Shown in pieces: positions 1 through 64,000 of a stretch of 64,000 nt of DNA (positions are counted from its first letter, which is position 1; each line of letters opens with the position of its first letter). The notes under the pieces are model-generated. The model made no database searches and had not been told where the DNA came from. It saw only the letters and a list, made by a program, of their open reading frames with translations. The DNA is from Rhodocyclaceae bacterium (lineage in GTDB: Bacteria > Pseudomonadota > Gammaproteobacteria > Burkholderiales > Rhodocyclaceae), in contig JACAEF010000040.1 in assembly GCA_013388985.1 (NCBI GenBank), positions 1-64,000 on the forward strand, in the 5' to 3' direction. The translations under genes were made by a program, and so were the position numbers.

Positions 1-2
1 AG

Positions 3-824
3 AAGAACGCCGAAGAGACCGCGAGGAAATATGCCGCACTCTGCGATGTCTTCGTGATGGACGCCTTCGGCACTGCGCACCGCGCCGAAGCCTCGACCTA
101 TGGCATCGCCCAGTATGCGCCGGTGGCCTGTGCGGGTTTGCTGCTCACCGAAGAGCTCGAAGCGCTCGACAAGGCGCTCGCCAATCCGGCGCGGCCGATG
201 GTGGCGATCGTCGGCGGTTCGAAGGTGTCGACCAAGCTGACCGTGCTCGAATCGCTGTCCGAGAAGGTCGATCAGCTCGTCGTCGGCGGCGGCATCGCCA
301 ACACCTTCCTCGCCGCGGTGGGCAAGAACGTCGGCAAGTCGCTGTGCGAGCATGAGCTGATCCCGACCGCGAAGGCGCTGATCGAGAAGATGGGCAAGCG
401 CGGCGCCTCGATCCCGATCGCCGTCGATGTGGTCGTCGGCAAGAAGTTCGATGCCAATGAGCCTGCCGTGTTGAAGGATGCCGATGCGGTGGCCGAAGAC
501 GACATGATTTTCGACATCGGTCCGAAGAGTGCCCAGGCACTGGCCGACATCATCATGAAGGCGGGCACCGTGGTGTGGAACGGCCCGGTCGGTGTGTTCG
601 AGTTCGACCAGTTCGGCAATGGCACCAAGAAGATCGCCGAGGCGATCGCCGCGACCAAGGCGTTCACGCTCGCCGGCGGCGGCGATACCATCGCGGCGAT
701 CCAGAAGTACGGCATCTACGACAAGGTGTCCTACATCTCCACCGCCGGCGGGGCCTTCCTCGAATACCTCGAAGGCAAGGTATTGCCTGCCGTCGAGATC
801 CTCGAAAAGCGCGCCCAAGGCTGA
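3..824 (+). CDS. pgk: Phosphoglycerate kinase, C-terminal part (cut by window edge)
   Basis: Converts 1,3-bisphosphoglycerate and ADP to 3-phosphoglycerate and ATP in glycolysis, and runs in reverse in gluconeogenesis or the Calvin cycle. The reading frame is open from base 3, so the gene starts left of the window; about 273 of the usual ~390 residues are present. Recognisable pieces are the GGSKVSTKL stretch, the NGPVGVFE segment and the nucleotide-binding [13 protein letters not shown] loop near the C terminus. It is followed after 45 bases by pyk and then fba in the same direction, a glycolytic cluster common in betaproteobacteria. Confidence 0.97.
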
Positions 825-869
825 ATCCTTCCTCTCGGGCCCCCGTGAGGGAGGCCCGACACTCCCCTC

Positions 870-2306
870 ATGCAACGTGCCACCAAAATCGTCGCGACGC
901 TCGGCCCGGCATCTTCCGATGCCGAGACGATCGACAGGCTGGTTGCCGCCGGCATCGATATCGTCCGCATCAATTTTTCGCATGGCACGCTCGACGAGCA
1001 TCGCCGGCGTCTCGATCTGTTGCAGGAGGCGACGCGCAAGCAGGGCCGCACCGTCGCGGTGATGGCCGACCTGCAAGGGCCGAAGATCCGCATCGGCAAA
1101 TTCGCCGGCAGCAAGATCGTCCTCAAGCCGGGACAGCACTTCATCCTCGATGCCGAGTGCCAGCTGGGCGATTCGGAACGCGTCGGCCTCGATTATCCGG
1201 AGCTGGTCGATGACGTCGTACCGGGTGACATCCTGCTGCTCGACGATGGTCGCATCGTGATGGAGGTGCTTTCCGTTCAGGATGCCGAGATTCATTGCGT
1301 GGTGCGCCAGGGGGGCGAGCTGTCCAACAACAAGGGCATCAACAAGCAGGGCGGCGGGCTTTCCGCGCCAGCGCTCACGCCCAAGGACATGGAAGACATC
1401 CAGAGCGCCGCCGACCTGCAGGTCGATTATGTCGCCGTCTCGTTTCCGAAGACCGGCGCCGATCTGCGCCTGGCGCGCAAACTGCTCGGCAAGGCGGGCT
1501 CCCAGGCCCTGGTCATCGCCAAGATCGAACGGGCCGAAGCGATCGACAATCTCGACGACATCCTGCATGCCTGTGATGGCGTGATGGTGGCGCGCGGCGA
1601 TCTCGCCGTCGAAGTGGGCGATGCCGCGGTGCCGGCACTGCAAAAGAAAATCATCCGCCAGGCGCGCGCACAGAACAAATTCGCCATCACCGCCACGCAG
1701 ATGATGGAGTCGATGATCCACTCGCCAGTGCCGACGCGGGCGGAAGTCTCAGATGTTGCCAACGCCGTGCTCGATGGTACCGATGCGGTGATGCTCTCGG
1801 CGGAAACCGCCGCGGGCGAATATCCGGTCGAGACGGTGCAGGCGATGGCGCGCATCTGTTTCGAAGCGGAAAAATCGATGGATCCGGCGGCGCTGGACCG
1901 CCATTTCCTCGATCTGGTGTTCACCCGCATCGACCAGTCGGTGGCGATGGCCGCCCTATTTACCGCCCACCACTTGAAAGTGAAGGCGATCGCGGCATTG
2001 ACGCAGACCGGCTCCACCGCATTGTGGATTTCCCGGCTCAATTGCGGCGTGCCGATCTACGCCTTGACGACGGACGTCCGGACGCGTTACAAAGTCAGCG
2101 CCTACCGGGGCGTCTATCCGTTGATGACCCGCTACAAGGGGCATGACCGCGATGAACAGCTGTTCGAGGCGGAGGAGGAACTGATCCGCGCTGGCGCCGT
2201 CGAAGTCGGTGATTTGATCGTCATCACCTGTGGCGAACCGATCGGCCAGCCCGGCGGCACGAATACCTTGAAAATCATTCGGGTCGGCGAACACCGCCCC
2301 GCCTAA
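870..2306 (+). CDS. pyk: Pyruvate kinase
   Basis: Catalyses phosphoenolpyruvate + ADP to pyruvate + ATP, the last step of glycolysis, in the cytosol. The 478 residues are full family length. The N terminus carries TLGPASS and RINFSHG, then [10 protein letters not shown]. The signature [12 protein letters not shown], the [12 protein letters not shown] metal/substrate loop and the ATQMMESM block are intact, and the C-terminal regulatory domain is present. Start ATG at 870 is the first in-frame methionine aligned with the family N terminus. It lies between pgk and fba and is probably co-transcribed with them. Confidence 0.97.
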
Positions 2307-2339
2307 TCAACCACATCCACCGACAAGAGGAGAACCTCA

Positions 2340-3404
2340 ATGCCACTCGTATCCATGCGCCAACTGCTGGACCACGCCGCCGAACACGGCTACGGCCTGC
2401 CCGCGTTCAACGTCAACAACCTCGAGCAGATCCAGGCCATCATGGAGGCTGCCGAGGAAACCAACAGCCCGGTCATCATGCAGGGCTCGGCCGGCGCCCG
2501 CAAATACGCCGGCGAGGCCTATCTGCGCAAGCTGATCGAGGCCGCGATCGAAACCCACCCCGACATCCCGATCGTGATGCACCAGGATCACGGCGCTTCC
2601 CCGGCGATCTGCATCCAGGCGATCCGCTCGGGTTTCTCCAGCGTGATGATGGACGGCTCGCTGCTGGAAGACGCGAAGACGCCCTCCAGCTTCCAGTACA
2701 ACGTCGAGGTCACCCGCAAGGTGGTCGAGATGTCCCACGCCATCGGCGTTTCAGTCGAGGGTGAGCTGGGCTGTCTCGGCTCGCTGGAAACCGGCCAGGG
2801 CGAGAAGGAAGATGGCCACGGCGCCGAAGGCAAGCTCTCGCACGACCAGCTCCTGACCGATCCGAACGAGGCCGCCGAGTTCGTCAAGCTGACGGGCGTC
2901 GATGCGCTGGCGATCGCCATCGGCACCTCGCACGGCGCCTACAAGTTCACCCGTCCGCCCACGGGTGCGGTGCTGCGCATCGACCGCATCAAGGAAATCC
3001 ATGCCAAGCTGCCCAACACCCACCTCGTGATGCACGGCTCATCCAGCGTGCCCCAGGATTGGCTGAAGATCATCAACGAGAACGGCGGCGAAATGGGCGC
3101 GACCTACGGCGTGCCGGTCGAGGAGATCGTCGAGGGCATCAAGAACGGCGTGCGCAAGGTCAACATCGATACCGACCTGCGCATGGCCTCCACCGGCGCG
3201 ATCCGCCGCTACCTCAATACCGACCGCAAGAACTTCGACCCGCGCAAGTATCTCGCCGAGGCCCGCAAGGCGATGAAGGAGATCTGCAAGGCGCGTTACG
3301 AAGCCTTCGGCTGCGCGGGCATGGCCGGCAAGATCAAGGCGATCCCGCTCGAAAAGATGGCCGAGCGCTACAAGAAGGGCGAACTGACCGCGGTCATCAA
3401 ATAA
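2340..3404 (+). CDS. fba: Fructose-bisphosphate aldolase, class II (CbbA type)
   Basis: Zinc-dependent cleavage/condensation of fructose 1,6-bisphosphate with dihydroxyacetone phosphate and glyceraldehyde 3-phosphate; this subtype often also serves the Calvin cycle. At 354 residues it has the length of the CbbA-like class II branch. Zinc-site and active-site segments seen are [14 protein letters not shown] and [10 protein letters not shown] strong AGAGGAGAA ribosome site lies just upstream of ATG 2340. It is the last gene of the pgk-pyk-fba run and is followed by a clear intrinsic terminator. Confidence 0.97.
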
Positions 3405-3430
3405 GTCCGGCCGGTTGCTCCACCATGCAA

Positions 3431-3458
3431 AACCGCCTGGTATGCCAGGCGGTTTTTT
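3431..3458 (+). terminator. Intrinsic terminator after fba
   Basis: Perfect 10-bp stem (AACCGCCTGG with CCAGGCGGTT) around a TATG loop, followed by four more T residues (six in a row counting the stem end). It starts 27 bases after the fba stop and should end the pgk-pyk-fba transcript. The remaining bases to the next gene start at 3647 show no other convincing structure or gene. Confidence 0.9.
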
Positions 3459-3646
3459 ATTCCCTGCCCCGGGAGAGAAATAGTCGGCGATGCGGGCCGG
3501 AAAAAGCCTTCGCTGATTACGCGTCCGGCATTCCGATATCCTCTCATAGCATCTCTGCCGGCCGAATGCGTCGCGGCTGGGAACTTTTCGTATCCCGCCC
3601 TGTCTGACGGCGCGGTTTTTCAACGTATTCTGAAAGGCTTCGCGCT

Positions 3647-4777
3647 TTGATTCCGATTGCAGCCCTCGGCCGTCTGCCGTCGACCTCACGACGGCCGGAA
3701 GGAAGACACCTCTCCTTCATCGTGGCCTTGCGCGCATGCGCTGCGCTCATCATCCTCTGGCACCACTTTGCCAGCTATCCGCCATTGCGCGACTGGGCGG
3801 CGCCCTTGATCGGCGACATCCTTGACTGGTTCGAGCATTATGCTCGTGCAACGCAGGTTTTTTTCGTCGTCGGCGGCTACGTCCTGGCGCGCAGCATGAG
3901 CGCGCGCGAGTGGCGCCTGCGTCACGTCGGCATCTTTGCCATGCAGCGTTATTTCCGTCTCGGCATTCCCTATCTGGCCACCATCGCAGTGATCTTGCCA
4001 GTCTATGGCTTCGCGCGTGGCTGGGTGCCCGACGACGTTCTGGGGAAGCCCGTCACGCTGCCGCAATTGCTGGCGCACCTGTTCTTTCTCCAGGATCTGT
4101 TTGGTTATGAACCCCTCTCCGCCGGGTTGTGGTTCGTCTGCATCAACTTCCAGCTGGGGCTCGTTTATGCCACCATGCTGTGGCTGCGCGACCGCCTCGG
4201 GGGTGGCGTCATCGACTACGTCGGCCTGCTTGGCTGGCCGCTGGCAATCGCATCCCTGTTCTATGTCAATCTCGACCCGGCCGCAGAAAGCTGGTGGCTC
4301 TACTTCTTTCCGCACTTTTTTCTCGGCGTCGTGATCCACCGCGCTTTGGCGGCTGGACGCGCCCATTGGGAATTCTGGATGTTTCAGGCCCTCATCGCCC
4401 TTGCCTTGTACTACGAATGGCGCTGGCGTCTGGGCATCGCCATGGCCGTGGGGTTGTTGCTATTCGCCGCCGAGAAGCTGGAATTCGGCGCCCACTGGCC
4501 GCGCAATCGAGTCATCGCCAAGCTCGGCCAGATCTCCTACAGTCTGTTCTTGATCCACTTTCCCGTCCTGGTGGCGGTTTCGGCACTCTGGGCCCGTCTC
4601 GGCTGGGTCTCTTCGACGGCTGCCGTGGCCGGCCTGGGGGTTGCCTTCGTGCTCAGCATCGCTGCCGCTTTCGTTTTCTACCGCTGGGTGGAAATGCCTG
4701 CCAGTCACATGAAGCGCAGCGTTGAGCCGGCCCTGCGCGGCAAGCGTTTGAGCATGGCGACGCAGCGCAGCGACTAA
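3647..4777 (+). CDS. Acyltransferase family 3 integral membrane protein
   Basis: Predicted multi-pass membrane acyltransferase (Acyl_transf_3 family), a group that O-acetylates or otherwise acylates surface glycans and lipids. The 376-residue protein has about ten hydrophobic segments. It has the family's early double histidine (WHH at about residues 38-40) in the first membrane segment and a [13 protein letters not shown] segment like the usual FFVLSGFL motif. The start used is TTG 3647; no better ATG precedes the first membrane segment. The gene stands alone between the fba terminator and the oppositely oriented trpC, whose stop it overlaps by 4 bases. Its base composition looks less GC-rich than its neighbours, which may mean transfer. 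The substrate cannot be told. Confidence 0.8.
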
Positions 4778-5613
4778 GAGGGGGAGATGCTACGCGGCGC
4801 CGGCAGGCCCGAATGCCGGAACAGCCGCGCCAGTTCCGCGCCGGGTGAGGGCGCGCGCATGAAAGCCTCGCCGACCAAGAAGGCATGCACACCATGCTGC
4901 TTCATCAGCGCGACGTCGTCGGGCGAAAGGATGCCGGACTCGGTGACGACGATGCGCCCGGCCGGGATGCGCTCCAGTTGCGACAAGGTGGTGTCGAGGC
5001 TCACCTCGAAGCTGCGCAGGTTGCGGTTGTTGATGCCGATCAGCGGTGTCTTGAGCTTGAGCGCACGGTCGATCTCACCCGCATCGTGGCTCTCGACCAG
5101 CACCGCCATGCCCAGCGAGAAAGCAAGATCCTCGAGTTCTTGCATCTCGCCATCGCTGAGCGCGGCGACGATCAGCAGGATCGCATCGGCGCCCATTGCG
5201 CGGGCTTCATAAACCTGATACGGGTCGATCATGAAGTCCTTGCGCAGCACCGGCAGCGTGCAGGCGTCACGGGCCTCGCGCAGGTATTCCGGTGAGCCCT
5301 GGAAGAACTGCCGGTCGGTGAGCACCGAGAGGCAGGCGGCGCCATGCTTTTCGTAATCGAGGGCGATCTCCGCAGGCCTAAAATCCGGCCGGATCACGCC
5401 TTTCGACGGGCTGGCCTTCTTGATCTCGGCGATCACCGCGGTGCCGGGTGCCGTGTCGCCAGCGCCGACTTTCGCGCGGATCGCGCCGACGAAGTCACGC
5501 GCCGGGGGCTGCCCTTCGGCCTCGGCACGGATCGTCGCCAGCGGCTTGGTGGCTGCTGCAGCGGCGACTTCCTCGCGCTTGACGGCGAGGATTTTCTGCA
5601 GGATATCGCTCAC
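4774..5613 (-). CDS. trpC: Indole-3-glycerol phosphate synthase
   Basis: Closes the indole ring in tryptophan synthesis, converting CdRP to indole-3-glycerol phosphate. At 279 residues it is slightly longer than usual (~260-270). The [14 protein letters not shown] strand, the [22 protein letters not shown] region and the GINNRNL segment are intact. Immediately before [14 protein letters not shown], residues about 48-57 ([10 protein letters not shown]) are encoded by a copy of the dispersed 25-bp repeat at 5448-5472, which probably accounts for the extra length. It is the last gene of minus-strand trpG-trpD-trpC and overlaps the trpD stop by 4 bases. Confidence 0.96.
5448..5472 (+). repeat. 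Dispersed 25-bp repeat, copy 1 (inside trpC)
   Basis: Reads GTGCCGT, GTC, then GCCAGCGCCGACTTT on the plus strand. It lies in frame in trpC (minus strand), where it encodes KVGAGDTA. It fits the window-wide consensus fully. Confidence 0.85.
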
Positions 5614-6632
5614 AGGACGTGGGTGACTTTCACGAATTCTTCGAGTTTCGCCAGCGCCCGGCCGCTCTCGATGGTTTCACGCGCGCGGGCGATGCCGGCG
5701 CCGATGTCCGGGACGAGATTGGCGGTGTAGAGCGCGGCGCCGGCATTCAGGCAGACGATTTCCAGTGCCGGACCCGGCTGGTTGTGCAGGACACCGAGGA
5801 TGCGCCCCTTCGATTCGCTGGCATCCGCGACCCGGAGGTTGCGCGTGGCGATCATCGCCAGGCCGAAATCCTCCGGATGGATTTCGTATTCGCGCACTTC
5901 GCCGTCCTTGAGTTCACCGACCATCGTCGCTGCCCCGAGCGAGATTTCGTCCATGCCGTCCTTGCCGTGGACGACCAGCACGTGCTGCGCGCCGAGCTCC
6001 TTCATCACGCGCACACAGATGCCGACGAGGTCGGGGTGGAACACGCCGAGCAGCGAATTGGGCGCGCCGGCCGGATTGGTCAGCGGTCCGAGGATGTTGA
6101 AGATGGTGCGCACGCCCATCTCGCGGCGCACTGGCGCGACGTTCTTCATTGCTGGGTGGTGGTTCGGCGCGAACATGAAACCCATGCCGGTCTGCTCGAT
6201 GCAGCGGGCCACCTGCGGCGCCTGGAGGTCGATTTTCGCTCCCAGCGCTTCGAGCACGTCGGCGGCGCCGGATTTGGATGACACGCCGCGGTTGCCATGC
6301 TTGGCGACCGTGGCGCCGGCCGCGGCGGCGACGAACGCGGCGGCCGTGGAGATGTTGAAGGTGTGCGAGCTGTCGCCGCCGGTGCCGACGATGTCGACGA
6401 AATGCGGATTGTGCGGCACCTCGACTTTGGTGCAGAGCTCGCGCATCACCTTGGCCGCGGCGGTGATCTCGCCGATGGTTTCCTTCTTCACGCGTAAGCC
6501 AGTAAGGATCGCCGCGATCATCACCGGCGAAACCTCGCCTTTCATGATCTGCCGCATCAGGTGCAGCATCTCGTCGTGGAAGATCTCGCGGTGTTCGATG
6601 GTACGCTGCAGCGCTTCCTGCGGTGTGATCAT
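5610..6632 (-). CDS. trpD: Anthranilate phosphoribosyltransferase
   Basis: Transfers phosphoribose from PRPP to anthranilate, the second committed step to tryptophan. The 340 residues match family length. The glycine-rich [18 protein letters not shown]/metal loop and [21 protein letters not shown] are intact, as are the [15 protein letters not shown] and GPLTNPAGA segments. It sits between trpG (one base upstream) and trpC (4-base overlap), so the three are surely one transcript. Confidence 0.97.
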
Positions 6633-6633
6633 G

Positions 6634-7200
6634 TCATTTCCCTTCGAGAAAGTTCTTCAGCAGGGCATGCCCATGCTCGGTCATGATGGATTCGGGGTGG
6701 AACTGCACGCCCTGGACCGCGCACTCCTTGTGGCGCACGCCCATGATCTCGCCATCCTCCGTCCAGGCGGTGATTTCGAGACAGTCCGGCAGCGTGTCAC
6801 GGCGGATCGCCAGCGAATGGTAGCGCGTGGCATTGAAGGGGTTGGGCAAACCGCTGAAGATGCCGACGTTGGCGTGATGCACCGGCGAGATCTTGCCGTG
6901 CATCAGCTGCCTGGCATGGACGATCTCGCCGCCGAAGGCATAGCCGATACTCTGATGTCCAAGGCAGACGCCGAGGATCGGCAGCTTGCCGGCGAACGTC
7001 TTGATCGCCTCCACCGAGATGCCGGCTTCCTTCGGCGAGCAGGGACCCGGTGAGATCACCAGGTAATCCGGGGACATCGCGGCGATTTCCTCGAGCGTGA
7101 TCGCATCATTGCGGTACACGCGCACGTCTTGCCCCAGCTCGCCGAAATACTGGACGAGGTTGTAGGTGAAGGAGTCGTAATTGTCGATCATCAGGAGCAT
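6634..7200 (-). CDS. trpG: Anthranilate synthase glutaminase subunit (amidotransferase)
   Basis: Class I glutamine amidotransferase supplying ammonia to TrpE; in many bacteria it is shared with para-aminobenzoate synthase (PabA). The 188 residues contain the nucleophile motif [15 protein letters not shown] and the catalytic HPES near the C terminus. The [18 protein letters not shown] start is typical. It heads trpGDC, while its partner trpE lies 15.8 kb away in another minus-strand operon, so the pathway is split as in many betaproteobacteria. Confidence 0.96.
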
Positions 7201-7278
7201 GGGAAGTCCGCCTTCGGGTCGGGTCGTGACGCAAAGTCGCCATTTTCCCTCAGAAGCAGGCGCCGTGGCACTCCGGCA

Positions 7279-8568
7279 TTATCTCGTGCCTGGCTTGAAA
7301 CGGACCGGATCGAGGCCGTGGCGGGCCAGCAGCTTGTAGAACTCGGTGCGGTTGCGCCGGGCGATGCGCGCCGCCTGGGCGACATTGCCGCAGGTGGTTT
7401 TCAGCAGCTGCACCAGATAGTCATGTTCGAATGCCCTGCGCGCGTCGTCGAAGGCGGCCATTTCCCGTGCGTTCTCTTCAGCCAGCAGGCGCCGGACCAA
7501 CGAGGCCGGGACGAGCGGTGTGACCGCCAGGGCCAGCGCCTGCTCGACGATGCTGCGCAATTGCCGCACATTGCCAGGCCAGGGGGCTTCGCACAGTAGA
7601 GTCATGGCTTCGGGAGAAAAAGCCTGCGCGGTCTTGCCGGCCGCCTGCGCGGTGAAATGGGCGATGAGCAGCGGAATGTCGCCGCGTCGCGCCGCTAGAC
7701 CAGGAAGGGTCAGGGTGTTGAGCATGAAGTGGTAATAGAGGTCGGCACGAAAGCTGCCGTCATGGACGGCGGTCTCCAGCGATGGAGTGGCGGTCGCGAT
7801 GAGGCGTGCAAAACAGCGCCGCCCGGCGAAGGGGCCCATCGTGCCGATGCGTGCCTGCAGCCGGGCTTGCAAGGGGAGCGGCAGCCGCTCGATCCCGTCG
7901 AGCAGCAAGGTGCCTTCGCCATCGAGGGCCGCATCGAAGCGGGCGTCTGCCTCGGCGTCGGTGGATTCGGCACACGGCAAGACCCGAAATGGTTTCCTGG
8001 CGCGCCGGCTGCATTGGTGCATCGCACGGGCCAGCAGCTCCTTGCCGCTGCCGGGCGGTCCCTTGAGGAGGAGCGGCTGGGGATCGTCTGCGAGGCGATG
8101 GGCGGTGCGCAGCAGCTCGTCCATCGCCGGATCGGCGGAGACGATCTCGCGGCGCCAGGCCGCGTCGTCACGTTCCGCCGCGATCGGCGGCGAGAGGGCG
8201 ACCGCCGCGGCGACGCGCGCCAACAGCTCGCGGCTGTCGAAGGGTTTGGTGAGGAAGCTGAACACGCCGCGCTGGGTGGCGGCGACGGCCTCGGGGATGG
8301 TGCCATGGGCAGTGAGGATGATCACCGGCACGCTGGGTGCTTCGGCATGCAGCCGTTCGAACAGTGCGTGGCCGTCCATGCCGTCCATGCGCAGGTCGGT
8401 GACGACCGCGCGCGGCCGCTCGGCGCGGAAGATCTCCAGCGCCTCTTCCCCGGAGGCAGCCTGGGCGACCGTATAGCCGGCCGACTGGAGACGCATCGTG
8501 ATCAGTGCGAGCAGATCCCGGTCGTCGTCCACGACGAGGATGCGTGCTCCCATTGCAGCCGCGCTCAT
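7279..8568 (-). CDS. GlrR/NtrC-type response regulator lacking the sigma54-contact loop
   Basis: DNA-binding response regulator of 429 residues. The receiver domain (about 8-122) has acidic residues VVDDD and the phospho-acceptor Asp58. The AAA+ domain has Walker A GPPGSGKE (about 170-177) and the FRADLYYHF arginine-finger region, followed by a Fis-type helix-turn-helix (GNVAQAARIARRNRTEFYKLL). Two features of sigma54 activators are missing: the segment that normally carries GAFTGA is deleted, and the Walker B motif reads LLLDGIERL with Gly225 where a catalytic Glu is expected. It overlaps the lipoprotein gene by 4 bases; gene order kinase-lipoprotein-regulator matches GlrK-QseG-GlrR. It may act on sigma70 promoters or be an ATPase-dead regulator. 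Confidence 0.88.
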   Translation of the reverse strand: MSAAAMGARILVVDDDRDLLALITMRLQSAGYTVAQAASGEEALEIFRAERPRAVVTDLRMDGMDGHALFERLHAEAPSVPVIILTAHGTIPEAVAATQRGVFSFLTKPFDSRELLARVAAAVALSPPIAAERDDAAWRREIVSADPAMDELLRTAHRLADDPQPLLLKGPPGSGKELLARAMHQCSRRARKPFRVLPCAESTDAEADARFDAALDGEGTLLLDGIERLPLPLQARLQARIGTMGPFAGRRCFARLIATATPSLETAVHDGSFRADLYYHFMLNTLTLPGLAARRGDIPLLIAHFTAQAAGKTAQAFSPEAMTLLCEAPWPGNVRQLRSIVEQALALAVTPLVPASLVRRLLAEENAREMAAFDDARRAFEHDYLVQLLKTTCGNVAQAARIARRNRTEFYKLLARHGLDPVRFKPGTR

Positions 8569-8915
8569 CGGCGGATCGCCCTTTGCAGGGCCTCGCGATC
8601 GATGCGGCGCAGCGCTTCGACTTTCTTTTCGAGCGCGGCGACCTTGGCCTCGAGCTCCTCGACCTTGCGCTGTTCCTCGCGCAGCAGGCGCTGCCGCTCG
8701 GCCAGCTGGGCATGCAGCTTCTGTCTTTCGTCCTCATTGCGGCGCTGCAGTTCCGCGAGCTGTTGTTTGAGACGCGGCTTCTCGTCCTCGGCCTGACAAG
8801 GTTCCTCGCGCTGCAGTGGCTGCGCATCGGCCGGGATGGCCCGCTGCCCCGGCAAGGCGGCGCAGCCGGCGAGCAACGGTAGCAACATCAGCCAGACAAT
8901 GCGGATGGCGTTCAT
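8565..8915 (-). CDS. Small coiled-coil lipoprotein (QseG-like)
   Basis: Predicted lipoprotein of 116 residues. A short signal peptide ends in lipobox LLAGC (Cys at about 18), and residues about 45-110 are charged heptad-rich sequence (LAELQRRNEDERQKLHAQL) expected to form a coiled coil. It lies between the kinase and response-regulator genes and overlaps both by 4 bases. In enterobacterial systems a lipoprotein in this position (QseG) contacts the sensor's periplasmic part. The assignment rests on order, size and architecture, not on strong sequence identity. Confidence 0.8.
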   Translation of the reverse strand: MNAIRIVWLMLLPLLAGCAALPGQRAIPADAQPLQREEPCQAEDEKPRLKQQLAELQRRNEDERQKLHAQLAERQRLLREEQRKVEELEAKVAALEKKVEALRRIDREALQRAIRR

Positions 8916-10330
8916 GCGGACTCGGGGTTGAGGGGCAAGGTGGCGCGGAAATGCGTGATCGCCTCGTCGGGAAGGTATTCGAGCGTGCCGCGATGCGCCG
9001 TGGCGAGCTCGCGGGCGATGGCAAGGCCGAGGCCGACGCCGGCCACCGATTTCGCGGCCGGGCCGCGGTAGAACGGTTCGAAAATCATTTTACGCTCCTC
9101 CTCGGGGACACCCGGGCCTTCGTCGAACACGTCCAGCACCGCATTTTGCCGGTCGCGGGAAAGTTCGATGCGGACCGTGCCGTGGAGCGGCGAGAACTTG
9201 ACCGCATTCGACAGCAGGTTGTCGATGATGGTGGTGATCTCCTCGCGGCCGCCGACGATGGTCAGCGGCGCGAGCCGGCCGGTGATGCGCAGGTGCTTGT
9301 CGCGGGCGGCGAGCTTGTGGGTTGCCAGGATCTGCTGGATCAACTCGTCGAGCCGCAGGCTTTCGGGCTCGATGCGGTCGCGCACATGCTCGGCCTGTTG
9401 CAGCTTGAGCAGACCGTCGATGAGCGCCTGCAGCCGCAAGACGTTGCCTTGCATGATGTCGGCGATTTGCCCCTGCTGGATCGACAGCGGACCGCCGACG
9501 CCGTCGGCGAGCAGACTGGTGCCCTCGCGCAGCGCAGCGAGCGGCGTTTTCAGCTCATGCGAGACATGGCGCAGGATGCGCGTGCGTTCTTCTTCCAGGG
9601 CCAGCATGCGTCTGCGCAGCCAGTCGAGCCGTTTGCCGATCCAGCGCAGATCGTCGGTGCCCTTGAGCACGATGGGTCGGTCGAGCAGATTGTTGCCCAG
9701 CGCGATCACCGCGCGTTCGACGCCATGGAACAGTTGCGCGACCGTGCGTTGTCCCACCCAGAACAGCAGCAGCGCCAGCAGGAGCGCCGCGGCGATGGCG
9801 AACAACAGTCGCTGTTGCAGCGTTTCCGCTTCCTTGCGAAACGTCTGCCGTTCCATCTCGCTGATCTGGTCGATTTCCTTGACCAGGCTGCTGATGCGGC
9901 TTTTGAGAGCCTCGAAGGCACCGAGCAGCGGCTGCGGGTCGTGCGCCTCGACCAGCAAGGGGGGCCGTGCGGCGGATTCGATCGTGCGTAGCGCATCGAC
10001 CTCTTCTTTAAGGGAAACGAGCAGTGGCAGGCGAACGAGCTCGTCCAGATGTGTCCTCCATTCCTTCTGCGCCAGCAGGTAGTCCTCGATCAGCGAAGGA
10101 TCGCGGAGCGTCTCGTATTGCCGTAGCAGGCGTTCCATGGTGAGGATGTCCTCGTCGAGTTCCCAGGCCAGCCGCGCGGCCTCCGCCGTCTCGCGCATCG
10201 AGGTCGCGCTGCGCTCGGACAGTCCCGTCAGGCTCACCGAGGCGAAAGCGATCGCGACCAGGAGCGGCAAGCCGGTCAGCAGCCAGCCGGTCAGGATCAG
10301 CCGCAAGAAGGAGCGCGGATACAGGTTCAT
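8912..10330 (-). CDS. Sensor histidine kinase (GlrK/QseE type)
   Basis: Membrane sensor kinase of 472 residues that should phosphorylate the downstream regulator. Membrane segment 1 is at about 11-36, followed by a helical periplasmic domain (about 37-172) and membrane segment 2 at about 175-193. A HAMP-like linker, the HisKA box RHVSHELKTPLAALREG (phospho-acceptor His258) and a HATPase domain with DNLLSNAVKFSP follow. I placed the start at ATG 10330 (MNLYPRSF), since the extra upstream residues look non-coding and lack a signal anchor. It is first in a three-gene overlapping operon and divergent from the fccAB-secretion operon, which it might regulate (inference from position). Confidence 0.93.
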   Translation of the reverse strand: MNLYPRSFLRLILTGWLLTGLPLLVAIAFASVSLTGLSERSATSMRETAEAARLAWELDEDILTMERLLRQYETLRDPSLIEDYLLAQKEWRTHLDELVRLPLLVSLKEEVDALRTIESAARPPLLVEAHDPQPLLGAFEALKSRISSLVKEIDQISEMERQTFRKEAETLQQRLLFAIAAALLLALLLFWVGQRTVAQLFHGVERAVIALGNNLLDRPIVLKGTDDLRWIGKRLDWLRRRMLALEEERTRILRHVSHELKTPLAALREGTSLLADGVGGPLSIQQGQIADIMQGNVLRLQALIDGLLKLQQAEHVRDRIEPESLRLDELIQQILATHKLAARDKHLRITGRLAPLTIVGGREEITTIIDNLLSNAVKFSPLHGTVRIELSRDRQNAVLDVFDEGPGVPEEERKMIFEPFYRGPAAKSVAGVGLGLAIARELATAHRGTLEYLPDEAITHFRATLPLNPESA

Positions 10331-10502
10331 GGGAACCGAATCGTAAAGAAACGCCCGGGGCGGGAAAAGTGTCGGGGTATGGCGACAGTGGAAACACTTT
10401 ATCGCATCGCCCAATATCCGCTCCGCGGTTCGCTGCCAGGAGGGCCGTCAACTGTCGCCTCGATACAGGCGGCGTTCGTCACATCGAGAAAAAGGAGTTT
10501 CC
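10331..10502. promoter_or_regulatory. Divergent intergenic region with a 9-bp inverted repeat
   Basis: The 172 bases between the kinase gene (minus) and the cytochrome gene (plus) must hold promoters for both operons. GGCGACAGT at 10381-10389 is exactly mirrored by ACTGTCGCC at 10451-10459, 61 bases apart, a possible pair of operator half-sites. An AAAGGAGTTTCC ribosome site directly precedes the plus-strand ATG at 10503. I see no convincing sigma54-type (GG-GC) promoter. Confidence 0.4.
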
Positions 10503-10805
10503 ATGAAGCGAAGAAACATCTTGTGCGTGTTGGCATGCGGCCTGGCGACCATGCCTGTGATCGCCCAAACCACTACGACCGCTCCGCCGGCGGGGCGCCT
10601 GCTCGCGTCGAACTGCTTCCAATGCCACGGCACCAATGGCCGCGGCGGGGTGGAAAACATCGCCGGCAAGTCGGCCAGCGAGATCGTCAAGGAGCTCAAG
10701 GAAATGCAACAGAAATCGCCGCCGAAGATGATGGACATGCATGCGCGCGGCTATACCGATGCCGAAATCGAGTTGCTTGCCAATTACCTGGCAACGCTCC
10801 GCTGA
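10503..10805 (+). CDS. fccA: Monoheme cytochrome c, FccA-like subunit
   Basis: Periplasmic c-type cytochrome of 100 residues. A signal peptide covers about 1-21 (cut near VIAQ). One heme site is CFQCH (Cys38, Cys41, His42), and KMMDMH offers a likely distal methionine ligand. It is directly followed by an FccB-type flavoprotein, so it is probably the electron acceptor of a flavocytochrome c sulfide dehydrogenase. The classic Allochromatium FccA is diheme; this one is a short monoheme form as known in several other sulfur oxidisers. Excellent ribosome site (AAGGAG). Confidence 0.85.
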   Translation: MKRRNILCVLACGLATMPVIAQTTTTAPPAGRLLASNCFQCHGTNGRGGVENIAGKSASEIVKELKEMQQKSPPKMMDMHARGYTDAEIELLANYLATLR

Positions 10806-10818
10806 GGAGGAAACGATC

Positions 10819-12144
10819 ATGATCGATCGCAGGAATTTCATCAAATGGGCCGGGGTCTCCGGCATCGCCTTTTCATCGGCGGGCTGGAGCCTGCTGGCCC
10901 ATGCGGATACGAAAACTGCCTCCTCGACGACCACCGCGACCGCCGCCGTGCCGACCAATACCGGCATCAAAGGACGGGTCGTCGTCATCGGCGGCGGAAT
11001 GGGCGGCGCGACGGTGGCGAAATATCTGCGCTTGTGGGGCGGCACAGGGGTGGACGTGACGCTGATCGAGCGCGACTCCGCCTATACCTCGAACATCATG
11101 AGCAACCTGGTGCTCAATGGCAGCCGCACCATCGGCTCGCTGCAATACGGCTACGGCAACCTGTCGAGCCGTTATGGGGTGAAGGTCGTCAAAGGGGAGG
11201 TCCTCACCATCGATCCGGTGGGCAGGAAGGTCGCCCTCGCGGGCGGCGCGAGCTATGCCTATGACCGGCTGGTGATCGCACCGGGGGTCGACTTCGACAT
11301 CCTGCCCGGCCTCGAAACCGCCGCCGCGCAGGCGAAGGTGCCGCATGCCTGGAAGGCCGGCGCGCAGACGACCGCGCTGCACAACATGATCACGGCGATG
11401 CCCAACGGCGGTGTCTTCGTGATGAGCATTCCGGCCAAGCCTTACCGCTGCCCGCCGGGGCCCTACGAGCGCGCCTGCATCGTCGCCGACTGGCTGAAGA
11501 CCAACCGGCCGGGCTCGAAAGTGATCGTGCTCGATGCCAACCCGGGCATCACGGCCGAGGTCAATGCCTTCACCGATGCCTTCAATGTCGTGCATGCCGG
11601 CGTGATCGAATACCACCCCGGCGTCAGCATCGCCAGCGTCGATGCGACGACGATGACCGTGAATACCAGCATCGGCAACATCCGCGGCAACGTGCTCAAC
11701 CTGATCCCGCCGCACCGCGCCAGCAAGGTGATTTCCGCCAACGGCCTGACCAACACGGCGGATGGCCGCTGGACGGCGGTGAATGTGCTGTCCTACGAGT
11801 CGACGACCGCGCCGGGCATCCATGTCGTCGGCGATGCCTCGGCGACGACCCAACCCAAGGCCGGCCATATCGCCAACCAGGAAGCGAAGGTCTGTGCCGA
11901 CGCGATCCTGCGGCTGCTTTCCGGTCGCGCACCCGATCCGTCGCCGCATACCAACTCGGCCTGCTACTCGCCGATCACCGCGACGACGGCCTCCTGGCTG
12001 ACGGCGAACTTCCGCTACGATGCGACGACGGCGACGATGGTGCCGGTGCCTGCTTCGTCCGGAGAGGCAGCGGCGCGTTCCTCGAAAAATTTCGAGGAGA
12101 TGGGCAAGTGGTTCACCGCGTTGATGGGGGACACCTTCGCATGA
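10819..12144 (+). CDS. fccB: FccB-like flavoprotein (sulfide dehydrogenase flavin subunit)
   Basis: FAD-dependent disulfide-oxidoreductase family protein of 441 residues. A twin-arginine signal starts at DRRNFIKWAG, the FAD Rossmann motif is VVVIGGGMGG (about 54-63), and the C-terminal domain has GIHVVGDA and NSACYSP. Sulfide-oxidising family members carry two redox cysteines. The first is present as Cys211 in YRCPPGPYERA, but the second, normally in a G-W-C-P-V context, is replaced: here the segment reads DGRWTAVNV with Thr319 at that place. The ATG at 10819 has a GAGGAGG site 8 bases upstream and a Tat signal, so longer upstream readings are rejected. Its stop overlaps the first pseudopilin start (ATGA). 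Confidence 0.85.
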   Translation: MIDRRNFIKWAGVSGIAFSSAGWSLLAHADTKTASSTTTATAAVPTNTGIKGRVVVIGGGMGGATVAKYLRLWGGTGVDVTLIERDSAYTSNIMSNLVLNGSRTIGSLQYGYGNLSSRYGVKVVKGEVLTIDPVGRKVALAGGASYAYDRLVIAPGVDFDILPGLETAAAQAKVPHAWKAGAQTTALHNMITAMPNGGVFVMSIPAKPYRCPPGPYERACIVADWLKTNRPGSKVIVLDANPGITAEVNAFTDAFNVVHAGVIEYHPGVSIASVDATTMTVNTSIGNIRGNVLNLIPPHRASKVISANGLTNTADGRWTAVNVLSYESTTAPGIHVVGDASATTQPKAGHIANQEAKVCADAILRLLSGRAPDPSPHTNSACYSPITATTASWLTANFRYDATTATMVPVPASSGEAAARSSKNFEEMGKWFTALMGDTFA

Positions 12145-12545
12145 TCCGGACGCGCGGTTTCACGCTCCTCGAACTGCTGGTGGTGGTCGCCATCATCGGC
12201 CTGCTCGTCGCCTACGTGGGGCCGCGCTATGCCGCCCAGATCGGCAAGTCCGAGATCACCGCGGCCCGCGCCCAGATGGAGGCGCTGGCCAAGGCGCTCG
12301 ACACTTACCGTCTCGATACCGGCCACTATCCATCCGCTCAACAGGGCCTGGCGGCCCTGCGCGAGCGGCCAGCCGGCGAGGTGAAATGGAATGGCCCTTA
12401 TCTGCAGAAGGATGTGCCGGCCGATCCGTGGGGCAGGCCCTACGTGTATCGGATGCCCGGTGCGAAAGGCGATTATGAGTTGATCTCCTTTGGCCGCGAC
12501 GGCGTGCCCGGCGGTACGGGCGACAACGCGGACATCACGTACTGA
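12141..12545 (+). CDS. gspG: Major pseudopilin, GspG-like
   Basis: Type II secretion or pilus-like pseudopilin of 134 residues. The prepilin leader MIRTRG is cut before FTLLELLVVVAIIGLLVAYV, with Glu at mature position 5. The C-terminal part has PSAQQGLAALRERP, ADPWGRPYVYR and the FGRDGVPGGTGDNADI end typical of GspG calcium-site proteins. The ATG at 12141 overlaps the fccB stop, so translation is likely coupled. No prepilin peptidase gene lies nearby, so processing must use one encoded elsewhere. Confidence 0.93.
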   Translation: MIRTRGFTLLELLVVVAIIGLLVAYVGPRYAAQIGKSEITAARAQMEALAKALDTYRLDTGHYPSAQQGLAALRERPAGEVKWNGPYLQKDVPADPWGRPYVYRMPGAKGDYELISFGRDGVPGGTGDNADITY

Positions 12546-12546
12546 A

Positions 12547-13725
12547 ATGCGCTTCGCGGTGCGTGCCATCGGTCAGCAGGGCATCGTCAGCGTCGACGTC
12601 GACGCCGCGGATGCGGCCGCCGCGTGCGAAGAGGTGCGGACGCAGGCGCTGCGGCCCTTGTCGGTGGCGCCGGTGCGCAGCGTTCTGCCGGCGCGGCGCA
12701 ACGCCTTTCCACTGGCTTTGTTCAGCCAGGAACTGCTCGCGCTGCTCGAAGCCGGCCTGACGCTGACCGAGGCCATCGAGGCCCTGTGCGACAAGGAAGC
12801 GCGCAGTACGACGCGCGTCGTGCTCGAACGGCTGCTGCGCGATCTGCGCGAAGGGCAGCGTTTCTCTGCGGCGCTGGCGCGCCAGCCCGCGTATTTCCCG
12901 GCGCTCTACGTTGTCTTGATGCGGGCGGCGGAACGCACCTCCAGCCTGCCGGCCTCGCTTGCGCGTTACCTCGAATACCACGGTCAGCTCGACGCCGTGC
13001 GCGGCCGGGTCGTCAGCGCGCTGATCTATCCGCTGATCCTGCTGGTGGTCGGCGGTGCCGTCACCGTCTTCCTGCTCGGCCATGTCGTGCCGCGCTTCGC
13101 CGGCATCTACCAGGGCACCGGCCGCGATCTGCCCTGGCTCTCGCAGCTGCTGATGGCGTGGGGCGGTTTCGCCGCCCGGCATGGTTCGCTGCTGGCCATC
13201 GCCGCTGCCGCGGTCCTGGCAGCGCTGATCATCGGGGGGCGCGCCTGGTGGAAAAGCGGTGGTGTGCAGCGTTTCGCGCGGCGCCTGCCCGGCATCGGCG
13301 CGACGCTGGCCATGATCGAACTGGCGCGTCTCTATCTCGCGCTCGGCACGCTGCTCGAAGGCGGTCTGCCCATCCTGCAAGCGATGCAGCTCGCCGAAGG
13401 ACTGCTTTCACCGGAAACGCTGCTGCGCTATCGGGCGGCCGCGGCCGCGATCGAGCGCGGCGAGAGTGTCTCCTCTGCCTTCGACGCCAACGGCCTTGCC
13501 TCCCCGGTCGCGCTGCGCCTGCTACGCGTCGGCGAACGCGCTGGCCGGCTGGGCGAAATGCTCGGCCGTGCGGCACGTTTCCACGACGGCGAGATCGCAC
13601 GCCGCATCGAGGCCTTCGCGCGCGGCTTCGAGCCGCTTTTGATGGCGGCGATCGGCCTCGTCGTCGGCACCATCGTCGTGCTGCTCTACCTGCCGATTTT
13701 CGATCTCGCCGGGAGTCTGCGATGA
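12547..13725 (+). CDS. gspF: Inner-membrane platform protein, GspF/PilC family
   Basis: Polytopic inner-membrane protein of 392 residues that anchors the assembly ATPase and pseudopilus. It has the duplicated T2SSF domain (about 70-190 and 270-390), with membrane segments near 165-190, 215-240 and 370-390. The motif PLALFSQELLALLEAGLTLTEAI begins the first domain. ATG 12547 follows the gspG stop by one base; the gspE start overlaps its stop. Confidence 0.93.
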   Translation: MRFAVRAIGQQGIVSVDVDAADAAAACEEVRTQALRPLSVAPVRSVLPARRNAFPLALFSQELLALLEAGLTLTEAIEALCDKEARSTTRVVLERLLRDLREGQRFSAALARQPAYFPALYVVLMRAAERTSSLPASLARYLEYHGQLDAVRGRVVSALIYPLILLVVGGAVTVFLLGHVVPRFAGIYQGTGRDLPWLSQLLMAWGGFAARHGSLLAIAAAAVLAALIIGGRAWWKSGGVQRFARRLPGIGATLAMIELARLYLALGTLLEGGLPILQAMQLAEGLLSPETLLRYRAAAAAIERGESVSSAFDANGLASPVALRLLRVGERAGRLGEMLGRAARFHDGEIARRIEAFARGFEPLLMAAIGLVVGTIVVLLYLPIFDLAGSLR

Positions 13726-15353
13726 ACGCGCCGCTTGCCACCACGATCGGCGAAGACATCGATTTCCCCGTTCTCTCGCTGTATCGGCTGCACCGGCTGC
13801 AGCCGCTGTTCGAGCGCGTGCCACTCGCGCAAGCGCGGGCGCGCCGCTGCGCGCTGTTGCGCGATGGCCGGCAGCTGGTCGGAGTGAGCGACGATCCGTT
13901 CGATGCCGACCGGCAACGCTGGCTCGAGGCGCGCGCCGGCCGGCCGGTCGAGTGGTATCTCGCCACGCCGGAGGATCTGACCGCCTGGCTCGACAGGCAG
14001 ACGGCAACGGCCTCGGCGCTGGCCGGCATCGCCGCCGCGAAAGTCGGCGCTAAAGCCGCGAACAGCGGAGGGAGACCCACCGTAGACGGGGGCGTAGCGC
14101 CCGTGAGCGGCGTCGAGACGACACCCCGCGACGAAGATATTGCGTTGGCCGGCGCACAGCACGACGAGAGCCCGGTGGTGCGGCTGGTCACATCGACGCT
14201 GCACGATGCGCTGCGGCTCGGCGCCAGCGACATCCATCTCGAAGCGACGCCGCAGGGCCTCGTCGTGCGCTACCGCATCGACGGCGTGCTCGAACGGATC
14301 GGTGAGGCGGCCGGCCGCGACACCGCCGAACAGGCCATCTCGCGCCTCAAGGTGCTCGCCGAACTCGACATCGCCGAACGGCGCGTCCCGCAGGACGGCC
14401 GCTTCGCGGTGCGCTTCGCCGGTCGGCGCGTCGATCTGCGGCTGTCGATCATGCCGAGCATCCACGGCGAGGATGCCGTGCTGCGCATCCTCGACAAGCG
14501 CCGGCTGGTGGCCGACGGCGAGACGCTGAACCTCGAACGGCTCGGCTTCGCCGCCGACGATCTCGCCCGCATGCGCGAGCTGGCGGCCCAGCCCTATGGC
14601 ATGCTGCTGGTCACCGGCCCCACCGGCAGCGGCAAGACGACGACGCTGTATGGCGTGCTGTCGGAGATCCACGACGGCCGCGACAAGATCGTCACCATCG
14701 AAGACCCCGTCGAATACGAGCTGCCGGGCGTGCTGCAGATCCCGGTCAATGAAAGGAAGGGGCTCACCTTCGCCCGCGGCCTGCGCTCGATCCTGCGCCA
14801 CGACCCGGACAAGATCATGATCGGTGAGATCCGCGATGCCGAGACCGCCGAAATCGCCGTGCAGTCGGCGCTGACCGGTCACCTGGTGCTCTCGACGGTG
14901 CACGCCAACAATGTTTTCGACGTCTTCAACCGCTTCGCCCATCTGGGCATCGATCCTTATGCCCTGACCTCGGCGCTGGGCGGCGTCTGGGCGCAGCGTC
15001 TGCTGCGCACCGTCTGCCCGCATTGCGCCGAGGCCGTGGCGCCTTCCTCACGCGCGCTCGCCGCCTTGCGCCTGTCCCCGGAAACCGCCCGAGTCGAGCT
15101 GGCAGGGTTGCGTCAGGGCAAAGGTTGCGGCGAATGTCGCGGCACCGGCTATCGGGGCCGTCGGGCGGTCGCCGAGATCCTGGCACTCGACGACCGTCTG
15201 CGTGCCCTGATAGCCCAACGGGCGCCGCTGGCCGAAATCAAGGCCGAGGCGCGCCGGCAGGGCATGCGCAGCCTGCGCGACGCCGCCCTGCAGCTGGCCC
15301 GCGCAGGCCAGACGACGCTGGAAGAGGTGGCCCGTGTCACGCTTCAAACCTGA
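13722..15353 (+). CDS. gspE: Assembly ATPase, GspE/PilB family
   Basis: Cytoplasmic hexameric ATPase of 543 residues that powers pseudopilus assembly. The N-terminal domain (about 15-95) is followed by a low-complexity linker, then the catalytic core with Walker A GPTGSGKTTTLYG, the Asp box VTIEDPVEYE, Walker B KIMIGEIRDAETA and the His box LSTVHAN. Four zinc cysteines are in CPHC and CGEC near residues 430-470. The linker at about 107-140 looks inserted: it holds a 12-bp piece of the dispersed repeat and a GTAG-led palindrome. The start at 13722 overlaps the gspF stop; the much longer frame upstream is antisense-like noise. Confidence 0.93.
   Translation: MNAPLATTIGEDIDFPVLSLYRLHRLQPLFERVPLAQARARRCALLRDGRQLVGVSDDPFDADRQRWLEARAGRPVEWYLATPEDLTAWLDRQTATASALAGIAAAKVGAKAANSGGRPTVDGGVAPVSGVETTPRDEDIALAGAQHDESPVVRLVTSTLHDALRLGASDIHLEATPQGLVVRYRIDGVLERIGEAAGRDTAEQAISRLKVLAELDIAERRVPQDGRFAVRFAGRRVDLRLSIMPSIHGEDAVLRILDKRRLVADGETLNLERLGFAADDLARMRELAAQPYGMLLVTGPTGSGKTTTLYGVLSEIHDGRDKIVTIEDPVEYELPGVLQIPVNERKGLTFARGLRSILRHDPDKIMIGEIRDAETAEIAVQSALTGHLVLSTVHANNVFDVFNRFAHLGIDPYALTSALGGVWAQRLLRTVCPHCAEAVAPSSRALAALRLSPETARVELAGLRQGKGCGECRGTGYRGRRAVAEILALDDRLRALIAQRAPLAEIKAEARRQGMRSLRDAALQLARAGQTTLEEVARVTLQT
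14040..14140 (+). repeat. Inserted linker DNA in gspE: partial dispersed repeat plus REP-like palindrome
   Basis: AAAGTCGGCGCT at 14040-14051 equals the A/T end of the dispersed 25-bp repeat, after which the match stops. Downstream, GTAG at 14082-14085 directly precedes an imperfect palindrome (14086-14104, arms ACGGGGGCG and CGCCCGT, loop TAG). A GTAG tetranucleotide next to a palindrome is the layout of REP elements. The frame stays open through it. Confidence 0.45.
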
Positions 15354-15945
15354 GCCCACCGAACTGTTCATCCCGCGGCGCGGCCGGGTGGAGCTCGGCG
15401 ATCCGCCGCGTCCGGGCGCGGCGCTCGACATCTGCGTGTCGGACGTGCTGGCGCGTTACTGGGTCCTCGACTGCCCCGCGGGACTCGCCAGCGCCCGCGA
15501 ACTCGACCTCTATGCCGCCGAGCGCTTTGCCGCGATCTTCGGCGAGGATCCCGCCCAATGGGTGCTGCGCTACGACCCCGATCCGCGCCGCCGCACCTGG
15601 CTGGCCTGCGCGCTGCCGGCGGCGGTGGCCATCGAACTGCCGCAACGGGCGGCCGCACGCGGCTGGCGGACGCGCCATGTCCAGCCGCGGTTCGTGCGTG
15701 CCTACAACCGCCATTGCCGGCGCATCGAGCGGACGGCGGCGTTCTGCCTGGCCGAAACCGACAGCACGACGGTCGCGCTGCTCGTCGATGGCGGCTGGCG
15801 CGACATCCGCGTTCATCCGCCGCTCGATCGCAGCCAGGCCGATTTCGCCACGCTGTTGCGGCGTGACTGCCGGCAGGCCGGCCTGTCGGGGCCCTGTCCG
15901 CGCCCCGTGATCGTCGGACCGCTCGCGGAGGCTGCGGTGGCATGA
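15334..15945 (+). CDS. GspL/PilM-like cytoplasmic assembly protein (tentative)
   Basis: Protein of 203 residues without a membrane segment. No strong motif is visible; size, position right after the ATPase gene and an alpha/beta pattern (ALLVDGGWRDIRV near 150) suggest the PilM/GspL-type cytoplasmic scaffold that links ATPase to inner membrane. Start is GTG 15334 with GAAGAGG just upstream, overlapping the gspE stop by 20 bases. It overlaps the next gene by 4 bases. Confidence is moderate for it being a real gene and low for the exact role. Confidence 0.6.
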   Translation: MSRFKPEPTELFIPRRGRVELGDPPRPGAALDICVSDVLARYWVLDCPAGLASARELDLYAAERFAAIFGEDPAQWVLRYDPDPRRRTWLACALPAAVAIELPQRAAARGWRTRHVQPRFVRAYNRHCRRIERTAAFCLAETDSTTVALLVDGGWRDIRVHPPLDRSQADFATLLRRDCRQAGLSGPCPRPVIVGPLAEAAVA

Positions 15946-16433
15946 AACCGCTCGTCATCGACTTCGCACCGCGGCCGCCGACCACTGCGCGGCTGCGCTG
16001 GATCGCCGGTGTCGCCGGCCTGCTGGCAACGCTCGTCGGCGCCACGGCCTGGGTGCTGACCAGCCCGGTCGAAGCCAGCCACATGGCGCAAGGCAAGCCG
16101 CAGCCCGATTTGCCGGATGGCGAGGCAGCGCAAGCGATAGATGCGGCCATTCGCGAACTTAACCTGCCCTGGCCCCAACTGCTGGACGCGCTCGCCGCCA
16201 GCTTCGGTCCGCAGCACGATGCCGTGCTGCTGCGCGCCGAGGCGGATATTTCCCGCGCCACCGTGCGCCTTGCCGGCGAGGCGCGCAGCCAGGGCGCCGT
16301 CCAGGCGCTGCCGGCACGCTTGCGTGGCGCGCCGGCGATCGCCACCGCTACCCTGCTCGGCCAGGAGACGGTCGAGAACGCCGCCTGGCCGGTGCGCTTC
16401 ACGCTCGAACTGCGCGTCCGGGAGGCGCCGTGA
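15942..16433 (+). CDS. PilN/GspL-like inner-membrane assembly protein
   Basis: Bitopic protein of 163 residues: short cytoplasmic N terminus (MKPLVIDFAPRPPTTARL), one membrane segment at about 20-40, then a periplasmic ferredoxin-like-sized domain (about 60-163). This matches PilN or the periplasmic part of GspL. It is embedded in the G-F-E-(x)-N-O-P-D order with 4-base overlaps on both sides, mirroring the pilMNOPQ order of type IV pilus machines. Confidence 0.65.
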   Translation: MKPLVIDFAPRPPTTARLRWIAGVAGLLATLVGATAWVLTSPVEASHMAQGKPQPDLPDGEAAQAIDAAIRELNLPWPQLLDALAASFGPQHDAVLLRAEADISRATVRLAGEARSQGAVQALPARLRGAPAIATATLLGQETVENAAWPVRFTLELRVREAP

Positions 16434-16936
16434 ATCCGCGTCTCGTGCTCGAGCTCGCCTGGCGCCGCCAGCGCTGGCTGCTGCCGTTCGGCCTCGCGGC
16501 GGTGGTCGCATCGTCGGCGCTGGCCTTGAACGGCCTCGCCAGGCCGGCGCCCGCGATCGTCGCGGCCAGCGATGACGGCAGTCGCCGCGCCGAGGCGCAT
16601 TACCAAGCCTTCCGCGCCCTCCTGATCGCGCACGATGCGCTGGAGGCCCGGCAGAACGCCATCATCGATCTGGCCCTGCGCCACGGTCTCGCGCCCGGCC
16701 GCATCGACTTTGGCAGGGAGCGCAACGAGACCGGCGGCTTCGACCGGGCGACGCTGTCCTTTCCACTGCGCGGCGACTATGCCGATTTCCAGAAATTCCT
16801 TGCCGCCGCACTGGCCGGAGAGCCCGGCCTGGGCGTGGCGGAGCTCACCCTGCAGCGGGAAGCCACCGGCAACGGCATCGTCGCCCAGTTGCGCCTCGTG
16901 TTCCATCTGCAGCCCGCGCCGGGGGGCAGGTCATGA
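16430..16936 (+). CDS. PilO/GspM-like inner-membrane assembly protein
   Basis: Bitopic protein of 168 residues with one membrane segment at about 16-34 and a periplasmic domain with a helical hairpin then a beta-rich part (FPLRGDYADFQKFLAAAL), the pattern of PilO and GspM. Starts at an ATG-like position overlapping the previous stop by 4 bases (GTG 16430). Role assigned by topology and gene order only. Confidence 0.65.
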   Translation: MNPRLVLELAWRRQRWLLPFGLAAVVASSALALNGLARPAPAIVAASDDGSRRAEAHYQAFRALLIAHDALEARQNAIIDLALRHGLAPGRIDFGRERNETGGFDRATLSFPLRGDYADFQKFLAAALAGEPGLGVAELTLQREATGNGIVAQLRLVFHLQPAPGGRS

Positions 16937-17379
16937 AGTCGTCGCGCCTGCCCTGGCTCGTGCTGGTGCTGATCGGGGTGGCGTTGCTGGCCGCCTATGG
17001 CGAAGCCTCCACGCCACCGCCGTCTTCGTCTAGTCTGCCCTACGTCCGGGCGCTCGCGCCACGTCCGGCCGCGCCTGCCACGATGGGCGATCCGTTTTCT
17101 GTTTCCCCGCCGGCACCTGCCGTCGCTTCGCCGGGTGCCGTCCCGCCAGCGCCGACTTTGGCGCCGGCCTTGCCGTGGCGGGTGATCGGCAAGCAATATG
17201 ACGAACAGGAGGGCTGGGCCGTATTCTTGGCGCGCGGCGAGGAAACCCGCATCGTGCGCACCGGCGACACGCTCGACGAAACCTACCGCGTGGTCGCGAT
17301 CCAGCCGCCGGTGCTGACGCTGCAACATCTCAAGCGCGCCACGCGCCAAACACTCGACATCGGAGAAGCCAGGGAATGA
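16933..17379 (+). CDS. PilP/GspC-like pilot-linker protein
   Basis: Protein of 148 residues: N-terminal membrane anchor (about 7-25), a long Pro/Ala/Ser-rich linker (about 30-80), then a small beta domain (WRVIGKQYDEQEGWAVFLAR ... GDTLDETYRVVAI) like the HR domain of GspC or PilP, which contacts the secretin. The linker contains a copy of the dispersed 25-bp repeat in frame (17135-17159, encoding AVPPAPTL). Overlaps the secretin start by 4 bases. Confidence 0.65.
   Translation: MKSSRLPWLVLVLIGVALLAAYGEASTPPPSSSSLPYVRALAPRPAAPATMGDPFSVSPPAPAVASPGAVPPAPTLAPALPWRVIGKQYDEQEGWAVFLARGEETRIVRTGDTLDETYRVVAIQPPVLTLQHLKRATRQTLDIGEARE
17135..17159 (+). repeat. Dispersed 25-bp repeat, copy 2 (inside gspC/pilP-like gene)
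   Basis: GTGCCGT, CCC, GCCAGCGCCGACTTT in the Pro/Ala linker, coding strand. Its reading frame differs from that used in trpC or the hydrogenase-like gene. Matches the consensus exactly. Confidence 0.85.
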
Positions 17380-19196
17380 ACCGTCTCGTCGCACTTATCG
17401 CACTCCTCGTCCTCATCGCCGGCTGCGCGACGACCTCGGTGTCCATGCAGGAAGGCCGCCGCCTCGCCGAAGCCGGCAGGCTCGAAGAGGCGCTGCCCCA
17501 TTTCGAAGCCGCCCTGCGCGAGGAGCCGAACCGCGCCGAGGCGCGCCTGGCCGTGGCTTCGACGCGGGAACGCATCGCCGCGCGATGGCTGCGCGAGGCC
17601 GAAAAGGCGAGCGACGGCGGACGTCGGGCCGAGGCCGATGCGCTGCTCGCGCGCGTGCTGGCGCTGGATCCGGCCAACGAACGGGCGCGCAGGCTCGCCG
17701 ATGCCGCCCGCCTGGAGCGGCGCCGCGCGCAATGGCAGGCGGAAGCCGAAGCCGCCTGGGCGCGGGGTGATGCCGAAGGCGCGCTCTCACGGTTGCACGA
17801 AATCCTCGTCGAAGCGCCGCGCGACGGCGCCGCGCTCGGGCTGCGCGAGACCATCGAGGCGACGCTGGCGACAGCCGGCCGGGCCGGCGATCCCGAGCTC
17901 GCCGCCGCGCTGGCCAAGCCAGTGTCGATCGAATTCAAGGACGCCTCCCTCAAGCAGGTGTTCGAGGTGCTGGCGCGCACTTCCGGTATCAACTTCGTGT
18001 TCGACAAGGAGGTGAAGACCGACGAGCCGACGACGATCTATCTGCGGCGCGCGACGGTGAAGGAGATCCTCAATGCCGTGCTGCTGGCGCATCAGCTCGA
18101 ACGCCGCACGCTCGACGACGGCACTCTGCTCATCTATCCGAACACGCCGGCCAAGGCGCGCGACCATCAGAACCTGACGATCAAGACCTTTTACCTCGCC
18201 AATACCGAGCCGAAGGTCGCGCTCTCGACGCTGCGTACCATCCTCAAGGCGAAAGACGTCGTCGCCGACGAGAAGCAGAACCTGCTGGTGATGCGCGACA
18301 CGCCCGAGACGATCCGCCTCGCCGGCAAGCTGCTCGCCGTGCATGACCTGCCCGAGCCGGAAGTGATGCTCGAAGTCGAGATCCTCGAAGTGAAGCGCAG
18401 CCGCCTGCTCGATCTGGGCATCCGCTGGCCCGATCTGTTGACGCTGACGCCGCTGGGCAGCGCGGCGAACGGTCTGCTCACGCTCGCCGACATCAAGAAC
18501 GCCACCTCGCGCACCCTCGGCGCGACGATCACGCCGTTGAGCATCGCGGGCGGCCAGGGCGATACCGACATCAATCTGCTCGCCAATCCGCGCATCCGCA
18601 CCCGCAACCGCGAGACGGCCAAGATCATGATCGGCGACCGGGTGCCGAACATCACCACCACCGCGACCGCGACCGGCTTCGTCGCCGAGTCGGTGCAGTA
18701 TGTCGATGTCGGCCTGAAGCTCGAGGTGCAACCCAGTATTTACCTCGACGGCGAGATCGCCATCCGCATCAACCTGGAGGTCAGCAACATCGTCGATCAG
18801 GTGAAGACCAAGACCGGCACGCTCGCCTACCAGATCGGCACGCGCAATGCCTCGACGGTGCTGCGCCTCAAGGACGGCGAGAATCAGGTGCTCGCCGGCC
18901 TGATCAGCGATGCCGAACGCAGCAGCGCGAACAAGGTGCCGGGGCTGGGAGATCTGCCGCTCCTCGGCCGTCTGTTCGGCGGCCGCACCGACGATGGCCA
19001 GAAAACCGAGTTGATGCTGTCGATCACGCCACGGCTGGTGCGCGGCATGAGTCGCCCCGCGTTGGCGCGCAGCGAGTTCGATTCCGGGCCGGAAGGCAGC
19101 CCGCGCGCTCCGGCAACCGATCTTTCCGCCTATACCGAGGTGGTGCCGGCGCCGGCGCAGCAAACGCCGTCTGGCGAAGAAACGAAGGCCCGATGA
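17376..19196 (+). CDS. gspD: Secretin with N-terminal TPR-like repeats, lipoprotein (GspD/MshL type)
   Basis: Outer-membrane channel subunit of 606 residues. Signal peptide ends in lipobox LIAGC (Cys17). Residues about 22-150 are alanine/arginine-rich helical repeats ([21 protein letters not shown]) of TPR type. Then comes an N0-like STN domain ([22 protein letters not shown], about 187-260), a secretin N1-type domain, and the C-terminal secretin core with [15 protein letters not shown] and [17 protein letters not shown]-bearing secretin that is itself a lipoprotein differs from classical GspD and resembles MSHA-like or environmental systems. The last ~35 residues are Pro/Glu-rich. Confidence 0.92.
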
Positions 19197-19666
19197 AGCA
19201 AGAGCGCGGCTTCACGCTGATCGAGCTGGTCGCCGTGCTGGCGATTCTCGGCGTGCTGGCGGGCATCGCCTTGCCGCTTGCCGAGGTCGCCACCCAGCGT
19301 CAGAAAGAGCAGGAGTTGCGCCGCGCGTTGCGCGAGATCCGCGATGCGATCGACGCCTACAAGCGGGCCGCCGACGAGGGGCGCATCGTGCTGCCCGCCG
19401 GCGCGAGCGGTTATCCGCCCAGCCTGAACGCGCTGGTCGCCGGTGTCGAGGATGCGAAGGATGCGCGTCACCGCAGGATCTACTTTTTGCGCCGCCTGCC
19501 GCGCGATCCGCTAAATCCCGATCCCGCGGCCGAAGCCGCGGCGACCTGGGGCAAGCGCAGTTACGCCAGCGAGCCCGACGCGCCGAAGGAGGGCGAGGAC
19601 GTCTATGACGTCTATTCCCGCTCCGCGGCGATCGGTCTCAATGGCGTTCCCTACCGCGAGTGGTGA
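19193..19666 (+). CDS. Pseudopilin (GspG/H-like)
   Basis: Prepilin-like protein of 157 residues: leader MKQERG, then [22 protein letters not shown] with Glu at +5, then a helical stalk ([22 protein letters not shown]) and a globular part with [27 protein letters not shown] and the [15 protein letters not shown] end. It overlaps the secretin stop by 4 bases. This family with a DPLNP motif is common as a second pseudopilin in such clusters. Confidence 0.88.
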
Positions 19667-19673
19667 GGCCCGC

Positions 19674-20048
19674 ATGCGCCGACGCGGTTTCACACTGATC
19701 GAGCTGCTCGTCGTGCTGGCGATCCTCGGCCTGCTGCTCTCGCTGGCCGCGCCGAAATATGTGCGCAGCGTCGATCGCGCGAAAGAGGCGGTGCTCGCGG
19801 AGAACCTGCGCGTCACGCGCACGGCGATCGACCGCTTCCATGCCGATCTGGGCCGCTACCCGGCTTCGCTCGACGAACTGGTGGCGCGCCGTTATCTGCG
19901 CGCCTTGCCAGTCGATCCGCTGCTGGAGGGCAAGCCGGCGTGGCATCTGGTGCCGGCGCCGAGCGAAGAGGGCGTCACGGGAATCGTCGATCTGAAAAGC
20001 CGCGCGCCCGGCGTCGGCAGCAATGGGCAGCCCTATGCGCAGTGGTAA
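19674..20048 (+). CDS. Pseudopilin (GspG/H-like)
   Basis: Prepilin-like protein of 124 residues with leader MRRRG, then FTLIELLVVLAILGLLLSLAAP (Glu at +5), stalk helix, PASLDELVARRYLRALPVDPL and the GSNGQPYAQW end. It is clearly paralogous in layout to the preceding pseudopilin. ATG 19674 fits the leader; earlier in-frame methionines would add a long atypical leader. Confidence 0.88.
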   Translation: MRRRGFTLIELLVVLAILGLLLSLAAPKYVRSVDRAKEAVLAENLRVTRTAIDRFHADLGRYPASLDELVARRYLRALPVDPLLEGKPAWHLVPAPSEEGVTGIVDLKSRAPGVGSNGQPYAQW

Positions 20049-20541
20049 CGGGCAAGCCGGCTTCACCTATGTCGCCCTGCTGATCGCCGTCGCGCTGCTC
20101 GCGGCGGGGGCTGCGACCGTGCTGGAAGCCGGCGCGCAACTGCAACTACGCGAACGGGAGGCGGAACTCATCGCCATCGGCCAGGAATTCCGCGCCGCGC
20201 TGAAAAGCTATGCCGCGGCGACGCCGCTCGGCCAGCCCGATGCGCCGAAAGAACTGGCCGAGCTGCTGCGCGATCCCCGCTACCCTGGCACGAAGCGCCA
20301 TTTGCGGCGTCTCTATGCCGATCCAGTGAGCGGCGGCAGGGAGTGGGGAATCGTGCGTTCGCCGGATGGCAGGATCCTGGGCATCCATAGCCTCAGCACC
20401 TCGCCGACGCTGCGCAAGAGCGGATTCCCGGTCGGGCTGGAAGCCTTTGCCCAGGCACAGCGCCACGATGAATGGGTCTTCGCGTTGCAGCCCGTCACTG
20501 CCATAGGCATGCACGGGGCGGCGGCCGAGGCGTGGAACTGA
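20035..20541 (+). CDS. Minor pseudopilin lacking Glu+5
   Basis: Protein of 168 residues from ATG 20035 (an ATG at 20023 is also possible). Leader MRSGNGQAG is followed by FTYVALLIAVALLAAGAATVL; mature position 5 is Ala rather than Glu, as in tip pseudopilins of the GspK kind. A stalk helix rich in Glu/Arg follows, then a globular domain with LRDPRYPGTKRHLRRLYADPV and GIVRSPDGRILGIHS. It overlaps the previous gene by 14 bases and ends the 13-gene fcc-secretion run. Confidence 0.82.
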   Translation: MRSGNGQAGFTYVALLIAVALLAAGAATVLEAGAQLQLREREAELIAIGQEFRAALKSYAAATPLGQPDAPKELAELLRDPRYPGTKRHLRRLYADPVSGGREWGIVRSPDGRILGIHSLSTSPTLRKSGFPVGLEAFAQAQRHDEWVFALQPVTAIGMHGAAAEAWN

Positions 20542-20792
20542 AGACGCGGCAGCGTGCTTCATTCTGTCGGGCTTTGACGACAGTGGTGACATGAAGGACG
20601 ATCGCACAACATCACTGCAATCTTGTCGTTGCTTGCGCCGCGCGCCCACCAGAGGAGAACGCGATGACTGCCCGATTGCCCGCCAGCCATAGCGATGTCG
20701 GCTTGCCGAAGCTGCGCCTCGTCCCTTTCCATCGTCTCGAACCGGTCTTCGACCACGTCCCGCCCGTCGAAGCTAGGGATAAGGGCCATCGC
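20542..20792. other. Spacer between secretion operon and tupC, with a possible small ORF
   Basis: The spacer contains a hairpin CTGTCG / CGACAG (20564-20569 and 20578-20583) soon after the last pseudopilin stop, without a T tract. A strong ribosome site (GAGGAGA) lies 8 bases before an ATG at 20664 on the plus strand. The frame from there (MTARLPASHSDVGLPKLRL...) runs on antisense into tupC and resembles nothing I know, so it is either a small or decayed gene or chance. Nothing else is visible. Confidence 0.35.
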
Positions 20793-21479
20793 TCAGCCTG
20801 TCTCTTCGGCGAGGAACGCCCTTGCCGCTGCCGTGCGCGGCTGATGGAAGAACTCACTGACCGGCGTTTGTTCGAGCAAGCGTCCTGCTTCGAGATAAAG
20901 CACCTCCTCGGCAATGCGGCGTGCCTGACCGAGATTGTGAGTGGCCATGACGATCTTCGTGCCGCTCGCGGCGATCTCGCCGATGATGCGTTCGACCTCG
21001 TGGCGGCTGAGCGGATCGAGACTGGCGGTCGGCTCGTCGAGGAACAGTACCTGCGGCTCCAGCGCCCAGACGCGCGCCAGCGCGATGCGCTGCTGCTCGC
21101 CGCCGGAAAGCCGGCGTCCCTGCCGCTGCACTAGATGTGACAGCCCCACGCGTTCTAACGCCGACAGTGCCCTTTTGCGACGTTCCCGTGCGGATACGCC
21201 ACGCAACTTCAGACCATACTCAATGTTGGCGAGCACGGTCGTACGCAACAGGATCGGTCGCTGGAATACCATCGCCTGTGTGAGTGGTCGTGGCCAGATC
21301 ACAGATCCCGCATCCGGCCGCAATAGACCATGCATCAGCCGCAGCAGCGTGCTTTTGCCCGCACCGTTGGGGCCGATCAGTGCCGTCTTGCCTGCGCCGA
21401 GTTTCAATTCGATATCGGACAGGATGCACACCGTGCCTTCCGTGCGCCTAAGGCTCCGTAGTTCGATCCAGTGGCTCAT
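20793..21479 (-). CDS. tupC: Tungstate-type ABC transporter ATP-binding protein
   Basis: ABC ATPase of 228 residues energising uptake with TupA and TupB. Walker A GPNGAGKST, signature LSGGEQQRIALARVWALEP, Walker B VLFLDEPTASLD and the MATHN switch histidine are all present. Start MSHWIELR at 21479 overlaps the permease stop (ATGA); seven further upstream residues are possible but unneeded. It is last in tupA-tupB-tupC on the minus strand. Confidence 0.88.
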   Translation of the reverse strand: MSHWIELRSLRRTEGTVCILSDIELKLGAGKTALIGPNGAGKSTLLRLMHGLLRPDAGSVIWPRPLTQAMVFQRPILLRTTVLANIEYGLKLRGVSARERRKRALSALERVGLSHLVQRQGRRLSGGEQQRIALARVWALEPQVLFLDEPTASLDPLSRHEVERIIGEIAASGTKIVMATHNLGQARRIAEEVLYLEAGRLLEQTPVSEFFHQPRTAAARAFLAEETG

Positions 21480-22180
21480 CCCCAGCGCTTTTCCGCCCAC
21501 TGGCGCAGAAAGAAGGCGACCGCATTGACGAGTAACACTACCGTAATGAGGATCGCGCCCAGAGCGAGCGCGAGTGGCAGGTCGCCCTTGCTGGTTTCGA
21601 GCGCGATGGTCGTGGTCATCACGCGCGTGACGCCATCGATGTTGCCGCCGACGATCATCACTGCCCCGACTTCGGCGATGGCACGGCCGAAGCCGGCCAA
21701 TCCGGCTGTGGTGAGCGAGAAGCGCGCGTTCCAGATCAGGGTGCGACCAGCGCGTAGACGGCTCGCGCCGAGACTGCGCAGTTGCTCACGGTATTCATGC
21801 CACTCGTCCTCGATCACCTGCAGCGTCAGCGCCGCGATAATTGGCATGACCAGCACCGTCTGGGCAATGACCATCGCCGTCGGCGTAAACAATAGGCCGA
21901 GTTCGCCGAGTGGCCCGGCGCGCGAGAGCAGCAGATAGACCAACAGGCCGACGACCACCGGCGGCAAGCCCATCAGGCCGTTGAAAAGGATGATCAGTGC
22001 ATGCCGTCCAGGAAATCGGCCGACTGCCAACAGTGCTCCGAGCGGTATGCCGAGCGCACAGGAAAGCAGCGTCGCGGAGAGACTGACCTGCAGACTCAGT
22101 CCTACGATCGCGGCGAGCCGGTTGTCACCTGTAGCGATCAGCTCGCTGGCGAGTGTGAGGCTTTGCGCGATTTCACTCAT
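21476..22180 (-). CDS. tupB: Tungstate-type ABC transporter permease
   Basis: Inner-membrane permease of 234 residues with about five to six membrane segments. The permease-ATPase coupling (EAA-like) region is EQLRSLGASRLRAGRTLIWNARF, and GFGRAIAEVGAVMIVGGNIDG is typical of TupB/WtpB-like permeases. ATG 22180 overlaps the tupA stop by 4 bases; a long upstream frame was rejected because it would run antisense-like through tupA. Confidence 0.88.
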   Translation of the reverse strand: MSEIAQSLTLASELIATGDNRLAAIVGLSLQVSLSATLLSCALGIPLGALLAVGRFPGRHALIILFNGLMGLPPVVVGLLVYLLLSRAGPLGELGLLFTPTAMVIAQTVLVMPIIAALTLQVIEDEWHEYREQLRSLGASRLRAGRTLIWNARFSLTTAGLAGFGRAIAEVGAVMIVGGNIDGVTRVMTTTIALETSKGDLPLALALGAILITVVLLVNAVAFFLRQWAEKRWG

Positions 22181-23001
22181 TTCGCTGCATTCGGGAAGAA
22201 CAGTTGCTTGCCGCCGACCTTGTAAGCGGCAATGGCCTGCTGGCCGGCAGGCGAGACTAGCCAGTCTATAAAGGCCTGACCTTCCGTTTGTTTGACATGC
22301 GGATGTCGTGCTGAATTGACGAGGATCACGCCGTATTGGTTGAACAGGCGCGTGTCGCCCTCGACGAGGATGCCGAGTTCGCCACGGTTCCGGAAGCTGA
22401 GCCAAGTGCCACGGTCGGCGAGTATGTAAGCATTCATCGAGACGGCCGTATTGAGCGCTGGCCCCATGCCGGAGCCGGTGTCGCGGTACCATGTACCCTT
22501 TTCTCTGGCGAGATCGATGCCAGCCAGCCCCCAATAACGCAGTTCGGCAGCGTGTGTGCCGCTCCTGTCGCCACGTGAGACGAAAGGCAGCCGTGCCGCG
22601 GCAATGCGCCGCAGGGCTTCCAAGACATCCTTTCCGCGAGCCCGGGCCGGATCCGATTGCGGGCCGACCAGCACGAAATCGTTGTACATCACTTGCAGCC
22701 GCTTGACGCCGTGACCCTCGGTGACGAATCTTTCCTCGGCATCGGGATCATGCACGAAAACGACATCGGCATCACCGCGCCGTGCGAGATCGAGCGCCTG
22801 ACCAGTACCAAGCGCGACCACACGCGCCTTGATGCCGCTGGCTTTCTCGAAGAGGGGCAGCAGATGGGCGAAGAGGCCTGACTGCTCGGTCGACGTCGTC
22901 GAGGCGATGATGATGAAACGCGTCTGGCTCCAGGCGGGACTCGCCCAGCACGCCAGTCCGAGGCAGAGGGAGATCAATCGAAGCGCGTATCGAGCCCACA
23001 T
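22177..23001 (-). CDS. tupA: Tungstate-type substrate-binding protein
   Basis: Periplasmic binding protein of 274 residues with a signal peptide at about 1-24 (ends ASPAWSQ). The oxyanion site ASTTSTEQSGL and VVALGTGQALDLARRGDADVVFVHDP follow the TupA pattern, supporting tungstate over molybdate or phosphate; this is inferred from family motifs. The start at 23001 lies inside the trpE 3' end (28-base overlap). The three tup genes look less GC-rich than the flanking trp genes. No tungsten or molybdenum enzyme is encoded in the window. Confidence 0.87.
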   Translation of the reverse strand: MWARYALRLISLCLGLACWASPAWSQTRFIIIASTTSTEQSGLFAHLLPLFEKASGIKARVVALGTGQALDLARRGDADVVFVHDPDAEERFVTEGHGVKRLQVMYNDFVLVGPQSDPARARGKDVLEALRRIAAARLPFVSRGDRSGTHAAELRYWGLAGIDLAREKGTWYRDTGSGMGPALNTAVSMNAYILADRGTWLSFRNRGELGILVEGDTRLFNQYGVILVNSARHPHVKQTEGQAFIDWLVSPAGQQAIAAYKVGGKQLFFPNAAK

Positions 23002-24461
23002 TCGGCCATGTCGGCGGCTTTCAGCTGCGCTTTCGCCTTGTTGAGCGTTTCCTGCCATTCGCTCTCCGGGTCGGAGTCGGCGACGATGCCGGCGCCGGCC
23101 TGGACGAAGATGCGACCGTCCTTCACCACCGCGGTGCGGATCGCGATGCACAGGTCCATATCGCCGTTGAAGCCGAGATAGCCGACCGCGCCGGCGTAGA
23201 TGCCGCGCTTGGTCGGTTCCAGCTCGTCGATGATTTCCATCGCGCGCACCTTCGGCGCGCCGGAGACGGTGCCGGCGGGGAAGGTGGCTTTGAGCACCGA
23301 CAGCGGGCCTTCGTCGTCCTTCAGTTCGGCTTCGACGTTGGAGACGATGTGCATCACGTGCGAGTAGCGTTCGATGGTGTATTGGTCGGTGACGCGGACG
23401 GTGCCGATCTTGGCGACGCGGCCGATGTCGTTCCTGCCGAGGTCCAGGAGCTGCAGGTGTTCGGCGCGCTCCTTCGGGTCGGCCAGCAGCTCCGCGGCCA
23501 GGCGCGCGTCCTCGGCGGCATTCGCGCCGCGCTTGCGGGTGCCGGCGATCGGCCGTACGGTGACCTTGCGCTTGCCGTCTTCCGCTTCGAGGCGCACGAG
23601 GATTTCCGGTGAAGCGCCGACGACCTGGAAGTCGCCGAAGTCGAAGAAGAACATGTAGGGCGAGGGGTTGAGCGTGCGCAAGGCCCGGTAGAGCGCCAGG
23701 GGGCTCGCCGCATAGGGGCGGCTCATGCGCTGCGAGAGCACGACCTGCATGATGTCGCCGTCGACGATGTATTGCTTCGCGCGCCGCACGGCGGCCTTGA
23801 AGTCATCCTCGGCGAATTCGAAACTCGGCGGCTCCGGGACGGCACGGCTGTCCTGCGGCAGCTTTACCGGTGCGCGCAGGCGGACGAGCAGCTCTTTGAG
23901 GCGCGCCTGCGCATGGCGCCAGGCGCCGGGAAAGCCCGGCTCGGCATAGACGACGAGGGTGAGCTTGCCCGAGAGGTTGTCGACGATGGCGATTTCTTCG
24001 GAGAGCAGCAGCAGGATGTCCGGAACGTCGAGCGGATCGGGCTTTTGCGTGTCGGCGAGCTTCGGTTCGATGTAACGCACCGTGTCATAGCCGAAATAAC
24101 CCACCAGGCCGCCGGTGAAGCGCGGCAGACCGGGAATGTCCGGCACCTTGAAGCGCGCCATGAACTCGGAGATGTAGGACATCGGGTTGGTGTGCTCGCG
24201 GCGTTCGGCGACGCGGTTGCCCGACAGCAGCAGGATGGTCGAGCCGGTGACGGCGATGCGGGTCGGCGTGGTGAGCCCGATGAACGAATAGCGGCCGAAG
24301 CGCTCGCCGCCTTGCACCGATTCGAGCAGATAGGAATGCGGGCCGTCGGCGAGCTTGAGGTAGATGGAGAGCGGGGTATCGAGATCGGCGAAGGTCTCGA
24401 GGGTGACGGGGATGCGGTTGTAGCCCTCGCGGGCCAGACGGTCGAAATCGGCTTCGTTCAT
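22974..24461 (-). CDS. trpE: Anthranilate synthase component I
   Basis: Makes anthranilate from chorismate with ammonia from TrpG. The 495 residues match family length. The N-terminal LLESVQGGERFGRYSFIGL carries the tryptophan feedback site element LLES, and the C-terminal chorismate-binding domain has IAGTRKRGANAAEDARLAAEL, DLGRNDIGRV, TFPAGTVSGAPKVRAMEIIDELEP and QAGAGIVADSDPE. ATG 24461 overlaps the gph stop by 4 bases, so order rpe-gph-trpE-tupABC reads as one transcript. Confidence 0.97.
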   Translation of the reverse strand: MNEADFDRLAREGYNRIPVTLETFADLDTPLSIYLKLADGPHSYLLESVQGGERFGRYSFIGLTTPTRIAVTGSTILLLSGNRVAERREHTNPMSYISEFMARFKVPDIPGLPRFTGGLVGYFGYDTVRYIEPKLADTQKPDPLDVPDILLLLSEEIAIVDNLSGKLTLVVYAEPGFPGAWRHAQARLKELLVRLRAPVKLPQDSRAVPEPPSFEFAEDDFKAAVRRAKQYIVDGDIMQVVLSQRMSRPYAASPLALYRALRTLNPSPYMFFFDFGDFQVVGASPEILVRLEAEDGKRKVTVRPIAGTRKRGANAAEDARLAAELLADPKERAEHLQLLDLGRNDIGRVAKIGTVRVTDQYTIERYSHVMHIVSNVEAELKDDEGPLSVLKATFPAGTVSGAPKVRAMEIIDELEPTKRGIYAGAVGYLGFNGDMDLCIAIRTAVVKDGRIFVQAGAGIVADSDPESEWQETLNKAKAQLKAADMAECGLDTRFD

Positions 24462-25132
24462 GAGGACAGGCGCTGTGCGGCTTCGAGCAGGCTGCCGACT
24501 ATAGCATCGGCGGCAAGCGTCCGCACGTCCTGTCCTTCGTTGTAGCCGTATGGCACGAGGAAGACATAGCAACCGGCGGCGCGGCCGGCCTTGAAGTCAT
24601 GCACCGAATCGCCGACCATCAGCGTGTCGGCCGGCGAGACGCCGAGCCGCCCGCAGGCCCAGACGAGCGGCATCGGGTCGGGCTTCGGCTTGGGCAGCAT
24701 GTCGCCGGCCACAGTGACGTCGAAATAGGGCGCGAGCCCCGTGCGGGCGATGAGCGGCAGCGTGAAATCCTTTGCCTTGTTGGTGATCACGCCCATCGGC
24801 AGATGCATCGCCTTCAGCGCCTCCAGCCCTTCCATGACGCCCGGAAAGGGCCGGGTGGCACGGCCGTTGAAATGCGCGTAGTGCTTCCTGAAGCTCGCCA
24901 AGGCTTCCGCCGGCGGCGGCGTGGGATCGTCGGCCGCTTCGAGATGGCCGGCGAGCACGCGCTTGACGAGATTGGGGATGCCGCGCCCGACATAGGCGCG
25001 GATGTCCTCGACGGCGACCGGCGGCCGGCCCAGATCGGCGAGCATGCCATTGGCCGCGGCATGCAGGTCGAGGACGGTATCGAGCAGCGTGCCGTCGAGA
25101 TCGAGCAAGACGGCCTTGACGGCGAGCGGCAT
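24458..25132 (-). CDS. gph: Phosphoglycolate phosphatase (HAD family)
   Basis: Dephosphorylates 2-phosphoglycolate, a by-product of Rubisco oxygenation or DNA repair. It has 224 residues. HAD motif I is LLDLDGTLLDT, motif II GVITNK, and motifs III/IV KPKPDPMPL and MVGDSVHDFKAG. Lies between rpe (4-base gap) and trpE (overlap), an order (rpe-gph-trpE) widely conserved in proteobacteria. Confidence 0.95.
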   Translation of the reverse strand: MPLAVKAVLLDLDGTLLDTVLDLHAAANGMLADLGRPPVAVEDIRAYVGRGIPNLVKRVLAGHLEAADDPTPPPAEALASFRKHYAHFNGRATRPFPGVMEGLEALKAMHLPMGVITNKAKDFTLPLIARTGLAPYFDVTVAGDMLPKPKPDPMPLVWACGRLGVSPADTLMVGDSVHDFKAGRAAGCYVFLVPYGYNEGQDVRTLAADAIVGSLLEAAQRLSS

Positions 25133-25136
25133 GCCC

Positions 25137-25829
25137 TTACACCTTCGCCAGCTCGGCGCGCATTTCGCGGATGATCGTGTCGTAGCGGTGGGGGTCGGCT
25201 TCGTTTCTCTTGCCGAACACGGCAGAGCCGGCGACGAAGGTGTCGACGCCGGCGCGCGCCACTTCGGCGATGTTGGCCGGGCCGACGCCGCCGTCGATTT
25301 CGAGCTCGGTCTTCAGGCCACGCTCGTCGATCATCTTGCGCACGCGGCGCGCCTTTTCGAGCACGTAGGGGATGAACTTCTGGCCGCCGAAGCCGGGGTT
25401 GACCGACATCAGGAGCACCATGTCGAGCTTCTCGAGCGTCCATTCCAGCACGTCCAAGGGCGTCGCCGGGTTGAAGACCAGGCCGGGCTTGCAGCCGGAA
25501 TCGCGGATCAGGCCGATGGTGCGGTCGATGTGCTCGGAGGCTTCCGGGTGGAAGGTGATGTAGGTGGCGCCGGCCTTGGCGAAATCGGGGATGATGCGGT
25601 CGACGGGTTTGACCATCAGGTGCACGTCGATCGGGGCGGTGACGCCATGCTTGCGCAACGCCTCGCAGACCAGCGGGCCGATGGTCAGGTTCGGCACGTA
25701 GTGGTTGTCCATGACGTCGAAATGGACGATGTCGGCGCCCGAGGCGAGCACGTCATCGACTTCTTCGCCGAGTTTCGCGAAGTTGGCGGACAGGATGGAC
25801 GGGGCGATGCGATAGTTGGGCTGGGCCAT
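25137..25829 (-). CDS. rpe: Ribulose-phosphate 3-epimerase
   Basis: Interconverts ribulose 5-phosphate and xylulose 5-phosphate in the pentose phosphate and Calvin cycles. The 230 residues form a TIM barrel with [16 protein letters not shown], the metal/active-site [18 protein letters not shown] and [13 protein letters not shown]. It is the first gene of the rpe-gph-trpE run; the promoter should lie in the 95-base divergent gap to apaG. Confidence 0.97.
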
Positions 25830-25924
25830 GACCGGTCTCCTCGATGGGTTGAATTAGAATCGCCTGATTGTAACGGGGCCGTCCATCAGGGCGGCTAACA
25901 TTTTCTGATGACAGGTATAAGCCG

Positions 25925-26308
25925 ATGGCAGAGTCCAAGAAGTACGAAATCGAAGTCCTGGTCGAGACGCAATACCTGCCCGAGCAGTCGGATCCCACTG
26001 CGGACCGCTATTTCTTCGCCTACCGCATCCACATCACCAATGTCGGCACCGAGGCCGCGCAGCTCGTCTCGCGGCATTGGATCATCACCGATGCCGAAGG
26101 GCGTATCGAGGAAGTGCGCGGCCTGGGCGTGGTCGGCAACCAGCCGCTGCTGCAGCCCGGCGAGAGTTTCGAATACACCAGCAGCTGTCCGCTCGCCACC
26201 CCGGTGGGCACGATGCGCGGCAGCTACCAGATGGTCGCCGAGGACGGCACGCGCTTCGAGGCGCCGATCTCAGAGTTCGTGCTGGCGATGCCGCGCACGC
26301 TGCATTAA
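25925..26308 (+). CDS. apaG: ApaG domain protein
   Basis: Small protein of 127 residues with a fibronectin-III-like fold, member of the ApaG (CorD) family, often next to ksgA/apaH but here alone. Motifs FAYRIHITNVGTEAAQLVSRHWIITDAEG, GEQP-like NQPLLQPGESFEYTS and GTMRGSYQMV are typical. The biochemical role is unsettled, with a proposed link to pyrophosphate or cation response. Divergent from rpe; its 3' end overlaps the next, opposite gene by 39 bases. Confidence 0.94.
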   Translation: MAESKKYEIEVLVETQYLPEQSDPTADRYFFAYRIHITNVGTEAAQLVSRHWIITDAEGRIEEVRGLGVVGNQPLLQPGESFEYTSSCPLATPVGTMRGSYQMVAEDGTRFEAPISEFVLAMPRTLH

Positions 26309-26950
26309 GGCCTCTGCCTCCGCGGCGGAGAGCCGTTTCCACGGCAGCGGCAGCAGCCCCGGCACGCGCTGCCGGTAGGCGCGATAGGCCGCGCCGTAGT
26401 GCGCTTCGAGCTTCCGTTCTTCGAGCCGGGCGCCGATGATCAGGTAGAGGGTGATGGCCGCGGCCGAGACGAGCATCGGCGCATTCATGTCGCGCGTCCA
26501 GATCAAGACGAGGCCGAGGCAATACCACGGATGGCGCACATGACGGTGCAGCGGCGAGATGCGGAACGCATCGTGCTCGGCAGCGTCGGCGCGCTTTTCT
26601 CTGAGTGGCCGCAAGCCGAGGAACTCGGCCATGTCATAAGCGCCGGTCGAGACCCAGAAGGCTGCCAAGGCGGCGAGGGCGAGGCCGTTGGCGATCCAGG
26701 CGCCGATGCCGGTCCAGCGCCACAGCCAGTCGCCGGGAATCGCGAAGCTCGCCCACATTAGCGGCAGGACGAGCAGCGTGGCGACGAGGTTGTAGGCGAG
26801 GCGATACCACGGCGCGAACGCAGGCCAGCGGCGCGTCACCCAGCCCTTGACGGCGAGGGCGGCGAGCAGGGAATGGAGGCTTGCATAGGCGAGCCAGCCG
26901 AGCGCGAGCCAGAGCAGCGCCAGCGGAGCCGAATCTGCGAGGGTCGCCAC
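26270..26950 (-). CDS. NnrU/isoprenylcysteine methyltransferase-like membrane protein
   Basis: Integral membrane protein of 226 residues with about five membrane segments. The C-terminal HPWYCLGLVL ... RLEERKLEAHYGAAYRAYRQRVP matches the shared motif of the ICMT/PEMT/NnrU superfamily (HP near a membrane segment, then EE and a Y-R-x-Y block). The substrate is unknown. Its coding end overlaps the apaG 3' end by 39 bases in convergent orientation, and pcm lies 3 bases upstream, suggesting co-transcription with another methyltransferase. Confidence 0.75.
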   Translation of the reverse strand: MATLADSAPLALLWLALGWLAYASLHSLLAALAVKGWVTRRWPAFAPWYRLAYNLVATLLVLPLMWASFAIPGDWLWRWTGIGAWIANGLALAALAAFWVSTGAYDMAEFLGLRPLREKRADAAEHDAFRISPLHRHVRHPWYCLGLVLIWTRDMNAPMLVSAAAITLYLIIGARLEERKLEAHYGAAYRAYRQRVPGLLPLPWKRLSAAEAEALMQRARHRQHEL

Positions 26951-26953
26951 GAG

Positions 26954-27682
26954 TCAGCGTAGATCGCGGGTCATCGGCACGAACGCGACGCGCAGCACGT
27001 CACGGTGAGTGAGCGTGCCGTCGGCGTTCTTCGTCACGACTTCGAGCTGCTGGATCTGCTCCGGCAGGCCCACCGGGATCACCAGTCGTCCGCCGGGTTT
27101 CAGTTGTTCGAGCAGCGCGGGCGGGATGTGCGGCGCTGCGGCGGTGACGATGATGCCGTCGTAGGGGGCATGCTCCGGCCAGCCCTGATGGCCGTCGCCG
27201 TGGCGGATGGAGACGTTGTCATAGCCGAGGCGGGCGAGCCGCGCCCGCGCGGCGTTCGCCAGCGCGGCGATGATCTCGACGCTATACACCTCGCGCGCCA
27301 GCTCCGCCAGCACGGCGGTCTGATAGCCCGAGCCGGTGCCGATCTCCAGGATGCGATCGGCGGACCGGGGCTCGAGCAGGTCGGTCATCAGCGCGACGAT
27401 GTAGGGTTGCGAGATGGTCTGGCCGTGGCCGATCGGCAACGGGCCGTTGACGAAGGCGAAGCGGCGTTCCGTGGCCGGCACGAACAGTTCGCGCGGCACG
27501 CGGGAGAGCGCGGCCATCACCTCCGCATCGAGCGCCTCCTTGCCGATTTCCTGCCGCGTCCAGGCGACCTCGTCGGCGATGTCGCGCAGCATCGCCTCGC
27601 GCTCGGCGCGCAGCTCGGCATCCTCGCTTTCCGCGTCGCCACTGGCGATGCGGTCGTTGCCGCTGCGCGACGGGAGTGCCAT
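26954..27682 (-). CDS. pcm: Protein-L-isoaspartate O-methyltransferase
   Basis: Repairs damaged isoaspartyl residues using S-adenosylmethionine. Motif I ILEIGTGSGYQTAVLAEL binds SAM. GPLPIGHGQTISQPYIVALM and VPRELFVP are typical, and the C terminus VLRVAFVPM fits. I chose ATG 27682 (242 residues); a TTG at 27700, overlapping the stop of the upstream small gene (TTGA), is an alternative that would signal coupling. A 30-residue acidic N-terminal extension (ESEDAELRAERE) precedes the core. Confidence 0.94.
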   Translation of the reverse strand: MALPSRSGNDRIASGDAESEDAELRAEREAMLRDIADEVAWTRQEIGKEALDAEVMAALSRVPRELFVPATERRFAFVNGPLPIGHGQTISQPYIVALMTDLLEPRSADRILEIGTGSGYQTAVLAELAREVYSVEIIAALANAARARLARLGYDNVSIRHGDGHQGWPEHAPYDGIIVTAAAPHIPPALLEQLKPGGRLVIPVGLPEQIQQLEVVTKNADGTLTHRDVLRVAFVPMTRDLR

Positions 27683-27696
27683 CGATCGGGCGAAGC

Positions 27697-27975
27697 TCAA
27701 TGATCCTCGAGGTGGGGAGCGAAGTCCTCGGCGGGCAGGCCGGTTTCCGGATCGATCCAGTCATTGATGCCGATCTCGTCCTCGGCCTCATTGAGCGATT
27801 CGACGGCCTCGCTGTCCTCGGCGCCAGCGGATTCCATGTCCGCGACCGCCTCCGCCAGCGTCGCGAAGGGACCGATTTCCGCGCCGGTGTCGAGATCCTG
27901 CCAGTAAAAACCGTCGGGGCGTTCGATGATGTGCGTGCTCTCCGTGTTCCCGGCGGGTCTGCGCTGTGTGGCCAT
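27697..27975 (-). CDS. Acidic small protein of unknown function
   Basis: Protein of 92 residues with a strong ribosome site (CACAGGAGG, 6 bases before ATG 27975). The N-terminal part STHIIERPDGFYWQDLDTG and GPFATLAEAVADM looks like a small folded domain, and the C-terminal half is very acidic (EDSEAVESLNEAEDEIG). No membrane segment or known catalytic motif. Its stop touches the pcm start region, so it probably shares the pcm transcript. Function not recognised. Confidence 0.75.
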   Translation of the reverse strand: MATQRRPAGNTESTHIIERPDGFYWQDLDTGAEIGPFATLAEAVADMESAGAEDSEAVESLNEAEDEIGINDWIDPETGLPAEDFAPHLEDH

Positions 27976-28135
27976 GCCAATCCTCCTGTGATCGTCTTTG
28001 TCGGTGAGTGTCGATCTGCCGATGCGGCCAAAGATAACACCGATCGTCGCGTATCGCGCGCATTGACTGAGCCGACGGCATGGTCTAGACAAAGATGAAG
28101 GGCATCGCGTTCACAACCGTTGATGGAGGGATAAC

Positions 28136-28630
28136 ATGCAGACTGTCATCGAGCCCGACGAGCGGGTGAGCAAGGAGCTCTCGATGGTGATCGAGGCGAT
28201 CGCCAATGATCCCGAGGGTACGGCGCCGGTGACGCTCGGTGTGGTGCGCGAACGGCTGCGGCAGACGCTGGCCGGCTTCGCCGAGGCCGAGCGGGTGCAC
28301 AGCTTCGGCGACGAAGAGTTGCTCAGCGCCGAAGTCGATGCGCTGATCGACGAGTATGGCGAGGAGGCGCTCGCCACCGAGCTGGTCAGCGTCAAGGCCA
28401 GCGAGGAACTGTCGAGCGTGATCGAAACCCTGCTCGACGAGCGCGACGAGGATGTCGTGCCGACGCTCGGCGAGGTGCGCGAGGCGATGCAGGCAGGGCT
28501 GGTGGCCAGGCTCGTCGGCGCCGGGCGGCTCGAAGCCGAGGACGAGCAGGCGCTCGATGCCGAGATCGATGCGCTGATCGAGCGCCTGGGCGAGGACGAG
28601 CCGGCGGAGAACGTGCTGCGCTATGAATGA
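28136..28630 (+). CDS. Acidic protein made of two tandem repeats, unknown function
   Basis: Soluble, highly acidic protein of 164 residues with TGGAGGG directly before ATG 28136. It is an internal duplication: residues about 12-76 (SKELSMVIEAI ... VDALIDEYGEE) align with about 89-154 (SEELSSVIETL ... IDALIERLGED), including the shared TLG(V/E)VRE block. Mostly helical by composition. I recognise no family. It stands alone between two minus-strand groups. Confidence 0.75.
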   Translation: MQTVIEPDERVSKELSMVIEAIANDPEGTAPVTLGVVRERLRQTLAGFAEAERVHSFGDEELLSAEVDALIDEYGEEALATELVSVKASEELSSVIETLLDERDEDVVPTLGEVREAMQAGLVARLVGAGRLEAEDEQALDAEIDALIERLGEDEPAENVLRYE

Positions 28631-28720
28631 CGCGAAAGATTAGCGTGAAACGCCTTACATGCCGATCGCTGTCTCAGTCGTTTCATCGGCTGTGGGTGGC
28701 CCGAGGTCGGCGATGCGGCG

Positions 28721-29971
28721 TTAGCTGCGGTAATCGGCATTGATCTTCACGTAATCGTAGCTGAGGTCGCAGGTCCACACCTGCGCGGTGTGGCTGCCGC
28801 GGCCGAGATCGACGCGCACGCGGATCTCGGCGGCTTTCATGATGCGCGCGCCGTCTTCTTCACGATAGCTCATTGCCCGTCCGCCGTTTTCGGCGACGAG
28901 CACTTCCTCGCCATTGCTGCCGAGCCAGACCTTCACCTTGCTGTCGTCGAGATCGGCGAGGCCGGGATCGTTGTTCCAGGCATAGCCGATCGCAGCGAGG
29001 ATGCGGCCGAGGTTGGGATCGGAGGCGAAAAAGGCGGTCTTCACCAGCGGCGAATGGCCGATCGCATAGCCGACCGCCTTGCATTCCCCGCGGCTGCGGC
29101 CGCCGGTGACGAGGATCTCGATGTATTTGCTCGCCCCTTCGCCGTCGCGCACGATCGCCTGCGCGAGCTCGCGCGCGACGTCGATCACGGCCTGCTTGAA
29201 TTCGCCCCAGCCCGGCGCGTCGACGCTTTCGAACTTCGCCGGCCCACGGCCGGTGGCGATCAGCACGAAGGAATCGTTGGTCGAGGTGTCGCCATCGACG
29301 GTGATGCAGTTGAAGGATTCGTCGGCCGCTTCCTTGACGAGGCGGTCGAGCATCGGCTGGCTGACCGCCGCGTCGGTGGCGACGAAGCCGAGCATCGTCG
29401 CCATGTTCGGGCGGATCATGCCGGCGCCCTTGGCGATGCCGGTGATCACCACTGCCGTGTCGCCAGCGCCGATTTTGCGCGAGGCGGCCTTGGCGACGGT
29501 ATCGGTGGTCATGATCGCGTGCGCGGCATCAAACCAGCCGTCGGCCTTCAATGCCGAGAGGGCTGCCGGCAGACCGGCCTTCAGGCGCTCGACCGGCAGC
29601 GGTTCGAGGATCACGCCGGTGGAAAAAGGCAGCACCTGGGAGGCAGCCAGGTCCATCAGCTTCGCCACCGCGGCGCAGGACTGTCGGGCGGCGACGAGCC
29701 CGGCCTCGCCGGTGCCGGCGTTGGCGATGCCGGTGTTGATCACCAGCGCGCGGATGCCCTCCTGCTTCAGGTGCTCGCGGCAGACCTGCACCGGGGCGGC
29801 GCAGAAGCGGTTCTGCGTGAATACCCCGGCGACCCGGCTGCCGGGGGCGAGCTCGATCAGCGTCAGGTCGCGGCGGTTGGCCTTGCGGATGCCAGCGGCG
29901 GCCGTGCCCAGGCGCACGCCGGCGACGGGGTGGAGTTGGTCGGGAGCGGGAGTGAGGTAATTGACGGGCAT
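28721..29971 (-). CDS. argJ: Bifunctional glutamate N-acetyltransferase / N-acetylglutamate synthase
   Basis: Transfers acetyl groups from N-acetylornithine to glutamate (arginine cycle) and may also make N-acetylglutamate. It has 416 residues. It self-cleaves at the Ala-Thr bond in [14 protein letters not shown], with Thr192 becoming the nucleophile of the beta chain. Residues about 166-173 (KIGAGDTA), shortly before this, are encoded by a dispersed-repeat copy. Start MPVNYLTP at 29971 lies one base after glnE. Confidence 0.96.
29452..29476 (+). repeat. Dispersed 25-bp repeat, copy 3 (inside argJ)
   Basis: CTGCCGT, GTC, GCCAGCGCCGATTTT on the plus strand; coding strand of argJ reads KIGAGDTA, almost the same peptide and frame as in trpC (KVGAGDTA). 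Two positions differ from the commonest form (C at position 1, T in GAYTTT). Confidence 0.8.
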
Positions 29972-29972
29972 C

Positions 29973-32624
29973 TCATGAGTCTCCAAAGACGTGTTTCCAG
30001 AGCGCGCGCACCGCGGCGATGCGCGCGGCGAGCGGCGCGGCCTCGACACGGCTGTCGAGGTTGTTCAGACGCAGCTTGTGTTGCAGGCGGCGGTATTCGC
30101 GATAGGCCTCGCGCGCGGCCTCGGCCAGCTCGGCGGGAATCAGGCCGCAGTCTGCGGCGATCTTCAACAGCGCGATGTTGCCAAGGTTGCCGGTGAGCTG
30201 CGGATAGTCGCAGGCGTAGCCGAGGACCAGGTATTGGACGATGAACTCGACATCGACGAGGCCGCCGAAATCGTGCTTGAGGTCGAACAGCTCCGATGCG
30301 CCCCGGGTGCCGAGGTTCTCGTGCATCTTGCGGCGCATCGCCAGCACCTCCTCGCGCAGCCGCGCGCGGTCGCGGCGCTGGCAGAGGATATCGCGGCGGA
30401 TGGCCTCGAAGGCTTCGCCGATCCTCGTATCGCCGGCGACGAAGCGGGCGCGCGTGAGCGCCTGATGTTCCCACACCCAGGCGCTCATCTGCTGGTATTT
30501 GCGGAAGGCTTCGAGCGAGCAGGCGACCAGGCCGGCATCGCCGTTCGGTCTGAGGCGCAGGTCGGTCTCGAACAGGATGCCGGCGGCGGTGCGCGTCGAC
30601 AGCCAGCTGGTGAGCCGCGTGGCGAGCTTGGCGTAGATGCCGGCGGCATCGGGATGCGGATCGTCGAACAGATAGACGAGATCGAGGTCGGAGGCGTAGC
30701 CGAGCTCCTTGCCGCCGAGCTTGCCGTAGCCGATCACCGCGAAGGCCGGCGTCTCGCGATGCTTCTTCAGCAGTTTGCGCCAGGCCAGTTCGAGGGCGCG
30801 GCCGACGAGGATGTCGGCCAGCTCGGAAAGATGGTCGGAGAGCCGCTCGACGGTCAGCAGGCCGGCGATGTCCTGGGCGAGCAGGCGGAACACCTGGGCA
30901 TGATGCGCTTCGCGCAACGCGTCCATCTGCGCCTCGGTATCCGGCTCCAGCGCGTCGGTCTGCTCGGTGAGCTGCTGGCGGAAGGCGGGCCAGTCGGGCG
31001 CCATCTGCAGCAGGCGCGGGTCGAGCAGCTCGTCGAGCAGGATCGGATGGCTGAGCAGATATTCCGCCGCCCAGGACGAAGCGCTGACGATCTTCGCCAC
31101 CTGTTCGAGCGCCTGCGGATATTGCAGCAGCAGGGCCAGGTAGGCAGCGCGCCGGCCTATCGCTTCGAGCAGGTCGAGCATGCGCGAGAGCGTCGCATCC
31201 GGGTTCGGCATCGCAGCGGCGGCTTGGATGACGCGGGGCACGAGGGCGTCGAAACGGTTGCGCGCCTGCTCGCCCATCTGCTGGTAACGCGTGCCGCCGC
31301 GGATCGCGGCGAGTCGCGCGCACAGGGGTGCCGGGTCGCGAAAGCCGAGTTTTTCGAGTTCTCTCTCCTGGCCGCCGGCCTGGTGCCAGAGCGGGTCGAG
31401 CGCGTGGTTGCGCTCGTCGGGCGCGGCGAAGATCGCGGCGAAATGGCGCGCCACGTTCTGGCGGTGGTCGTCGAGTTCGGCGAGCAGCGCCGCGTAATCG
31501 CCAAAGCCCATCGCCTGGGCAACGCGCTGCTGGTCGTCCGCGTTTTCGGGCAGCGCGTGGGTCTGGGCATCGTCGAGGTATTGCAGGCGATGTTCGAGGC
31601 GGCGCAGGAAGCGGTAGGCGGCGGCCAGCTCGACGACCGCATCGAGTTCGAGCTGGCCGCGGTCGACCAGCCTTTTGAGCACTTCGAGCGTCGGCCTGAC
31701 TTGCAGCGCGGCATCGCGGCCGCCGCGGATCAGCTGGAACACCTGGGCGATGAACTCGATCTCGCGGATGCCGCCGGGGCCGAGCTTGATGTTCGTGGCC
31801 ATGTCCTTCTTCGCCACTTCGCGGCGGATCTGCGCATGCAGCTCGCGCATCGCCTCGATCGTGCCGAAGTCGAGGTACTTGCGGAACACGAAGGGCTGGC
31901 GGATCGCTTCGAGCTCGTCCCAGCGCGTGCCGGTGAGCGGGCGCGCCTTGATCCAGGCGTAGCGCTCCCATTCGCGGCCCTGGGTGTAGAAATAGTTTTC
32001 CAGCATCTCGAACGAGCAGACCAGCGGGCCGGAATCGCCGTTGGGCCGCAGCCGCATGTCGACGCGGAACACCTGGCCGTCACCGGTGATCTCGGCCAGT
32101 GCGTTGATGAGATTGCGGCCCAGCCGCGTGAAGAATTCGAAGTTGGAGATCGAACGACCCCCGTCCGTGTCGCCGTCCTCGGGATAGACGAAGATCAGGT
32201 CGATGTCCGACGAGACATTGAGCTCGCGGCCGCCGAGCTTGCCCATGCCGATGACGATCAGTTGCTGGCGTTCGCCCGCAGCGTTGCGCGGCTCGCCGTA
32301 GCGGCCGACCAGCGCGGCCTCGACGACCGAGAGCGCCGTGGCGATCGCCGTCTCGGCGGTCACCGTCATGCTCTCGACCACTTCGGCGAGATCGGCGCGG
32401 CCGCTGAGGTCGCGGCTGATGATGCGCGCCATCGCGCGTTGCTTGAGGCGCCGCAGCGCCGGCTTGAGGCTTTCTTCGTCGAGCGGCCGCTCGTTCAGCC
32501 AGGCTTTCGCCAAGGTCGCGGTCAGCGGCGCTTCGGCGCACAGTTCGTCCTGCAGTTCGGGGCGGGCTTGCAGCAGGCGGGCCAGATAGCGCGAGTATCC
32601 GGTGGGGGAGAGGGGCGGGGTCAT
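29973..32624 (-). CDS. glnE: Glutamine synthetase adenylyltransferase/deadenylase
   Basis: Controls glutamine synthetase by adding and removing AMP in response to nitrogen signals via PII. The 883 residues hold two nucleotidyltransferase domains. One has [22 protein letters not shown] (about 145-170, deadenylase side), the other [23 protein letters not shown] (about 630-655, adenylase side), each followed by a helical GlnD/GlnE domain. It lies just upstream of argJ on the same strand and divergent from yhdP across 53 bases. Confidence 0.96.
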
Positions 32625-32677
32625 GGATTAAAATCGGCGGCTCGGCATGCCATGCCATTCTAGACTGCCCCGACCCC

Positions 32678-35600
32678 TTGCCTGCGTTGTCTTTTCCTGT
32701 TCCCGGCATCCTCCGTACCCTGCTGCGCTGGAGCGGACGTCTCCTGCTGCTGCTGTATTTCGCCGCGGCGACGCTGATCCTGGTCGGTCGCCACTGGCTG
32801 ATGCCGGAGATCGACCGCTGGCGCGCGACGATCGAACGGCAGCTCTCCGAGTCCATCGGGCTGCCGGTCACCCTCGGCGAACTCTCCGCCGACTGGCCTG
32901 GGCTCCATCCGCACTTGAGCGTCGGCAAGCTGCGCGTGCATGATCGCACCGGCCGCGAGGCGCTGATGCTCGAACGCGTCGAGGCGGAGGTCGGCTGGAC
33001 CTCGCTGCTGTTTTTCGAGCCGCGCCTGCACCGTCTCGAGATCATCGCGCCCGTGCTCGAGATTCGCCGCGACGCGGCCGGCGCGATCTTCGTCGCCGGC
33101 CTGCCGGTGCGTGCCGAGGGCGATGGCGGCCTCATGGACTGGCTGCTCGAGCAATATCGCGTCGTCGTGCGCGATGCCCGCATCGTCTGGCGCGACGAGA
33201 TGCGCAACGCGCCGCCGCTCGAGTTCAGCCGGCTCGATTTCGAGCTGCGCAATCTCGGCCATCATCATAGCTTCGGCCTGGTGACCGAACCTTCCGGCGG
33301 ATTCGCGGCGCGCCTCGACCTGCGCGGCAATCTCAGCGGACGCAGCCTGAGCGAGCCCGCCGGCTGGTCCGGACAGCTGTATCTGGATGCGACGCAACTC
33401 GATCTCGCCGCGGCTAAGCCGTGGCTGACTTTGCCGCTGGAAATGTCCCAAGGCAGGGGCGATGCGCGCCTGTGGCTCGACTTCGCCGCTGCCCAGCCCA
33501 CCGCCGTAACGGCCGATCTGCGGCTCGCCGATCTCGATCTGCGGCTGCGACCCGACCTGCCGGCGCTCGCCTTGACGCACATCGAGGGACGCGTCGGCGC
33601 GCGCCGCACCCAGGATGGCTATGCCGGCGAGCTGAAGCACTTCAGCCTGGCGAGCGCGGAGGGCATCGCGCTGCCCGCCACCGATGCGAGCCTGCGCCTC
33701 AAGACCGACGCGCGCGGCGGCGAGTTCATCGCCAACCGGCTCGAGCTCGACCCGCTCGCGGCGCTGCGGGTCTTCCTGCCATTGCCGCAGCCCTTGCGCG
33801 ACCGCCTCGATGCGCTCGCGCCGCGCGGCGCGATCGCGAATTTCTCCCTGGCCTGGCAAGGCGCTACGGATGCGCCACGGGACTGGCGCATCCGCGGCGA
33901 TTTCGAAGACCTTGCGCTCGCGCCCTGGAAGACGCTGCCCGGTTTCAGTGGCGTTACCGGCCACCTCGAAGGCGACGACAAAACCGGCCGGCTCTCGCTC
34001 ACCGGCAGCGACGTCCGGCTCGAGTTGCCGGCGGTGTTCCCGGAGCCGACCCTGAAGCTCGGACGGCTCGAAGCGGAGATCGGCTGGCGCAAGAAGGACG
34101 GGGTCAGCGAGTTCCTCATCCAGCGCGCCAGTTTCAGCAACGACGATGCCAAGGGCGAAGCGGCCGGCAGCTATCGCTACACCGGGCAGGGGCCCGGCGA
34201 GATCGATCTGACGGCGAAGCTGCAGGATGCCGCGGGCGGCGCGGTCTGGCGCTATCTGCCCCGCGTGGTGAGCAAGGATGCGCGCGACTGGCTGCAGGCA
34301 GCGATCCAGGGCGGCCGCGCCGACGGCACGACGCTGCGGCTCAAGGGGCCGCTCTCGCAGTTCCCGTTCCGCGGCGGCAAGGGCGGCATCTTCCAGGTGA
34401 AGGGGGGGGTTCGCGGCGTCGGCCTCGACTATGCGCCGGGCTGGCCGCGCATCGACGGCATCGATGGCGAGCTGCTGTTCGAGAACGAGCGCATGCTGAT
34501 CCGCGCGCAGCGGGCGTCGATCATGGGCGTGGCGTTGCAGGACGTGCGCGCCGAGATTCCCGATCTCGAGGCGAGCGAGGAACAGCTCATCATCGCCGGA
34601 CGGGCGCAGGGCGAGACGCAGCGGTTCCTCGATTTCATCGAGGCCAGTCCGGTGGGCGGGCGCATCGATCACTTCACTGCGGGCATGGTCGCCCGCGGCA
34701 CGGGCACGCTCGATCTGAAGCTCTCGATGCCGTTGCGGCATGTGGCGAACACCCAGGTCGAAGGACGATACCGCTTTGCCGACAACCGGCTCGAAGTGCT
34801 GGAAGGCCTGCCGCCCTTCACCGAGGCGCAGGGCGAAGTCGCTTTCACCGCGGAACGCTTGCAGGCGAAGAACCTGCGCGCGCGCTTCCTCGATCAGCCG
34901 ATGACGCTCGACATCGCCACACTGGCTGGCGGCACGGTGCGCATCACCGCCGCCGGCAGCCTGGCGGCGAACGGCTTGCGTCGCCATTACGGCTGGCCGG
35001 CGCTCGACCATCTCTCGGGCGAGACGCCGTGGCGCGGCGTGCTGACCGTGAAGAAGCCGGCTGCCGAGTTGCGTCTCGAATCCGATCTGCGCGGCTTCGC
35101 CTCGAGCCTTCCCGAGCCGCTCAACAAGCCGGCGCTCAGCAGTCTGCCGCTCGTCGTGCAGGGGCGCATCGATGCGCAACGGGCGCAATGGCAGGCGACG
35201 CTGGGACGTATCGCCAGCCTCGCCATGCAACGGGCGAACGAGTCCTGGCGCGGCCGGCTGGCCATCGGCGAGAAGGCCACCGGACAAACGGCGGCGCTAC
35301 CGGCGCAGGGGCTCGCGCTGGTGATGAACCTGCCGCGGATCGATGCCGATCTCTGGCGCGGCCTGGCCAGAGACGGGGCGGGCGACGGCACGGGCGAAGC
35401 GTTGCCGCTGGCGAGCGTGGATCTGGCCAGTCCAGAGCTGCGTTTTCTGCACCGCGCCTTCCATGACGTGCATTTCCTCGCGATGCGCGACGAGGGCCGC
35501 TGGCGGTTGGGAGTGGACAGCCGCGAAGCGCAGGGCAGCCTGATTTGGGAGACGGCCGGTGCCGGCCGCATCAGCGGTCGTTTCGCTCGATTGCATCTGC

Positions 35601-36484
35601 CGGCCGGCGAGGGCGCGACGGAGCCCGAGGTGGATACGGATGCGGACATGAAGCGCGAAATGCCGGCGCTGGATCTCGTCATCGACAGTTTCCGCGTCGG
35701 CGAGAAGGCGCTCGGCGAACTCAAGCTCAAGGCGGAGAACCGGGCGGGCTCCTGGCGAGGAAAATTCGATTTGAGGAATGAGGCGGCCCGGCTGTCGGGC
35801 GAGGGGCGCTGGCAGCCGGGCCGCGCCGGTGCGGAGACGGCGCTCGCCTTCAAGCTGGATGTCGACAATGCGGAGAAACTGCTCGAGCGCCTGAAGCTGC
35901 CCGATGCGGTGCGGCGCGGCGAAGGAGCGATCGAAGGCGAGGTGCGCTGGACGGGTAGTCCCCTGGCCTTCGATCTGCCGAGTCTCGCGGGAAGCGTCAA
36001 GGTGGATTTCGGCAAGGGCCAGTTCAAGAAGCTCGAACCCGGCGTCGGCCGCCTGCTCGGCGTGCTCTCGCTGCAATCGCTGCCGCGCCGCATCACGCTC
36101 GATTTCCGCGACATCTTCAGCGAAGGCTTCGCGTTCGACAGCATCACGGGCGAAGCCGGGATCGGCAAAGGGGTGATGACGACCGACGAACTGCGCATCC
36201 AGGGGCCGGCCGCCAAGGTGCTGCTTTCCGGTCAGGTCGATCTCATCGCCGAAACCCAGAATCTGAAAGTGCGCGTGCAGCCGGCGATCGGCGAGTCGCT
36301 CGCGGTCGGTGCGATGCTCGCCCACCCGGTGGCGGGCGCCGTGGCCTGGGCCGCGCAGAAGGTGCTCAAGGACCCGCTCGACCAGATCTTCGCCTACGAA
36401 TACGCGGTGACCGGCAGCTGGAGCGATCCGCAGGTCGCCAAACTTACCCGACAACCGTCTGAAACGAAATCCAACCTGCCATGA
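32678..36484 (+). CDS. yhdP: YhdP-type AsmA-family protein
   Basis: Very long envelope protein (1268 residues) with an N-terminal membrane anchor at about 17-40 (LLLLLYFAAATLILV) and a long periplasmic beta-rich body typical of AsmA/YhdP bridge proteins. In E. coli these move phospholipids to the outer membrane. The C-terminal segment with KVLLSGQVDLIAETQNLKVRV and VAGAVAWAAQKVLKDPLDQIFAYEYAVTGSW is the conserved family end. Start is TTG 32678; the first ATG would delete the membrane anchor. Its stop overlaps the next ATG (ATGA). The yhdP-nitrilase-tldD order is common in proteobacteria. Confidence 0.93.
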   Translation: MPALSFPVPGILRTLLRWSGRLLLLLYFAAATLILVGRHWLMPEIDRWRATIERQLSESIGLPVTLGELSADWPGLHPHLSVGKLRVHDRTGREALMLERVEAEVGWTSLLFFEPRLHRLEIIAPVLEIRRDAAGAIFVAGLPVRAEGDGGLMDWLLEQYRVVVRDARIVWRDEMRNAPPLEFSRLDFELRNLGHHHSFGLVTEPSGGFAARLDLRGNLSGRSLSEPAGWSGQLYLDATQLDLAAAKPWLTLPLEMSQGRGDARLWLDFAAAQPTAVTADLRLADLDLRLRPDLPALALTHIEGRVGARRTQDGYAGELKHFSLASAEGIALPATDASLRLKTDARGGEFIANRLELDPLAALRVFLPLPQPLRDRLDALAPRGAIANFSLAWQGATDAPRDWRIRGDFEDLALAPWKTLPGFSGVTGHLEGDDKTGRLSLTGSDVRLELPAVFPEPTLKLGRLEAEIGWRKKDGVSEFLIQRASFSNDDAKGEAAGSYRYTGQGPGEIDLTAKLQDAAGGAVWRYLPRVVSKDARDWLQAAIQGGRADGTTLRLKGPLSQFPFRGGKGGIFQVKGGVRGVGLDYAPGWPRIDGIDGELLFENERMLIRAQRASIMGVALQDVRAEIPDLEASEEQLIIAGRAQGETQRFLDFIEASPVGGRIDHFTAGMVARGTGTLDLKLSMPLRHVANTQVEGRYRFADNRLEVLEGLPPFTEAQGEVAFTAERLQAKNLRARFLDQPMTLDIATLAGGTVRITAAGSLAANGLRRHYGWPALDHLSGETPWRGVLTVKKPAAELRLESDLRGFASSLPEPLNKPALSSLPLVVQGRIDAQRAQWQATLGRIASLAMQRANESWRGRLAIGEKATGQTAALPAQGLALVMNLPRIDADLWRGLARDGAGDGTGEALPLASVDLASPELRFLHRAFHDVHFLAMRDEGRWRLGVDSREAQGSLIWETAGAGRISGRFARLHLPAGEGATEPEVDTDADMKREMPALDLVIDSFRVGEKALGELKLKAENRAGSWRGKFDLRNEAARLSGEGRWQPGRAGAETALAFKLDVDNAEKLLERLKLPDAVRRGEGAIEGEVRWTGSPLAFDLPSLAGSVKVDFGKGQFKKLEPGVGRLLGVLSLQSLPRRITLDFRDIFSEGFAFDSITGEAGIGKGVMTTDELRIQGPAAKVLLSGQVDLIAETQNLKVRVQPAIGESLAVGAMLAHPVAGAVAWAAQKVLKDPLDQIFAYEYAVTGSWSDPQVAKLTRQPSETKSNLP

Positions 36485-37290
36485 CCGAATGCTGCCGCAT
36501 TGCCGCCGTGCAGATGATCTCGACGCCCGAGCTCGCCGCCAATCTCGCCACCGCCGGACGGCTGGTCGCCGAGGCGGCCGGGCGGGGCGCTCGGCTCGTG
36601 GCCCTGCCCGAATACTTCCCGATCATCGGCGGCTCTGATGCCGACCGCCTCGCGGTGCGCGAAGCCGAGGGTAGCGGGCCGATCCAGGAATTCCTCGCCG
36701 AGACGGCAGCGCGGCACGGCCTCTGGCTCGTCGGCGGCTCAATTCCGCTGATGGCGCAGAATCCGGCGAAATTGCGCAACAGCTGCCTGGTCTTCGATCC
36801 CATGGGCCGGCGCGTCGCGCGCTACGACAAGATCCACCTGTTCGGCTTCCAGAAGGGCGCGGAGCGCTACGACGAGGCGGAGACCATCGAGGCCGGTCCG
36901 GCCGAGCCGGTCGCCTGCGATGCGCTGGGCCTGCGCATCGGGCTGGGCATCTGCTACGACCTGCGCTTTCCCGAACTGTTCCGGGCGCTGGCGCCACTCG
37001 ACCTGATCGTGCTGCCGGCGGCCTTCACCGACACGACCGGCCGGGCGCACTGGGAACTGCTGCTGCGGGCGCGTGCCGTCGAGAACCAGTGCTATGTGCT
37101 CGCCGCGGCGCAGGGCGGGCGTCACCCCACCGGCCGTATCACCCATGGTCACAGCATGATCGTCGATCCCTGGGGCGGGGTCGTGGCACGGATGGAATAC
37201 GGCGAAGGCGTGGTGCTCGCCGAGCTCGATCCGGCGCGCATCGCCGAAGTGCGGGCGAGCCTGCCGGCCCTGGCCCATAGAAGACTGTAA
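36481..37290 (+). CDS. Carbon-nitrogen hydrolase, Nit1/YbeM-like
   Basis: Nitrilase-superfamily amidase of 269 residues with the catalytic triad Glu44 (ALPEYF), Lys118 (RYDKIHLF) and Cys159 ([12 protein letters not shown]). Relatives of this branch hydrolyse deaminated glutathione as metabolite repair, a likely role here by similarity. Translationally coupled to yhdP through an ATGA overlap and followed by tldD after a 67-base gap that holds a dispersed repeat. Confidence 0.93.
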
Positions 37291-37310
37291 ACTCGCCCCC
37301 ATATCCGGTA

Positions 37311-37335
37311 AAAATCGGCGCTGGCGAGACGGCAG
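37311..37335 (-). repeat. Dispersed 25-bp repeat, copy 4 (nitrilase-tldD gap)
   Basis: On the minus strand reads CTGCCGT, CTC, GCCAGCGCCGATTTT. Intergenic; its A-rich end lies just beside GGTAAAAAT, which could serve as part of a -10 element for tldD. Confidence 0.8.
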
Positions 37336-37357
37336 CGCATCACCGACACCGACCCCC

Positions 37358-38803
37358 ATGACGACAGAGACCCATTTCCACACTGCCGAGCAGCATCTGC
37401 TGACGCCTTACGATCTGAGTCCATCACGACTGGCCGTCGTGTTCGGCGAACTGTATGGCCACCGGATCGATTACGCCGATCTGTATTTCCAGTATGCGCG
37501 CTCCGAGGCCTGGAGCCTCGAGGAAGGCATCGTCAAGTCCGGCAGCTTCAACATCGAGCAGGGCGTCGGCGTGCGCGCGATCAGTAATGAAAAAACCGCC
37601 TTCGCCTATTCCGACGACATCAGCCTGCCGGCGCTCTGCGACGCGGCGCGAGCCGTGCGCGCGATCGCTGCGGCCGGCGGTGGCGGCAGCCTGCCGCGAC
37701 TCAAGCGCCATCCGGTCGCGCCGCTGTATGCGCCTGCCGACCCGCTCGCCTCCTTGCCCGATGCGGAAAAGGTGCGCCTGCTCGAACGCCTCGAAAGCTT
37801 CGCGCGCGCGCTCGACCCGCGCGTCACGCAGGTGATGGCGCACATTGCCGGCAGCTGGGAGACGATCCTCGTGGCGCGCTCCGATGGCCGTCTGGCGGCC
37901 GACGTGCGGCCGCTCTCGCGCGTCTCGATCACCGTCATCCTCGAAGAAAACGGGCGGCGCGAGCAGGGATCAAGCGGCGGCGGCGGTCGTTTCGACTACG
38001 GCTACTTCACTGACGAGGTGTTGAAGGACTACGCGGAAAAGGCCATCCACCAGGCGCGCGTGAATCTCGGCGCCGCGGCGGCGCCGGCGGGCGAGATGAC
38101 CGTGGTGCTCGGCCCCGGCTGGCCGGGCATCCTGCTCCATGAAGCGATCGGCCACGGCCTCGAAGGCGACTTCAACCGCAAGGGCAGTTCCGCATTTTCT
38201 GGGCGTATTGGCGAGCGCGTCGCGGCGCAGGGCGTGACGGTCGTCGACGATGGCAGCCTCCCGAACCGGCGCGGCTCGCTGTCGGTGGATGACGAAGGGA
38301 ATCCGACGCAGCGCACCGTGCTGATCGAAGACGGCATCCTGGTCGGCTACCTGCAGGACACGCTCAATGCGCGCCTGATGGGTGCCGCGCCGACCGGCAA
38401 CGGCCGGCGCGAATCCTTCGCCCATCTGCCGATCCCGCGCATGACCAACACGATGATGGAAGCCGGCGAGATGGATCCGCAGGAGATCATCGCCTCGGTG
38501 AAGAAGGGCCTGTATGCCGCCAACTTCGGCGGCGGCCAGGTCGACATCACCAGCGGCAAGTTCGTCTTCTCCGCCGCCGAGGCCTACCTGATCGAGAACG
38601 GCAGGATCACCCGGCCCGTCAAGGGCGCCACCCTGATCGGCAACGGCCCGGACGTGCTCACGCGCGTGTCGATGATCGGCAACGACCTCGCGCTCGATCC
38701 GGGCGTGGGCACCTGCGGCAAGGAAGGCCAGAGCGTGCCGGTCGGCGTTGGCCAGCCGACGGTGAGGATCGACGGCATGACCGTCGGCGGCACGGGCGGA
38801 TGA
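37358..38803 (+). CDS. tldD: Metalloprotease TldD
   Basis: TldD/PmbA-family zinc protease subunit of 481 residues, which with TldE processes peptides such as microcins and degrades unfolded peptides. The HExxxH zinc motif is HEAIGH (about 261-266) inside [20 protein letters not shown], and the late [16 protein letters not shown] is typical. The partner tldE/pmbA is not in this window. Confidence 0.96.
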
Positions 38804-38846
38804 TGCGCTGCGGTAGAATGACCTGGTTCTGCATCAGGCCAGGATC

Positions 38847-39914
38847 ATGAAGCACATCGTCGACGACGTCCGCATCAAGGAGATCAAGGAGCTTTCCCCG
38901 CCGGGTCACATCCTGCGCGAGTATCCCGCCAGCGAGAAAGCTGCGAAAACGACGTTCGAGGCGCGCGCGGCGATCCATCGCATCCTGCACGGCGCCGACA
39001 GCCGGCTGCTGGTGGTGGTCGGCCCGTGCTCGATCCACGATTTCGACTCGGCGCTCGAATATGCCAAGCGTCTGAAGGCGGAGCACGACCGGCTCAGCGA
39101 CGATCTGCTGATCGTGATGCGGGTGTATTTCGAAAAGCCGCGCACCACGGTGGGCTGGAAGGGCCTGATCAACGATCCGCGCCTCGATGGCAGCTACAAG
39201 ATCAACGAGGGCCTGCGTCTGGCGCGCCGCCTGCTCTGGGAGCTGACCGAGATGGGGCTGCCTTGCGCGACCGAGTTCCTCGACACGATCACGCCGCAAT
39301 ACACCGCCGACCTGATCAGCTGGGGGGCGATCGGCGCGCGCACCACCGAATCGCAGGTGCACCGCGAGCTCGCCTCGGGGCTTTCCTGCCCGGTCGGCTT
39401 CAAGAACGGCACCGACGGCAACATCAAGATCGCCGTCGACGCGATCCGCGCCGCGCAGGCGCCGCACCACTTCCTGTCGGTGACCAAGGCCGGCCATTCG
39501 GCGATCGTGTCGACCAACGGCAACGAGGATTGCCACGTCATCCTGCGCGGCGGCAAGCAGCCGAACTATGATCACGCCAGCATCGATGCCGCCTGCACCG
39601 AGCTCGGCAAGGCCGGCCTGCCGGCGCGGGTGATGGTCGATTTCTCGCACGGCAACAGCCGCAAGGACTTCCGGCGGCAGCTGGAGGTGGCGGCCGATGT
39701 CGCCGCGCAGCTCGCCGCCGGCGAGGAGCGCATCTTCGGCGTGATGATCGAGTCGCACCTCAACGAAGGCCGCCAGGATCTGAAGCCCGGCAAGCCGCTC
39801 GCCTATGGGGTATCGATCACCGACGCCTGCCTGGGCTGGGACGACACCGTCGCCGTGCTCGACCAGCTGGCCGAGGCGGTGAGGCAGCGGCGTGCCGTCA
39901 TCGCCGCGCGTTGA
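38847..39914 (+). CDS. aroG: 3-deoxy-7-phosphoheptulonate synthase, class I
   Basis: First enzyme of the shikimate pathway, joining PEP and erythrose 4-phosphate. The 355 residues match the AroFGH family. Segments seen are VVGPCSIHDFDSALEYA, MRVYFEKPRTTVGWKGLINDPRLDGS, GARTTESQVHRELASGLS, FKNGTDGN and MVDFSHGNSRKDF. A TAGAAT sequence at 38815-38820, 27 bases before the ATG, may be a -10 element. It feeds the trp genes elsewhere in the window. Confidence 0.97.
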   Translation: MKHIVDDVRIKEIKELSPPGHILREYPASEKAAKTTFEARAAIHRILHGADSRLLVVVGPCSIHDFDSALEYAKRLKAEHDRLSDDLLIVMRVYFEKPRTTVGWKGLINDPRLDGSYKINEGLRLARRLLWELTEMGLPCATEFLDTITPQYTADLISWGAIGARTTESQVHRELASGLSCPVGFKNGTDGNIKIAVDAIRAAQAPHHFLSVTKAGHSAIVSTNGNEDCHVILRGGKQPNYDHASIDAACTELGKAGLPARVMVDFSHGNSRKDFRRQLEVAADVAAQLAAGEERIFGVMIESHLNEGRQDLKPGKPLAYGVSITDACLGWDDTVAVLDQLAEAVRQRRAVIAAR

Positions 39915-39959
39915 CGTTCATGGCGACGGCCTCACCTGCCGTTGTCTCACGCTAACCCC

Positions 39960-41480
39960 ATGCCCCTCGTATCCGTCCGCTTCTTCCTCGTTGCCGCCGG
40001 ACTGACGCTCGTCTTCCGCCTCTGGCTGGCCGCCGTGTTGCCGATGACCGGCGACGAGGCGTATTTCTACTGGTGGGGGCGGCTGCCCGACTGGGGCTTC
40101 TACGACCATCCGCCGATGATCGGCTGGTGGCTCGCCGGACTGCTGACGGTGAGCGATGCCGCCTGGTGGCTGCGGCTGCCGCAGATCGTGCAGCCGCTGC
40201 TGCTCGCCCTCGCGGTGCGGTGGGCCTGGCCGCGGCTCTTTCCGCAGGCGCGCGCGCAGCGCGACGGTGTGGCGACGCTGGTGCTGCTCGCGCCGCCGTT
40301 CGTCTGGAACGTGCTGGTCACCACCGATACCGCACTGGTCTATTGCGCGGTGCTGTCGGGACTGGCCTGGCTGCTGGCCGTCCGCGACGATGATTGGCGC
40401 TGGTATCTCGCGGCCGGCCTGCTGCTCGCCGGCGCGGTGCTGTCCAAATATTTCGCCGCGCTGCTCGGTTTCGGTTATCTGGTCGATGTGCTGCGCCGGC
40501 GCAGGGTCGCGGCCTGGCGGGGCTTGCTCATCGTCTATGCCTGCTGCGTTCCGGCGCTGGGGCTGATGGCATGGTGGAACAGCGAACACTGCTGGACGAA
40601 CTATCTGTTCAATTTCGTCAATCGCCACGGTGCGGCGAATACCGGCTTCAACCTGAAGACACCGCTGCTGTATCTGGTGACGCTGCTCTATGTGCTGACG
40701 CCGCCGGCAGTCTGGACGCTGCTGCGGCGCGGCCCAGGGTGCCGTGCCACCAGCGCCGAGTTTGCGATCGAGCGCAGCCTGCTGCTGCTCGCGGCGGTGC
40801 CGCTCATGCTGTTCGCGCTGCTCTCGCTGTTCAAGACCATCGGCCTGCACTGGGTGCTGTCCTTCGTGCCGTTCGCGCTGCTGTTGGCGGTGCGCCGCCT
40901 CGCGCCGCGCGGCCTGGAGAGGCTCGTGCGCTTCTGCGCCGGCTTCGCCGTGCTGCACGTCGCGCTGTTCGTCGTGCTCGCCAGCCTGCCGCTGGAGACC
41001 TGGCGCTCGCTGAGCCTCTATCCGGGCATCGTGTTGACCTATGACGGCCGCGCGCTGGTCGAGCGTGCCGCGCCGGGCGATGCCCTGCTGGCCTCGGATG
41101 GCTATTCGAATGCCGCGATCCTCGGCTACCAGCTGCGCCGCCATGTGCCGGTGTTGGGCATGGGCTCGGGGCATGCGCGTCACGACGACATCCTCACCGA
41201 CTGGCGCCAATTCGATGGCCGCGACATCACCGTGCTGCGCAAGACCGCGCCGAATCCCGGCGAATACGATGGCTGGTTCCGCAGCGTGACGATCGACGGC
41301 TTCGAGCATCGCGGCGCGCGATTCTGGGTGGTGCGCGGCCGGGGCTTCGATTACCCGCGCTATCGTGATACCGTGCTGGCGCAGATCCGCCGCCAGTATT
41401 ACGGCGTGCCCGCCTGGTTGCCGCTTTCCGGCTGTTATTTCTGCGCGCGTTATTTTCCTGATACACCATGCCGCCGTTGA
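39960..41480 (+). CDS. GT39/ArnT-like membrane glycosyltransferase
   Basis: Polytopic membrane protein of 506 residues with about ten to twelve hydrophobic segments. The first periplasmic loop GDEAYFYWWGRLPDWGFYDHPPMIGWW has the catalytic-type acidic pair (DE) of the PMT/ArnT superfamily. Such enzymes move sugars from polyprenyl phosphates to lipid A, glycans or proteins. The next gene is a UbiA-type polyprenyl transferase that could make the donor. ATG 39960 is used; a TTG 18 bases earlier is possible. Confidence 0.8.
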   Translation: MPLVSVRFFLVAAGLTLVFRLWLAAVLPMTGDEAYFYWWGRLPDWGFYDHPPMIGWWLAGLLTVSDAAWWLRLPQIVQPLLLALAVRWAWPRLFPQARAQRDGVATLVLLAPPFVWNVLVTTDTALVYCAVLSGLAWLLAVRDDDWRWYLAAGLLLAGAVLSKYFAALLGFGYLVDVLRRRRVAAWRGLLIVYACCVPALGLMAWWNSEHCWTNYLFNFVNRHGAANTGFNLKTPLLYLVTLLYVLTPPAVWTLLRRGPGCRATSAEFAIERSLLLLAAVPLMLFALLSLFKTIGLHWVLSFVPFALLLAVRRLAPRGLERLVRFCAGFAVLHVALFVVLASLPLETWRSLSLYPGIVLTYDGRALVERAAPGDALLASDGYSNAAILGYQLRRHVPVLGMGSGHARHDDILTDWRQFDGRDITVLRKTAPNPGEYDGWFRSVTIDGFEHRGARFWVVRGRGFDYPRYRDTVLAQIRRQYYGVPAWLPLSGCYFCARYFPDTPCRR

Positions 41481-42343
41481 TCCAGCTGCTCCGTCCGCAC
41501 CAGTGGGTGAAGAACGGCTTCGTGCTGATCGGTCTCCTCTTCGGCCATGCCTGGGCAAACCCGCTGATGCGCGCGCAGGCGCTCACGGCCTTCGTCGCCT
41601 TCTGCCTGATCTCCTCGGCGGTGTATGTGATGAACGACATCGTCGATCGCGAGGCCGACCGGCACCATCCGCAAAAGCGCAATCGACCGCTCGCCAGTGG
41701 CAGGGTCGGCATCGGCGCGGCCAGCGCGCTGGCGCTGCTCTGTCTCGTCGCCGGCCTCGGGCTGGCATTCGGGCTGTTCGGCCTGCCGGCATCCCAGGCG
41801 CCGTGGCTCTTCGTCGCCTATGTGCTGCTGAACGTCGCCTACAGCCTCGGGCTCAAGCATGTGGTGATCCTCGACGTCTTCATCATCGCCGCCGGTTTCA
41901 TGTTGCGTCTCTTCGCCGGCACGCTGGGCATCGGCCTTGCACCCTCGCACTGGCTGGTGCTGTGCGGCCTGATGCTGACGCTGTTCCTCGGCTTCGCCAA
42001 GCGTCGCGCCGAGGTCGATGTGCCGAGCACCGACGCCGTGCCGCATCGGCGGGTGCTGGACCAATATTCGCCCGCGCTGCTCGACCAGTTCACCACGCTG
42101 ACGGCGGGCGCGACGCTGATCACCTACAGCCTCTACACGGTCAGCGAGGAAACCATCGCCCTGCATGGCACGCCATGGCTGATCACCACCGTGCCCTGCG
42201 TCCTCTACGGCCTGCTGCGCTATCTGTACCGCCTGCAGCGCCGGGGCGGCGGCGATCCGGCGCGCGAGGTGCTCTCCGACCCGCATTTGCTGGGTGTCTC
42301 CGCGCTGTGGCTACTGTTGGTCATCTGGCTGTTCTCCGGCTAG
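41468..42343 (+). CDS. UbiA-family prenyltransferase, decaprenyl-phosphate phosphoribosyltransferase-like
   Basis: Membrane protein of 291 residues with about eight to nine segments. The Asp-rich site NDIVDREADRHHPQKRNRPLASG (Asn56, Asp57, Asp60, Asp63) binds the magnesium and the diphosphate donor. The LRPHQWVKNGFVL start and KRNRPLASG pattern match the branch that transfers phosphoribose onto polyprenyl phosphate rather than the ubiquinone enzyme. It overlaps the glycosyltransferase gene by 13 bases, consistent with a lipid-linked pentose pathway. Confidence 0.82.
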   Translation: MPPLIQLLRPHQWVKNGFVLIGLLFGHAWANPLMRAQALTAFVAFCLISSAVYVMNDIVDREADRHHPQKRNRPLASGRVGIGAASALALLCLVAGLGLAFGLFGLPASQAPWLFVAYVLLNVAYSLGLKHVVILDVFIIAAGFMLRLFAGTLGIGLAPSHWLVLCGLMLTLFLGFAKRRAEVDVPSTDAVPHRRVLDQYSPALLDQFTTLTAGATLITYSLYTVSEETIALHGTPWLITTVPCVLYGLLRYLYRLQRRGGGDPAREVLSDPHLLGVSALWLLLVIWLFSG

Positions 42344-42373
42344 AATGTCGTCATTCACCGGACTGACGATGTC

Positions 42374-42913
42374 ATGGATGCCAAGACTGCCGCCGATCCC
42401 TTTGCTGCGCTGCACGCCCTAGGCAACGCGACTGCCCATGTCGATCGCATCATGGCGATCCTCGAACACATCCGCCTGTTCGAGGATTTCACGCGCGCCG
42501 AGATCGAATGGCTGGCGCGCTACATGCGTTGCTACCGCGCCGACATCGGCGTCGAGATCCTGCGCGAGGGCGAGCCGGGCGATTGCATGCTGCTCTTGAT
42601 CGAGGGCAGCGTCGAGATTCTCAAGCGCGGCTATCAGGGGCTGCCGCAGCGGCTGGCCGTCGTCGGTCCCGGCAGGACGCTCGGCGAGATGTCGCTGATC
42701 GACGGCGAGCCGCGCTTCGCCAGCTGCATCACGCTGGCGCCGACTTTGTTCGCGGTGCTCGATCGCGACGGGCTGACGCGCCTGATCGCCGAGCAGCCGA
42801 AGACCGGCATCAAGCTCCTGATGGAGCTCGTGATGCTGCTCAACCAGCGGCTGCGCACCGTGAGCGGCGAGCTGTTGAAATGTCTGGACAATCAACGCTT
42901 ACGCATTCGGTAA
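42374..42913 (+). CDS. Cyclic nucleotide-binding domain protein
   Basis: Protein of 179 residues with one cNMP-binding domain (about 35-150): GVEILREGEPGDCMLLLIEGSVEILKRG and the phosphate-cassette-like GEMSLIDGEPRFASC. No helix-turn-helix or catalytic domain follows; the C terminus is a helix (LLMELVMLLNQRLRTVSGELL). It may be a ligand-sensing adaptor, with partner unknown. TAGAAT at 42342-42347 may be its -10 element. Confidence 0.85.
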   Translation: MDAKTAADPFAALHALGNATAHVDRIMAILEHIRLFEDFTRAEIEWLARYMRCYRADIGVEILREGEPGDCMLLLIEGSVEILKRGYQGLPQRLAVVGPGRTLGEMSLIDGEPRFASCITLAPTLFAVLDRDGLTRLIAEQPKTGIKLLMELVMLLNQRLRTVSGELLKCLDNQRLRIR

Positions 42914-42935
42914 GCGTTGCTTGCGGCGCAGGCTG

Positions 42936-42954
42936 ACTTCGGCATGGCCGAAGT
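42936..42954 (+). terminator. Hairpin between convergent genes
   Basis: Perfect 8-bp stem ACTTCGGC / GCCGAAGT with an ATG loop, 23 bases after the stop of the cyclic-nucleotide-binding gene and before the convergent end of the cobalamin adenosyltransferase gene. No T tract follows, so termination is only suggested. A second weaker dyad (ATCAGCG ... CGCTGAT) lies just downstream. Confidence 0.4.
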
Positions 42955-43000
42955 TAAGCGGAGCGGCCGGAGCCACAATCAGCGCCTGCGCATTCGCTGA

Positions 43001-43552
43001 TCAGGCATTCAGTCCTTTTTGCCACAGCACGTCGCCGTGCCCCGCGTGGTGGTTGAGCCAGCGCGCGAGCACGAACAGCAGATCGGATAGGCGGTTCAGA
43101 TACTGGCGCGCCGGCGCCGAGACGGTCTCCGTTTGCGCCAGCGTCACGACCGCGCGTTCGGCGCGGCGGCAGACGGTGCGCGCGTGATGGGTCAGTGCAG
43201 CGGCACGTGTGCCGCCGGGCAGGATGAATTCCTTGAGCGGCGCGAGCTCGCCATTGAAGCGGTCGATCTCGGTTTCGAGACGCTGCGGCTGGGTCGCTTT
43301 GAGAAACGCGCCACCGGGCACCGAGAGCTCGCCGCCGAGATCGAAGAGATCGTGCTGCACGCCGAGGAGCAGCTTGCGCACTTCGCCGGGCAGCTCTTCG
43401 CACAGCAGCAGGCCGATGACGGCATTCAGTTCATCGACGTCGCCCAAGGCGGCGATGCGCGGCGCATCTTTCGGCACGCGCGTGCCGTCGCCCAATCCGG
43501 TTGTGCCGGCATCGCCGGTGCGGGTGTAGATTTTCGAGAGTCGGTAGCCCAT
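43001..43552 (-). CDS. pduO: Cob(I)alamin adenosyltransferase, PduO type
   Basis: Adenosylates corrinoids to coenzyme B12. The 183 residues show the N-terminal YTRTGDAGTTGLGDGTRVPKDAPRI ATP-binding loop, GDVDELNAVIGLLL and RTVCRRAERAVVTL near the end, all diagnostic of the PduO-type (not CobA). A copy of the dispersed repeat lies 7 bases upstream of its start. No B12 riboswitch is visible. Confidence 0.94.
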   Translation of the reverse strand: MGYRLSKIYTRTGDAGTTGLGDGTRVPKDAPRIAALGDVDELNAVIGLLLCEELPGEVRKLLLGVQHDLFDLGGELSVPGGAFLKATQPQRLETEIDRFNGELAPLKEFILPGGTRAAALTHHARTVCRRAERAVVTLAQTETVSAPARQYLNRLSDLLFVLARWLNHHAGHGDVLWQKGLNA

Positions 43553-43559
43553 GGTCGTG

Positions 43560-43584
43560 AAAGTCGGCGCTGGCGGGACGGCAC
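43560..43584 (-). repeat. Dispersed 25-bp repeat, copy 5 (upstream of pduO)
   Basis: Minus strand reads GTGCCGT, CCC, GCCAGCGCCGACTTT, exact consensus, identical to the copy in the gspC-like gene. Lies in the divergent gap between pduO and psiE, next to the pduO start. Confidence 0.85.
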
Positions 43585-43656
43585 AGTCTACACGCGCGCC
43601 GGCCCCTTTTGCGCTAAAGTGGGCGGCCGGTTGCCAGCGAGATAGACCGATCCGAC

Positions 43657-44106
43657 ATGGACACCCGTTCCCACACCTTCGATCGCCTGCGCCGCGGCTT
43701 CAGCCGCGGTCTCGATTTCGTCGAATATCTCGGCCTGATGGTGATCGGCATCGCCACCACGGTGGCGATGTATCACGAAGTGATGGTGATGGTCGCCGCC
43801 AGCCGGGTGCAGCTGGCCGATCTGCTGTTGATGTTCCTCTACCTCGAAGTGCTGGCCATGATCGGCCAGTATTTCAAGTCCGGCCAGTTGCCGGTGCGAT
43901 TCCCGATGTACATCGCGATCGTGGCCCTGGCGCGCTACCTGATCCTCGACATCAAGGAAATGACCGAATGGCGCATGCTGGCCGTCGCGCTCGCGATCTT
44001 CCTGCTGACGCTCGGCGTGCTGCTGATCCGCTACGGCCATGTGCGCTTCCCATATCGCGAAGACGCCGAAGCGGAGAGCGTGGAAAAGCCCTTCGTGAAG
44101 GAGTGA
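43657..44106 (+). CDS. psiE: PsiE family membrane protein
   Basis: Phosphate-starvation-inducible E family protein of 149 residues with four membrane segments (about 23-45, 55-77, 82-105, 117-137). The segment YLEVLAMIGQYFKSGQLPVRFPMYIAIVALARYLILD is characteristic. The function in any organism is unclear; it precedes the anion transporter cluster and is convergent with the SulP-USP fusion gene. Confidence 0.87.
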   Translation: MDTRSHTFDRLRRGFSRGLDFVEYLGLMVIGIATTVAMYHEVMVMVAASRVQLADLLLMFLYLEVLAMIGQYFKSGQLPVRFPMYIAIVALARYLILDIKEMTEWRMLAVALAIFLLTLGVLLIRYGHVRFPYREDAEAESVEKPFVKE

Positions 44107-44155
44107 GCGCTTCGGCCTGGATGGAGCGGCGCAGCCGTCGGCGTGGCTTAAGGGA

Positions 44156-46744
44156 TCAGGATTGCTTGCTCACCGCCGCGACGAGCGCATCCGGTTCCGG
44201 CGGCCGCTTCACCACCAGCACCGCGCAGGCCAGGCCGCCGACGACGCGGTCGGTGGTCTGGCCGGCGAGCGTGCGGGCGAAGCCCTTGCGCTGATCGTTG
44301 CCGATGACGACGAGATCGGCGCCGATCTCCTGCGCCGTCTCGATGATCGCCTGCTCGGGGGGCTTGGCGACGATGCGGGCCTCGGCGGCGACGCCCTCGA
44401 TTTTCAGCAGGCCGACCTTTTCCGCCAGATCCTCTTCCGCCCGGGCACGATCGGCATCGGTGCTCGCGGCGGCCAGCACGGTCACCGGCAGGGCGGCAGC
44501 CTTGGCGATCTGAGCGGCGACCTCGGTGGCGGTGGCGCTGATCGACGAGCCGTCGCTGGCGACGAGGATGCGGTTGTTGAAGGCCGGCGCCTGCCAGTTG
44601 GCGACGAGCACATGGCAGGGCGACTGGATGAGGATCTGCTGGGCGATGTCGCCGAGCAGACGCTCCTTGATGTCGCCACGCGGCGGCCGGCGGCCGATGA
44701 CGAGGATGTTGCTGTCGGCCTCACGCGCCGCGGTGACCACTTCGGCGACCGGCTGCTTGCCGTAACGCACGTGGGGCTCGCAGGCGACGCCGGCGATGTG
44801 GGCCTTGCGCTCGGCCTGTGCCAGCCGCGCGCGCGCGATCTCGTCGTCGGCCGGCGATTCGACCATGGTCATGATGTCGAGCGTGACACCGAAGTGTCGG
44901 GCCAGCTGGATCGCGATGTCTTCCGGCGCGTGGCTGAATTCGCTGCCGTCGGTGGCCAGCAAGAGGCGCTGGCGGCGGAAGCCGTCGGGCAGGATGCCCT
45001 TGTTGCACTCGCTGAAAATGCGCGTCTTGCAGGTGCGGCAGACGTTCGGGTCGAGCGTCCAGTAGAGCGCGCTGGTGACCTTGGTCATCACCGGGAAGAA
45101 GGCGCCCGGCCCGATCTGGTCGAGATATCCGCCCTGCCGCAGGAGCGCCATGTTGGTCTGGTTGAGCCGGTAGAAATAAAGCCCGCCCCCCAGCCGGCGG
45201 CGGCGGCGCGCCTCCTGGGCGAGCACCTCCGCGCCGGCGATGTCGATGTAGGACAGGCCGGAACAGGTCAGCAGCACCGATTTCTGCAGCGGGTTGTCCT
45301 CGTCGATCTGCTGCAGCACCTGCTGCACATAGCTCGCGGCGCCGAAATAGAGCGAGCCGGTGACGCGCAGGATTCTCAGTTGCGGGCATTCGGGCCGCCC
45401 CTTGGCACGGACGAAGTGATAGGCCCCTTCCTCGGGCGCCGGCACCACCGGGATCATCTCCGGCTTCGAGGTGCGGTAGAGGAACATCAGCAGCGAGAGG
45501 AAGACACCGAGGAAGATGCCGGCTTCGAGGTTGACGAGCGTGCCGACCAACGTCGTGGCGAGGATCGCGCTTTCCGCCTTGCTGGTGTGCCAGATGTGAG
45601 CGATGTGATGGAAATCGATCAGGCCCCAGGCGACCAGGAACAGGATGCCGGCCATCGCGGCGGTGGGGAGATAGGCGGCGAGCGGCGCGACCGCGAGCAG
45701 GATCAGCACCAGCGCCAGCGAGGCGAATACCGAGGCGAGCGGCGTCTTGGCGCCGGCCTCGTAGTTGACGCCGCTGCGGTTGAACGAGCCGGAGGAGGCA
45801 TAGGCCGAGAAGAAGCTGCCGACGATGTTCGACAGCCCCTGGCCGATGAACTCCTGGTTGCCGTCGATGCGCTGCTCCGAGCGCACGGCGATCGCGCGCG
45901 CGATCGAGACGGCCTCGGTGAGCGCCAGCATCGTGATCACCAGCGCCGGCGCGAAGGTGGCCTTGAGCGCGGCGGGCGAGAAGTCGGGCAGCGACAGGGG
46001 CGGCAAGCCGCCGGGCAGCGCGCCGACGGTCCTGATGCCCGTCGCCTCCTGTCCCTGCCAGAGATTGAGCGCCTCGGCGAAGAGCGAGCCGACGATCATC
46101 GCCGCGATCATGTAGGGAATCTTCTTGAAGTATTTCTTGGTCAGGATGCCGGTCGCCAGCGTGACGAGGCTCACGGCCAGCACCCAGGGGTTGATGTCGA
46201 AGAACTGCAAGAAAAGCTGGTGCAGGATCTCGTAGAACGGCGTGCCGCGGGGAATCGTGATGCCGAAAAAGTTTTTCACCTGGCTGGCCGCGATCAGGAT
46301 CGCCGCCCCGGCCGTGAAGCCGATCACTACCGTATGCGAGATGAAATTGACCAGCGCGCCCAGCCGCGCGACCCCCAGGATCAGCTGGAAGACGCCGACC
46401 AGGAAGGTGAGCGTCAGCACCAGCTGGATGTATTGCGGCGAACCCGGTTCGGCGGTGTGCGAGAGCGCGGCGAAGACCGCGATCGAGATCGCGGTCGTCG
46501 GGCCGGAGACGAGATGCCAGGAGGAACCGAACAACGCGCCGACGACCGCCGGCGTCATCGCCGCATAAAGGCCGTATTGCGGCGGCAGGCCGGCGATGAT
46601 CGCGAAGGCGACCCCCTGCGGCAGGACGATCAGGGCGCCGGTGATGCCGGCGATCAGATCATCGCGTAGGGATTTTTTCGTGACCTGGGGCCACCAACGC
46701 AGGAAAGGCAGAAAACGGGCGAGACGGGCGCGCTGGGCTGGCAT
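44156..46744 (-). CDS. SulP anion transporter fused to STAS, Cys cluster and two universal stress domains
   Basis: Fusion of 862 residues. Residues about 1-430 form the SulP membrane domain (LPQGVAFAIIAGLPPQYGLYAAM; EAVSIARAIAVRSEQRIDGNQEFIGQGLSNIVGSFF region), about 455-560 a STAS domain (LLTCSGLSYIDIAGAEVL). C569, C572 and C580 (VCRTCKTRIFSEC) make a small cysteine cluster, followed by USP domain 1 (about 592-725) and USP domain 2 (about 735-850, IVATDG/ILVASDGSS and GNDQRKGFARTLAG nucleotide loops). SulP proteins carry sulfate, bicarbonate or other anions; ATP-binding USP domains and the cysteines suggest control by energy or redox state. The start at 46744 lacks a clear ribosome site. Confidence 0.88.
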   Translation of the reverse strand: MPAQRARLARFLPFLRWWPQVTKKSLRDDLIAGITGALIVLPQGVAFAIIAGLPPQYGLYAAMTPAVVGALFGSSWHLVSGPTTAISIAVFAALSHTAEPGSPQYIQLVLTLTFLVGVFQLILGVARLGALVNFISHTVVIGFTAGAAILIAASQVKNFFGITIPRGTPFYEILHQLFLQFFDINPWVLAVSLVTLATGILTKKYFKKIPYMIAAMIVGSLFAEALNLWQGQEATGIRTVGALPGGLPPLSLPDFSPAALKATFAPALVITMLALTEAVSIARAIAVRSEQRIDGNQEFIGQGLSNIVGSFFSAYASSGSFNRSGVNYEAGAKTPLASVFASLALVLILLAVAPLAAYLPTAAMAGILFLVAWGLIDFHHIAHIWHTSKAESAILATTLVGTLVNLEAGIFLGVFLSLLMFLYRTSKPEMIPVVPAPEEGAYHFVRAKGRPECPQLRILRVTGSLYFGAASYVQQVLQQIDEDNPLQKSVLLTCSGLSYIDIAGAEVLAQEARRRRRLGGGLYFYRLNQTNMALLRQGGYLDQIGPGAFFPVMTKVTSALYWTLDPNVCRTCKTRIFSECNKGILPDGFRRQRLLLATDGSEFSHAPEDIAIQLARHFGVTLDIMTMVESPADDEIARARLAQAERKAHIAGVACEPHVRYGKQPVAEVVTAAREADSNILVIGRRPPRGDIKERLLGDIAQQILIQSPCHVLVANWQAPAFNNRILVASDGSSISATATEVAAQIAKAAALPVTVLAAASTDADRARAEEDLAEKVGLLKIEGVAAEARIVAKPPEQAIIETAQEIGADLVVIGNDQRKGFARTLAGQTTDRVVGGLACAVLVVKRPPEPDALVAAVSKQS

Positions 46745-46862
46745 CGGGGCAGTGGGCTCGGGAAGGGCGGCTGAACTCACGGATATTAGCAGATGGAAAT
46801 GGTTTGCATGATTGACGGAATCGGCCCTGCGGCAGGCTATCGGCAGCTGCGTGAAAGCAATG

Positions 46863-48137
46863 TCAAACGCGAACGTCGTCGTCCGGTGAAGAAAATTCCA
46901 CTCGTGCCATAAAGCCGCCTTCTGGGCGGTTGGCGAGCCGCAGCGTAAAGCCGGAGAGTTCGCAGATGCGGGTGACGAGCGCGAGACCGAGGCCCATGCC
47001 TTGGCTGTCGGGGCCGCGCCAGTGGCGTTGGCAGGCGGTGGCAAGCGCTTCTTCGCTCATTCCCGGCCCATCGTCGGCGACGATCAGATGCCCGGCGGTC
47101 AGCTCGACCTCGACGCGGCTGCGGGCATGGGCGCAGGCATTGCGCAGCAAGTTGCCGAACAGGATGATGAACAGGGGGGCGGCCAGCGGCAGGGTAAGGG
47201 GAGCGGCGAGATCGAGCCCGACGCTGATGCCGCGTTCCCCGCACTGGGTGTGCAGCCGTTCCGCGGTCTCGCGCGCGAGCGCGGCGGCTTCGCACTGGCC
47301 GGAGGCCGTTTCCTCGCGCGCGAGCAGCAAGAGCGCGTCGATGAGCTCGGCCATGCGTCGGGCGGCATGCTGGACGCGTGCGGCGCGCTCGCGCTGTTTC
47401 GCGGCGAGCGTCGCGTCGCCGGCCAATAATTCCGCGGCGCCCTGGATCACGGCCAGCGGCGTGCGCAGTTCGTGGCTGACATCGGCGGTGAAGGCGCGCT
47501 CGCGGGCGATGAACTGGTTGATGCGCGTGGAGAAATGGGCGAACGCCGTCGCGAGCTGCTTGAGCTCGTCATCCGGAACGTCGGCGGGCGTGAGCACGGG
47601 CGGCCGTTCGGGATCGGCCGTGGCGATGGCCTCGGCAAGCCGCGAGACGGGCGCCAGCGCGCGCCCCGCCAGCCACCAGGCGCCCATCAGCACGATCAGG
47701 GTGACGGCCCCCGCGCCGCCCGCCAGCCAGGCGAGGAAGCGTGCCTCGCGCCGCTTCTGGCGGGTTTCGTCGAACAGGATCACATAGCGCCAGCCATTGC
47801 GTTCTTCGATGGCGACGCGATAGGGCGTGTCCCCGGAGACGATCTCATGCCGTCCGACAGGAAGATCACGCACGTTCTCGGGCTGGCGGGGATCCTTCTC
47901 ACCACGAGGGGCGACGAATCCCTCGAGACCGACGGCCGCCGGCGGCAACGAGGCCGGATTGCGCCCGTGGCGGGCGATGTAATCCTCGATTTCGGCCGTG
48001 AGCGTCTGGTCCATCAGCCGCCGGGCGACGTCGTGGGCGCCGTAGGCGATGGCCAACGACAATGCGGTCACGACCAGCGCGCCGAGACCGGCGAAAGCGA
48101 GCGCCAGCCGGCTGCGCAGGCTAAGCCGGCGAGTCAT
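46863..48137 (-). CDS. Sensor histidine kinase (OmpR-system partner)
   Basis: Membrane kinase of 424 residues with membrane segments at about 11-33 and 136-156, a periplasmic loop of about 100 residues between, HAMP domain, HisKA box ADVSHELRTPLAVIQGAAELL (His222) and a HATPase domain with NLLRNACAHA, DDGPGMSEE and GLGLALV. The start ATG 48137 overlaps the end of the response-regulator gene by 17 bases. It sits between two USP-fused transporter genes and is a candidate regulator of them. Confidence 0.92.
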   Translation of the reverse strand: MTRRLSLRSRLALAFAGLGALVVTALSLAIAYGAHDVARRLMDQTLTAEIEDYIARHGRNPASLPPAAVGLEGFVAPRGEKDPRQPENVRDLPVGRHEIVSGDTPYRVAIEERNGWRYVILFDETRQKRREARFLAWLAGGAGAVTLIVLMGAWWLAGRALAPVSRLAEAIATADPERPPVLTPADVPDDELKQLATAFAHFSTRINQFIARERAFTADVSHELRTPLAVIQGAAELLAGDATLAAKQRERAARVQHAARRMAELIDALLLLAREETASGQCEAAALARETAERLHTQCGERGISVGLDLAAPLTLPLAAPLFIILFGNLLRNACAHARSRVEVELTAGHLIVADDGPGMSEEALATACQRHWRGPDSQGMGLGLALVTRICELSGFTLRLANRPEGGFMARVEFSSPDDDVRV

Positions 48138-48828
48138 CACCGGGCGCGGCGATGCGCCAGCCGACGCTGCGCACCGTTTCGAGCAGCATCGGCTCGCCTT
48201 CGTGCTCGATGGCCTGGCGCAGCTGGTGCAGATGGCTGCGCAATGCATCGGAGAGCGGCGGCGCGGTGCCCCACAAGGCGCGTTCGAGCTCGCCGCGCCG
48301 CACCACGCGGGGGCTGGCGCGCATCAGGATTTCCAGGATCTTGAGCGGAATCGGCGCGAGCTCGATGAGGCGCGCGCCGCGCGCGACGCGCCGGCTCGCG
48401 GTATCGAGGACGAGGTCGGCGACTTTCAGCCGTCCTTGCGCCACCTGCGAGCGGGCGCGGCGCACCAGCGCCAGCAGGCGCGCTTCGAGCTCGGCCAACG
48501 CAAAGGGTTTGACCAGATAATCGTCGGCGCCGGCCGCCAGCCCCGCGACGCGCTCCTCGACCGTGTCGCGTGCCGACAGCACCAGCACCGGCGTGGCGCG
48601 GCCGACGTCCTCGCGCAGACGGTGCAGCAATTCCAGTCCGTCGAGGCCGGGCAGGATCATGTCGAGCACGATGGCATCGAAATTCTCGGTGGCGGCCAGG
48701 TGCAGGCCGGTCTTGCCGTCGGCGGCGGCGTCGACGATATGGCCGTGCTGGGTGAAGTGATCGACGAGATTGGCGGCGAGGTCGGGGTCGTCCTCGATCA
48801 CCAGGAGCTTCAATGGCGGCTTGGGCAT
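48121..48828 (-). CDS. OmpR/QseB-family response regulator
   Basis: Two-domain regulator of 235 residues. The receiver domain carries LLVIEDDPDLA, phospho-acceptor Asp56 (IVLDMILPG) and the LVKPF lysine. The winged-helix domain carries LIELAPIPLKILEILM and the DNA-recognition part LRSHLHQLRQAIEH, ending in VRSVGWRI. Encoded upstream of, and overlapping, its kinase gene. The DNA sites it binds cannot be read from the sequence. Confidence 0.93.
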   Translation of the reverse strand: MPKPPLKLLVIEDDPDLAANLVDHFTQHGHIVDAAADGKTGLHLAATENFDAIVLDMILPGLDGLELLHRLREDVGRATPVLVLSARDTVEERVAGLAAGADDYLVKPFALAELEARLLALVRRARSQVAQGRLKVADLVLDTASRRVARGARLIELAPIPLKILEILMRASPRVVRRGELERALWGTAPPLSDALRSHLHQLRQAIEHEGEPMLLETVRSVGWRIAAPGDDSPA

Positions 48829-48854
48829 GCCGGGATTATCGCGCTTTCATCCGA

Positions 48855-48879
48855 AAATTCGGCGCTGGCGGAACGGCAC
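48855..48879 (-). repeat. Dispersed 25-bp repeat, copy 6 (before the TSUP-USP stop)
   Basis: Minus strand reads GTGCCGT, TCC, GCCAGCGCCGAATTT. It lies between the response-regulator start and the stop of the TSUP-USP gene, one base after that stop on the minus strand. One mismatch to the consensus tail. Confidence 0.8.
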
Positions 48880-48880
48880 C

Positions 48881-50800
48881 TCAGCGCACGGCGAGCACGG
48901 GCCGGTCGGCGAAGCCGATCACGCGCTCGGCGACCGAGCCCATCAGCAGGCGATCGAGCCCGGTGCGGCCATGGGTGCCGATGACGATCAAGGCGGCGTT
49001 TTCGTGCCGGGCCTGATCCACGATCACCTGCTCGGGACGGCCGGTATCGACCACTCCCTTGACCGCCACCGGACCGCCCCGCAACGCCGTTTCCACCCGC
49101 TCGATGGTGGCGACCGCCTCGCGCCGCCGCGCCTCGGTCTGGCTCGGCAACACCGCCGAGACGACCACGAGCCGTCGTCCGAGCCGTTCGGCGAGCTTCG
49201 CCGCATACCAGGTGGCGGCATCGCCGAACCGTGAACCGTCGGTGGCGGCGAGGATCGGCCCCTCGGCCAGATGCGCGCCCCGTGGGCAGACCAGCACCGG
49301 GCAGCTCGCATGGCCGATCACCTTGGCCGTGGCATCGCCGATCAAGTCGCGTGCCAGACCCCGCTTGCCGCGCCGGCCGATGACGATCAGATCGGCGCGC
49401 GCTTCTTCGGCTGCCTCGACGATGCCGCGATAGGGATCGTCGGCCTCGACGATCAGTCGGTTGCGACGGACGGCGGACAGCGCCGCCAGGCCGAGGCTGG
49501 CGGCCGTCTCGGCGTTGGCGAGCGCCGTGGCGCGCAGCTCGGGCACCGCGGTGGCGTATTCGGGATTGACCACGGCGACCGAGAGCACCAAGACCTCGGC
49601 CCCCGTGGCGCGGGCGAGATCGTCGGCGGTGGTGAGCGCGCCGCTGCTGTATTGGGAACCGTCGCTGGCGACGACGAGACGCGCCAGCCGCGCGCTGGGC
49701 TCGAGCGTCGCGGCGATCGGGGCGAGCCGCGCCATGCTCGCTTCGAGTTCGAGGCGCTGTTCTTCCTTGCGATGCTCGGCCATGCCGCGCGTGAGCGAAG
49801 TGAGCACGGTCACCGCGCCGAGGATCAAGGCGACTGCGAGCACGGAATCGCCCAGGGTCTTCAGGGTGCCGACGCTCTCGTGATCGAGGGGGGCGATCAT
49901 GCCGAGCGCCGAAAGGTAGCCGGGGATGTAGAAGAAGCGTGAAAACAGCACGGTGAGCATGATCACCGCCATCACCAGCTTGACCTGGTAGTCCTTGACG
50001 TAGGTCGTGCCGATCGCGCCGAGCTGGATGCCGAACAGCGAACCCAGCAGGATCAGCATCGACAGGCGGATGTCGACCGCGCCTTCGAGGCCGTAGAAGA
50101 TCGTGCCGCCCAGGCCCATCACGAAGGCGATCACCAGCTCGGTGGCCGAGGCCATGATCGCCGGCACGCCGAGCAGGTAGATCATCGCCGGCACGCCGAT
50201 GAAACCGCCCACCGCGATGGTGGCCGCCAGCATGCCGGTGGCGAAGCCGATCGGCAGGATGAACAGTAAGGAGATGCGCGCGCCGATGGCCTTGAAATGG
50301 ATCATCGTGCCCGGAATCTCGACCGACTGGATCCAGCGCGCGAGTCCGGGCTTGGCCTCGGGCAGGGCGTGATCGAGCCGCTTCAGCCGGCGGTAATCGC
50401 GCAGCACGTAACCGCCGACGATGGCCAGCACGACGATGAACACCACCGAGACGTAGAGATCGGTGCCGGCGTCGCCGAAGCCTTGCTTGATCGAGGTCAT
50501 CACATGCTTGCCGGCGAGCATGCCGGCTTCGGCGACCATGCCGAGGATCACCCCCAGCTTGACATCGACCTGGCCGTATTTGTGGCGTTTCACCGCGCCG
50601 ACCAGCGCTTTCGGGAACTTGTGGCAAATGTTCGAGGCCACCGCCACCATGGCCGGCGCGCCGAGCGACATCATCGCCGGCGTGAGCACGAAGGCGCCGC
50701 CCGAGCCGATGAAACCCGAGACCATGCCGCCGATGAAACCGATCAAGACCAGCAGGAAGACCGTCGCGGCGTTCAGTTCGATGAATTGCACTTCCGCCAT
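48881..50800 (-). CDS. TSUP/TauE-type anion exporter fused to two universal stress domains
   Basis: Fusion of 639 residues. The TSUP (sulfite exporter TauE/SafE) membrane domain covers about 1-345 with eight or so segments, including GGMVSGFIGSGGAFVLTPAMM and the second-half repeat ATIAVGGFIGVPAMIYLLG. After a linker, USP domain 1 (about 372-510, VVASDGSQYSSGAL, VIGRRGKRGLARDLIGDATAKVI) and USP domain 2 (about 515-639, ILAATDGSRFGDAA, VIGTHGRTGLDRLLMGSVAERVI) follow, both with the G-x2-G-x9-G ATP loop. The substrate is probably a sulfur anion or organic acid. The small membrane gene 3 bases upstream is likely a partner. Confidence 0.88.
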   Translation of the reverse strand: MAEVQFIELNAATVFLLVLIGFIGGMVSGFIGSGGAFVLTPAMMSLGAPAMVAVASNICHKFPKALVGAVKRHKYGQVDVKLGVILGMVAEAGMLAGKHVMTSIKQGFGDAGTDLYVSVVFIVVLAIVGGYVLRDYRRLKRLDHALPEAKPGLARWIQSVEIPGTMIHFKAIGARISLLFILPIGFATGMLAATIAVGGFIGVPAMIYLLGVPAIMASATELVIAFVMGLGGTIFYGLEGAVDIRLSMLILLGSLFGIQLGAIGTTYVKDYQVKLVMAVIMLTVLFSRFFYIPGYLSALGMIAPLDHESVGTLKTLGDSVLAVALILGAVTVLTSLTRGMAEHRKEEQRLELEASMARLAPIAATLEPSARLARLVVASDGSQYSSGALTTADDLARATGAEVLVLSVAVVNPEYATAVPELRATALANAETAASLGLAALSAVRRNRLIVEADDPYRGIVEAAEEARADLIVIGRRGKRGLARDLIGDATAKVIGHASCPVLVCPRGAHLAEGPILAATDGSRFGDAATWYAAKLAERLGRRLVVVSAVLPSQTEARRREAVATIERVETALRGGPVAVKGVVDTGRPEQVIVDQARHENAALIVIGTHGRTGLDRLLMGSVAERVIGFADRPVLAVR

Positions 50801-50803
50801 GGC

Positions 50804-51070
50804 TCACTCCTGGCCGGCCGTCTGCGGCGTCTTGGGCTTGCTGGCCGCCTTCAGCCCCATCGCCTCCCAGAACAGACCGGTGAACGCGCCATGCGTGAAG
50901 GAAATGGCAAAGGCGATCGCGATCGGCACGAGCACGAGCCAGGGGTGTTGCGGCGTCTCGCGCGCCAGCCGGATCACCGATTCCGCCTCGATGAACAAAG
51001 TGGCATAGAGTAGCGCCGTGATGACGCCCCAGAACACCGTCCTGCTCCACAGCCGTTTGTCGTGCGTCAT
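50804..51070 (-). CDS. Small two-span membrane protein
   Basis: Protein of 88 residues with two predicted membrane segments (about 12-30 and 43-66) joined by an acidic loop, and a Lys-rich tail (KAASKPKTPQTAGQE). It is the first gene of the minus-strand group, 3 bases before the TSUP-USP gene, so it is probably an accessory subunit. No family recognised. Confidence 0.7.
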   Translation of the reverse strand: MTHDKRLWSRTVFWGVITALLYATLFIEAESVIRLARETPQHPWLVLVPIAIAFAISFTHGAFTGLFWEAMGLKAASKPKTPQTAGQE

Positions 51071-51196
51071 CGACGTCCTCCCCCGTCGCAGAATTGGCCG
51101 GTCTGATTGGCGGATAAGGACACTTTAGCCAACCCCCCGACCGACATGGGTAATATCACTGGAATCGTGAAGAAAACGTGAACGGTGGTGCCGTCG

Positions 51197-53320
51197 ATGA
51201 TCGATCTCGAACGTTTTTCCCGCTTCTTGCCCTTCTTGCGCTGGTTGCCTTACCGCCAGGAAACGTTGCGCGCCGACTTCATGGCCGGGCTCACCGTCGC
51301 GCTGGTGCTCGTGCCGCAGTCGATGGCCTATGCGCAGCTCGCCGGCCTGCCGCCTTACTACGGCTTGTATGCAGCCTTCCTGCCGGTCGCGGTGGCGGCG
51401 CTGTTCGGCTCATCGCACCAGCTCGCGACCGGCCCGGTGGCGGTGGTCTCCTTGCTCACCGCCTCGTCGCTGGCGCCGTTCGCCGCGCCCGGCTCCGAGC
51501 AGTTCGTCGCCCTGGCGATCATGCTTGCGCTGCTCGTCGGACTCGTGCAGCTCTCGCTGGGGATTTTCAGGCTCGGGGTGGTGGTCAATTTCCTCTCGCA
51601 TCCGGTGATCGTCGGCTTCACCAACGCGGCGGCGATCATCATCGGCCTTTCCCAGCTCAACAAGCTGTTCGGCGTGCCGATGGGCCGCTCGGAATCCTTT
51701 CTCGCCGATATCTGGGGCGTCTTGCAGCTGATCTCCGACATCCACTGGCCGACGTTGGTGATGGGGGTCCTGTCGCTCGTGATCATCTGGGGGTTTCGCC
51801 GCTTCGCTCCCCGGTGGCCGGGGGTGCTGATCGCGGTGACGGTGGCGACCGTGATCTCCTGGCAGATCGGTTTCGAAAAGACCACGACGGTGCCGGCCGA
51901 AGCGATCGAAGATGCCGAGGCGCGGATTCTGCTGGACGCCTACCGTCAGGCCGAGGCGCGTATCGATGAGCTCAATGCGGCCTTGCTCGACAAGGCGGGC
52001 GCGCTCAAGAAGCTCGGCCGGGACGACGGTCAGGCACGGACGCGCGCCGAGCTCAATTACGAGATCGAGCTCCTCAAGCTGCAGATCAAGGACCGCGAGG
52101 ACGAAAACCGCCGCCGCACGCGCGCGCTGCGCGCATTCGCCTTCGAGCGCGTCGAGCTGGCCGATGGCGCGGTGAGGTTTTATCCGGCCGGCAAGGTGCC
52201 GGCCGACCTCAAGGGCGATGGCCGCCATTGGCGCATCACGCGCGGCGTGCATGGGCCCGAAGGCAATGTGCGGCTGTCCGGCGGCGGCCAGGTGGTGGGC
52301 AAGATTCCCGAAGGGCTGCCGTCTTTCGCTTGGCCGAAGATTTCCTGGGACATGATCGGCACGCTGCTGTCGACGGCGGTGGTGATCTCGCTGGTCGGCT
52401 TCATGGAGGCGATCTCGATCGCCAAGGCGATGGCGGCCAAGACCAAGCAGCGTCTCGATCCGAATCAGGAATTGATCGGTCAGGGCCTGGCCAACATCGT
52501 CGGCAGTTTCTCGCAGGCGTTCCCGGTCTCGGGCTCGTTCTCCCGCTCCGCGGTCAACCTCAATGCCGGAGCGGTCACCGGCCTGTCCTCGGTGATCACC
52601 GCCGTGTTCGTGGTGCTGACCCTGCTGTTCCTGACGCCCTTGCTCTACCACCTGCCCCAGGCGACGCTCGCCGCCGTGATCATCATGGCGGTGGTGGGGC
52701 TCGTCAATTTCAAGGCGATCAGGCACGCCTGGCAGGCGAGCCGCCACGATGGCATCGCCGCGATCGTCACTTTCATCGCCACGCTGGTCGTGGCGCCGCA
52801 CCTCGACAAGGGCATCCTGATCGGCGCGGGGCTGGCGATCATCCTGTTTCTCTACCGCACGATGCAGCCGCGCGTGGCGATCCTCGGCCGCCACCCCGAC
52901 GGCACGCTGCGCGACATCAAGGTGGCGAATCTGCCGGCCTCGAAGGTGGTGGTGGCGGTACGTTTCGACGGCCGACTCTATTTCGCCAACGTCTCGTATT
53001 TCGAGGATGCCGTGCTCGAAGCGATCACCGGCGATCCGGAGGCGAAATTCCTCATCGTCGTCGGCGATGGCATCAACGAGCTCGACGCTTCCGGCGAGGA
53101 GGTGATCCATCACCTCGTCGAGCGGCTGCGCGCCAACGGCGTGACGCTCCTGTTCGCCGGGCTCAAGAAGCAGGTGCGCGACGTGATGGCGGCCACCGGG
53201 CTGATTGGCGCGATCGGCAGCGAGAATGTCTTTGCCACCGCGGACGATGCCATCGAGGCCGCCTATGCCCGCGCGAGGGAGGCGGGCATCGAGACGGCGG
53301 GGACGCTGATACGCAAATGA
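51197..53320 (+). CDS. SulP-family anion transporter with a large coiled-coil insertion
   Basis: Transporter of 707 residues. SulP core part 1 covers about 25-222 (LVPQSMAYAQLAGLPPYYGLYA), part 2 about 380-555 (FMEAISIAKAMAAKTKQRLDPNQELIGQGLANIVGS region), then a STAS domain (about 575-690, IVVGDGINELDASGEEVI). Between the membrane halves, where relatives have a short loop, about 140 residues (about 228-366) are inserted; the first 80 are charged heptad-like sequence (EARIDELNAALLDKAGAL) predicted as coiled coil. Start ATG 51197 is preferred to GTG 51185. It precedes the hydrogenase-like complex genes on the same strand. Confidence 0.9.
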   Translation: MIDLERFSRFLPFLRWLPYRQETLRADFMAGLTVALVLVPQSMAYAQLAGLPPYYGLYAAFLPVAVAALFGSSHQLATGPVAVVSLLTASSLAPFAAPGSEQFVALAIMLALLVGLVQLSLGIFRLGVVVNFLSHPVIVGFTNAAAIIIGLSQLNKLFGVPMGRSESFLADIWGVLQLISDIHWPTLVMGVLSLVIIWGFRRFAPRWPGVLIAVTVATVISWQIGFEKTTTVPAEAIEDAEARILLDAYRQAEARIDELNAALLDKAGALKKLGRDDGQARTRAELNYEIELLKLQIKDREDENRRRTRALRAFAFERVELADGAVRFYPAGKVPADLKGDGRHWRITRGVHGPEGNVRLSGGGQVVGKIPEGLPSFAWPKISWDMIGTLLSTAVVISLVGFMEAISIAKAMAAKTKQRLDPNQELIGQGLANIVGSFSQAFPVSGSFSRSAVNLNAGAVTGLSSVITAVFVVLTLLFLTPLLYHLPQATLAAVIIMAVVGLVNFKAIRHAWQASRHDGIAAIVTFIATLVVAPHLDKGILIGAGLAIILFLYRTMQPRVAILGRHPDGTLRDIKVANLPASKVVVAVRFDGRLYFANVSYFEDAVLEAITGDPEAKFLIVVGDGINELDASGEEVIHHLVERLRANGVTLLFAGLKKQVRDVMAATGLIGAIGSENVFATADDAIEAAYARAREAGIETAGTLIRK

Positions 53321-53345
53321 GTGCCGTCCTGCCAGCGCCGACTTT
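53321..53345 (+). repeat. Dispersed 25-bp repeat, copy 7 (SulP-hyfB gap)
   Basis: GTGCCGT, CCT, GCCAGCGCCGACTTT starting the base after the SulP stop codon, before hyfB. Exact consensus. A TATAAT lies 10 bases downstream of it (53356-53361). Confidence 0.85.
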
Positions 53346-53355
53346 GCCCACGGCG

Positions 53356-53361
53356 TATAAT
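53356..53361 (+). promoter_or_regulatory. Possible -10 element before hyfB
   Basis: TATAAT 12 bases before the hyfB ATG. No good -35 hexamer at 16-18 bases upstream (that stretch is inside the dispersed repeat), and the leader would be very short, so this is only a candidate. Confidence 0.25.
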
Positions 53362-53372
53362 TGATTGCCACT

Positions 53373-55379
53373 ATGTCGCTCTTACCCATCGATAGCCTGA
53401 TCCTCGCCGCCAGTCTGTGGCTGGCGATCGGGCTGGGTGGGCTCTTCGCGCCGCGCAACCGGCGCTATGTCAGCCGGATACTGTTCCCGCTCGGTGCCAT
53501 CGTCGGCCTGGCGGTCGGCTTCGTCGGCCTGGTCTCGCTCGGCAGCCCGGTCGAGACGGCGACGCTCGCCATCGGCCTGCCGACCCTGCCTTTCCATCTG
53601 CGCCTCGACAATCTGGCGGCCGTCTTCGTCCTGCTGCTGGGCTTCGCGGCGGCCGGCATTTCGACCTATGCCGCCGGTTACTTCCGGCAGGGCGAGGGGA
53701 TGACGCCCGGCGTGCTCAATCTCGAATACCACCTGTTCCTCGCCAGCATGCTGATGGTGCTGCTGGCGGACGATGCCTATGCCTTCATGGTGGCGTGGGA
53801 GACGATGGCGCTCTCCTCCTTCTTCCTCGTCACCACCGATCACCGGCACGAGGAGATCCGTCGCGCCGGCTACCTCTACCTGCTCGTCGCCCATGTCGGC
53901 GCGATCGCCATCCTGCTGTCGTTCGGGGTGATGACCGGCGGCGCGGGCGATTACACCTTCGCCGGGATGCGCGCGCAGCATCTGTCGCCGTTTTGGGGCT
54001 CGGTGGCCTTTTTGCTCGCGCTGTTCGGTTTCGGCGCCAAGGCGGGGCTGCTGCCGGTGCATGTCTGGCTGCCCGAGGCCCATCCGGCCGCGCCCTCGCC
54101 GGTGTCGGCGCTGATGAGCGGCGTGATGCTGAAGACCGCCATCTACGGCCTGTTGCGCGTGAGCCTGGATCTCGTCGGCACGACCCTGTGGTGGTGGGGC
54201 GTGGTGGCGCTGGCGGCCGGTCTGCTCACCGCGCTGTTCGGCGTGCTCTATGCCACCGTGCAGTCGGACATGAAGCGACTCCTGGCCTATTCGTCGATCG
54301 AGAACATCGGCCTGCTCGTGGTCGGCATCGGCCTGACGCTGCTGTTCCACTCCTACGAGATGGAAGCGCTGGCGGCCTTGTCGCTCACCGCGGTGCTTTA
54401 CCACTGTCTGGCCCATGCCGGTTTCAAGAGCCTGCTGTTCCTGTGCACCGGCTCGGTGCTGCATGCGACCAGCCAGCGCAGCCTCGGCAAGCTCGGCGGG
54501 CTGATCGGCCCGATGCCCTGGGTGGCCTGGCTGGCCCTCGGCGGCGTGATCGCCGGCGCGGGTCTGCCGCCGCTGTCCGGCTTCGTTTCGGAATGGCTGT
54601 TGCTGCAGGCTTTCCTGTTCTCGCCCGGCCTGCCGCATTCCTGGTTGAACATGATCGTGCCGGCGGCCGCGGCCGCCGTGGCGCTCACGGCGGCGCTGGC
54701 CGGTTTCGCGCTGGTCAAGTTCTACGGCATCATCTTTCTGGGGCAGATGCGCGAGCCCGCGCTCAAGGACGCGCACGATGCCGGGCCGTTCGAAAAGACC
54801 GGCCTCCTCTGGTTGGCGGGCCTGACGCTCGCCTTGGGCATGCTGCCCGGCACGCTGATCCTCAGGCTCGACGCGGCGACGCGTCAGTTGCTCGGCAAGG
54901 GCCTGGCCGAACGCGTCGTCGAAACCGGCTGGTGGCTGCTGGCGCCGATCTCGCCGGAACGCGCCAGTTATGCGCCGGTGCTGTTTTTGCTGACGATCGT
55001 GGCGACGCTGCTGTTCGGCCGCTGGATCGTCAGGACGCTGTATCACGGCCGCGTGCGGCGTGGGCCGGCTTGGGATTGCGGCTATCACTTCCAGGGGCCG
55101 CGCGCGCAGGATACGGCGGAAGGCTTCTCGCAGCCGATCCGGCGCATCTTCGGGCCGATGTTCCGCATGACACGCCATTTCCCGAGCATCCGTGACCGTC
55201 AGCCGATCTATACCGTCAAGGTCGAGGATCATTTCTGGTATTGGCTCTATCTGCCGATCGCCCGTGTGGCGGGCGCCGTTTCCTCATTGATCACCCGTCT
55301 GCAGGGAGGGCGGATCGCGGTCTATCTGATGTACAGCTTCGTCACCCTGATCCTCTTGCTGCTGGTGGCACGACCATGA
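53373..55379 (+). CDS. hyfB: Hydrogenase-4-type membrane subunit B (antiporter-like, NuoL family)
   Basis: Proton/ion-translocating subunit of 668 residues with about 14-16 membrane segments. The antiporter-like core has YHLFLASMLMVLLADDAYAFMVAWETMALSSFFLV (with the essential Glu) and FGFGAKAGLLPVHVWLPEAHPAAPSPVSALMSGVMLK (with key Lys and His), as in HyfB/HycC and NuoL/M. ATG 53373 is chosen over an upstream TTG. First gene of a six-gene run with 4-base overlaps. It is a real membrane pump subunit; the electron donor of the complex is unknown. Confidence 0.92.
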   Translation: MSLLPIDSLILAASLWLAIGLGGLFAPRNRRYVSRILFPLGAIVGLAVGFVGLVSLGSPVETATLAIGLPTLPFHLRLDNLAAVFVLLLGFAAAGISTYAAGYFRQGEGMTPGVLNLEYHLFLASMLMVLLADDAYAFMVAWETMALSSFFLVTTDHRHEEIRRAGYLYLLVAHVGAIAILLSFGVMTGGAGDYTFAGMRAQHLSPFWGSVAFLLALFGFGAKAGLLPVHVWLPEAHPAAPSPVSALMSGVMLKTAIYGLLRVSLDLVGTTLWWWGVVALAAGLLTALFGVLYATVQSDMKRLLAYSSIENIGLLVVGIGLTLLFHSYEMEALAALSLTAVLYHCLAHAGFKSLLFLCTGSVLHATSQRSLGKLGGLIGPMPWVAWLALGGVIAGAGLPPLSGFVSEWLLLQAFLFSPGLPHSWLNMIVPAAAAAVALTAALAGFALVKFYGIIFLGQMREPALKDAHDAGPFEKTGLLWLAGLTLALGMLPGTLILRLDAATRQLLGKGLAERVVETGWWLLAPISPERASYAPVLFLLTIVATLLFGRWIVRTLYHGRVRRGPAWDCGYHFQGPRAQDTAEGFSQPIRRIFGPMFRMTRHFPSIRDRQPIYTVKVEDHFWYWLYLPIARVAGAVSSLITRLQGGRIAVYLMYSFVTLILLLLVARP

Positions 55380-56332
55380 TCAGCCTGACGGGTGTCCTCG
55401 GCCAGCTCTTCGCCATCGCGCTCGCCCTGTTGCTGGCGCCGCTCTTGACCGGCTGGGTGAATCAGTGCCGCGCCTGGCTGCAAAACCGCGCGGCGCCGCC
55501 TTTGCTGCAACCGTATTACACGCTGCACAAGCTGTTCCACAAGGATGTGGTCCTCGCGCACAATGCCTCGGCGCTGTTCCGCTTCGCGCCGTTCATCATC
55601 TTCGGCTGCATGGTGCTCGCCTGCGCGATCATCCCCAGCCTGTCGACCGATCTGCCGTTCGCGCCGGCCGCCGATGCGCTGGCCCTGGTCGGCGTGTTCG
55701 GTCTCGCCCGCGTCTTCATCGCCCTGGCCGGCATGGATGTCGGCACTTCGTTCGGCACCCTCGGCGGCCGGCGCGAGATGCTGATCGGCTTCCTCGCCGA
55801 GCCGGCGCTCTTGATGGTGATCTTCACGATGGCGATGATCGCCCAGTCTACGTCGGTGGCGACCATCGTCGAGACGCTGGCGCATCGGGAGCTGGTCATC
55901 TATCCGAGCATTGCCTTTGCCGGCATCGCTTTCACGATGGTGTCCTTCGCCGAGAATGCGCGCGTGCCGGTCGACAACCCGGCGACCCATCTCGAGCTGA
56001 CGATGATCCACGAGGCGATGATCCTCGAATATTCGGGCCGCCATCTCGCGCTGCTCGAATGGGCGGCGAGCCTCAAGCTCTACGCTTATTCCTGTCTCGG
56101 CCTGGCGCTGTTCTTCCCCTGGGGGATCGCCGAACGCGACAATTTCCTGGCCTTGATTGCCGCGTTGCCGGTGTTGCTCGTCAAACTCGTGATCGGTGGC
56201 GCCTTGGTCGCGCTGCTCGAGACGATCAACGCCAAGATGCGCATCTTCCGTGCGCCGGAATTCCTCGGCACCGCCTTCCTGCTCGCGGTGCTGGGCCTGT
56301 TGGTGCGCCTGCTGCTGGAGAGCCGCGTATGA
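55376..56332 (+). CDS. hyfC: Hydrogenase-4-type membrane subunit C (NuoH family)
   Basis: Protein of 318 residues with about eight membrane segments, equivalent to NuoH, the link between the soluble redox arm and the pump. Conserved pieces are LLQPYYTLHKLFHKD, SFGTLGGRREMLIGFLAEPALLM and FAENARVPVDNPATHLELTMIHEAMILEYSGRHLALLEW. ATG 55376 overlaps the hyfB stop. Confidence 0.93.
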   Translation: MISLTGVLGQLFAIALALLLAPLLTGWVNQCRAWLQNRAAPPLLQPYYTLHKLFHKDVVLAHNASALFRFAPFIIFGCMVLACAIIPSLSTDLPFAPAADALALVGVFGLARVFIALAGMDVGTSFGTLGGRREMLIGFLAEPALLMVIFTMAMIAQSTSVATIVETLAHRELVIYPSIAFAGIAFTMVSFAENARVPVDNPATHLELTMIHEAMILEYSGRHLALLEWAASLKLYAYSCLGLALFFPWGIAERDNFLALIAALPVLLVKLVIGGALVALLETINAKMRIFRAPEFLGTAFLLAVLGLLVRLLLESRV

Positions 56333-56994
56333 GCCAGGCCGTGCCCCTCTACGCCCAGCTCATCAACCTTCTGGCCGCGGTGATCCTGCTGCTCGGTTTC
56401 GCGATGCTCGCGCAGCGGCGCGTGATCCAGCTGATCGACCTGTTCGCCCTGCAGGGCTTCGCGCTGTTCCTGTCGACGCTGGTGGTGGCGGTGAAGACCG
56501 GCCAGCACCATCTGTTCTACTCGGCCGGACTGACGCTGGTGCTGAAAGTCATCCTGCTGCCCTGGATCCTGCACCGTCTGGTGCGCAAGCTGCACATCAA
56601 GGGCGAGGTCGAGGGGCTGATCAACATTCCGACGACGACGCTGATCGGTCTCGGCCTGGTCATCATCGCCTTCAACGTCGCGACACCGATCTCGCAGCTG
56701 TCTTCCACCATCACGCGTGGCACGCTCGGCATCGCGCTCGCCACCGTGATGCTTGCCTTTTTGATGATGATCACGCGTAAGAAGGCGATCACCCAGGTGG
56801 TCGGCTTCCTGGCGATGGAAAACGGTCTGTTCCTCGCCGCCACCTCGGCGACCTACGGCATGCCGATGGTGGTCGAGCTCGGCATCGCGCTCGACGTGCT
56901 GGTCGGCATGGTCATCCTCGGCGTGTTCTTCTTCCAGATCCGCGACCAGTTCGACAGCCTCGACATCCATCACATGGAGCAGCTCAAGGAATAG
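56329..56994 (+). CDS. hyfE: Hydrogenase-4-type membrane subunit E (NuoK-like)
   Basis: Membrane protein of 221 residues with about six to seven segments, HyfE family. Motifs are KTGQHHLFYSAGLTLVLKVILLPWIL, GLINIPTT and the NuoK-like GFLAMENGLFLAATSATYGMP followed by ELGIALDVLVGMVILGVFFF. Overlaps hyfC by 4 bases and lies 2 bases before hyfF. HyfD is absent, as in smaller group 4-like complexes. Confidence 0.92.
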   Translation: MSQAVPLYAQLINLLAAVILLLGFAMLAQRRVIQLIDLFALQGFALFLSTLVVAVKTGQHHLFYSAGLTLVLKVILLPWILHRLVRKLHIKGEVEGLINIPTTTLIGLGLVIIAFNVATPISQLSSTITRGTLGIALATVMLAFLMMITRKKAITQVVGFLAMENGLFLAATSATYGMPMVVELGIALDVLVGMVILGVFFFQIRDQFDSLDIHHMEQLKE

Positions 56995-56996
56995 CG

Positions 56997-58454
56997 ATGA
57001 CGCTGGATTTCTTCGCCCTCACGCTGCTCATCCCGTTGCTTTCCGGCATCCTGCTCTCGTTCGCGGGCGAGCGCCACTGGGCACCGCATCTGAACATCAT
57101 CGCCAGCGCCGCGACGTTCCTCTCTGCCGCGGGGCTGACCGCCGAGATCATCGATCAGGGGCCGCGCTTCGCCTTCGGCGAGCAGTTCTTCATCGACTCG
57201 ATGAACGTCTTCTTCGTCACGCTCACCGCCTTCGTCGGCATGACCACGGCGATCTTCTCCGATCCCTACATGAAGAACGACCGCTCGCACGGCAAGCTCA
57301 CGCCGGCGCGCCTGCGGCTCTACAAGAGCATGTACCAGCTCTTCATGTGCACGATGCTGGTGGCGCTGACCACCAACAATCTCGGCATCCTCTGGGTGGC
57401 GATGGAGGCGGCGACGCTCACCACCGTGCTGCTCGTCTCGCTCTACCGCTCGCCGGCCAGCCTGGAGGCGGCGTGGAAGTATTTCATCCTCTGCGGCGTC
57501 GGCATCGCCCAGGCGCTGTTTGGCACGATCCTGCTCTATTTCGCGGCGGAACGCATCCTCGGCGAATCCGGCACGGCGCTGCTGTGGTCGCATCTGGTCG
57601 AGGTCAAGGGTCAGCTCGATCCGACCATCATGGCGCTCGCCTTCATCTTCCTGCTGGTCGGCTACGGCACGAAAGTGGGACTGGCGCCGATGCACAACTG
57701 GCTGCCCGACGCCCATGCCGAAGGTCCGACGCCCGTCTCCGCGGTGCTCTCGGGCCTGTTGCTCAACGTCGCACTCTACGCGATCCTGCGCTGCAAGGTG
57801 CTCGCCGACGGCGCCTTGCATACCGACTTCGCCGGCAACCTGATGATGGGCTTCGGCATCTTCACGCTGCTCGCCGCCGCCTTCTTCCTCGGCCGCCAGC
57901 GCGACGTCAAGCGCATGTTCGCTTATTCTTCGATCGAGCACATGGGCATCATCACCTTCGCCTTCGGCATGGGCGGCCCGGTGGCGAGCTTCGCCGGCTT
58001 CTTGCACATGACGATGCATTCGCTGGTCAAGTCGGCGATCTTCTTCGCCGTCGGCCATGCCGCGCAGAAGTGCGGCACACAGATCATGGAGGACATCCGC
58101 GGCCTGAAGCGCATCAATCCGCTGATCGGCTGGGGGCTGATGCTCGGCACGCTCGCCATCCTCGGCATGCCGCCGTTCGGCGTCTTCGCCAGCGAATTCA
58201 TGATCCTCACCCACGCGATGAAGTTCCATCCCTGGGCCACACCCTTCCTGTTGCTGGGCCTCGGCGTCGCCTTCGCCTCGATCCTCGCCAAGGTGCAGCC
58301 GATGGTGTTCGGCGAATCCGAGGCCAAGCCCCTGCCGCACGCGCCCGCCATCACGCCGGTCTTCGTGCACCTGGGCCTTGCATTGATGATGGGCCTGTGG
58401 ATCCCGCCCTATCTCTCGCGCTGGTTCCTTGAGGCCGCGCGTATGCTGGGGTGA
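56997..58454 (+). CDS. hyfF: Hydrogenase-4-type membrane subunit F (antiporter-like, NuoM/N family)
   Basis: Second antiporter-like pump subunit, 485 residues, about 14 segments. Key elements are NNLGILWVAMEAATLTTVLLVSLYRSP (Glu in membrane segment 5) and GYGTKVGLAPMHNWLPDAHAEGPTPVSAVLSGLLLN (Lys and His channel residues), plus MFAYSSIEHMGIITFAFG and HMTMHSLVKSAIFFAVGHA. Typical of HyfF. Stop is 4 bases before the large-subunit ATG. Confidence 0.93.
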   Translation: MTLDFFALTLLIPLLSGILLSFAGERHWAPHLNIIASAATFLSAAGLTAEIIDQGPRFAFGEQFFIDSMNVFFVTLTAFVGMTTAIFSDPYMKNDRSHGKLTPARLRLYKSMYQLFMCTMLVALTTNNLGILWVAMEAATLTTVLLVSLYRSPASLEAAWKYFILCGVGIAQALFGTILLYFAAERILGESGTALLWSHLVEVKGQLDPTIMALAFIFLLVGYGTKVGLAPMHNWLPDAHAEGPTPVSAVLSGLLLNVALYAILRCKVLADGALHTDFAGNLMMGFGIFTLLAAAFFLGRQRDVKRMFAYSSIEHMGIITFAFGMGGPVASFAGFLHMTMHSLVKSAIFFAVGHAAQKCGTQIMEDIRGLKRINPLIGWGLMLGTLAILGMPPFGVFASEFMILTHAMKFHPWATPFLLLGLGVAFASILAKVQPMVFGESEAKPLPHAPAITPVFVHLGLALMMGLWIPPYLSRWFLEAARMLG

Positions 58455-58458
58455 CACG

Positions 58459-60018
58459 ATGCGTTTTCATGCCGAACCGATCGAATTCACGCGCCAGCCC
58501 GGCGTCGGCGCGCCGATCTGGCGCGGCCAGACCGCCGATCGGGAAGACTGGCTGCGCTTTGCGATCTCCGTGCACCGTCACGCCGGGCGTCTGTGCGCGC
58601 TGTGGGGCAGCGACGAGCGCTGCAGCGGTGGCGGTTTCCGCGTCCATGCGGTGTTCGCGCTCGACGAGGGCTGGCCCTATCTCACCCTCGACCTGCCGGC
58701 CGACGATCCGGTCTATCCCGATCTGTCCGGCATCTTCGCGGCGGCGAACCGCATGCAGCGCGCCACTTACGATCTGGTCGGCATCCGTCACGACGGCGAG
58801 GACCGGCGGCCGTGGCTGCGTCACGGCGGCTGGCCGGCCGACTGGTTCCCGCTGCGCCACGATGCCAATCATCCGCCCGCGCACGAAAACCTGCCGAGCG
58901 ACTACGACTTCGTCCAGGTCGGCGGCGAGGGCGCGCATGAAATCCCGGTCGGCCCGATCCACGCCGGCATCATCGAGCCGGGCCATTTCCGCTTCACCGT
59001 GGTCGGCGAACGCGTGCTGCGCCTCGAACAACGTCTCGGCTACCAGCACAAGGGCATCGAGTGCCGTCTCGCCAGCGCCGACTTTGCGACCGGCGCCCGG
59101 CTGGTCGGGCGCGTCTCCGGCGATTCGACCGTGGCCTTTTGCTGGGCCTATGCCGATGCGCTGGAAGCGGCCTGCGGCGTGACGCCGCCGCCACGCGCGC
59201 TGGCGCTGCGGGCGCTGCTGCTCGAACGCGAGCGCGTCGCCAACCATCTCGGCGATCTCGGCATGCTCGGCAACGATGCGGCGCTGGCCTTCGGGCTGTC
59301 GCAGTTCTTCCGCCTCAAGGAAGACTGGGTGCGCCTCAATGCCCAGGTGTTCGGCCACCGCTTCCTGATGGACAGCATCGTGCCAGGCGGCGTGGCGGTC
59401 GATGTCGAGGCACGGCATCTCGCCGCGATCGTCACGCAGTGCGAGAGCATCGGACGCGCGGTCAAGGAATTGCAGCGCATCTACGACGAGCATTCCGGCT
59501 TGCAGGACCGTTTCCTCACCACCGGCCCGATCGACGCCCGGCTGGTGCGCGAGCTGTCGCTGTCCGGCATGGCCGCGCGCGCCGCCGGCGTGTTGCTCGA
59601 TGCGCGTTGCCATCGGCATGGCTACGCACCGCCGCCGCCGTGGAACCGTTTGGCGGTGCGGCCGGCTTCCGACGAGCGCGGCGACGTCGCGGCGCGCGTC
59701 GCCGTGCGCTTCGCGGAGATTTACGAATACCTGCGCCTGATCCGTCTGCTTGCCGCCGACATGCCCGCTGGCGAGATCCGCGGCACGGTCGAGCCCGTGG
59801 CCGGCGCTGCCGGTGTCGGCATCGTCGAGGGCTGGCGTGGCGAAGTGATCGTCGGCGTGCAACTGGGCGCGGACGGCAAGATCGCCCGCTGCCATCCGCA
59901 CGATCCTTCCTGGCAGGCCTGGCCGGCGCTCGAACACGCGGTGCTCAACGACATCGTGCCGGATTTCCCGCTCATCAACAAATCGTTCAACCTTTCCTAC
60001 TCCGGCCAGGACATATGA
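58459..60018 (+). CDS. Hydrogenase-like large subunit without NiFe-site cysteines (HyfG/NuoCD type)
   Basis: Soluble arm subunit of 519 residues: NuoC-like domain (about 1-150) fused to NuoD/hydrogenase large-subunit domain (about 160-519). Real group 4 hydrogenases bind NiFe through two CxxC motifs. Here the first site reads RVSGDSTVAFCWA (Ser and Ser where Cys are needed, about 218-225), and the C terminus ends FNLSYSGQDI with no CxxC, so no NiFe centre can form. This matches the energy-converting hydrogenase-related (Ehr) class. Residues about 202-209 (CRLASADF), just before this site, come from a dispersed-repeat copy at 59061-59085. ATG 58459 preferred. Confidence 0.88.
   Translation: MRFHAEPIEFTRQPGVGAPIWRGQTADREDWLRFAISVHRHAGRLCALWGSDERCSGGGFRVHAVFALDEGWPYLTLDLPADDPVYPDLSGIFAAANRMQRATYDLVGIRHDGEDRRPWLRHGGWPADWFPLRHDANHPPAHENLPSDYDFVQVGGEGAHEIPVGPIHAGIIEPGHFRFTVVGERVLRLEQRLGYQHKGIECRLASADFATGARLVGRVSGDSTVAFCWAYADALEAACGVTPPPRALALRALLLERERVANHLGDLGMLGNDAALAFGLSQFFRLKEDWVRLNAQVFGHRFLMDSIVPGGVAVDVEARHLAAIVTQCESIGRAVKELQRIYDEHSGLQDRFLTTGPIDARLVRELSLSGMAARAAGVLLDARCHRHGYAPPPPWNRLAVRPASDERGDVAARVAVRFAEIYEYLRLIRLLAADMPAGEIRGTVEPVAGAAGVGIVEGWRGEVIVGVQLGADGKIARCHPHDPSWQAWPALEHAVLNDIVPDFPLINKSFNLSYSGQDI
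59061..59085 (+). repeat. Dispersed 25-bp repeat, copy 8 (inside the large-subunit gene)
   Basis: GTGCCGT, CTC, GCCAGCGCCGACTTT on the coding strand, encoding CRLASADF between the conserved GYQHKGIE and the ARLVGRVSGDS segments. Exact consensus. Confidence 0.85.
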
Positions 60019-60087
60019 CCCGACTTCCCCCAGCTCCCTCTTCGCAGAGGGGCAGACTTCCAGAACGCAGCGCTCGGTGAGGAACTG

Positions 60088-60606
60088 ATGCTCTCGCTCC
60101 TCAAACGCATTGCCAAGACCGGCATCGTCACCGAGCCGGCGCCCGGGACGGACGACATGCGGCGCGAAATCGATCGTCTGCAGGACGAGGTGCTGAACAT
60201 CCTCGGCCGCGCGCTGACGATCCGCGAGGTCGATGCCGGCTCCTGCAACGCCTGCGAGCTGGAGATCCACGCGCTGAACAATCCCTACTACAACCTCGAA
60301 GGCCGGGGCATCAAGTTCGTCGCCAGCCCCCGGCACGCCGACATGCTGCTCGTCACCGGGCCGGTGACGAAGAACATGGAGAACGCGCTGAAGATCGCCT
60401 ACGAGTGCACGCCCGACCCGAAGCTGGTCGTCGCAGTCGGCGATTGCGGCTGCGGCTGTGGCGAGATCGGGCGGCTGTTCGGCCCGAATTACGCGACCGT
60501 CGGGCCGGTCGAGGCGGTGCTCCCGGTCGATGTCAAGGTGCCCGGCTGTCCGCCGACGCCGATCGCGCTGATGCAGGGTATCCTCGCCGCGGTGCGGACG
60601 CGCTGA
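60088..60606 (+). CDS. hyfI: Hydrogenase-like small subunit (HyfI/NuoB type)
   Basis: Iron-sulfur subunit of 172 residues, equal to NuoB, carrying one proximal 4Fe-4S cluster. Candidate ligands are Cys53 and Cys56 (GSCNACELE), Cys120 (VGDCGCGCG, extra Cys122 and Cys124) and Cys154 (VPGCPPTPIALM). The cluster ligands are kept although the adjoining large subunit has lost the NiFe site, so electron transfer probably still occurs. GTGAGGAACTG precedes ATG 60088; it lies 69 bases after the large-subunit stop. No separate ferredoxin-like subunit (HyfH/NuoI) is seen. Confidence 0.92.
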   Translation: MLSLLKRIAKTGIVTEPAPGTDDMRREIDRLQDEVLNILGRALTIREVDAGSCNACELEIHALNNPYYNLEGRGIKFVASPRHADMLLVTGPVTKNMENALKIAYECTPDPKLVVAVGDCGCGCGEIGRLFGPNYATVGPVEAVLPVDVKVPGCPPTPIALMQGILAAVRTR

Positions 60607-60620
60607 AACGGGTGCCGCCG

Positions 60621-60636
60621 ACCCGCTGAAGCGGGT
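60621..60636. terminator. Hairpin between convergent hyfI and carbonic anhydrase genes
   Basis: Perfect 6-bp stem ACCCGC / GCGGGT with a TGAA loop between two convergent genes, directly followed by a dispersed-repeat copy (60635-60659). There is a short nearby duplication of the CTGAA-CGGGTGCC pattern. Without a T tract its terminator role is a guess. Confidence 0.4.
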
Positions 60637-60659
60637 GCCATTGCGGCAGCGCCGACTTT
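60635..60659 (+). repeat. Dispersed 25-bp repeat, copy 9 (hyfI-carbonic anhydrase gap)
   Basis: GTGCCAT, TGC, GGCAGCGCCGACTTT; the most diverged copy (two core changes), touching the last base of the stop codon of the convergent carbonic anhydrase-like gene. Confidence 0.7.
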
Positions 60660-61729
60660 CAGCGCGTGATCAGCTCCAGCCGACGGGAATGCCAGTCGAG
60701 CACCGCCGTGCGGATGGTCATCTTCTCCGCCAGCGCGGGGAACTCCTGACGGATCACCTCGCTGGCGAAGCGCGTCAGGAAGCGGCTCTTCACCTCGGCG
60801 CGGGCGCGGTCGACGCCGATTTCGTCATAAGGCGCCGAGGTCAGCAGCAGCATGCCATCGTCGGGGATGCGGCCGGCCGCCATGTTGGACTGGATGATGC
60901 CGGCGGCGCGATGGATCGGCTCGGCAAGGTTCGGGCTGTAAGGGCCGATGATCAGCGCGACGTTCGGCGTGTGCAGGAAGTCGAAGCCGCGGCCGAGGCA
61001 GATCATCCACTCGCGGTGCTCGATGTCGAGCAGGCGTTCGTTCCTGCGGATCTGCGCGCGGATGTCGTCGATGTGCTCGAGATTGCCGTGCAGGAGCGGC
61101 AGCAGGTCGTGGCGCATTTGCGCCGGCATGTCGGGCAGCAAGGCGGCGAGCCGCAGATCGAGATTGGCGCGCTCGCTCGCCGTGAGATTGGCCAGTTCGA
61201 GCTTTTCGCCCTTGCTGCCATGGACGATCAGCGCGTCCTCGTCGGTTTCCAGGCCGACGACGAGCGGATAGACCGTGCCATGCCCGCTGCCGAAGATGGT
61301 TTCGACCTGCTGGCGGATCTCCAGCGTATGCGCTATCGCTGCCGCCGTGTCATGATTGAAGCCGGCACAGCCGCGCTGCGGGTCGCCTTGCGAGAAATGG
61401 TAGTTGATGATGACGAGCACGCGCCGGCCGGCATTGACCATGCGCTGGACGTGATTGGCCAGCACCTCGCCGAGATGCGGCCAGCCGAGATCGAAGCGGC
61501 CACCGAGATTGCGGAAGGGCATCAGGATGCCGACCGGCGTGTTGGTGACGACGGGGATATTGACGCGGCCGTCCATGCATTTGAGCACGGCGATCGCGGT
61601 CGGATGCTCGGCCAGATAGCGTTGCCGCGCCAACGTCGCTTCCGGGCTGCCGAAATTCGCGGCGTGGCGGTCGGCGAGGTCGAAGAGCCAGTCGATGCGT
61701 TCCTGGATCGGTTTGCCGTGGATGGTCAT
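60659..61729 (-). CDS. Carbonic anhydrase-like protein with CsoSCA-type zinc ligands
   Basis: Soluble protein of 356 residues. LKCMDGRVNI gives the C-x-D-x-R block of beta carbonic anhydrases (Cys51, Asp53, Arg55), and INYHFSQGDPQRGCAG supplies His111 and Cys121. The ten-residue His-Cys distance is unlike the HxxC of ordinary beta enzymes and close to the long spacing in the carboxysome shell enzyme CsoSCA, from memory. No carboxysome shell or Rubisco gene is in the window. It has no signal peptide. ATG 61729 lies 2 bases after the alcohol dehydrogenase stop; the longer upstream frame is antisense noise. Confidence 0.72.
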   Translation of the reverse strand: MTIHGKPIQERIDWLFDLADRHAANFGSPEATLARQRYLAEHPTAIAVLKCMDGRVNIPVVTNTPVGILMPFRNLGGRFDLGWPHLGEVLANHVQRMVNAGRRVLVIINYHFSQGDPQRGCAGFNHDTAAAIAHTLEIRQQVETIFGSGHGTVYPLVVGLETDEDALIVHGSKGEKLELANLTASERANLDLRLAALLPDMPAQMRHDLLPLLHGNLEHIDDIRAQIRRNERLLDIEHREWMICLGRGFDFLHTPNVALIIGPYSPNLAEPIHRAAGIIQSNMAAGRIPDDGMLLLTSAPYDEIGVDRARAEVKSRFLTRFASEVIRQEFPALAEKMTIRTAVLDWHSRRLELITR

Positions 61730-61731
61730 GG

Positions 61732-62910
61732 TCAGAGGCGCTCCGCAAGGATGTATTCGATTTCCGCGTCGGTGAGCTCGACCGGATTGGTCTTCATGCT
61801 GCTGCCGCGGCAGTGGGCGACGAGGCGCGGAAAGTCGGCGCTGGTGACACGGCACGCGGACAGGCGCGGCAGCGCGAGTGCGCGTTCCCACTGGCGCAGC
61901 GTGTCGAGGAGATGGGCGCGCGCCGCGTCGCCGTTCAGGCCTTTTTGCATCGCGAAACGCCGGCCGATCTCGGCGTATTTCGGCAGCGCCGGACTGTCGG
62001 GGCTGCGCTGTTTGAGCGCCTCGATATTGACGGCCGTGGTCGTCGCGAGCAGCGTGCCGCAGGCCAGGCCGTGCGGGATCGGGAAGCAGGCCCCCAGCGG
62101 TGCGGCCAGCCCGTGCACGGCGCCCAGGCCGGTGTTGGCGAGGCAGATGCCGGAGACGAGCGCCGCATAAGCCATCTTCTGCCGCGCCGCGGCGTCGGCC
62201 GGGTCGTGGTAGAAGGGCAGCAGGCCGTCCTTCACCGCCATGATGCCGCTTCGGGCCAGCGCGTCGGTGAGCGGATTGGCGCGGCGCGAGACGAAGCTCT
62301 CCAGCAGCTGGGTGAAGGCATCCATGCCGTCGGCGGCGATCAGCGGCGGCGCGCAGCTGGCGAGCAGGTCCGGATCGACGATCGCCCATTGCGCCACCAG
62401 TTGCTCGTCGCGGAAGGATTTCTTGAATTTCCCCGGCTCACCGATCACCGCATTCTTCGTTACTTCCGAGCCGGTGCCGGCGGTGGTCGGCACGGCGATG
62501 AAAGGCGTGGCCGGGCCGCGGTAGGGCAGCTCCGGGCCGACGCCTTCGAGGTGATCCAGCACCGAGTTGCCGGGCTTGAGGAGTCCCGCGATCGCCTTCG
62601 CGGCGTCGAGCACGCTGCCGCCGCCGATGCCGATCACCGCGGCGAATTCCTCGCCGCGCAGGCGGGCGACGGCATCATCGACGAACGCCACGGTGGGCTC
62701 GCCGGCGACGCGGAGGGTTTCCCAGCTGCAGCCGCGCTGGCGCAGCGCCTCGAACAGCGGCGGCGCATGGGGAGATTCGAGGAAGCTGCGCTGGCCGGTG
62801 ACGAGCAGCAGACGCGTGCCGTAGCCGGCGGCGAGGGCGGGAACTTTTTGCACTGCGCCGCTGCCGAACTCGATCCGCGGCAGACGGCCGATGGAGAAGG
62901 GTGGGAACAT
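61732..62910 (-). CDS. Iron-containing alcohol dehydrogenase
   Basis: Group III (Fe-dependent) alcohol dehydrogenase of 392 residues. The GGGSVLDAAKAIA NAD-binding signature, PTTAGTGSEVTKNAVI, and the iron-ligand region DGMDAFTQLLESFVS with HGLAAPLGACFPIPHGLACG (histidines) are present. Substrate unpredictable. Near the C terminus a dispersed-repeat copy encodes CRVTSADF. It precedes the carbonic anhydrase-like gene and is divergent from the ferredoxin reductase gene over 42 bases. Confidence 0.92.
   Translation of the reverse strand: MFPPFSIGRLPRIEFGSGAVQKVPALAAGYGTRLLLVTGQRSFLESPHAPPLFEALRQRGCSWETLRVAGEPTVAFVDDAVARLRGEEFAAVIGIGGGSVLDAAKAIAGLLKPGNSVLDHLEGVGPELPYRGPATPFIAVPTTAGTGSEVTKNAVIGEPGKFKKSFRDEQLVAQWAIVDPDLLASCAPPLIAADGMDAFTQLLESFVSRRANPLTDALARSGIMAVKDGLLPFYHDPADAAARQKMAYAALVSGICLANTGLGAVHGLAAPLGACFPIPHGLACGTLLATTTAVNIEALKQRSPDSPALPKYAEIGRRFAMQKGLNGDAARAHLLDTLRQWERALALPRLSACRVTSADFPRLVAHCRGSSMKTNPVELTDAEIEYILAERL
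61831..61855 (-). repeat. Dispersed 25-bp repeat, copy 10 (inside alcohol dehydrogenase gene)
   Basis: Coding strand reads GTGCCGT, GTC, ACCAGCGCCGACTTT, one change in the core. It encodes CRVTSADF in the same frame as in the hydrogenase-like gene, at a place where relatives also have a similar ADFP sequence. Confidence 0.75.
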
Positions 62911-62952
62911 TCACGTATTATCCCGCCGATCCTTGAAAAACGAGAGGTCAGC

Positions 62953-63804
62953 ATGTCCATCGACGAAGCATCCATCCACCAGATCCGGCGCGCCACGCTG
63001 CTGCGCTCCGAGCGCCTCACCCCGGCGCAGTCGGCGCAGGAGGTGCGGCACCTCGTCTTTCACTGCGCCGACGCCGATTTCACACCCCAGCTGGGCCAGT
63101 GCGTCCGCATCCTGGCGCCGGGCCAGTATGGCAACGTCCATCATCCGCGCCTTTACCTGGTGGCCGATGCGCCGGTCGAGCGCGACGGCGGCACGGAGTT
63201 CGCGCTCTGCGTTTTGCGCCACAGCTACATCGACGATTTCAACGGCGAGCGCTATCCCGGCATCGCCAGTCACTATCTGTGCGATCTCCCCGTCGGCGCG
63301 ACGGTCGAGTTCCAGGGGCCGATCGGCTATCCGTTCGCAATGCCGGACGACCGCAAGGCGGGCATCCTGATGATCGGCATGGGTACGGGCATCGCGCCCT
63401 TCCGCGCGCTGATCCGCACGATCTACGAAAAGTTCGGCAGCTGGGACGGTAAGGTGCGCCTCTTCTACGGCGCGAAGACCGGGCTCGACATGCTCTACAT
63501 GAACGACGAGAACAAGGACCTGGCGCAGTACGTCTATCAGCCCACCTACAAGGCCTTCCAGGCGGTCAGCCCGCGTCCGGCGCTGGATGTGCCCGTCGCG
63601 CTCGACCAGGCGATCGCCCGCAACGCCGCGGAAGTCTGGGAGATGCTCCAGGCGCCCGAGACGCACCTCTATCTGGCCGGCGTCGGCGAGCTCTGGCCGA
63701 GTGTCGAGAAGGCGCTCGTCGCCGCGGCCGGCTCGGTTGCCCGCTGGCAGGCGGTGCGCGACCGGATCAAGTCCTCCGGACGCTGGCACGAAGTGCAATA
63801 CTGA
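62953..63804 (+). CDS. Ferredoxin-NADP reductase-like flavoprotein
   Basis: FNR-family protein of 283 residues. FAD site HPRLYLVADAP resembles the R-x-Y-[ST] block, followed by YPGIASHYLCDLPVGATVEFQGPIGYPF, NADP site GMGTGIAPFRALIRTIYEKFG, LFYGAKTGLDMLYMNDE and the C-terminal W-x-x-V-Q-Y. It could exchange electrons between NADPH and a ferredoxin, perhaps the one used by the hydrogenase-like complex (inference). ATG 62953 is chosen because the upstream frame is antisense to the alcohol dehydrogenase. Confidence 0.88.
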   Translation: MSIDEASIHQIRRATLLRSERLTPAQSAQEVRHLVFHCADADFTPQLGQCVRILAPGQYGNVHHPRLYLVADAPVERDGGTEFALCVLRHSYIDDFNGERYPGIASHYLCDLPVGATVEFQGPIGYPFAMPDDRKAGILMIGMGTGIAPFRALIRTIYEKFGSWDGKVRLFYGAKTGLDMLYMNDENKDLAQYVYQPTYKAFQAVSPRPALDVPVALDQAIARNAAEVWEMLQAPETHLYLAGVGELWPSVEKALVAAAGSVARWQAVRDRIKSSGRWHEVQY

Positions 63805-63806
63805 CG

Positions 63807-64000
63807 GTGGCGAGCAGTTCGGAAGTCCACTCCCGCGGCCTGACCGGCAATACGCTGCTATTGCTGGTCACCGCCTGGGTGATCGGCGTCGACAACTTCA
63901 GCTTTTTCGGCCATGTCCTGAAGACCTACGGCACGGCGCCCGCCATGCTGCCGGCGCTGCTGGCGCTGGCGCTGGCGTTCGGCGCGCTGAGCGTGCTGCT
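63807..64000 (+). CDS. EptA-like membrane phosphoethanolamine transferase, N-terminal part
   Basis: A GTG start 3 bases after the ferredoxin reductase stop opens a frame running off the right edge (64+ residues). It begins VASSSEVHSRGLTGNTLLLL and continues as membrane segments with DNFSFFGHVLKTYG, resembling the N-terminal membrane domain of EptA/lipid A phosphoethanolamine transferases. The catalytic sulfatase-like domain would lie outside the window, so the assignment is tentative. Confidence 0.5.
   Translation, partial: MASSSEVHSRGLTGNTLLLLVTAWVIGVDNFSFFGHVLKTYGTAPAMLPALLALALAFGALSVL

Follow-up and report, generated by a model that had tools for sequence, protein, structure and literature searches.

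A bipartite 25-bp repeat spread through the chromosomes of Sulfuritalea-like bacteria as a candidate DNA uptake sequence

Why would a chromosome keep one nearly unchanged 25-bp sequence at many separate places, inside genes as well as between them? This question is raised by a 64-kb stretch of DNA, analysed here over its whole length and referred to below as the window. A preliminary description of the window reported ten copies of such a repeat and likened it to the uptake signals of Neisseria (DUS) and Haemophilus (USS) or to Rickettsia palindromic elements. Here we describe the repeat, its spread across genomes and its gain and loss, and weigh what it may be for.

Build and placement of the repeat

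The motif in the source genome is a 25-bp bipartite sequence, (G)TGCCGT-SYY-GCCAGCGCCGAYTTT, in which a 6-bp and a 15-bp constrained block surround a free 3-bp spacer. At up to three mismatches the window contains 12 copies, whereas 100 dinucleotide-preserving shuffles average 0.00. All ten previously described sites were recovered by pattern search; seven match the pattern proposed for them exactly, the sites at 48855 and 61831 depart from it by one base and that at 60635 by two, and the count of ten rises to 12 with two further copies at 21380-21404 and 40739-40763, each with two mismatches. When 37 copies are stacked, the edges of the motif are sharp and the flanks show no conservation. The unit contains no palindrome, and the window copies are single, inverted pairs being absent.

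ORF and Pfam analysis of the window places seven of the 12 copies within ORFs and five in gaps. Four exact copies on the plus strand are genic: one inside a trpC-type gene (5448..5472; ORF 4774-5613, minus strand; Pfam IGPS), at a point where solved homologs vary by 4 residues in length in PDB alignments; one inside an ORF that has no Pfam match and adjoins a secretin gene (17135..17159; ORF 16933-17379); one inside argJ (29452..29476; 28721-30049, minus strand), where it encodes the peptide KIGAGDTA; and one inside a complex-I-type (49/30 kDa) gene (59061..59085). The two additional copies, also on the plus strand, lie in an ABC-transporter ATPase gene (20793-21500, minus strand), directly before its GPNGAGKST stretch, and in a PMT_2 glycosyltransferase gene, respectively. 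The seventh, with one mismatch, is on the minus strand inside a CsoSCA-like gene (61831..61855; 60659-62389, minus strand). In the gaps, exact copies are found between a nitrilase gene and tldD (37311..37335, minus), immediately upstream of a cobalamin adenosyltransferase gene (43560..43584, minus) and abutting the stop codon of a sulfate-transporter-type gene on its 3' side (53321..53345, plus). The remaining two lie between a TauE/Usp gene and a response-regulator gene (48855..48879, minus, one mismatch) and at the 3' end of the CsoSCA-like gene (60635..60659, plus, two mismatches). In addition, a decayed copy is present inside an anthranilate-synthase-I-type gene (23821..23845, minus; gene 22974-24572, minus), and a probable one at about 31328..31352 (plus).

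The five gap copies, some of which directly follow a stop codon or precede a start, would suit a transcription-related site such as an operator, a terminator or an RNA element. Such a site is hard to reconcile with two orientations, with many copies within genes in several frames, with copy numbers in the hundreds and with the single arrangement of the window copies, and we regard it as highly improbable. The two orientations and several frames had been pointed out before, and a crude codon classifier indeed assigns the coding copies of the source genome to four of the six frames; when all samples are pooled, all six frames are occupied, two of them by just 1 and 2 copies. By the same classifier, copies are tilted to permissive or non-coding places, with a coding share that is understated because the copies at 21380 and 61831, which lie in Pfam-supported ORFs, were called non-coding. 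Conservation of the encoded peptide, named in the preliminary description as the outcome that would undo its case, was also considered: the peptide at the spot differs in the same gene of tagless relatives, and these differing residues, the multiple frames and the many non-coding copies rule it out.

Spread across genomes and scarcity in relaxase-bearing DNA

The tag is spread by the hundreds through the chromosomes of Sulfuritalea-like bacteria. The source genome carries 207 exact copies in 2.90 Mb on both strands, a strong over-representation, and none of the reversed pattern. A dialect-tolerant pattern finds 163-604 copies each in 53 of the 395 genomes sampled from the family, the reversed-pattern control giving 0 or 1 per genome, and no sampled genome outside the family has more than 5. 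An unprompted ranking of 12-mers in two carrier samples (G002 and G026) placed mostly pieces of the motif at the top.

The motif varies in dialect from species to species, and one genome (G009) has mixed forms (7 sites). By a copy-number cut, 17 of 19 genomes in genus g1 are carriers, G016 being left out; this genome of the same genus first appeared empty, but its candidacy as a loser of the tag was ruled out by a changed motif form of its own at 12 sites in 40 kb (3.0 per 10 kb). G005 has no copies by the tolerant pattern and none in 61 kb sampled, and G277 has 10, whereas the 21 further genomes of that genus have 215-562. On a TldD tree the carrier label needs six changes, at least four of which well-supported branches require; G277, G086, G064 and L045 were entered as non-carriers, the last only because its 13 kb were without a match.

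Among 50 exact copies in G002, strand polarity is absent (permutation p = 0.94) and spacing is random, no more even than expected by chance (CV 0.97); in G017, 73 plus-strand copies are spread uniformly along the single contig. A strand-polar site of the Chi or KOPS type is ruled out by this lack of polarity along the replichores. Known Chi sites are far shorter than the 25-bp motif, KOPS-type sites are polar, and twenty constrained positions are long for chromosome-organising sites. The absent orientation bias and the length also count against a signal for recombination or repair hotspots, whether it acts after uptake or apart from it. Dispersal over both strands would fit such a signal, as would the link between uptake sequences and recombination reported for Neisseria (PMC2397512); on balance it is improbable.

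Relaxase-bearing mobile DNA is nearly devoid of the tag. No copy was found in 23 relaxase (TraI_2) loci totalling 76 kb, compared with 10 in 17 core TldD loci of 75 kb. Furthermore, 240 kb of plasmid-like, relaxase-bearing contigs contain one copy versus about 37 expected, and the main contig of the same genome has 46 in 300 kb. Chromosomal relaxase regions, albeit small samples, contain 0 copies in G110 (40 kb) and 1 in G187. For phage DNA, terminase was detected in three of the 53 genomes, with one weak match to the tag in 10.8 kb of such loci. A viral scan returned 29 stretches among 2.9 million contigs, one of which was viewed for ORFs alone. Separately, a low-copy region of the non-carrier G123 is 92% identical over 0.5 kb to the carrier G219 and 77-80% to the non-carriers G036 and G106 as well, which no more than hints at import from a carrier.

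These distributions also bear on a chromosome-organising or maintenance site, at which an intracellular protein would bind the 25-bp sequence for nucleoid structuring, segregation or repair. Many chromosomal copies, their unbiased spread and their conserved places agree with it, and so does the absence from relaxase-bearing or plasmid-like contigs. However, the copies lack strand and replichore polarity, the constrained sequence is long, relaxase regions within the chromosomes of G110 and G187 are as good as empty in the small samples at hand, and sister species differ in dialect. We consider this explanation unlikely, though less so than a hotspot.

Gain and loss at orthologous places

By the stricter count, nine of the 12 copies in the window have a counterpart at the orthologous place in a relative. 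Across 14 insert-free ortholog alignments, 20 motif positions are identical in 265 of 280 comparisons and four free positions, picked after viewing the motif stacks, in 25 of 56; flanking identity is 0.71-0.86 save in one short alignment. Inserts inside the copy occur in four of 18 aligned ortholog pairs.

Clear gains and losses of copies are substitutions. The decayed copy at 23821..23845 has a full counterpart in G017 in a gapless alignment, the window copy having decayed by substitution. Two cases of gain or loss against close relatives are gapless; in the third, 1-base gaps on the two sides cancel each other. Coding copies stand in for ordinary residues: the argJ copy of the window aligns without gaps with seven of eight relatives, and a second place in argJ is gapless in all eight, six of which lack the tag. 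When a copy is paired with a tagless relative, 38 of 66 pairs are equal in length and 28 are not, 17 of the latter stemming from two copies that precede start codons. In one of the 66 pairs the relative falls short by exactly 8 residues, which matches the unit in size, and the copy concerned lies ahead of a start codon. L049 and L046 differ by 8 residues (24 nt) at one copy, with a KVGA piece of it retained on both sides.

Rickettsia palindromic elements are found inside genes, and a short element of the REP, MITE or Rickettsia-palindromic kind, mobile now or formerly and inserting in genes and gaps, could produce near-identical dispersed copies in both settings; the 28 unequal pairs and the 24-nt difference can be cited for it. 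Yet the equal length of the other 38 pairs, the single exact 8-residue deficit, the gapless or net-zero cases, the lack of an extended unit, flank conservation or palindrome, and variation of orthologs at free rather than core positions leave this reading largely refuted and the least probable of all. The earlier likening to Rickettsia palindromic elements finds no support either, since the unit is non-palindromic and its copies do not resemble insertions.

The uptake reading and its relation to known systems

The comparison with DUS and USS fares better. In sequence-level tests it agrees with how many copies there are, with their presence on both strands and in coding as well as non-coding places, with their dialects and conserved positions, with change by substitution instead of insertion, and with the lack in mobile DNA. 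The 25-bp repeat is probably a DNA uptake sequence, as judged from these patterns. Points that speak against it are the inserts in four of the 18 ortholog pairs, the 28 pairs of unequal length, the mixed forms in G009 and the random spacing in G002. We infer preferential uptake, a receptor and a drive. Free DNA with the tag would be preferred by a receptor on the cell surface that belongs to the type IV pilus or competence apparatus and is probably a minor pilin; the pilus would pull such DNA in, ComEC would move one strand into the cytoplasm, and recombination would fix it. Because tagged fragments would be taken up more, recombination with kin is proposed to re-impose the tag at every chromosomal place that tolerates it, such that its upkeep would combine molecular drive and selection, and DNA entering by other routes would carry no tag.

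ComEC scores above the cut-off in 43 of 43 genomes and prepilin signatures are present in 17 of 17; in control genomes the counts are 12 and 8 of 14, respectively, and both are as common in tagless family members, so these genes are a weak criterion for the uptake class. No report of natural transformation in the carrier lineage was found in the literature. Clustering of 116 predicted prepilin proteins (with some duplicates) from portions of 17 genomes gave no cluster of at least two members exclusive to high-copy genomes. Four clusters join high-copy genomes with G005 or G277 and contain none of six non-carriers, a pattern that may reflect only which portions were covered. In a comparison with ComP, the receptor of the Neisseriaceae DUS, 4-cysteine minor pilins, like FimT-type ones, occur in carriers and non-carriers alike, and phmmer with one 4-cysteine minor pilin returned general pilin matches only.

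Self-specific DNA uptake has so far been known from two families, and the best-studied species of both are inhabitants of humans and animals. A 2025 paper gives Neisseriaceae and Pasteurellaceae as the only families known to have uptake sequences. The tag described here is likely the first such system outside them: an independently evolved, bipartite 25-bp self-tag, read across more than two helical turns and with dialects in at least six environmental betaproteobacterial genera, that sets core DNA apart from conjugative and plasmid DNA. If true, a third signal, unrelated to the other two and found in environmental bacteria, would mean repeated evolution of the trait, which would then be no host-associated speciality. 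The dialects of close species would offer a natural series for a receptor search via co-evolution, the length and two-block build would test ideas of how a pilin reads DNA, and the tag, as a mark of native DNA, may help sort mobile elements and imports in metagenome assemblies.

The DUS of Neisseriaceae is a contiguous 10-12-mer of the GCCGTCTGAA type, and the DUS decamer is not part of the 25-bp motif. A DUS-type 10-12-mer is missing from the constrained motif positions, GCCGT being followed by the free spacer. The inner core of DUS, CTG, occurs on the reverse strand of a constrained block, a trinucleotide that does not discriminate. The USS-core piece GCGG appears only in copies whose spacer ends in CC and is thus not constrained. 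A resemblance of the 5' block to the Neisseria DUS and of the 3' block to the Haemophilus USS was weighed and attributed to chance.

REP, MITE and Rickettsia palindromic elements share with the motif that they are short dispersed repeats, but the motif lacks an insertion footprint, a palindrome and a flanking unit. Uptake sequences are described as non-palindromic, more frequent in non-coding DNA than expected and free of orientation bias around the chromosome (PMC1939737). For DUS, published accounts describe species dialects (PMC3630211), a core rather than acquired or conjugative location, permissive places and a highly conserved sequence (PMC2397512, PMC7371117). The motif resembles DUS in its many dispersed copies, its dialects, its preference for core over mobile DNA and for permissive places, and its conserved sequence; unlike DUS, which is contiguous and at most about 13 nt long (PMC12616744), it consists of two blocks with a free spacer and occurs in another family. 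The USS of Pasteurellaceae, for which an intragenic orientation bias is reported (PMC2346458), has a 9-bp core, AAGTGCGGT or ACAAGCGGT, followed by two AT-rich regions downstream (PMC12616744). The motif is likewise a long, discontinuous, dispersed signal, but both of its blocks are rich in GC and it does not contain the USS core.

Copy number, build and placement of the repeat

A search of both strands of the window, allowing three mismatches, found 12 copies of the 25-bp repeat, against none in 100 dinucleotide shuffles. All ten sites of the preliminary description were recovered, together with two further copies at 21380 and 40739. The source genome as a whole (2.90 Mb in 156 contigs) contains 98 exact copies on the forward and 109 on the reverse strand, 207 in all, and no match to the pattern read backwards. 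The repeat is borne out, and its extent is far larger than had been described. With the spacer and position 20 ignored, 8, 3, 1 and 0 places in the window have 0, 1, 2 and 3 mismatches, respectively, and 40 composition-matched shuffled motifs have no place there with zero to two mismatches.

In a stack of 37 copies from the source genome (window and 23 loci, up to two mismatches), G (34/37) or C precedes TGCCGT, the motif ends in TTT, and one letter close to this end is mostly C or T (33/37). Because conservation is interrupted by three loose letters, mostly S, Y and Y, the unit is made of two blocks, TGCCGT and GCCAGCGCCGAYTTT, 3 bases apart. It is not palindromic, and the flanks of the stacked copies show no marked conservation within 40 bp on either side.

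Replichore polarity, for which the preliminary description had proposed counting copies, was not found among 50 exact copies on the main contig of the close relative G002 (permutation p = 0.94), where their spacing is random; on the single contig of the other close relative, G017, the 73 copies of the forward strand, the strand analysed, follow a uniform distribution (KS p = 0.16). Copies tilt away from coding DNA. A codon-usage classifier called 16/36 copies of the source genome coding, where the coding share of 1500 random window positions was 0.82, and 22/45 copies of G002 and G017, where it was 0.66 of 1280 positions; in other high-copy genomes the count was 46/103, taken without a background. 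Since the classifier miscalls two window copies, the trend is likely right and its size rough. Coding copies prefer the frame reading KVGAGxTA.

Two gene sets of the window were also noted. A type II/IV-secretion-like cluster at 12141-20048, with the repeat copy 17135 inside it, comprises a GspE-type ATPase, a secretin and three prepilin-type genes (12141, 19193 and 19674). The stretch 51185-62389 groups a pair of Proton_antipo_M genes closely with complex-I-type genes (49/30-kDa and 20-kDa) and one CsoSCA-like gene, beside a SulP-type transporter; the set may serve inorganic-carbon uptake in an autotroph.

Conservation, gain and loss at orthologous places

In the comparison of orthologous loci suggested earlier, 9 of the 12 window copies have an orthologous copy in at least one of the two close relatives, defined by an insert-free alignment in which 18 or more of the 20 constrained letters are kept. 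Two copies have no alignment, and the trpC copy is ambiguous, as the linker of the relatives exceeds that of the window by 42 nt. This linker in G017 and G002 seems to hold two repeat copies, full or partial, in one orientation. The 24 ortholog comparisons comprise 14 clean alignments, 4 with inserts and 6 pairs that did not align. Identity in the 14 clean alignments is 265/280 at constrained positions, 25/56 at the four free positions and 0.71-0.86 in the flanks, except for 0.91 over 11 letters in a short alignment. The letters that vary within the genome are those that vary between species, a sign of selection or drive acting on the DNA sequence of the repeat itself.

Orthologs of the coding copies were looked for in the fetched loci with tblastn. 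The argJ copy at 29452 encodes KIGAGDTA; seven of eight relatives are gap-free with other residues there, and the remaining one shows a 2-residue gap and a copy of its own close by. At a second place in argJ, the peptide is KVGAGATA or KVGAGGTA in Sulfuritalea-like records, and six tagless orthologs are gap-free. A usable frame exists in 45 copies; for 28 copies there is a relative with 50% identity or more over the copy. Length is equal in 38 and unequal in 28 of the 66 pairs whose relative lacks the tag; copies at 37311 and 43560, upstream of start codons, give 17 of the 28 unequal pairs, and a shortening of the relative by 8 residues, the exact size of the unit, is seen once, at 37311. Alignments are gap-free for the argJ gain or loss case in G002 and at 23821, where the copy is present in G017 and decayed in the window; in G002 the copy at 59061 has been lost, and the alignment there has a 1-base gap on either side.

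Distribution and dialects within the family

The exact pattern has a match in 17/19 genomes of the window's genus, and among 42 genomes outside it two have 6-7 matches and two have one. This suggested a single genus, a view superseded by a scan that tolerated known variant forms plus one mismatch. Among 395 sampled family genomes, 53 (the carriers) have 163-604 copies, five others have 10-39 and no further genome exceeds 8, with 0 or 1 per genome for the reversed control. The carriers spread over six genera (17, 21, 1, 1, 4 and 9 genomes). None of 291 genomes sampled from the order outside the family exceeds 5 matches, and none of another family exceeds 2 in a class sample of 369 (three genomes are common to both samples).

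Two genomes were identified from their sequence: G261 is Sulfuritalea sp. UWPOB_SULF1 (20,000/20,000 bases), and a match to Rhodocyclaceae bacterium RC263 bin.43 was found for G004 (a 600-base TldD-locus piece is identical, and the coordinates agree). The source organism is thus a betaproteobacterium belonging to the genus of bin.43. High-copy genomes form three groups in the TldD tree, whose backbone lacks resolution, so one or several origins of the tag are possible. G277, which is nested among carriers, has few copies, and G005, labelled as the window's genus, is a long branch without the repeat.

The source genome has the consensus TGCCGT-SYY-GCCAGCGCCGAYTTT, G026 has CGCCGTCYCGCCAGCRCCGACTTTT, the Sulfuritalea records L049 and L064 have ...GCCAGCGCCAACTTT and TGCCGTACCGCTAGC..., and G187 has CGCCGTaTCaCC...; several of these forms come from samples of only 5 to 12 sites. 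G016 belongs to the window's genus and has CGCCGCCcCGCCAGCGCCGAgTTT (12 sites in 40 kb), so the motif form changed within one genus. Variants CACCGT..., CGCCGT... and ...CCAACTTT occur in five records of named relatives located via the TldD protein, the first letters are mixed in G009 (7 sites), and in random stretches of G002 and G026 motif pieces make up most of the top 12-mers. Two orthologous copies are common to three Sulfuritalea-like records; L049 carries its own ...CCAACTTT form at one and the common ...CCGACTTT at the other.

In G123 (L345, L346) and G795 (L344), which do not have the repeat as a system, small groups of copies occur within stretches of 5-41 kb that may have been imported from carriers; a 0.5-kb piece shares 92% identity with a carrier, and it also has matches in non-carriers. 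Another non-carrier, G036, has a regular array at L220 14121-15687, with 13 copies of GCAACAGCTATAC spaced by ~87 bp or multiples.

Mobile DNA, uptake machinery and known uptake sequences

The 23 loci around TraI_2 relaxase genes of carriers (76.4 kb) contain 0 copies, compared with 10 in 75.4 kb from 17 carrier TldD loci; the TraI_2 gene is present in 17/52 carrier genomes. The two relaxase-bearing contigs of G002 (149 and 103 kb), which share two loci with the TraI_2 set, have 1 weak match in 240 kb, compared with 46 in 300 kb of the main contig. A relaxase region of G009 has 7 copies on one side and none in the 20 kb beyond it. Further 40-kb relaxase regions have 1 copy in G009 (other sample: 6 in 40 kb), 1 in G187 (13 in 100 kb) and 0 in G110 (5 in 60 kb). 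Conjugative elements of Neisseria were discovered through the same contrast (PMC7371117).

Three phage terminase loci of carriers (10.8 kb) have 1 weak match. Because Terminase_6N was matched in only 3/53 high-copy genomes, most of which are incomplete assemblies, prophages of that kind seem scarce. A contig filed as viral, L124 (IMGVR_UViG_3300009945_000063), has four exact copies in a stretch of 1.4 kb (883-2239), all on the same strand; it may be of host origin or belong to a virus that uses the tag.

ComEC scored above the family cut-off in 43/43 genomes tested (18 of them high-copy) and prepilin signatures were found in 17/17; since both are also common in control genomes (12/14 and 8/14), their presence shows no more than capacity. 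On this view the tag would add specificity to common machinery. FimT is a DNA-binding minor pilin in known systems. No pilin restricted to high-copy genomes was found in the fetched genome parts; candidate receptors are a FimT-type pilin and a minor pilin with four cysteines, both encoded in minor-pilin clusters that high-copy genomes share with others. Minor pilins of known systems bind DNA, as stated in the available part of PMC12616744 (2025).

Among the listed titles and abstract openings of open-access papers on uptake sequences, Rhodocyclaceae/Rhodocyclales, Sulfuritalea and natural competence, none reports the repeat, and its core 12-mer had no match in open-access papers. Neisseriaceae and Pasteurellaceae are, according to PMC12616744, the only two families in which uptake sequences are known. 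The likeness to uptake signals proposed in the preliminary description held in the sequence-level tests run, by which the repeat appears to work like an uptake sequence. For uptake sequences, an orientation bias within genes has been reported (PMC2346458). The repeat differs in sequence from the DUS of Neisseriaceae and from the USS of Pasteurellaceae, and is neither.
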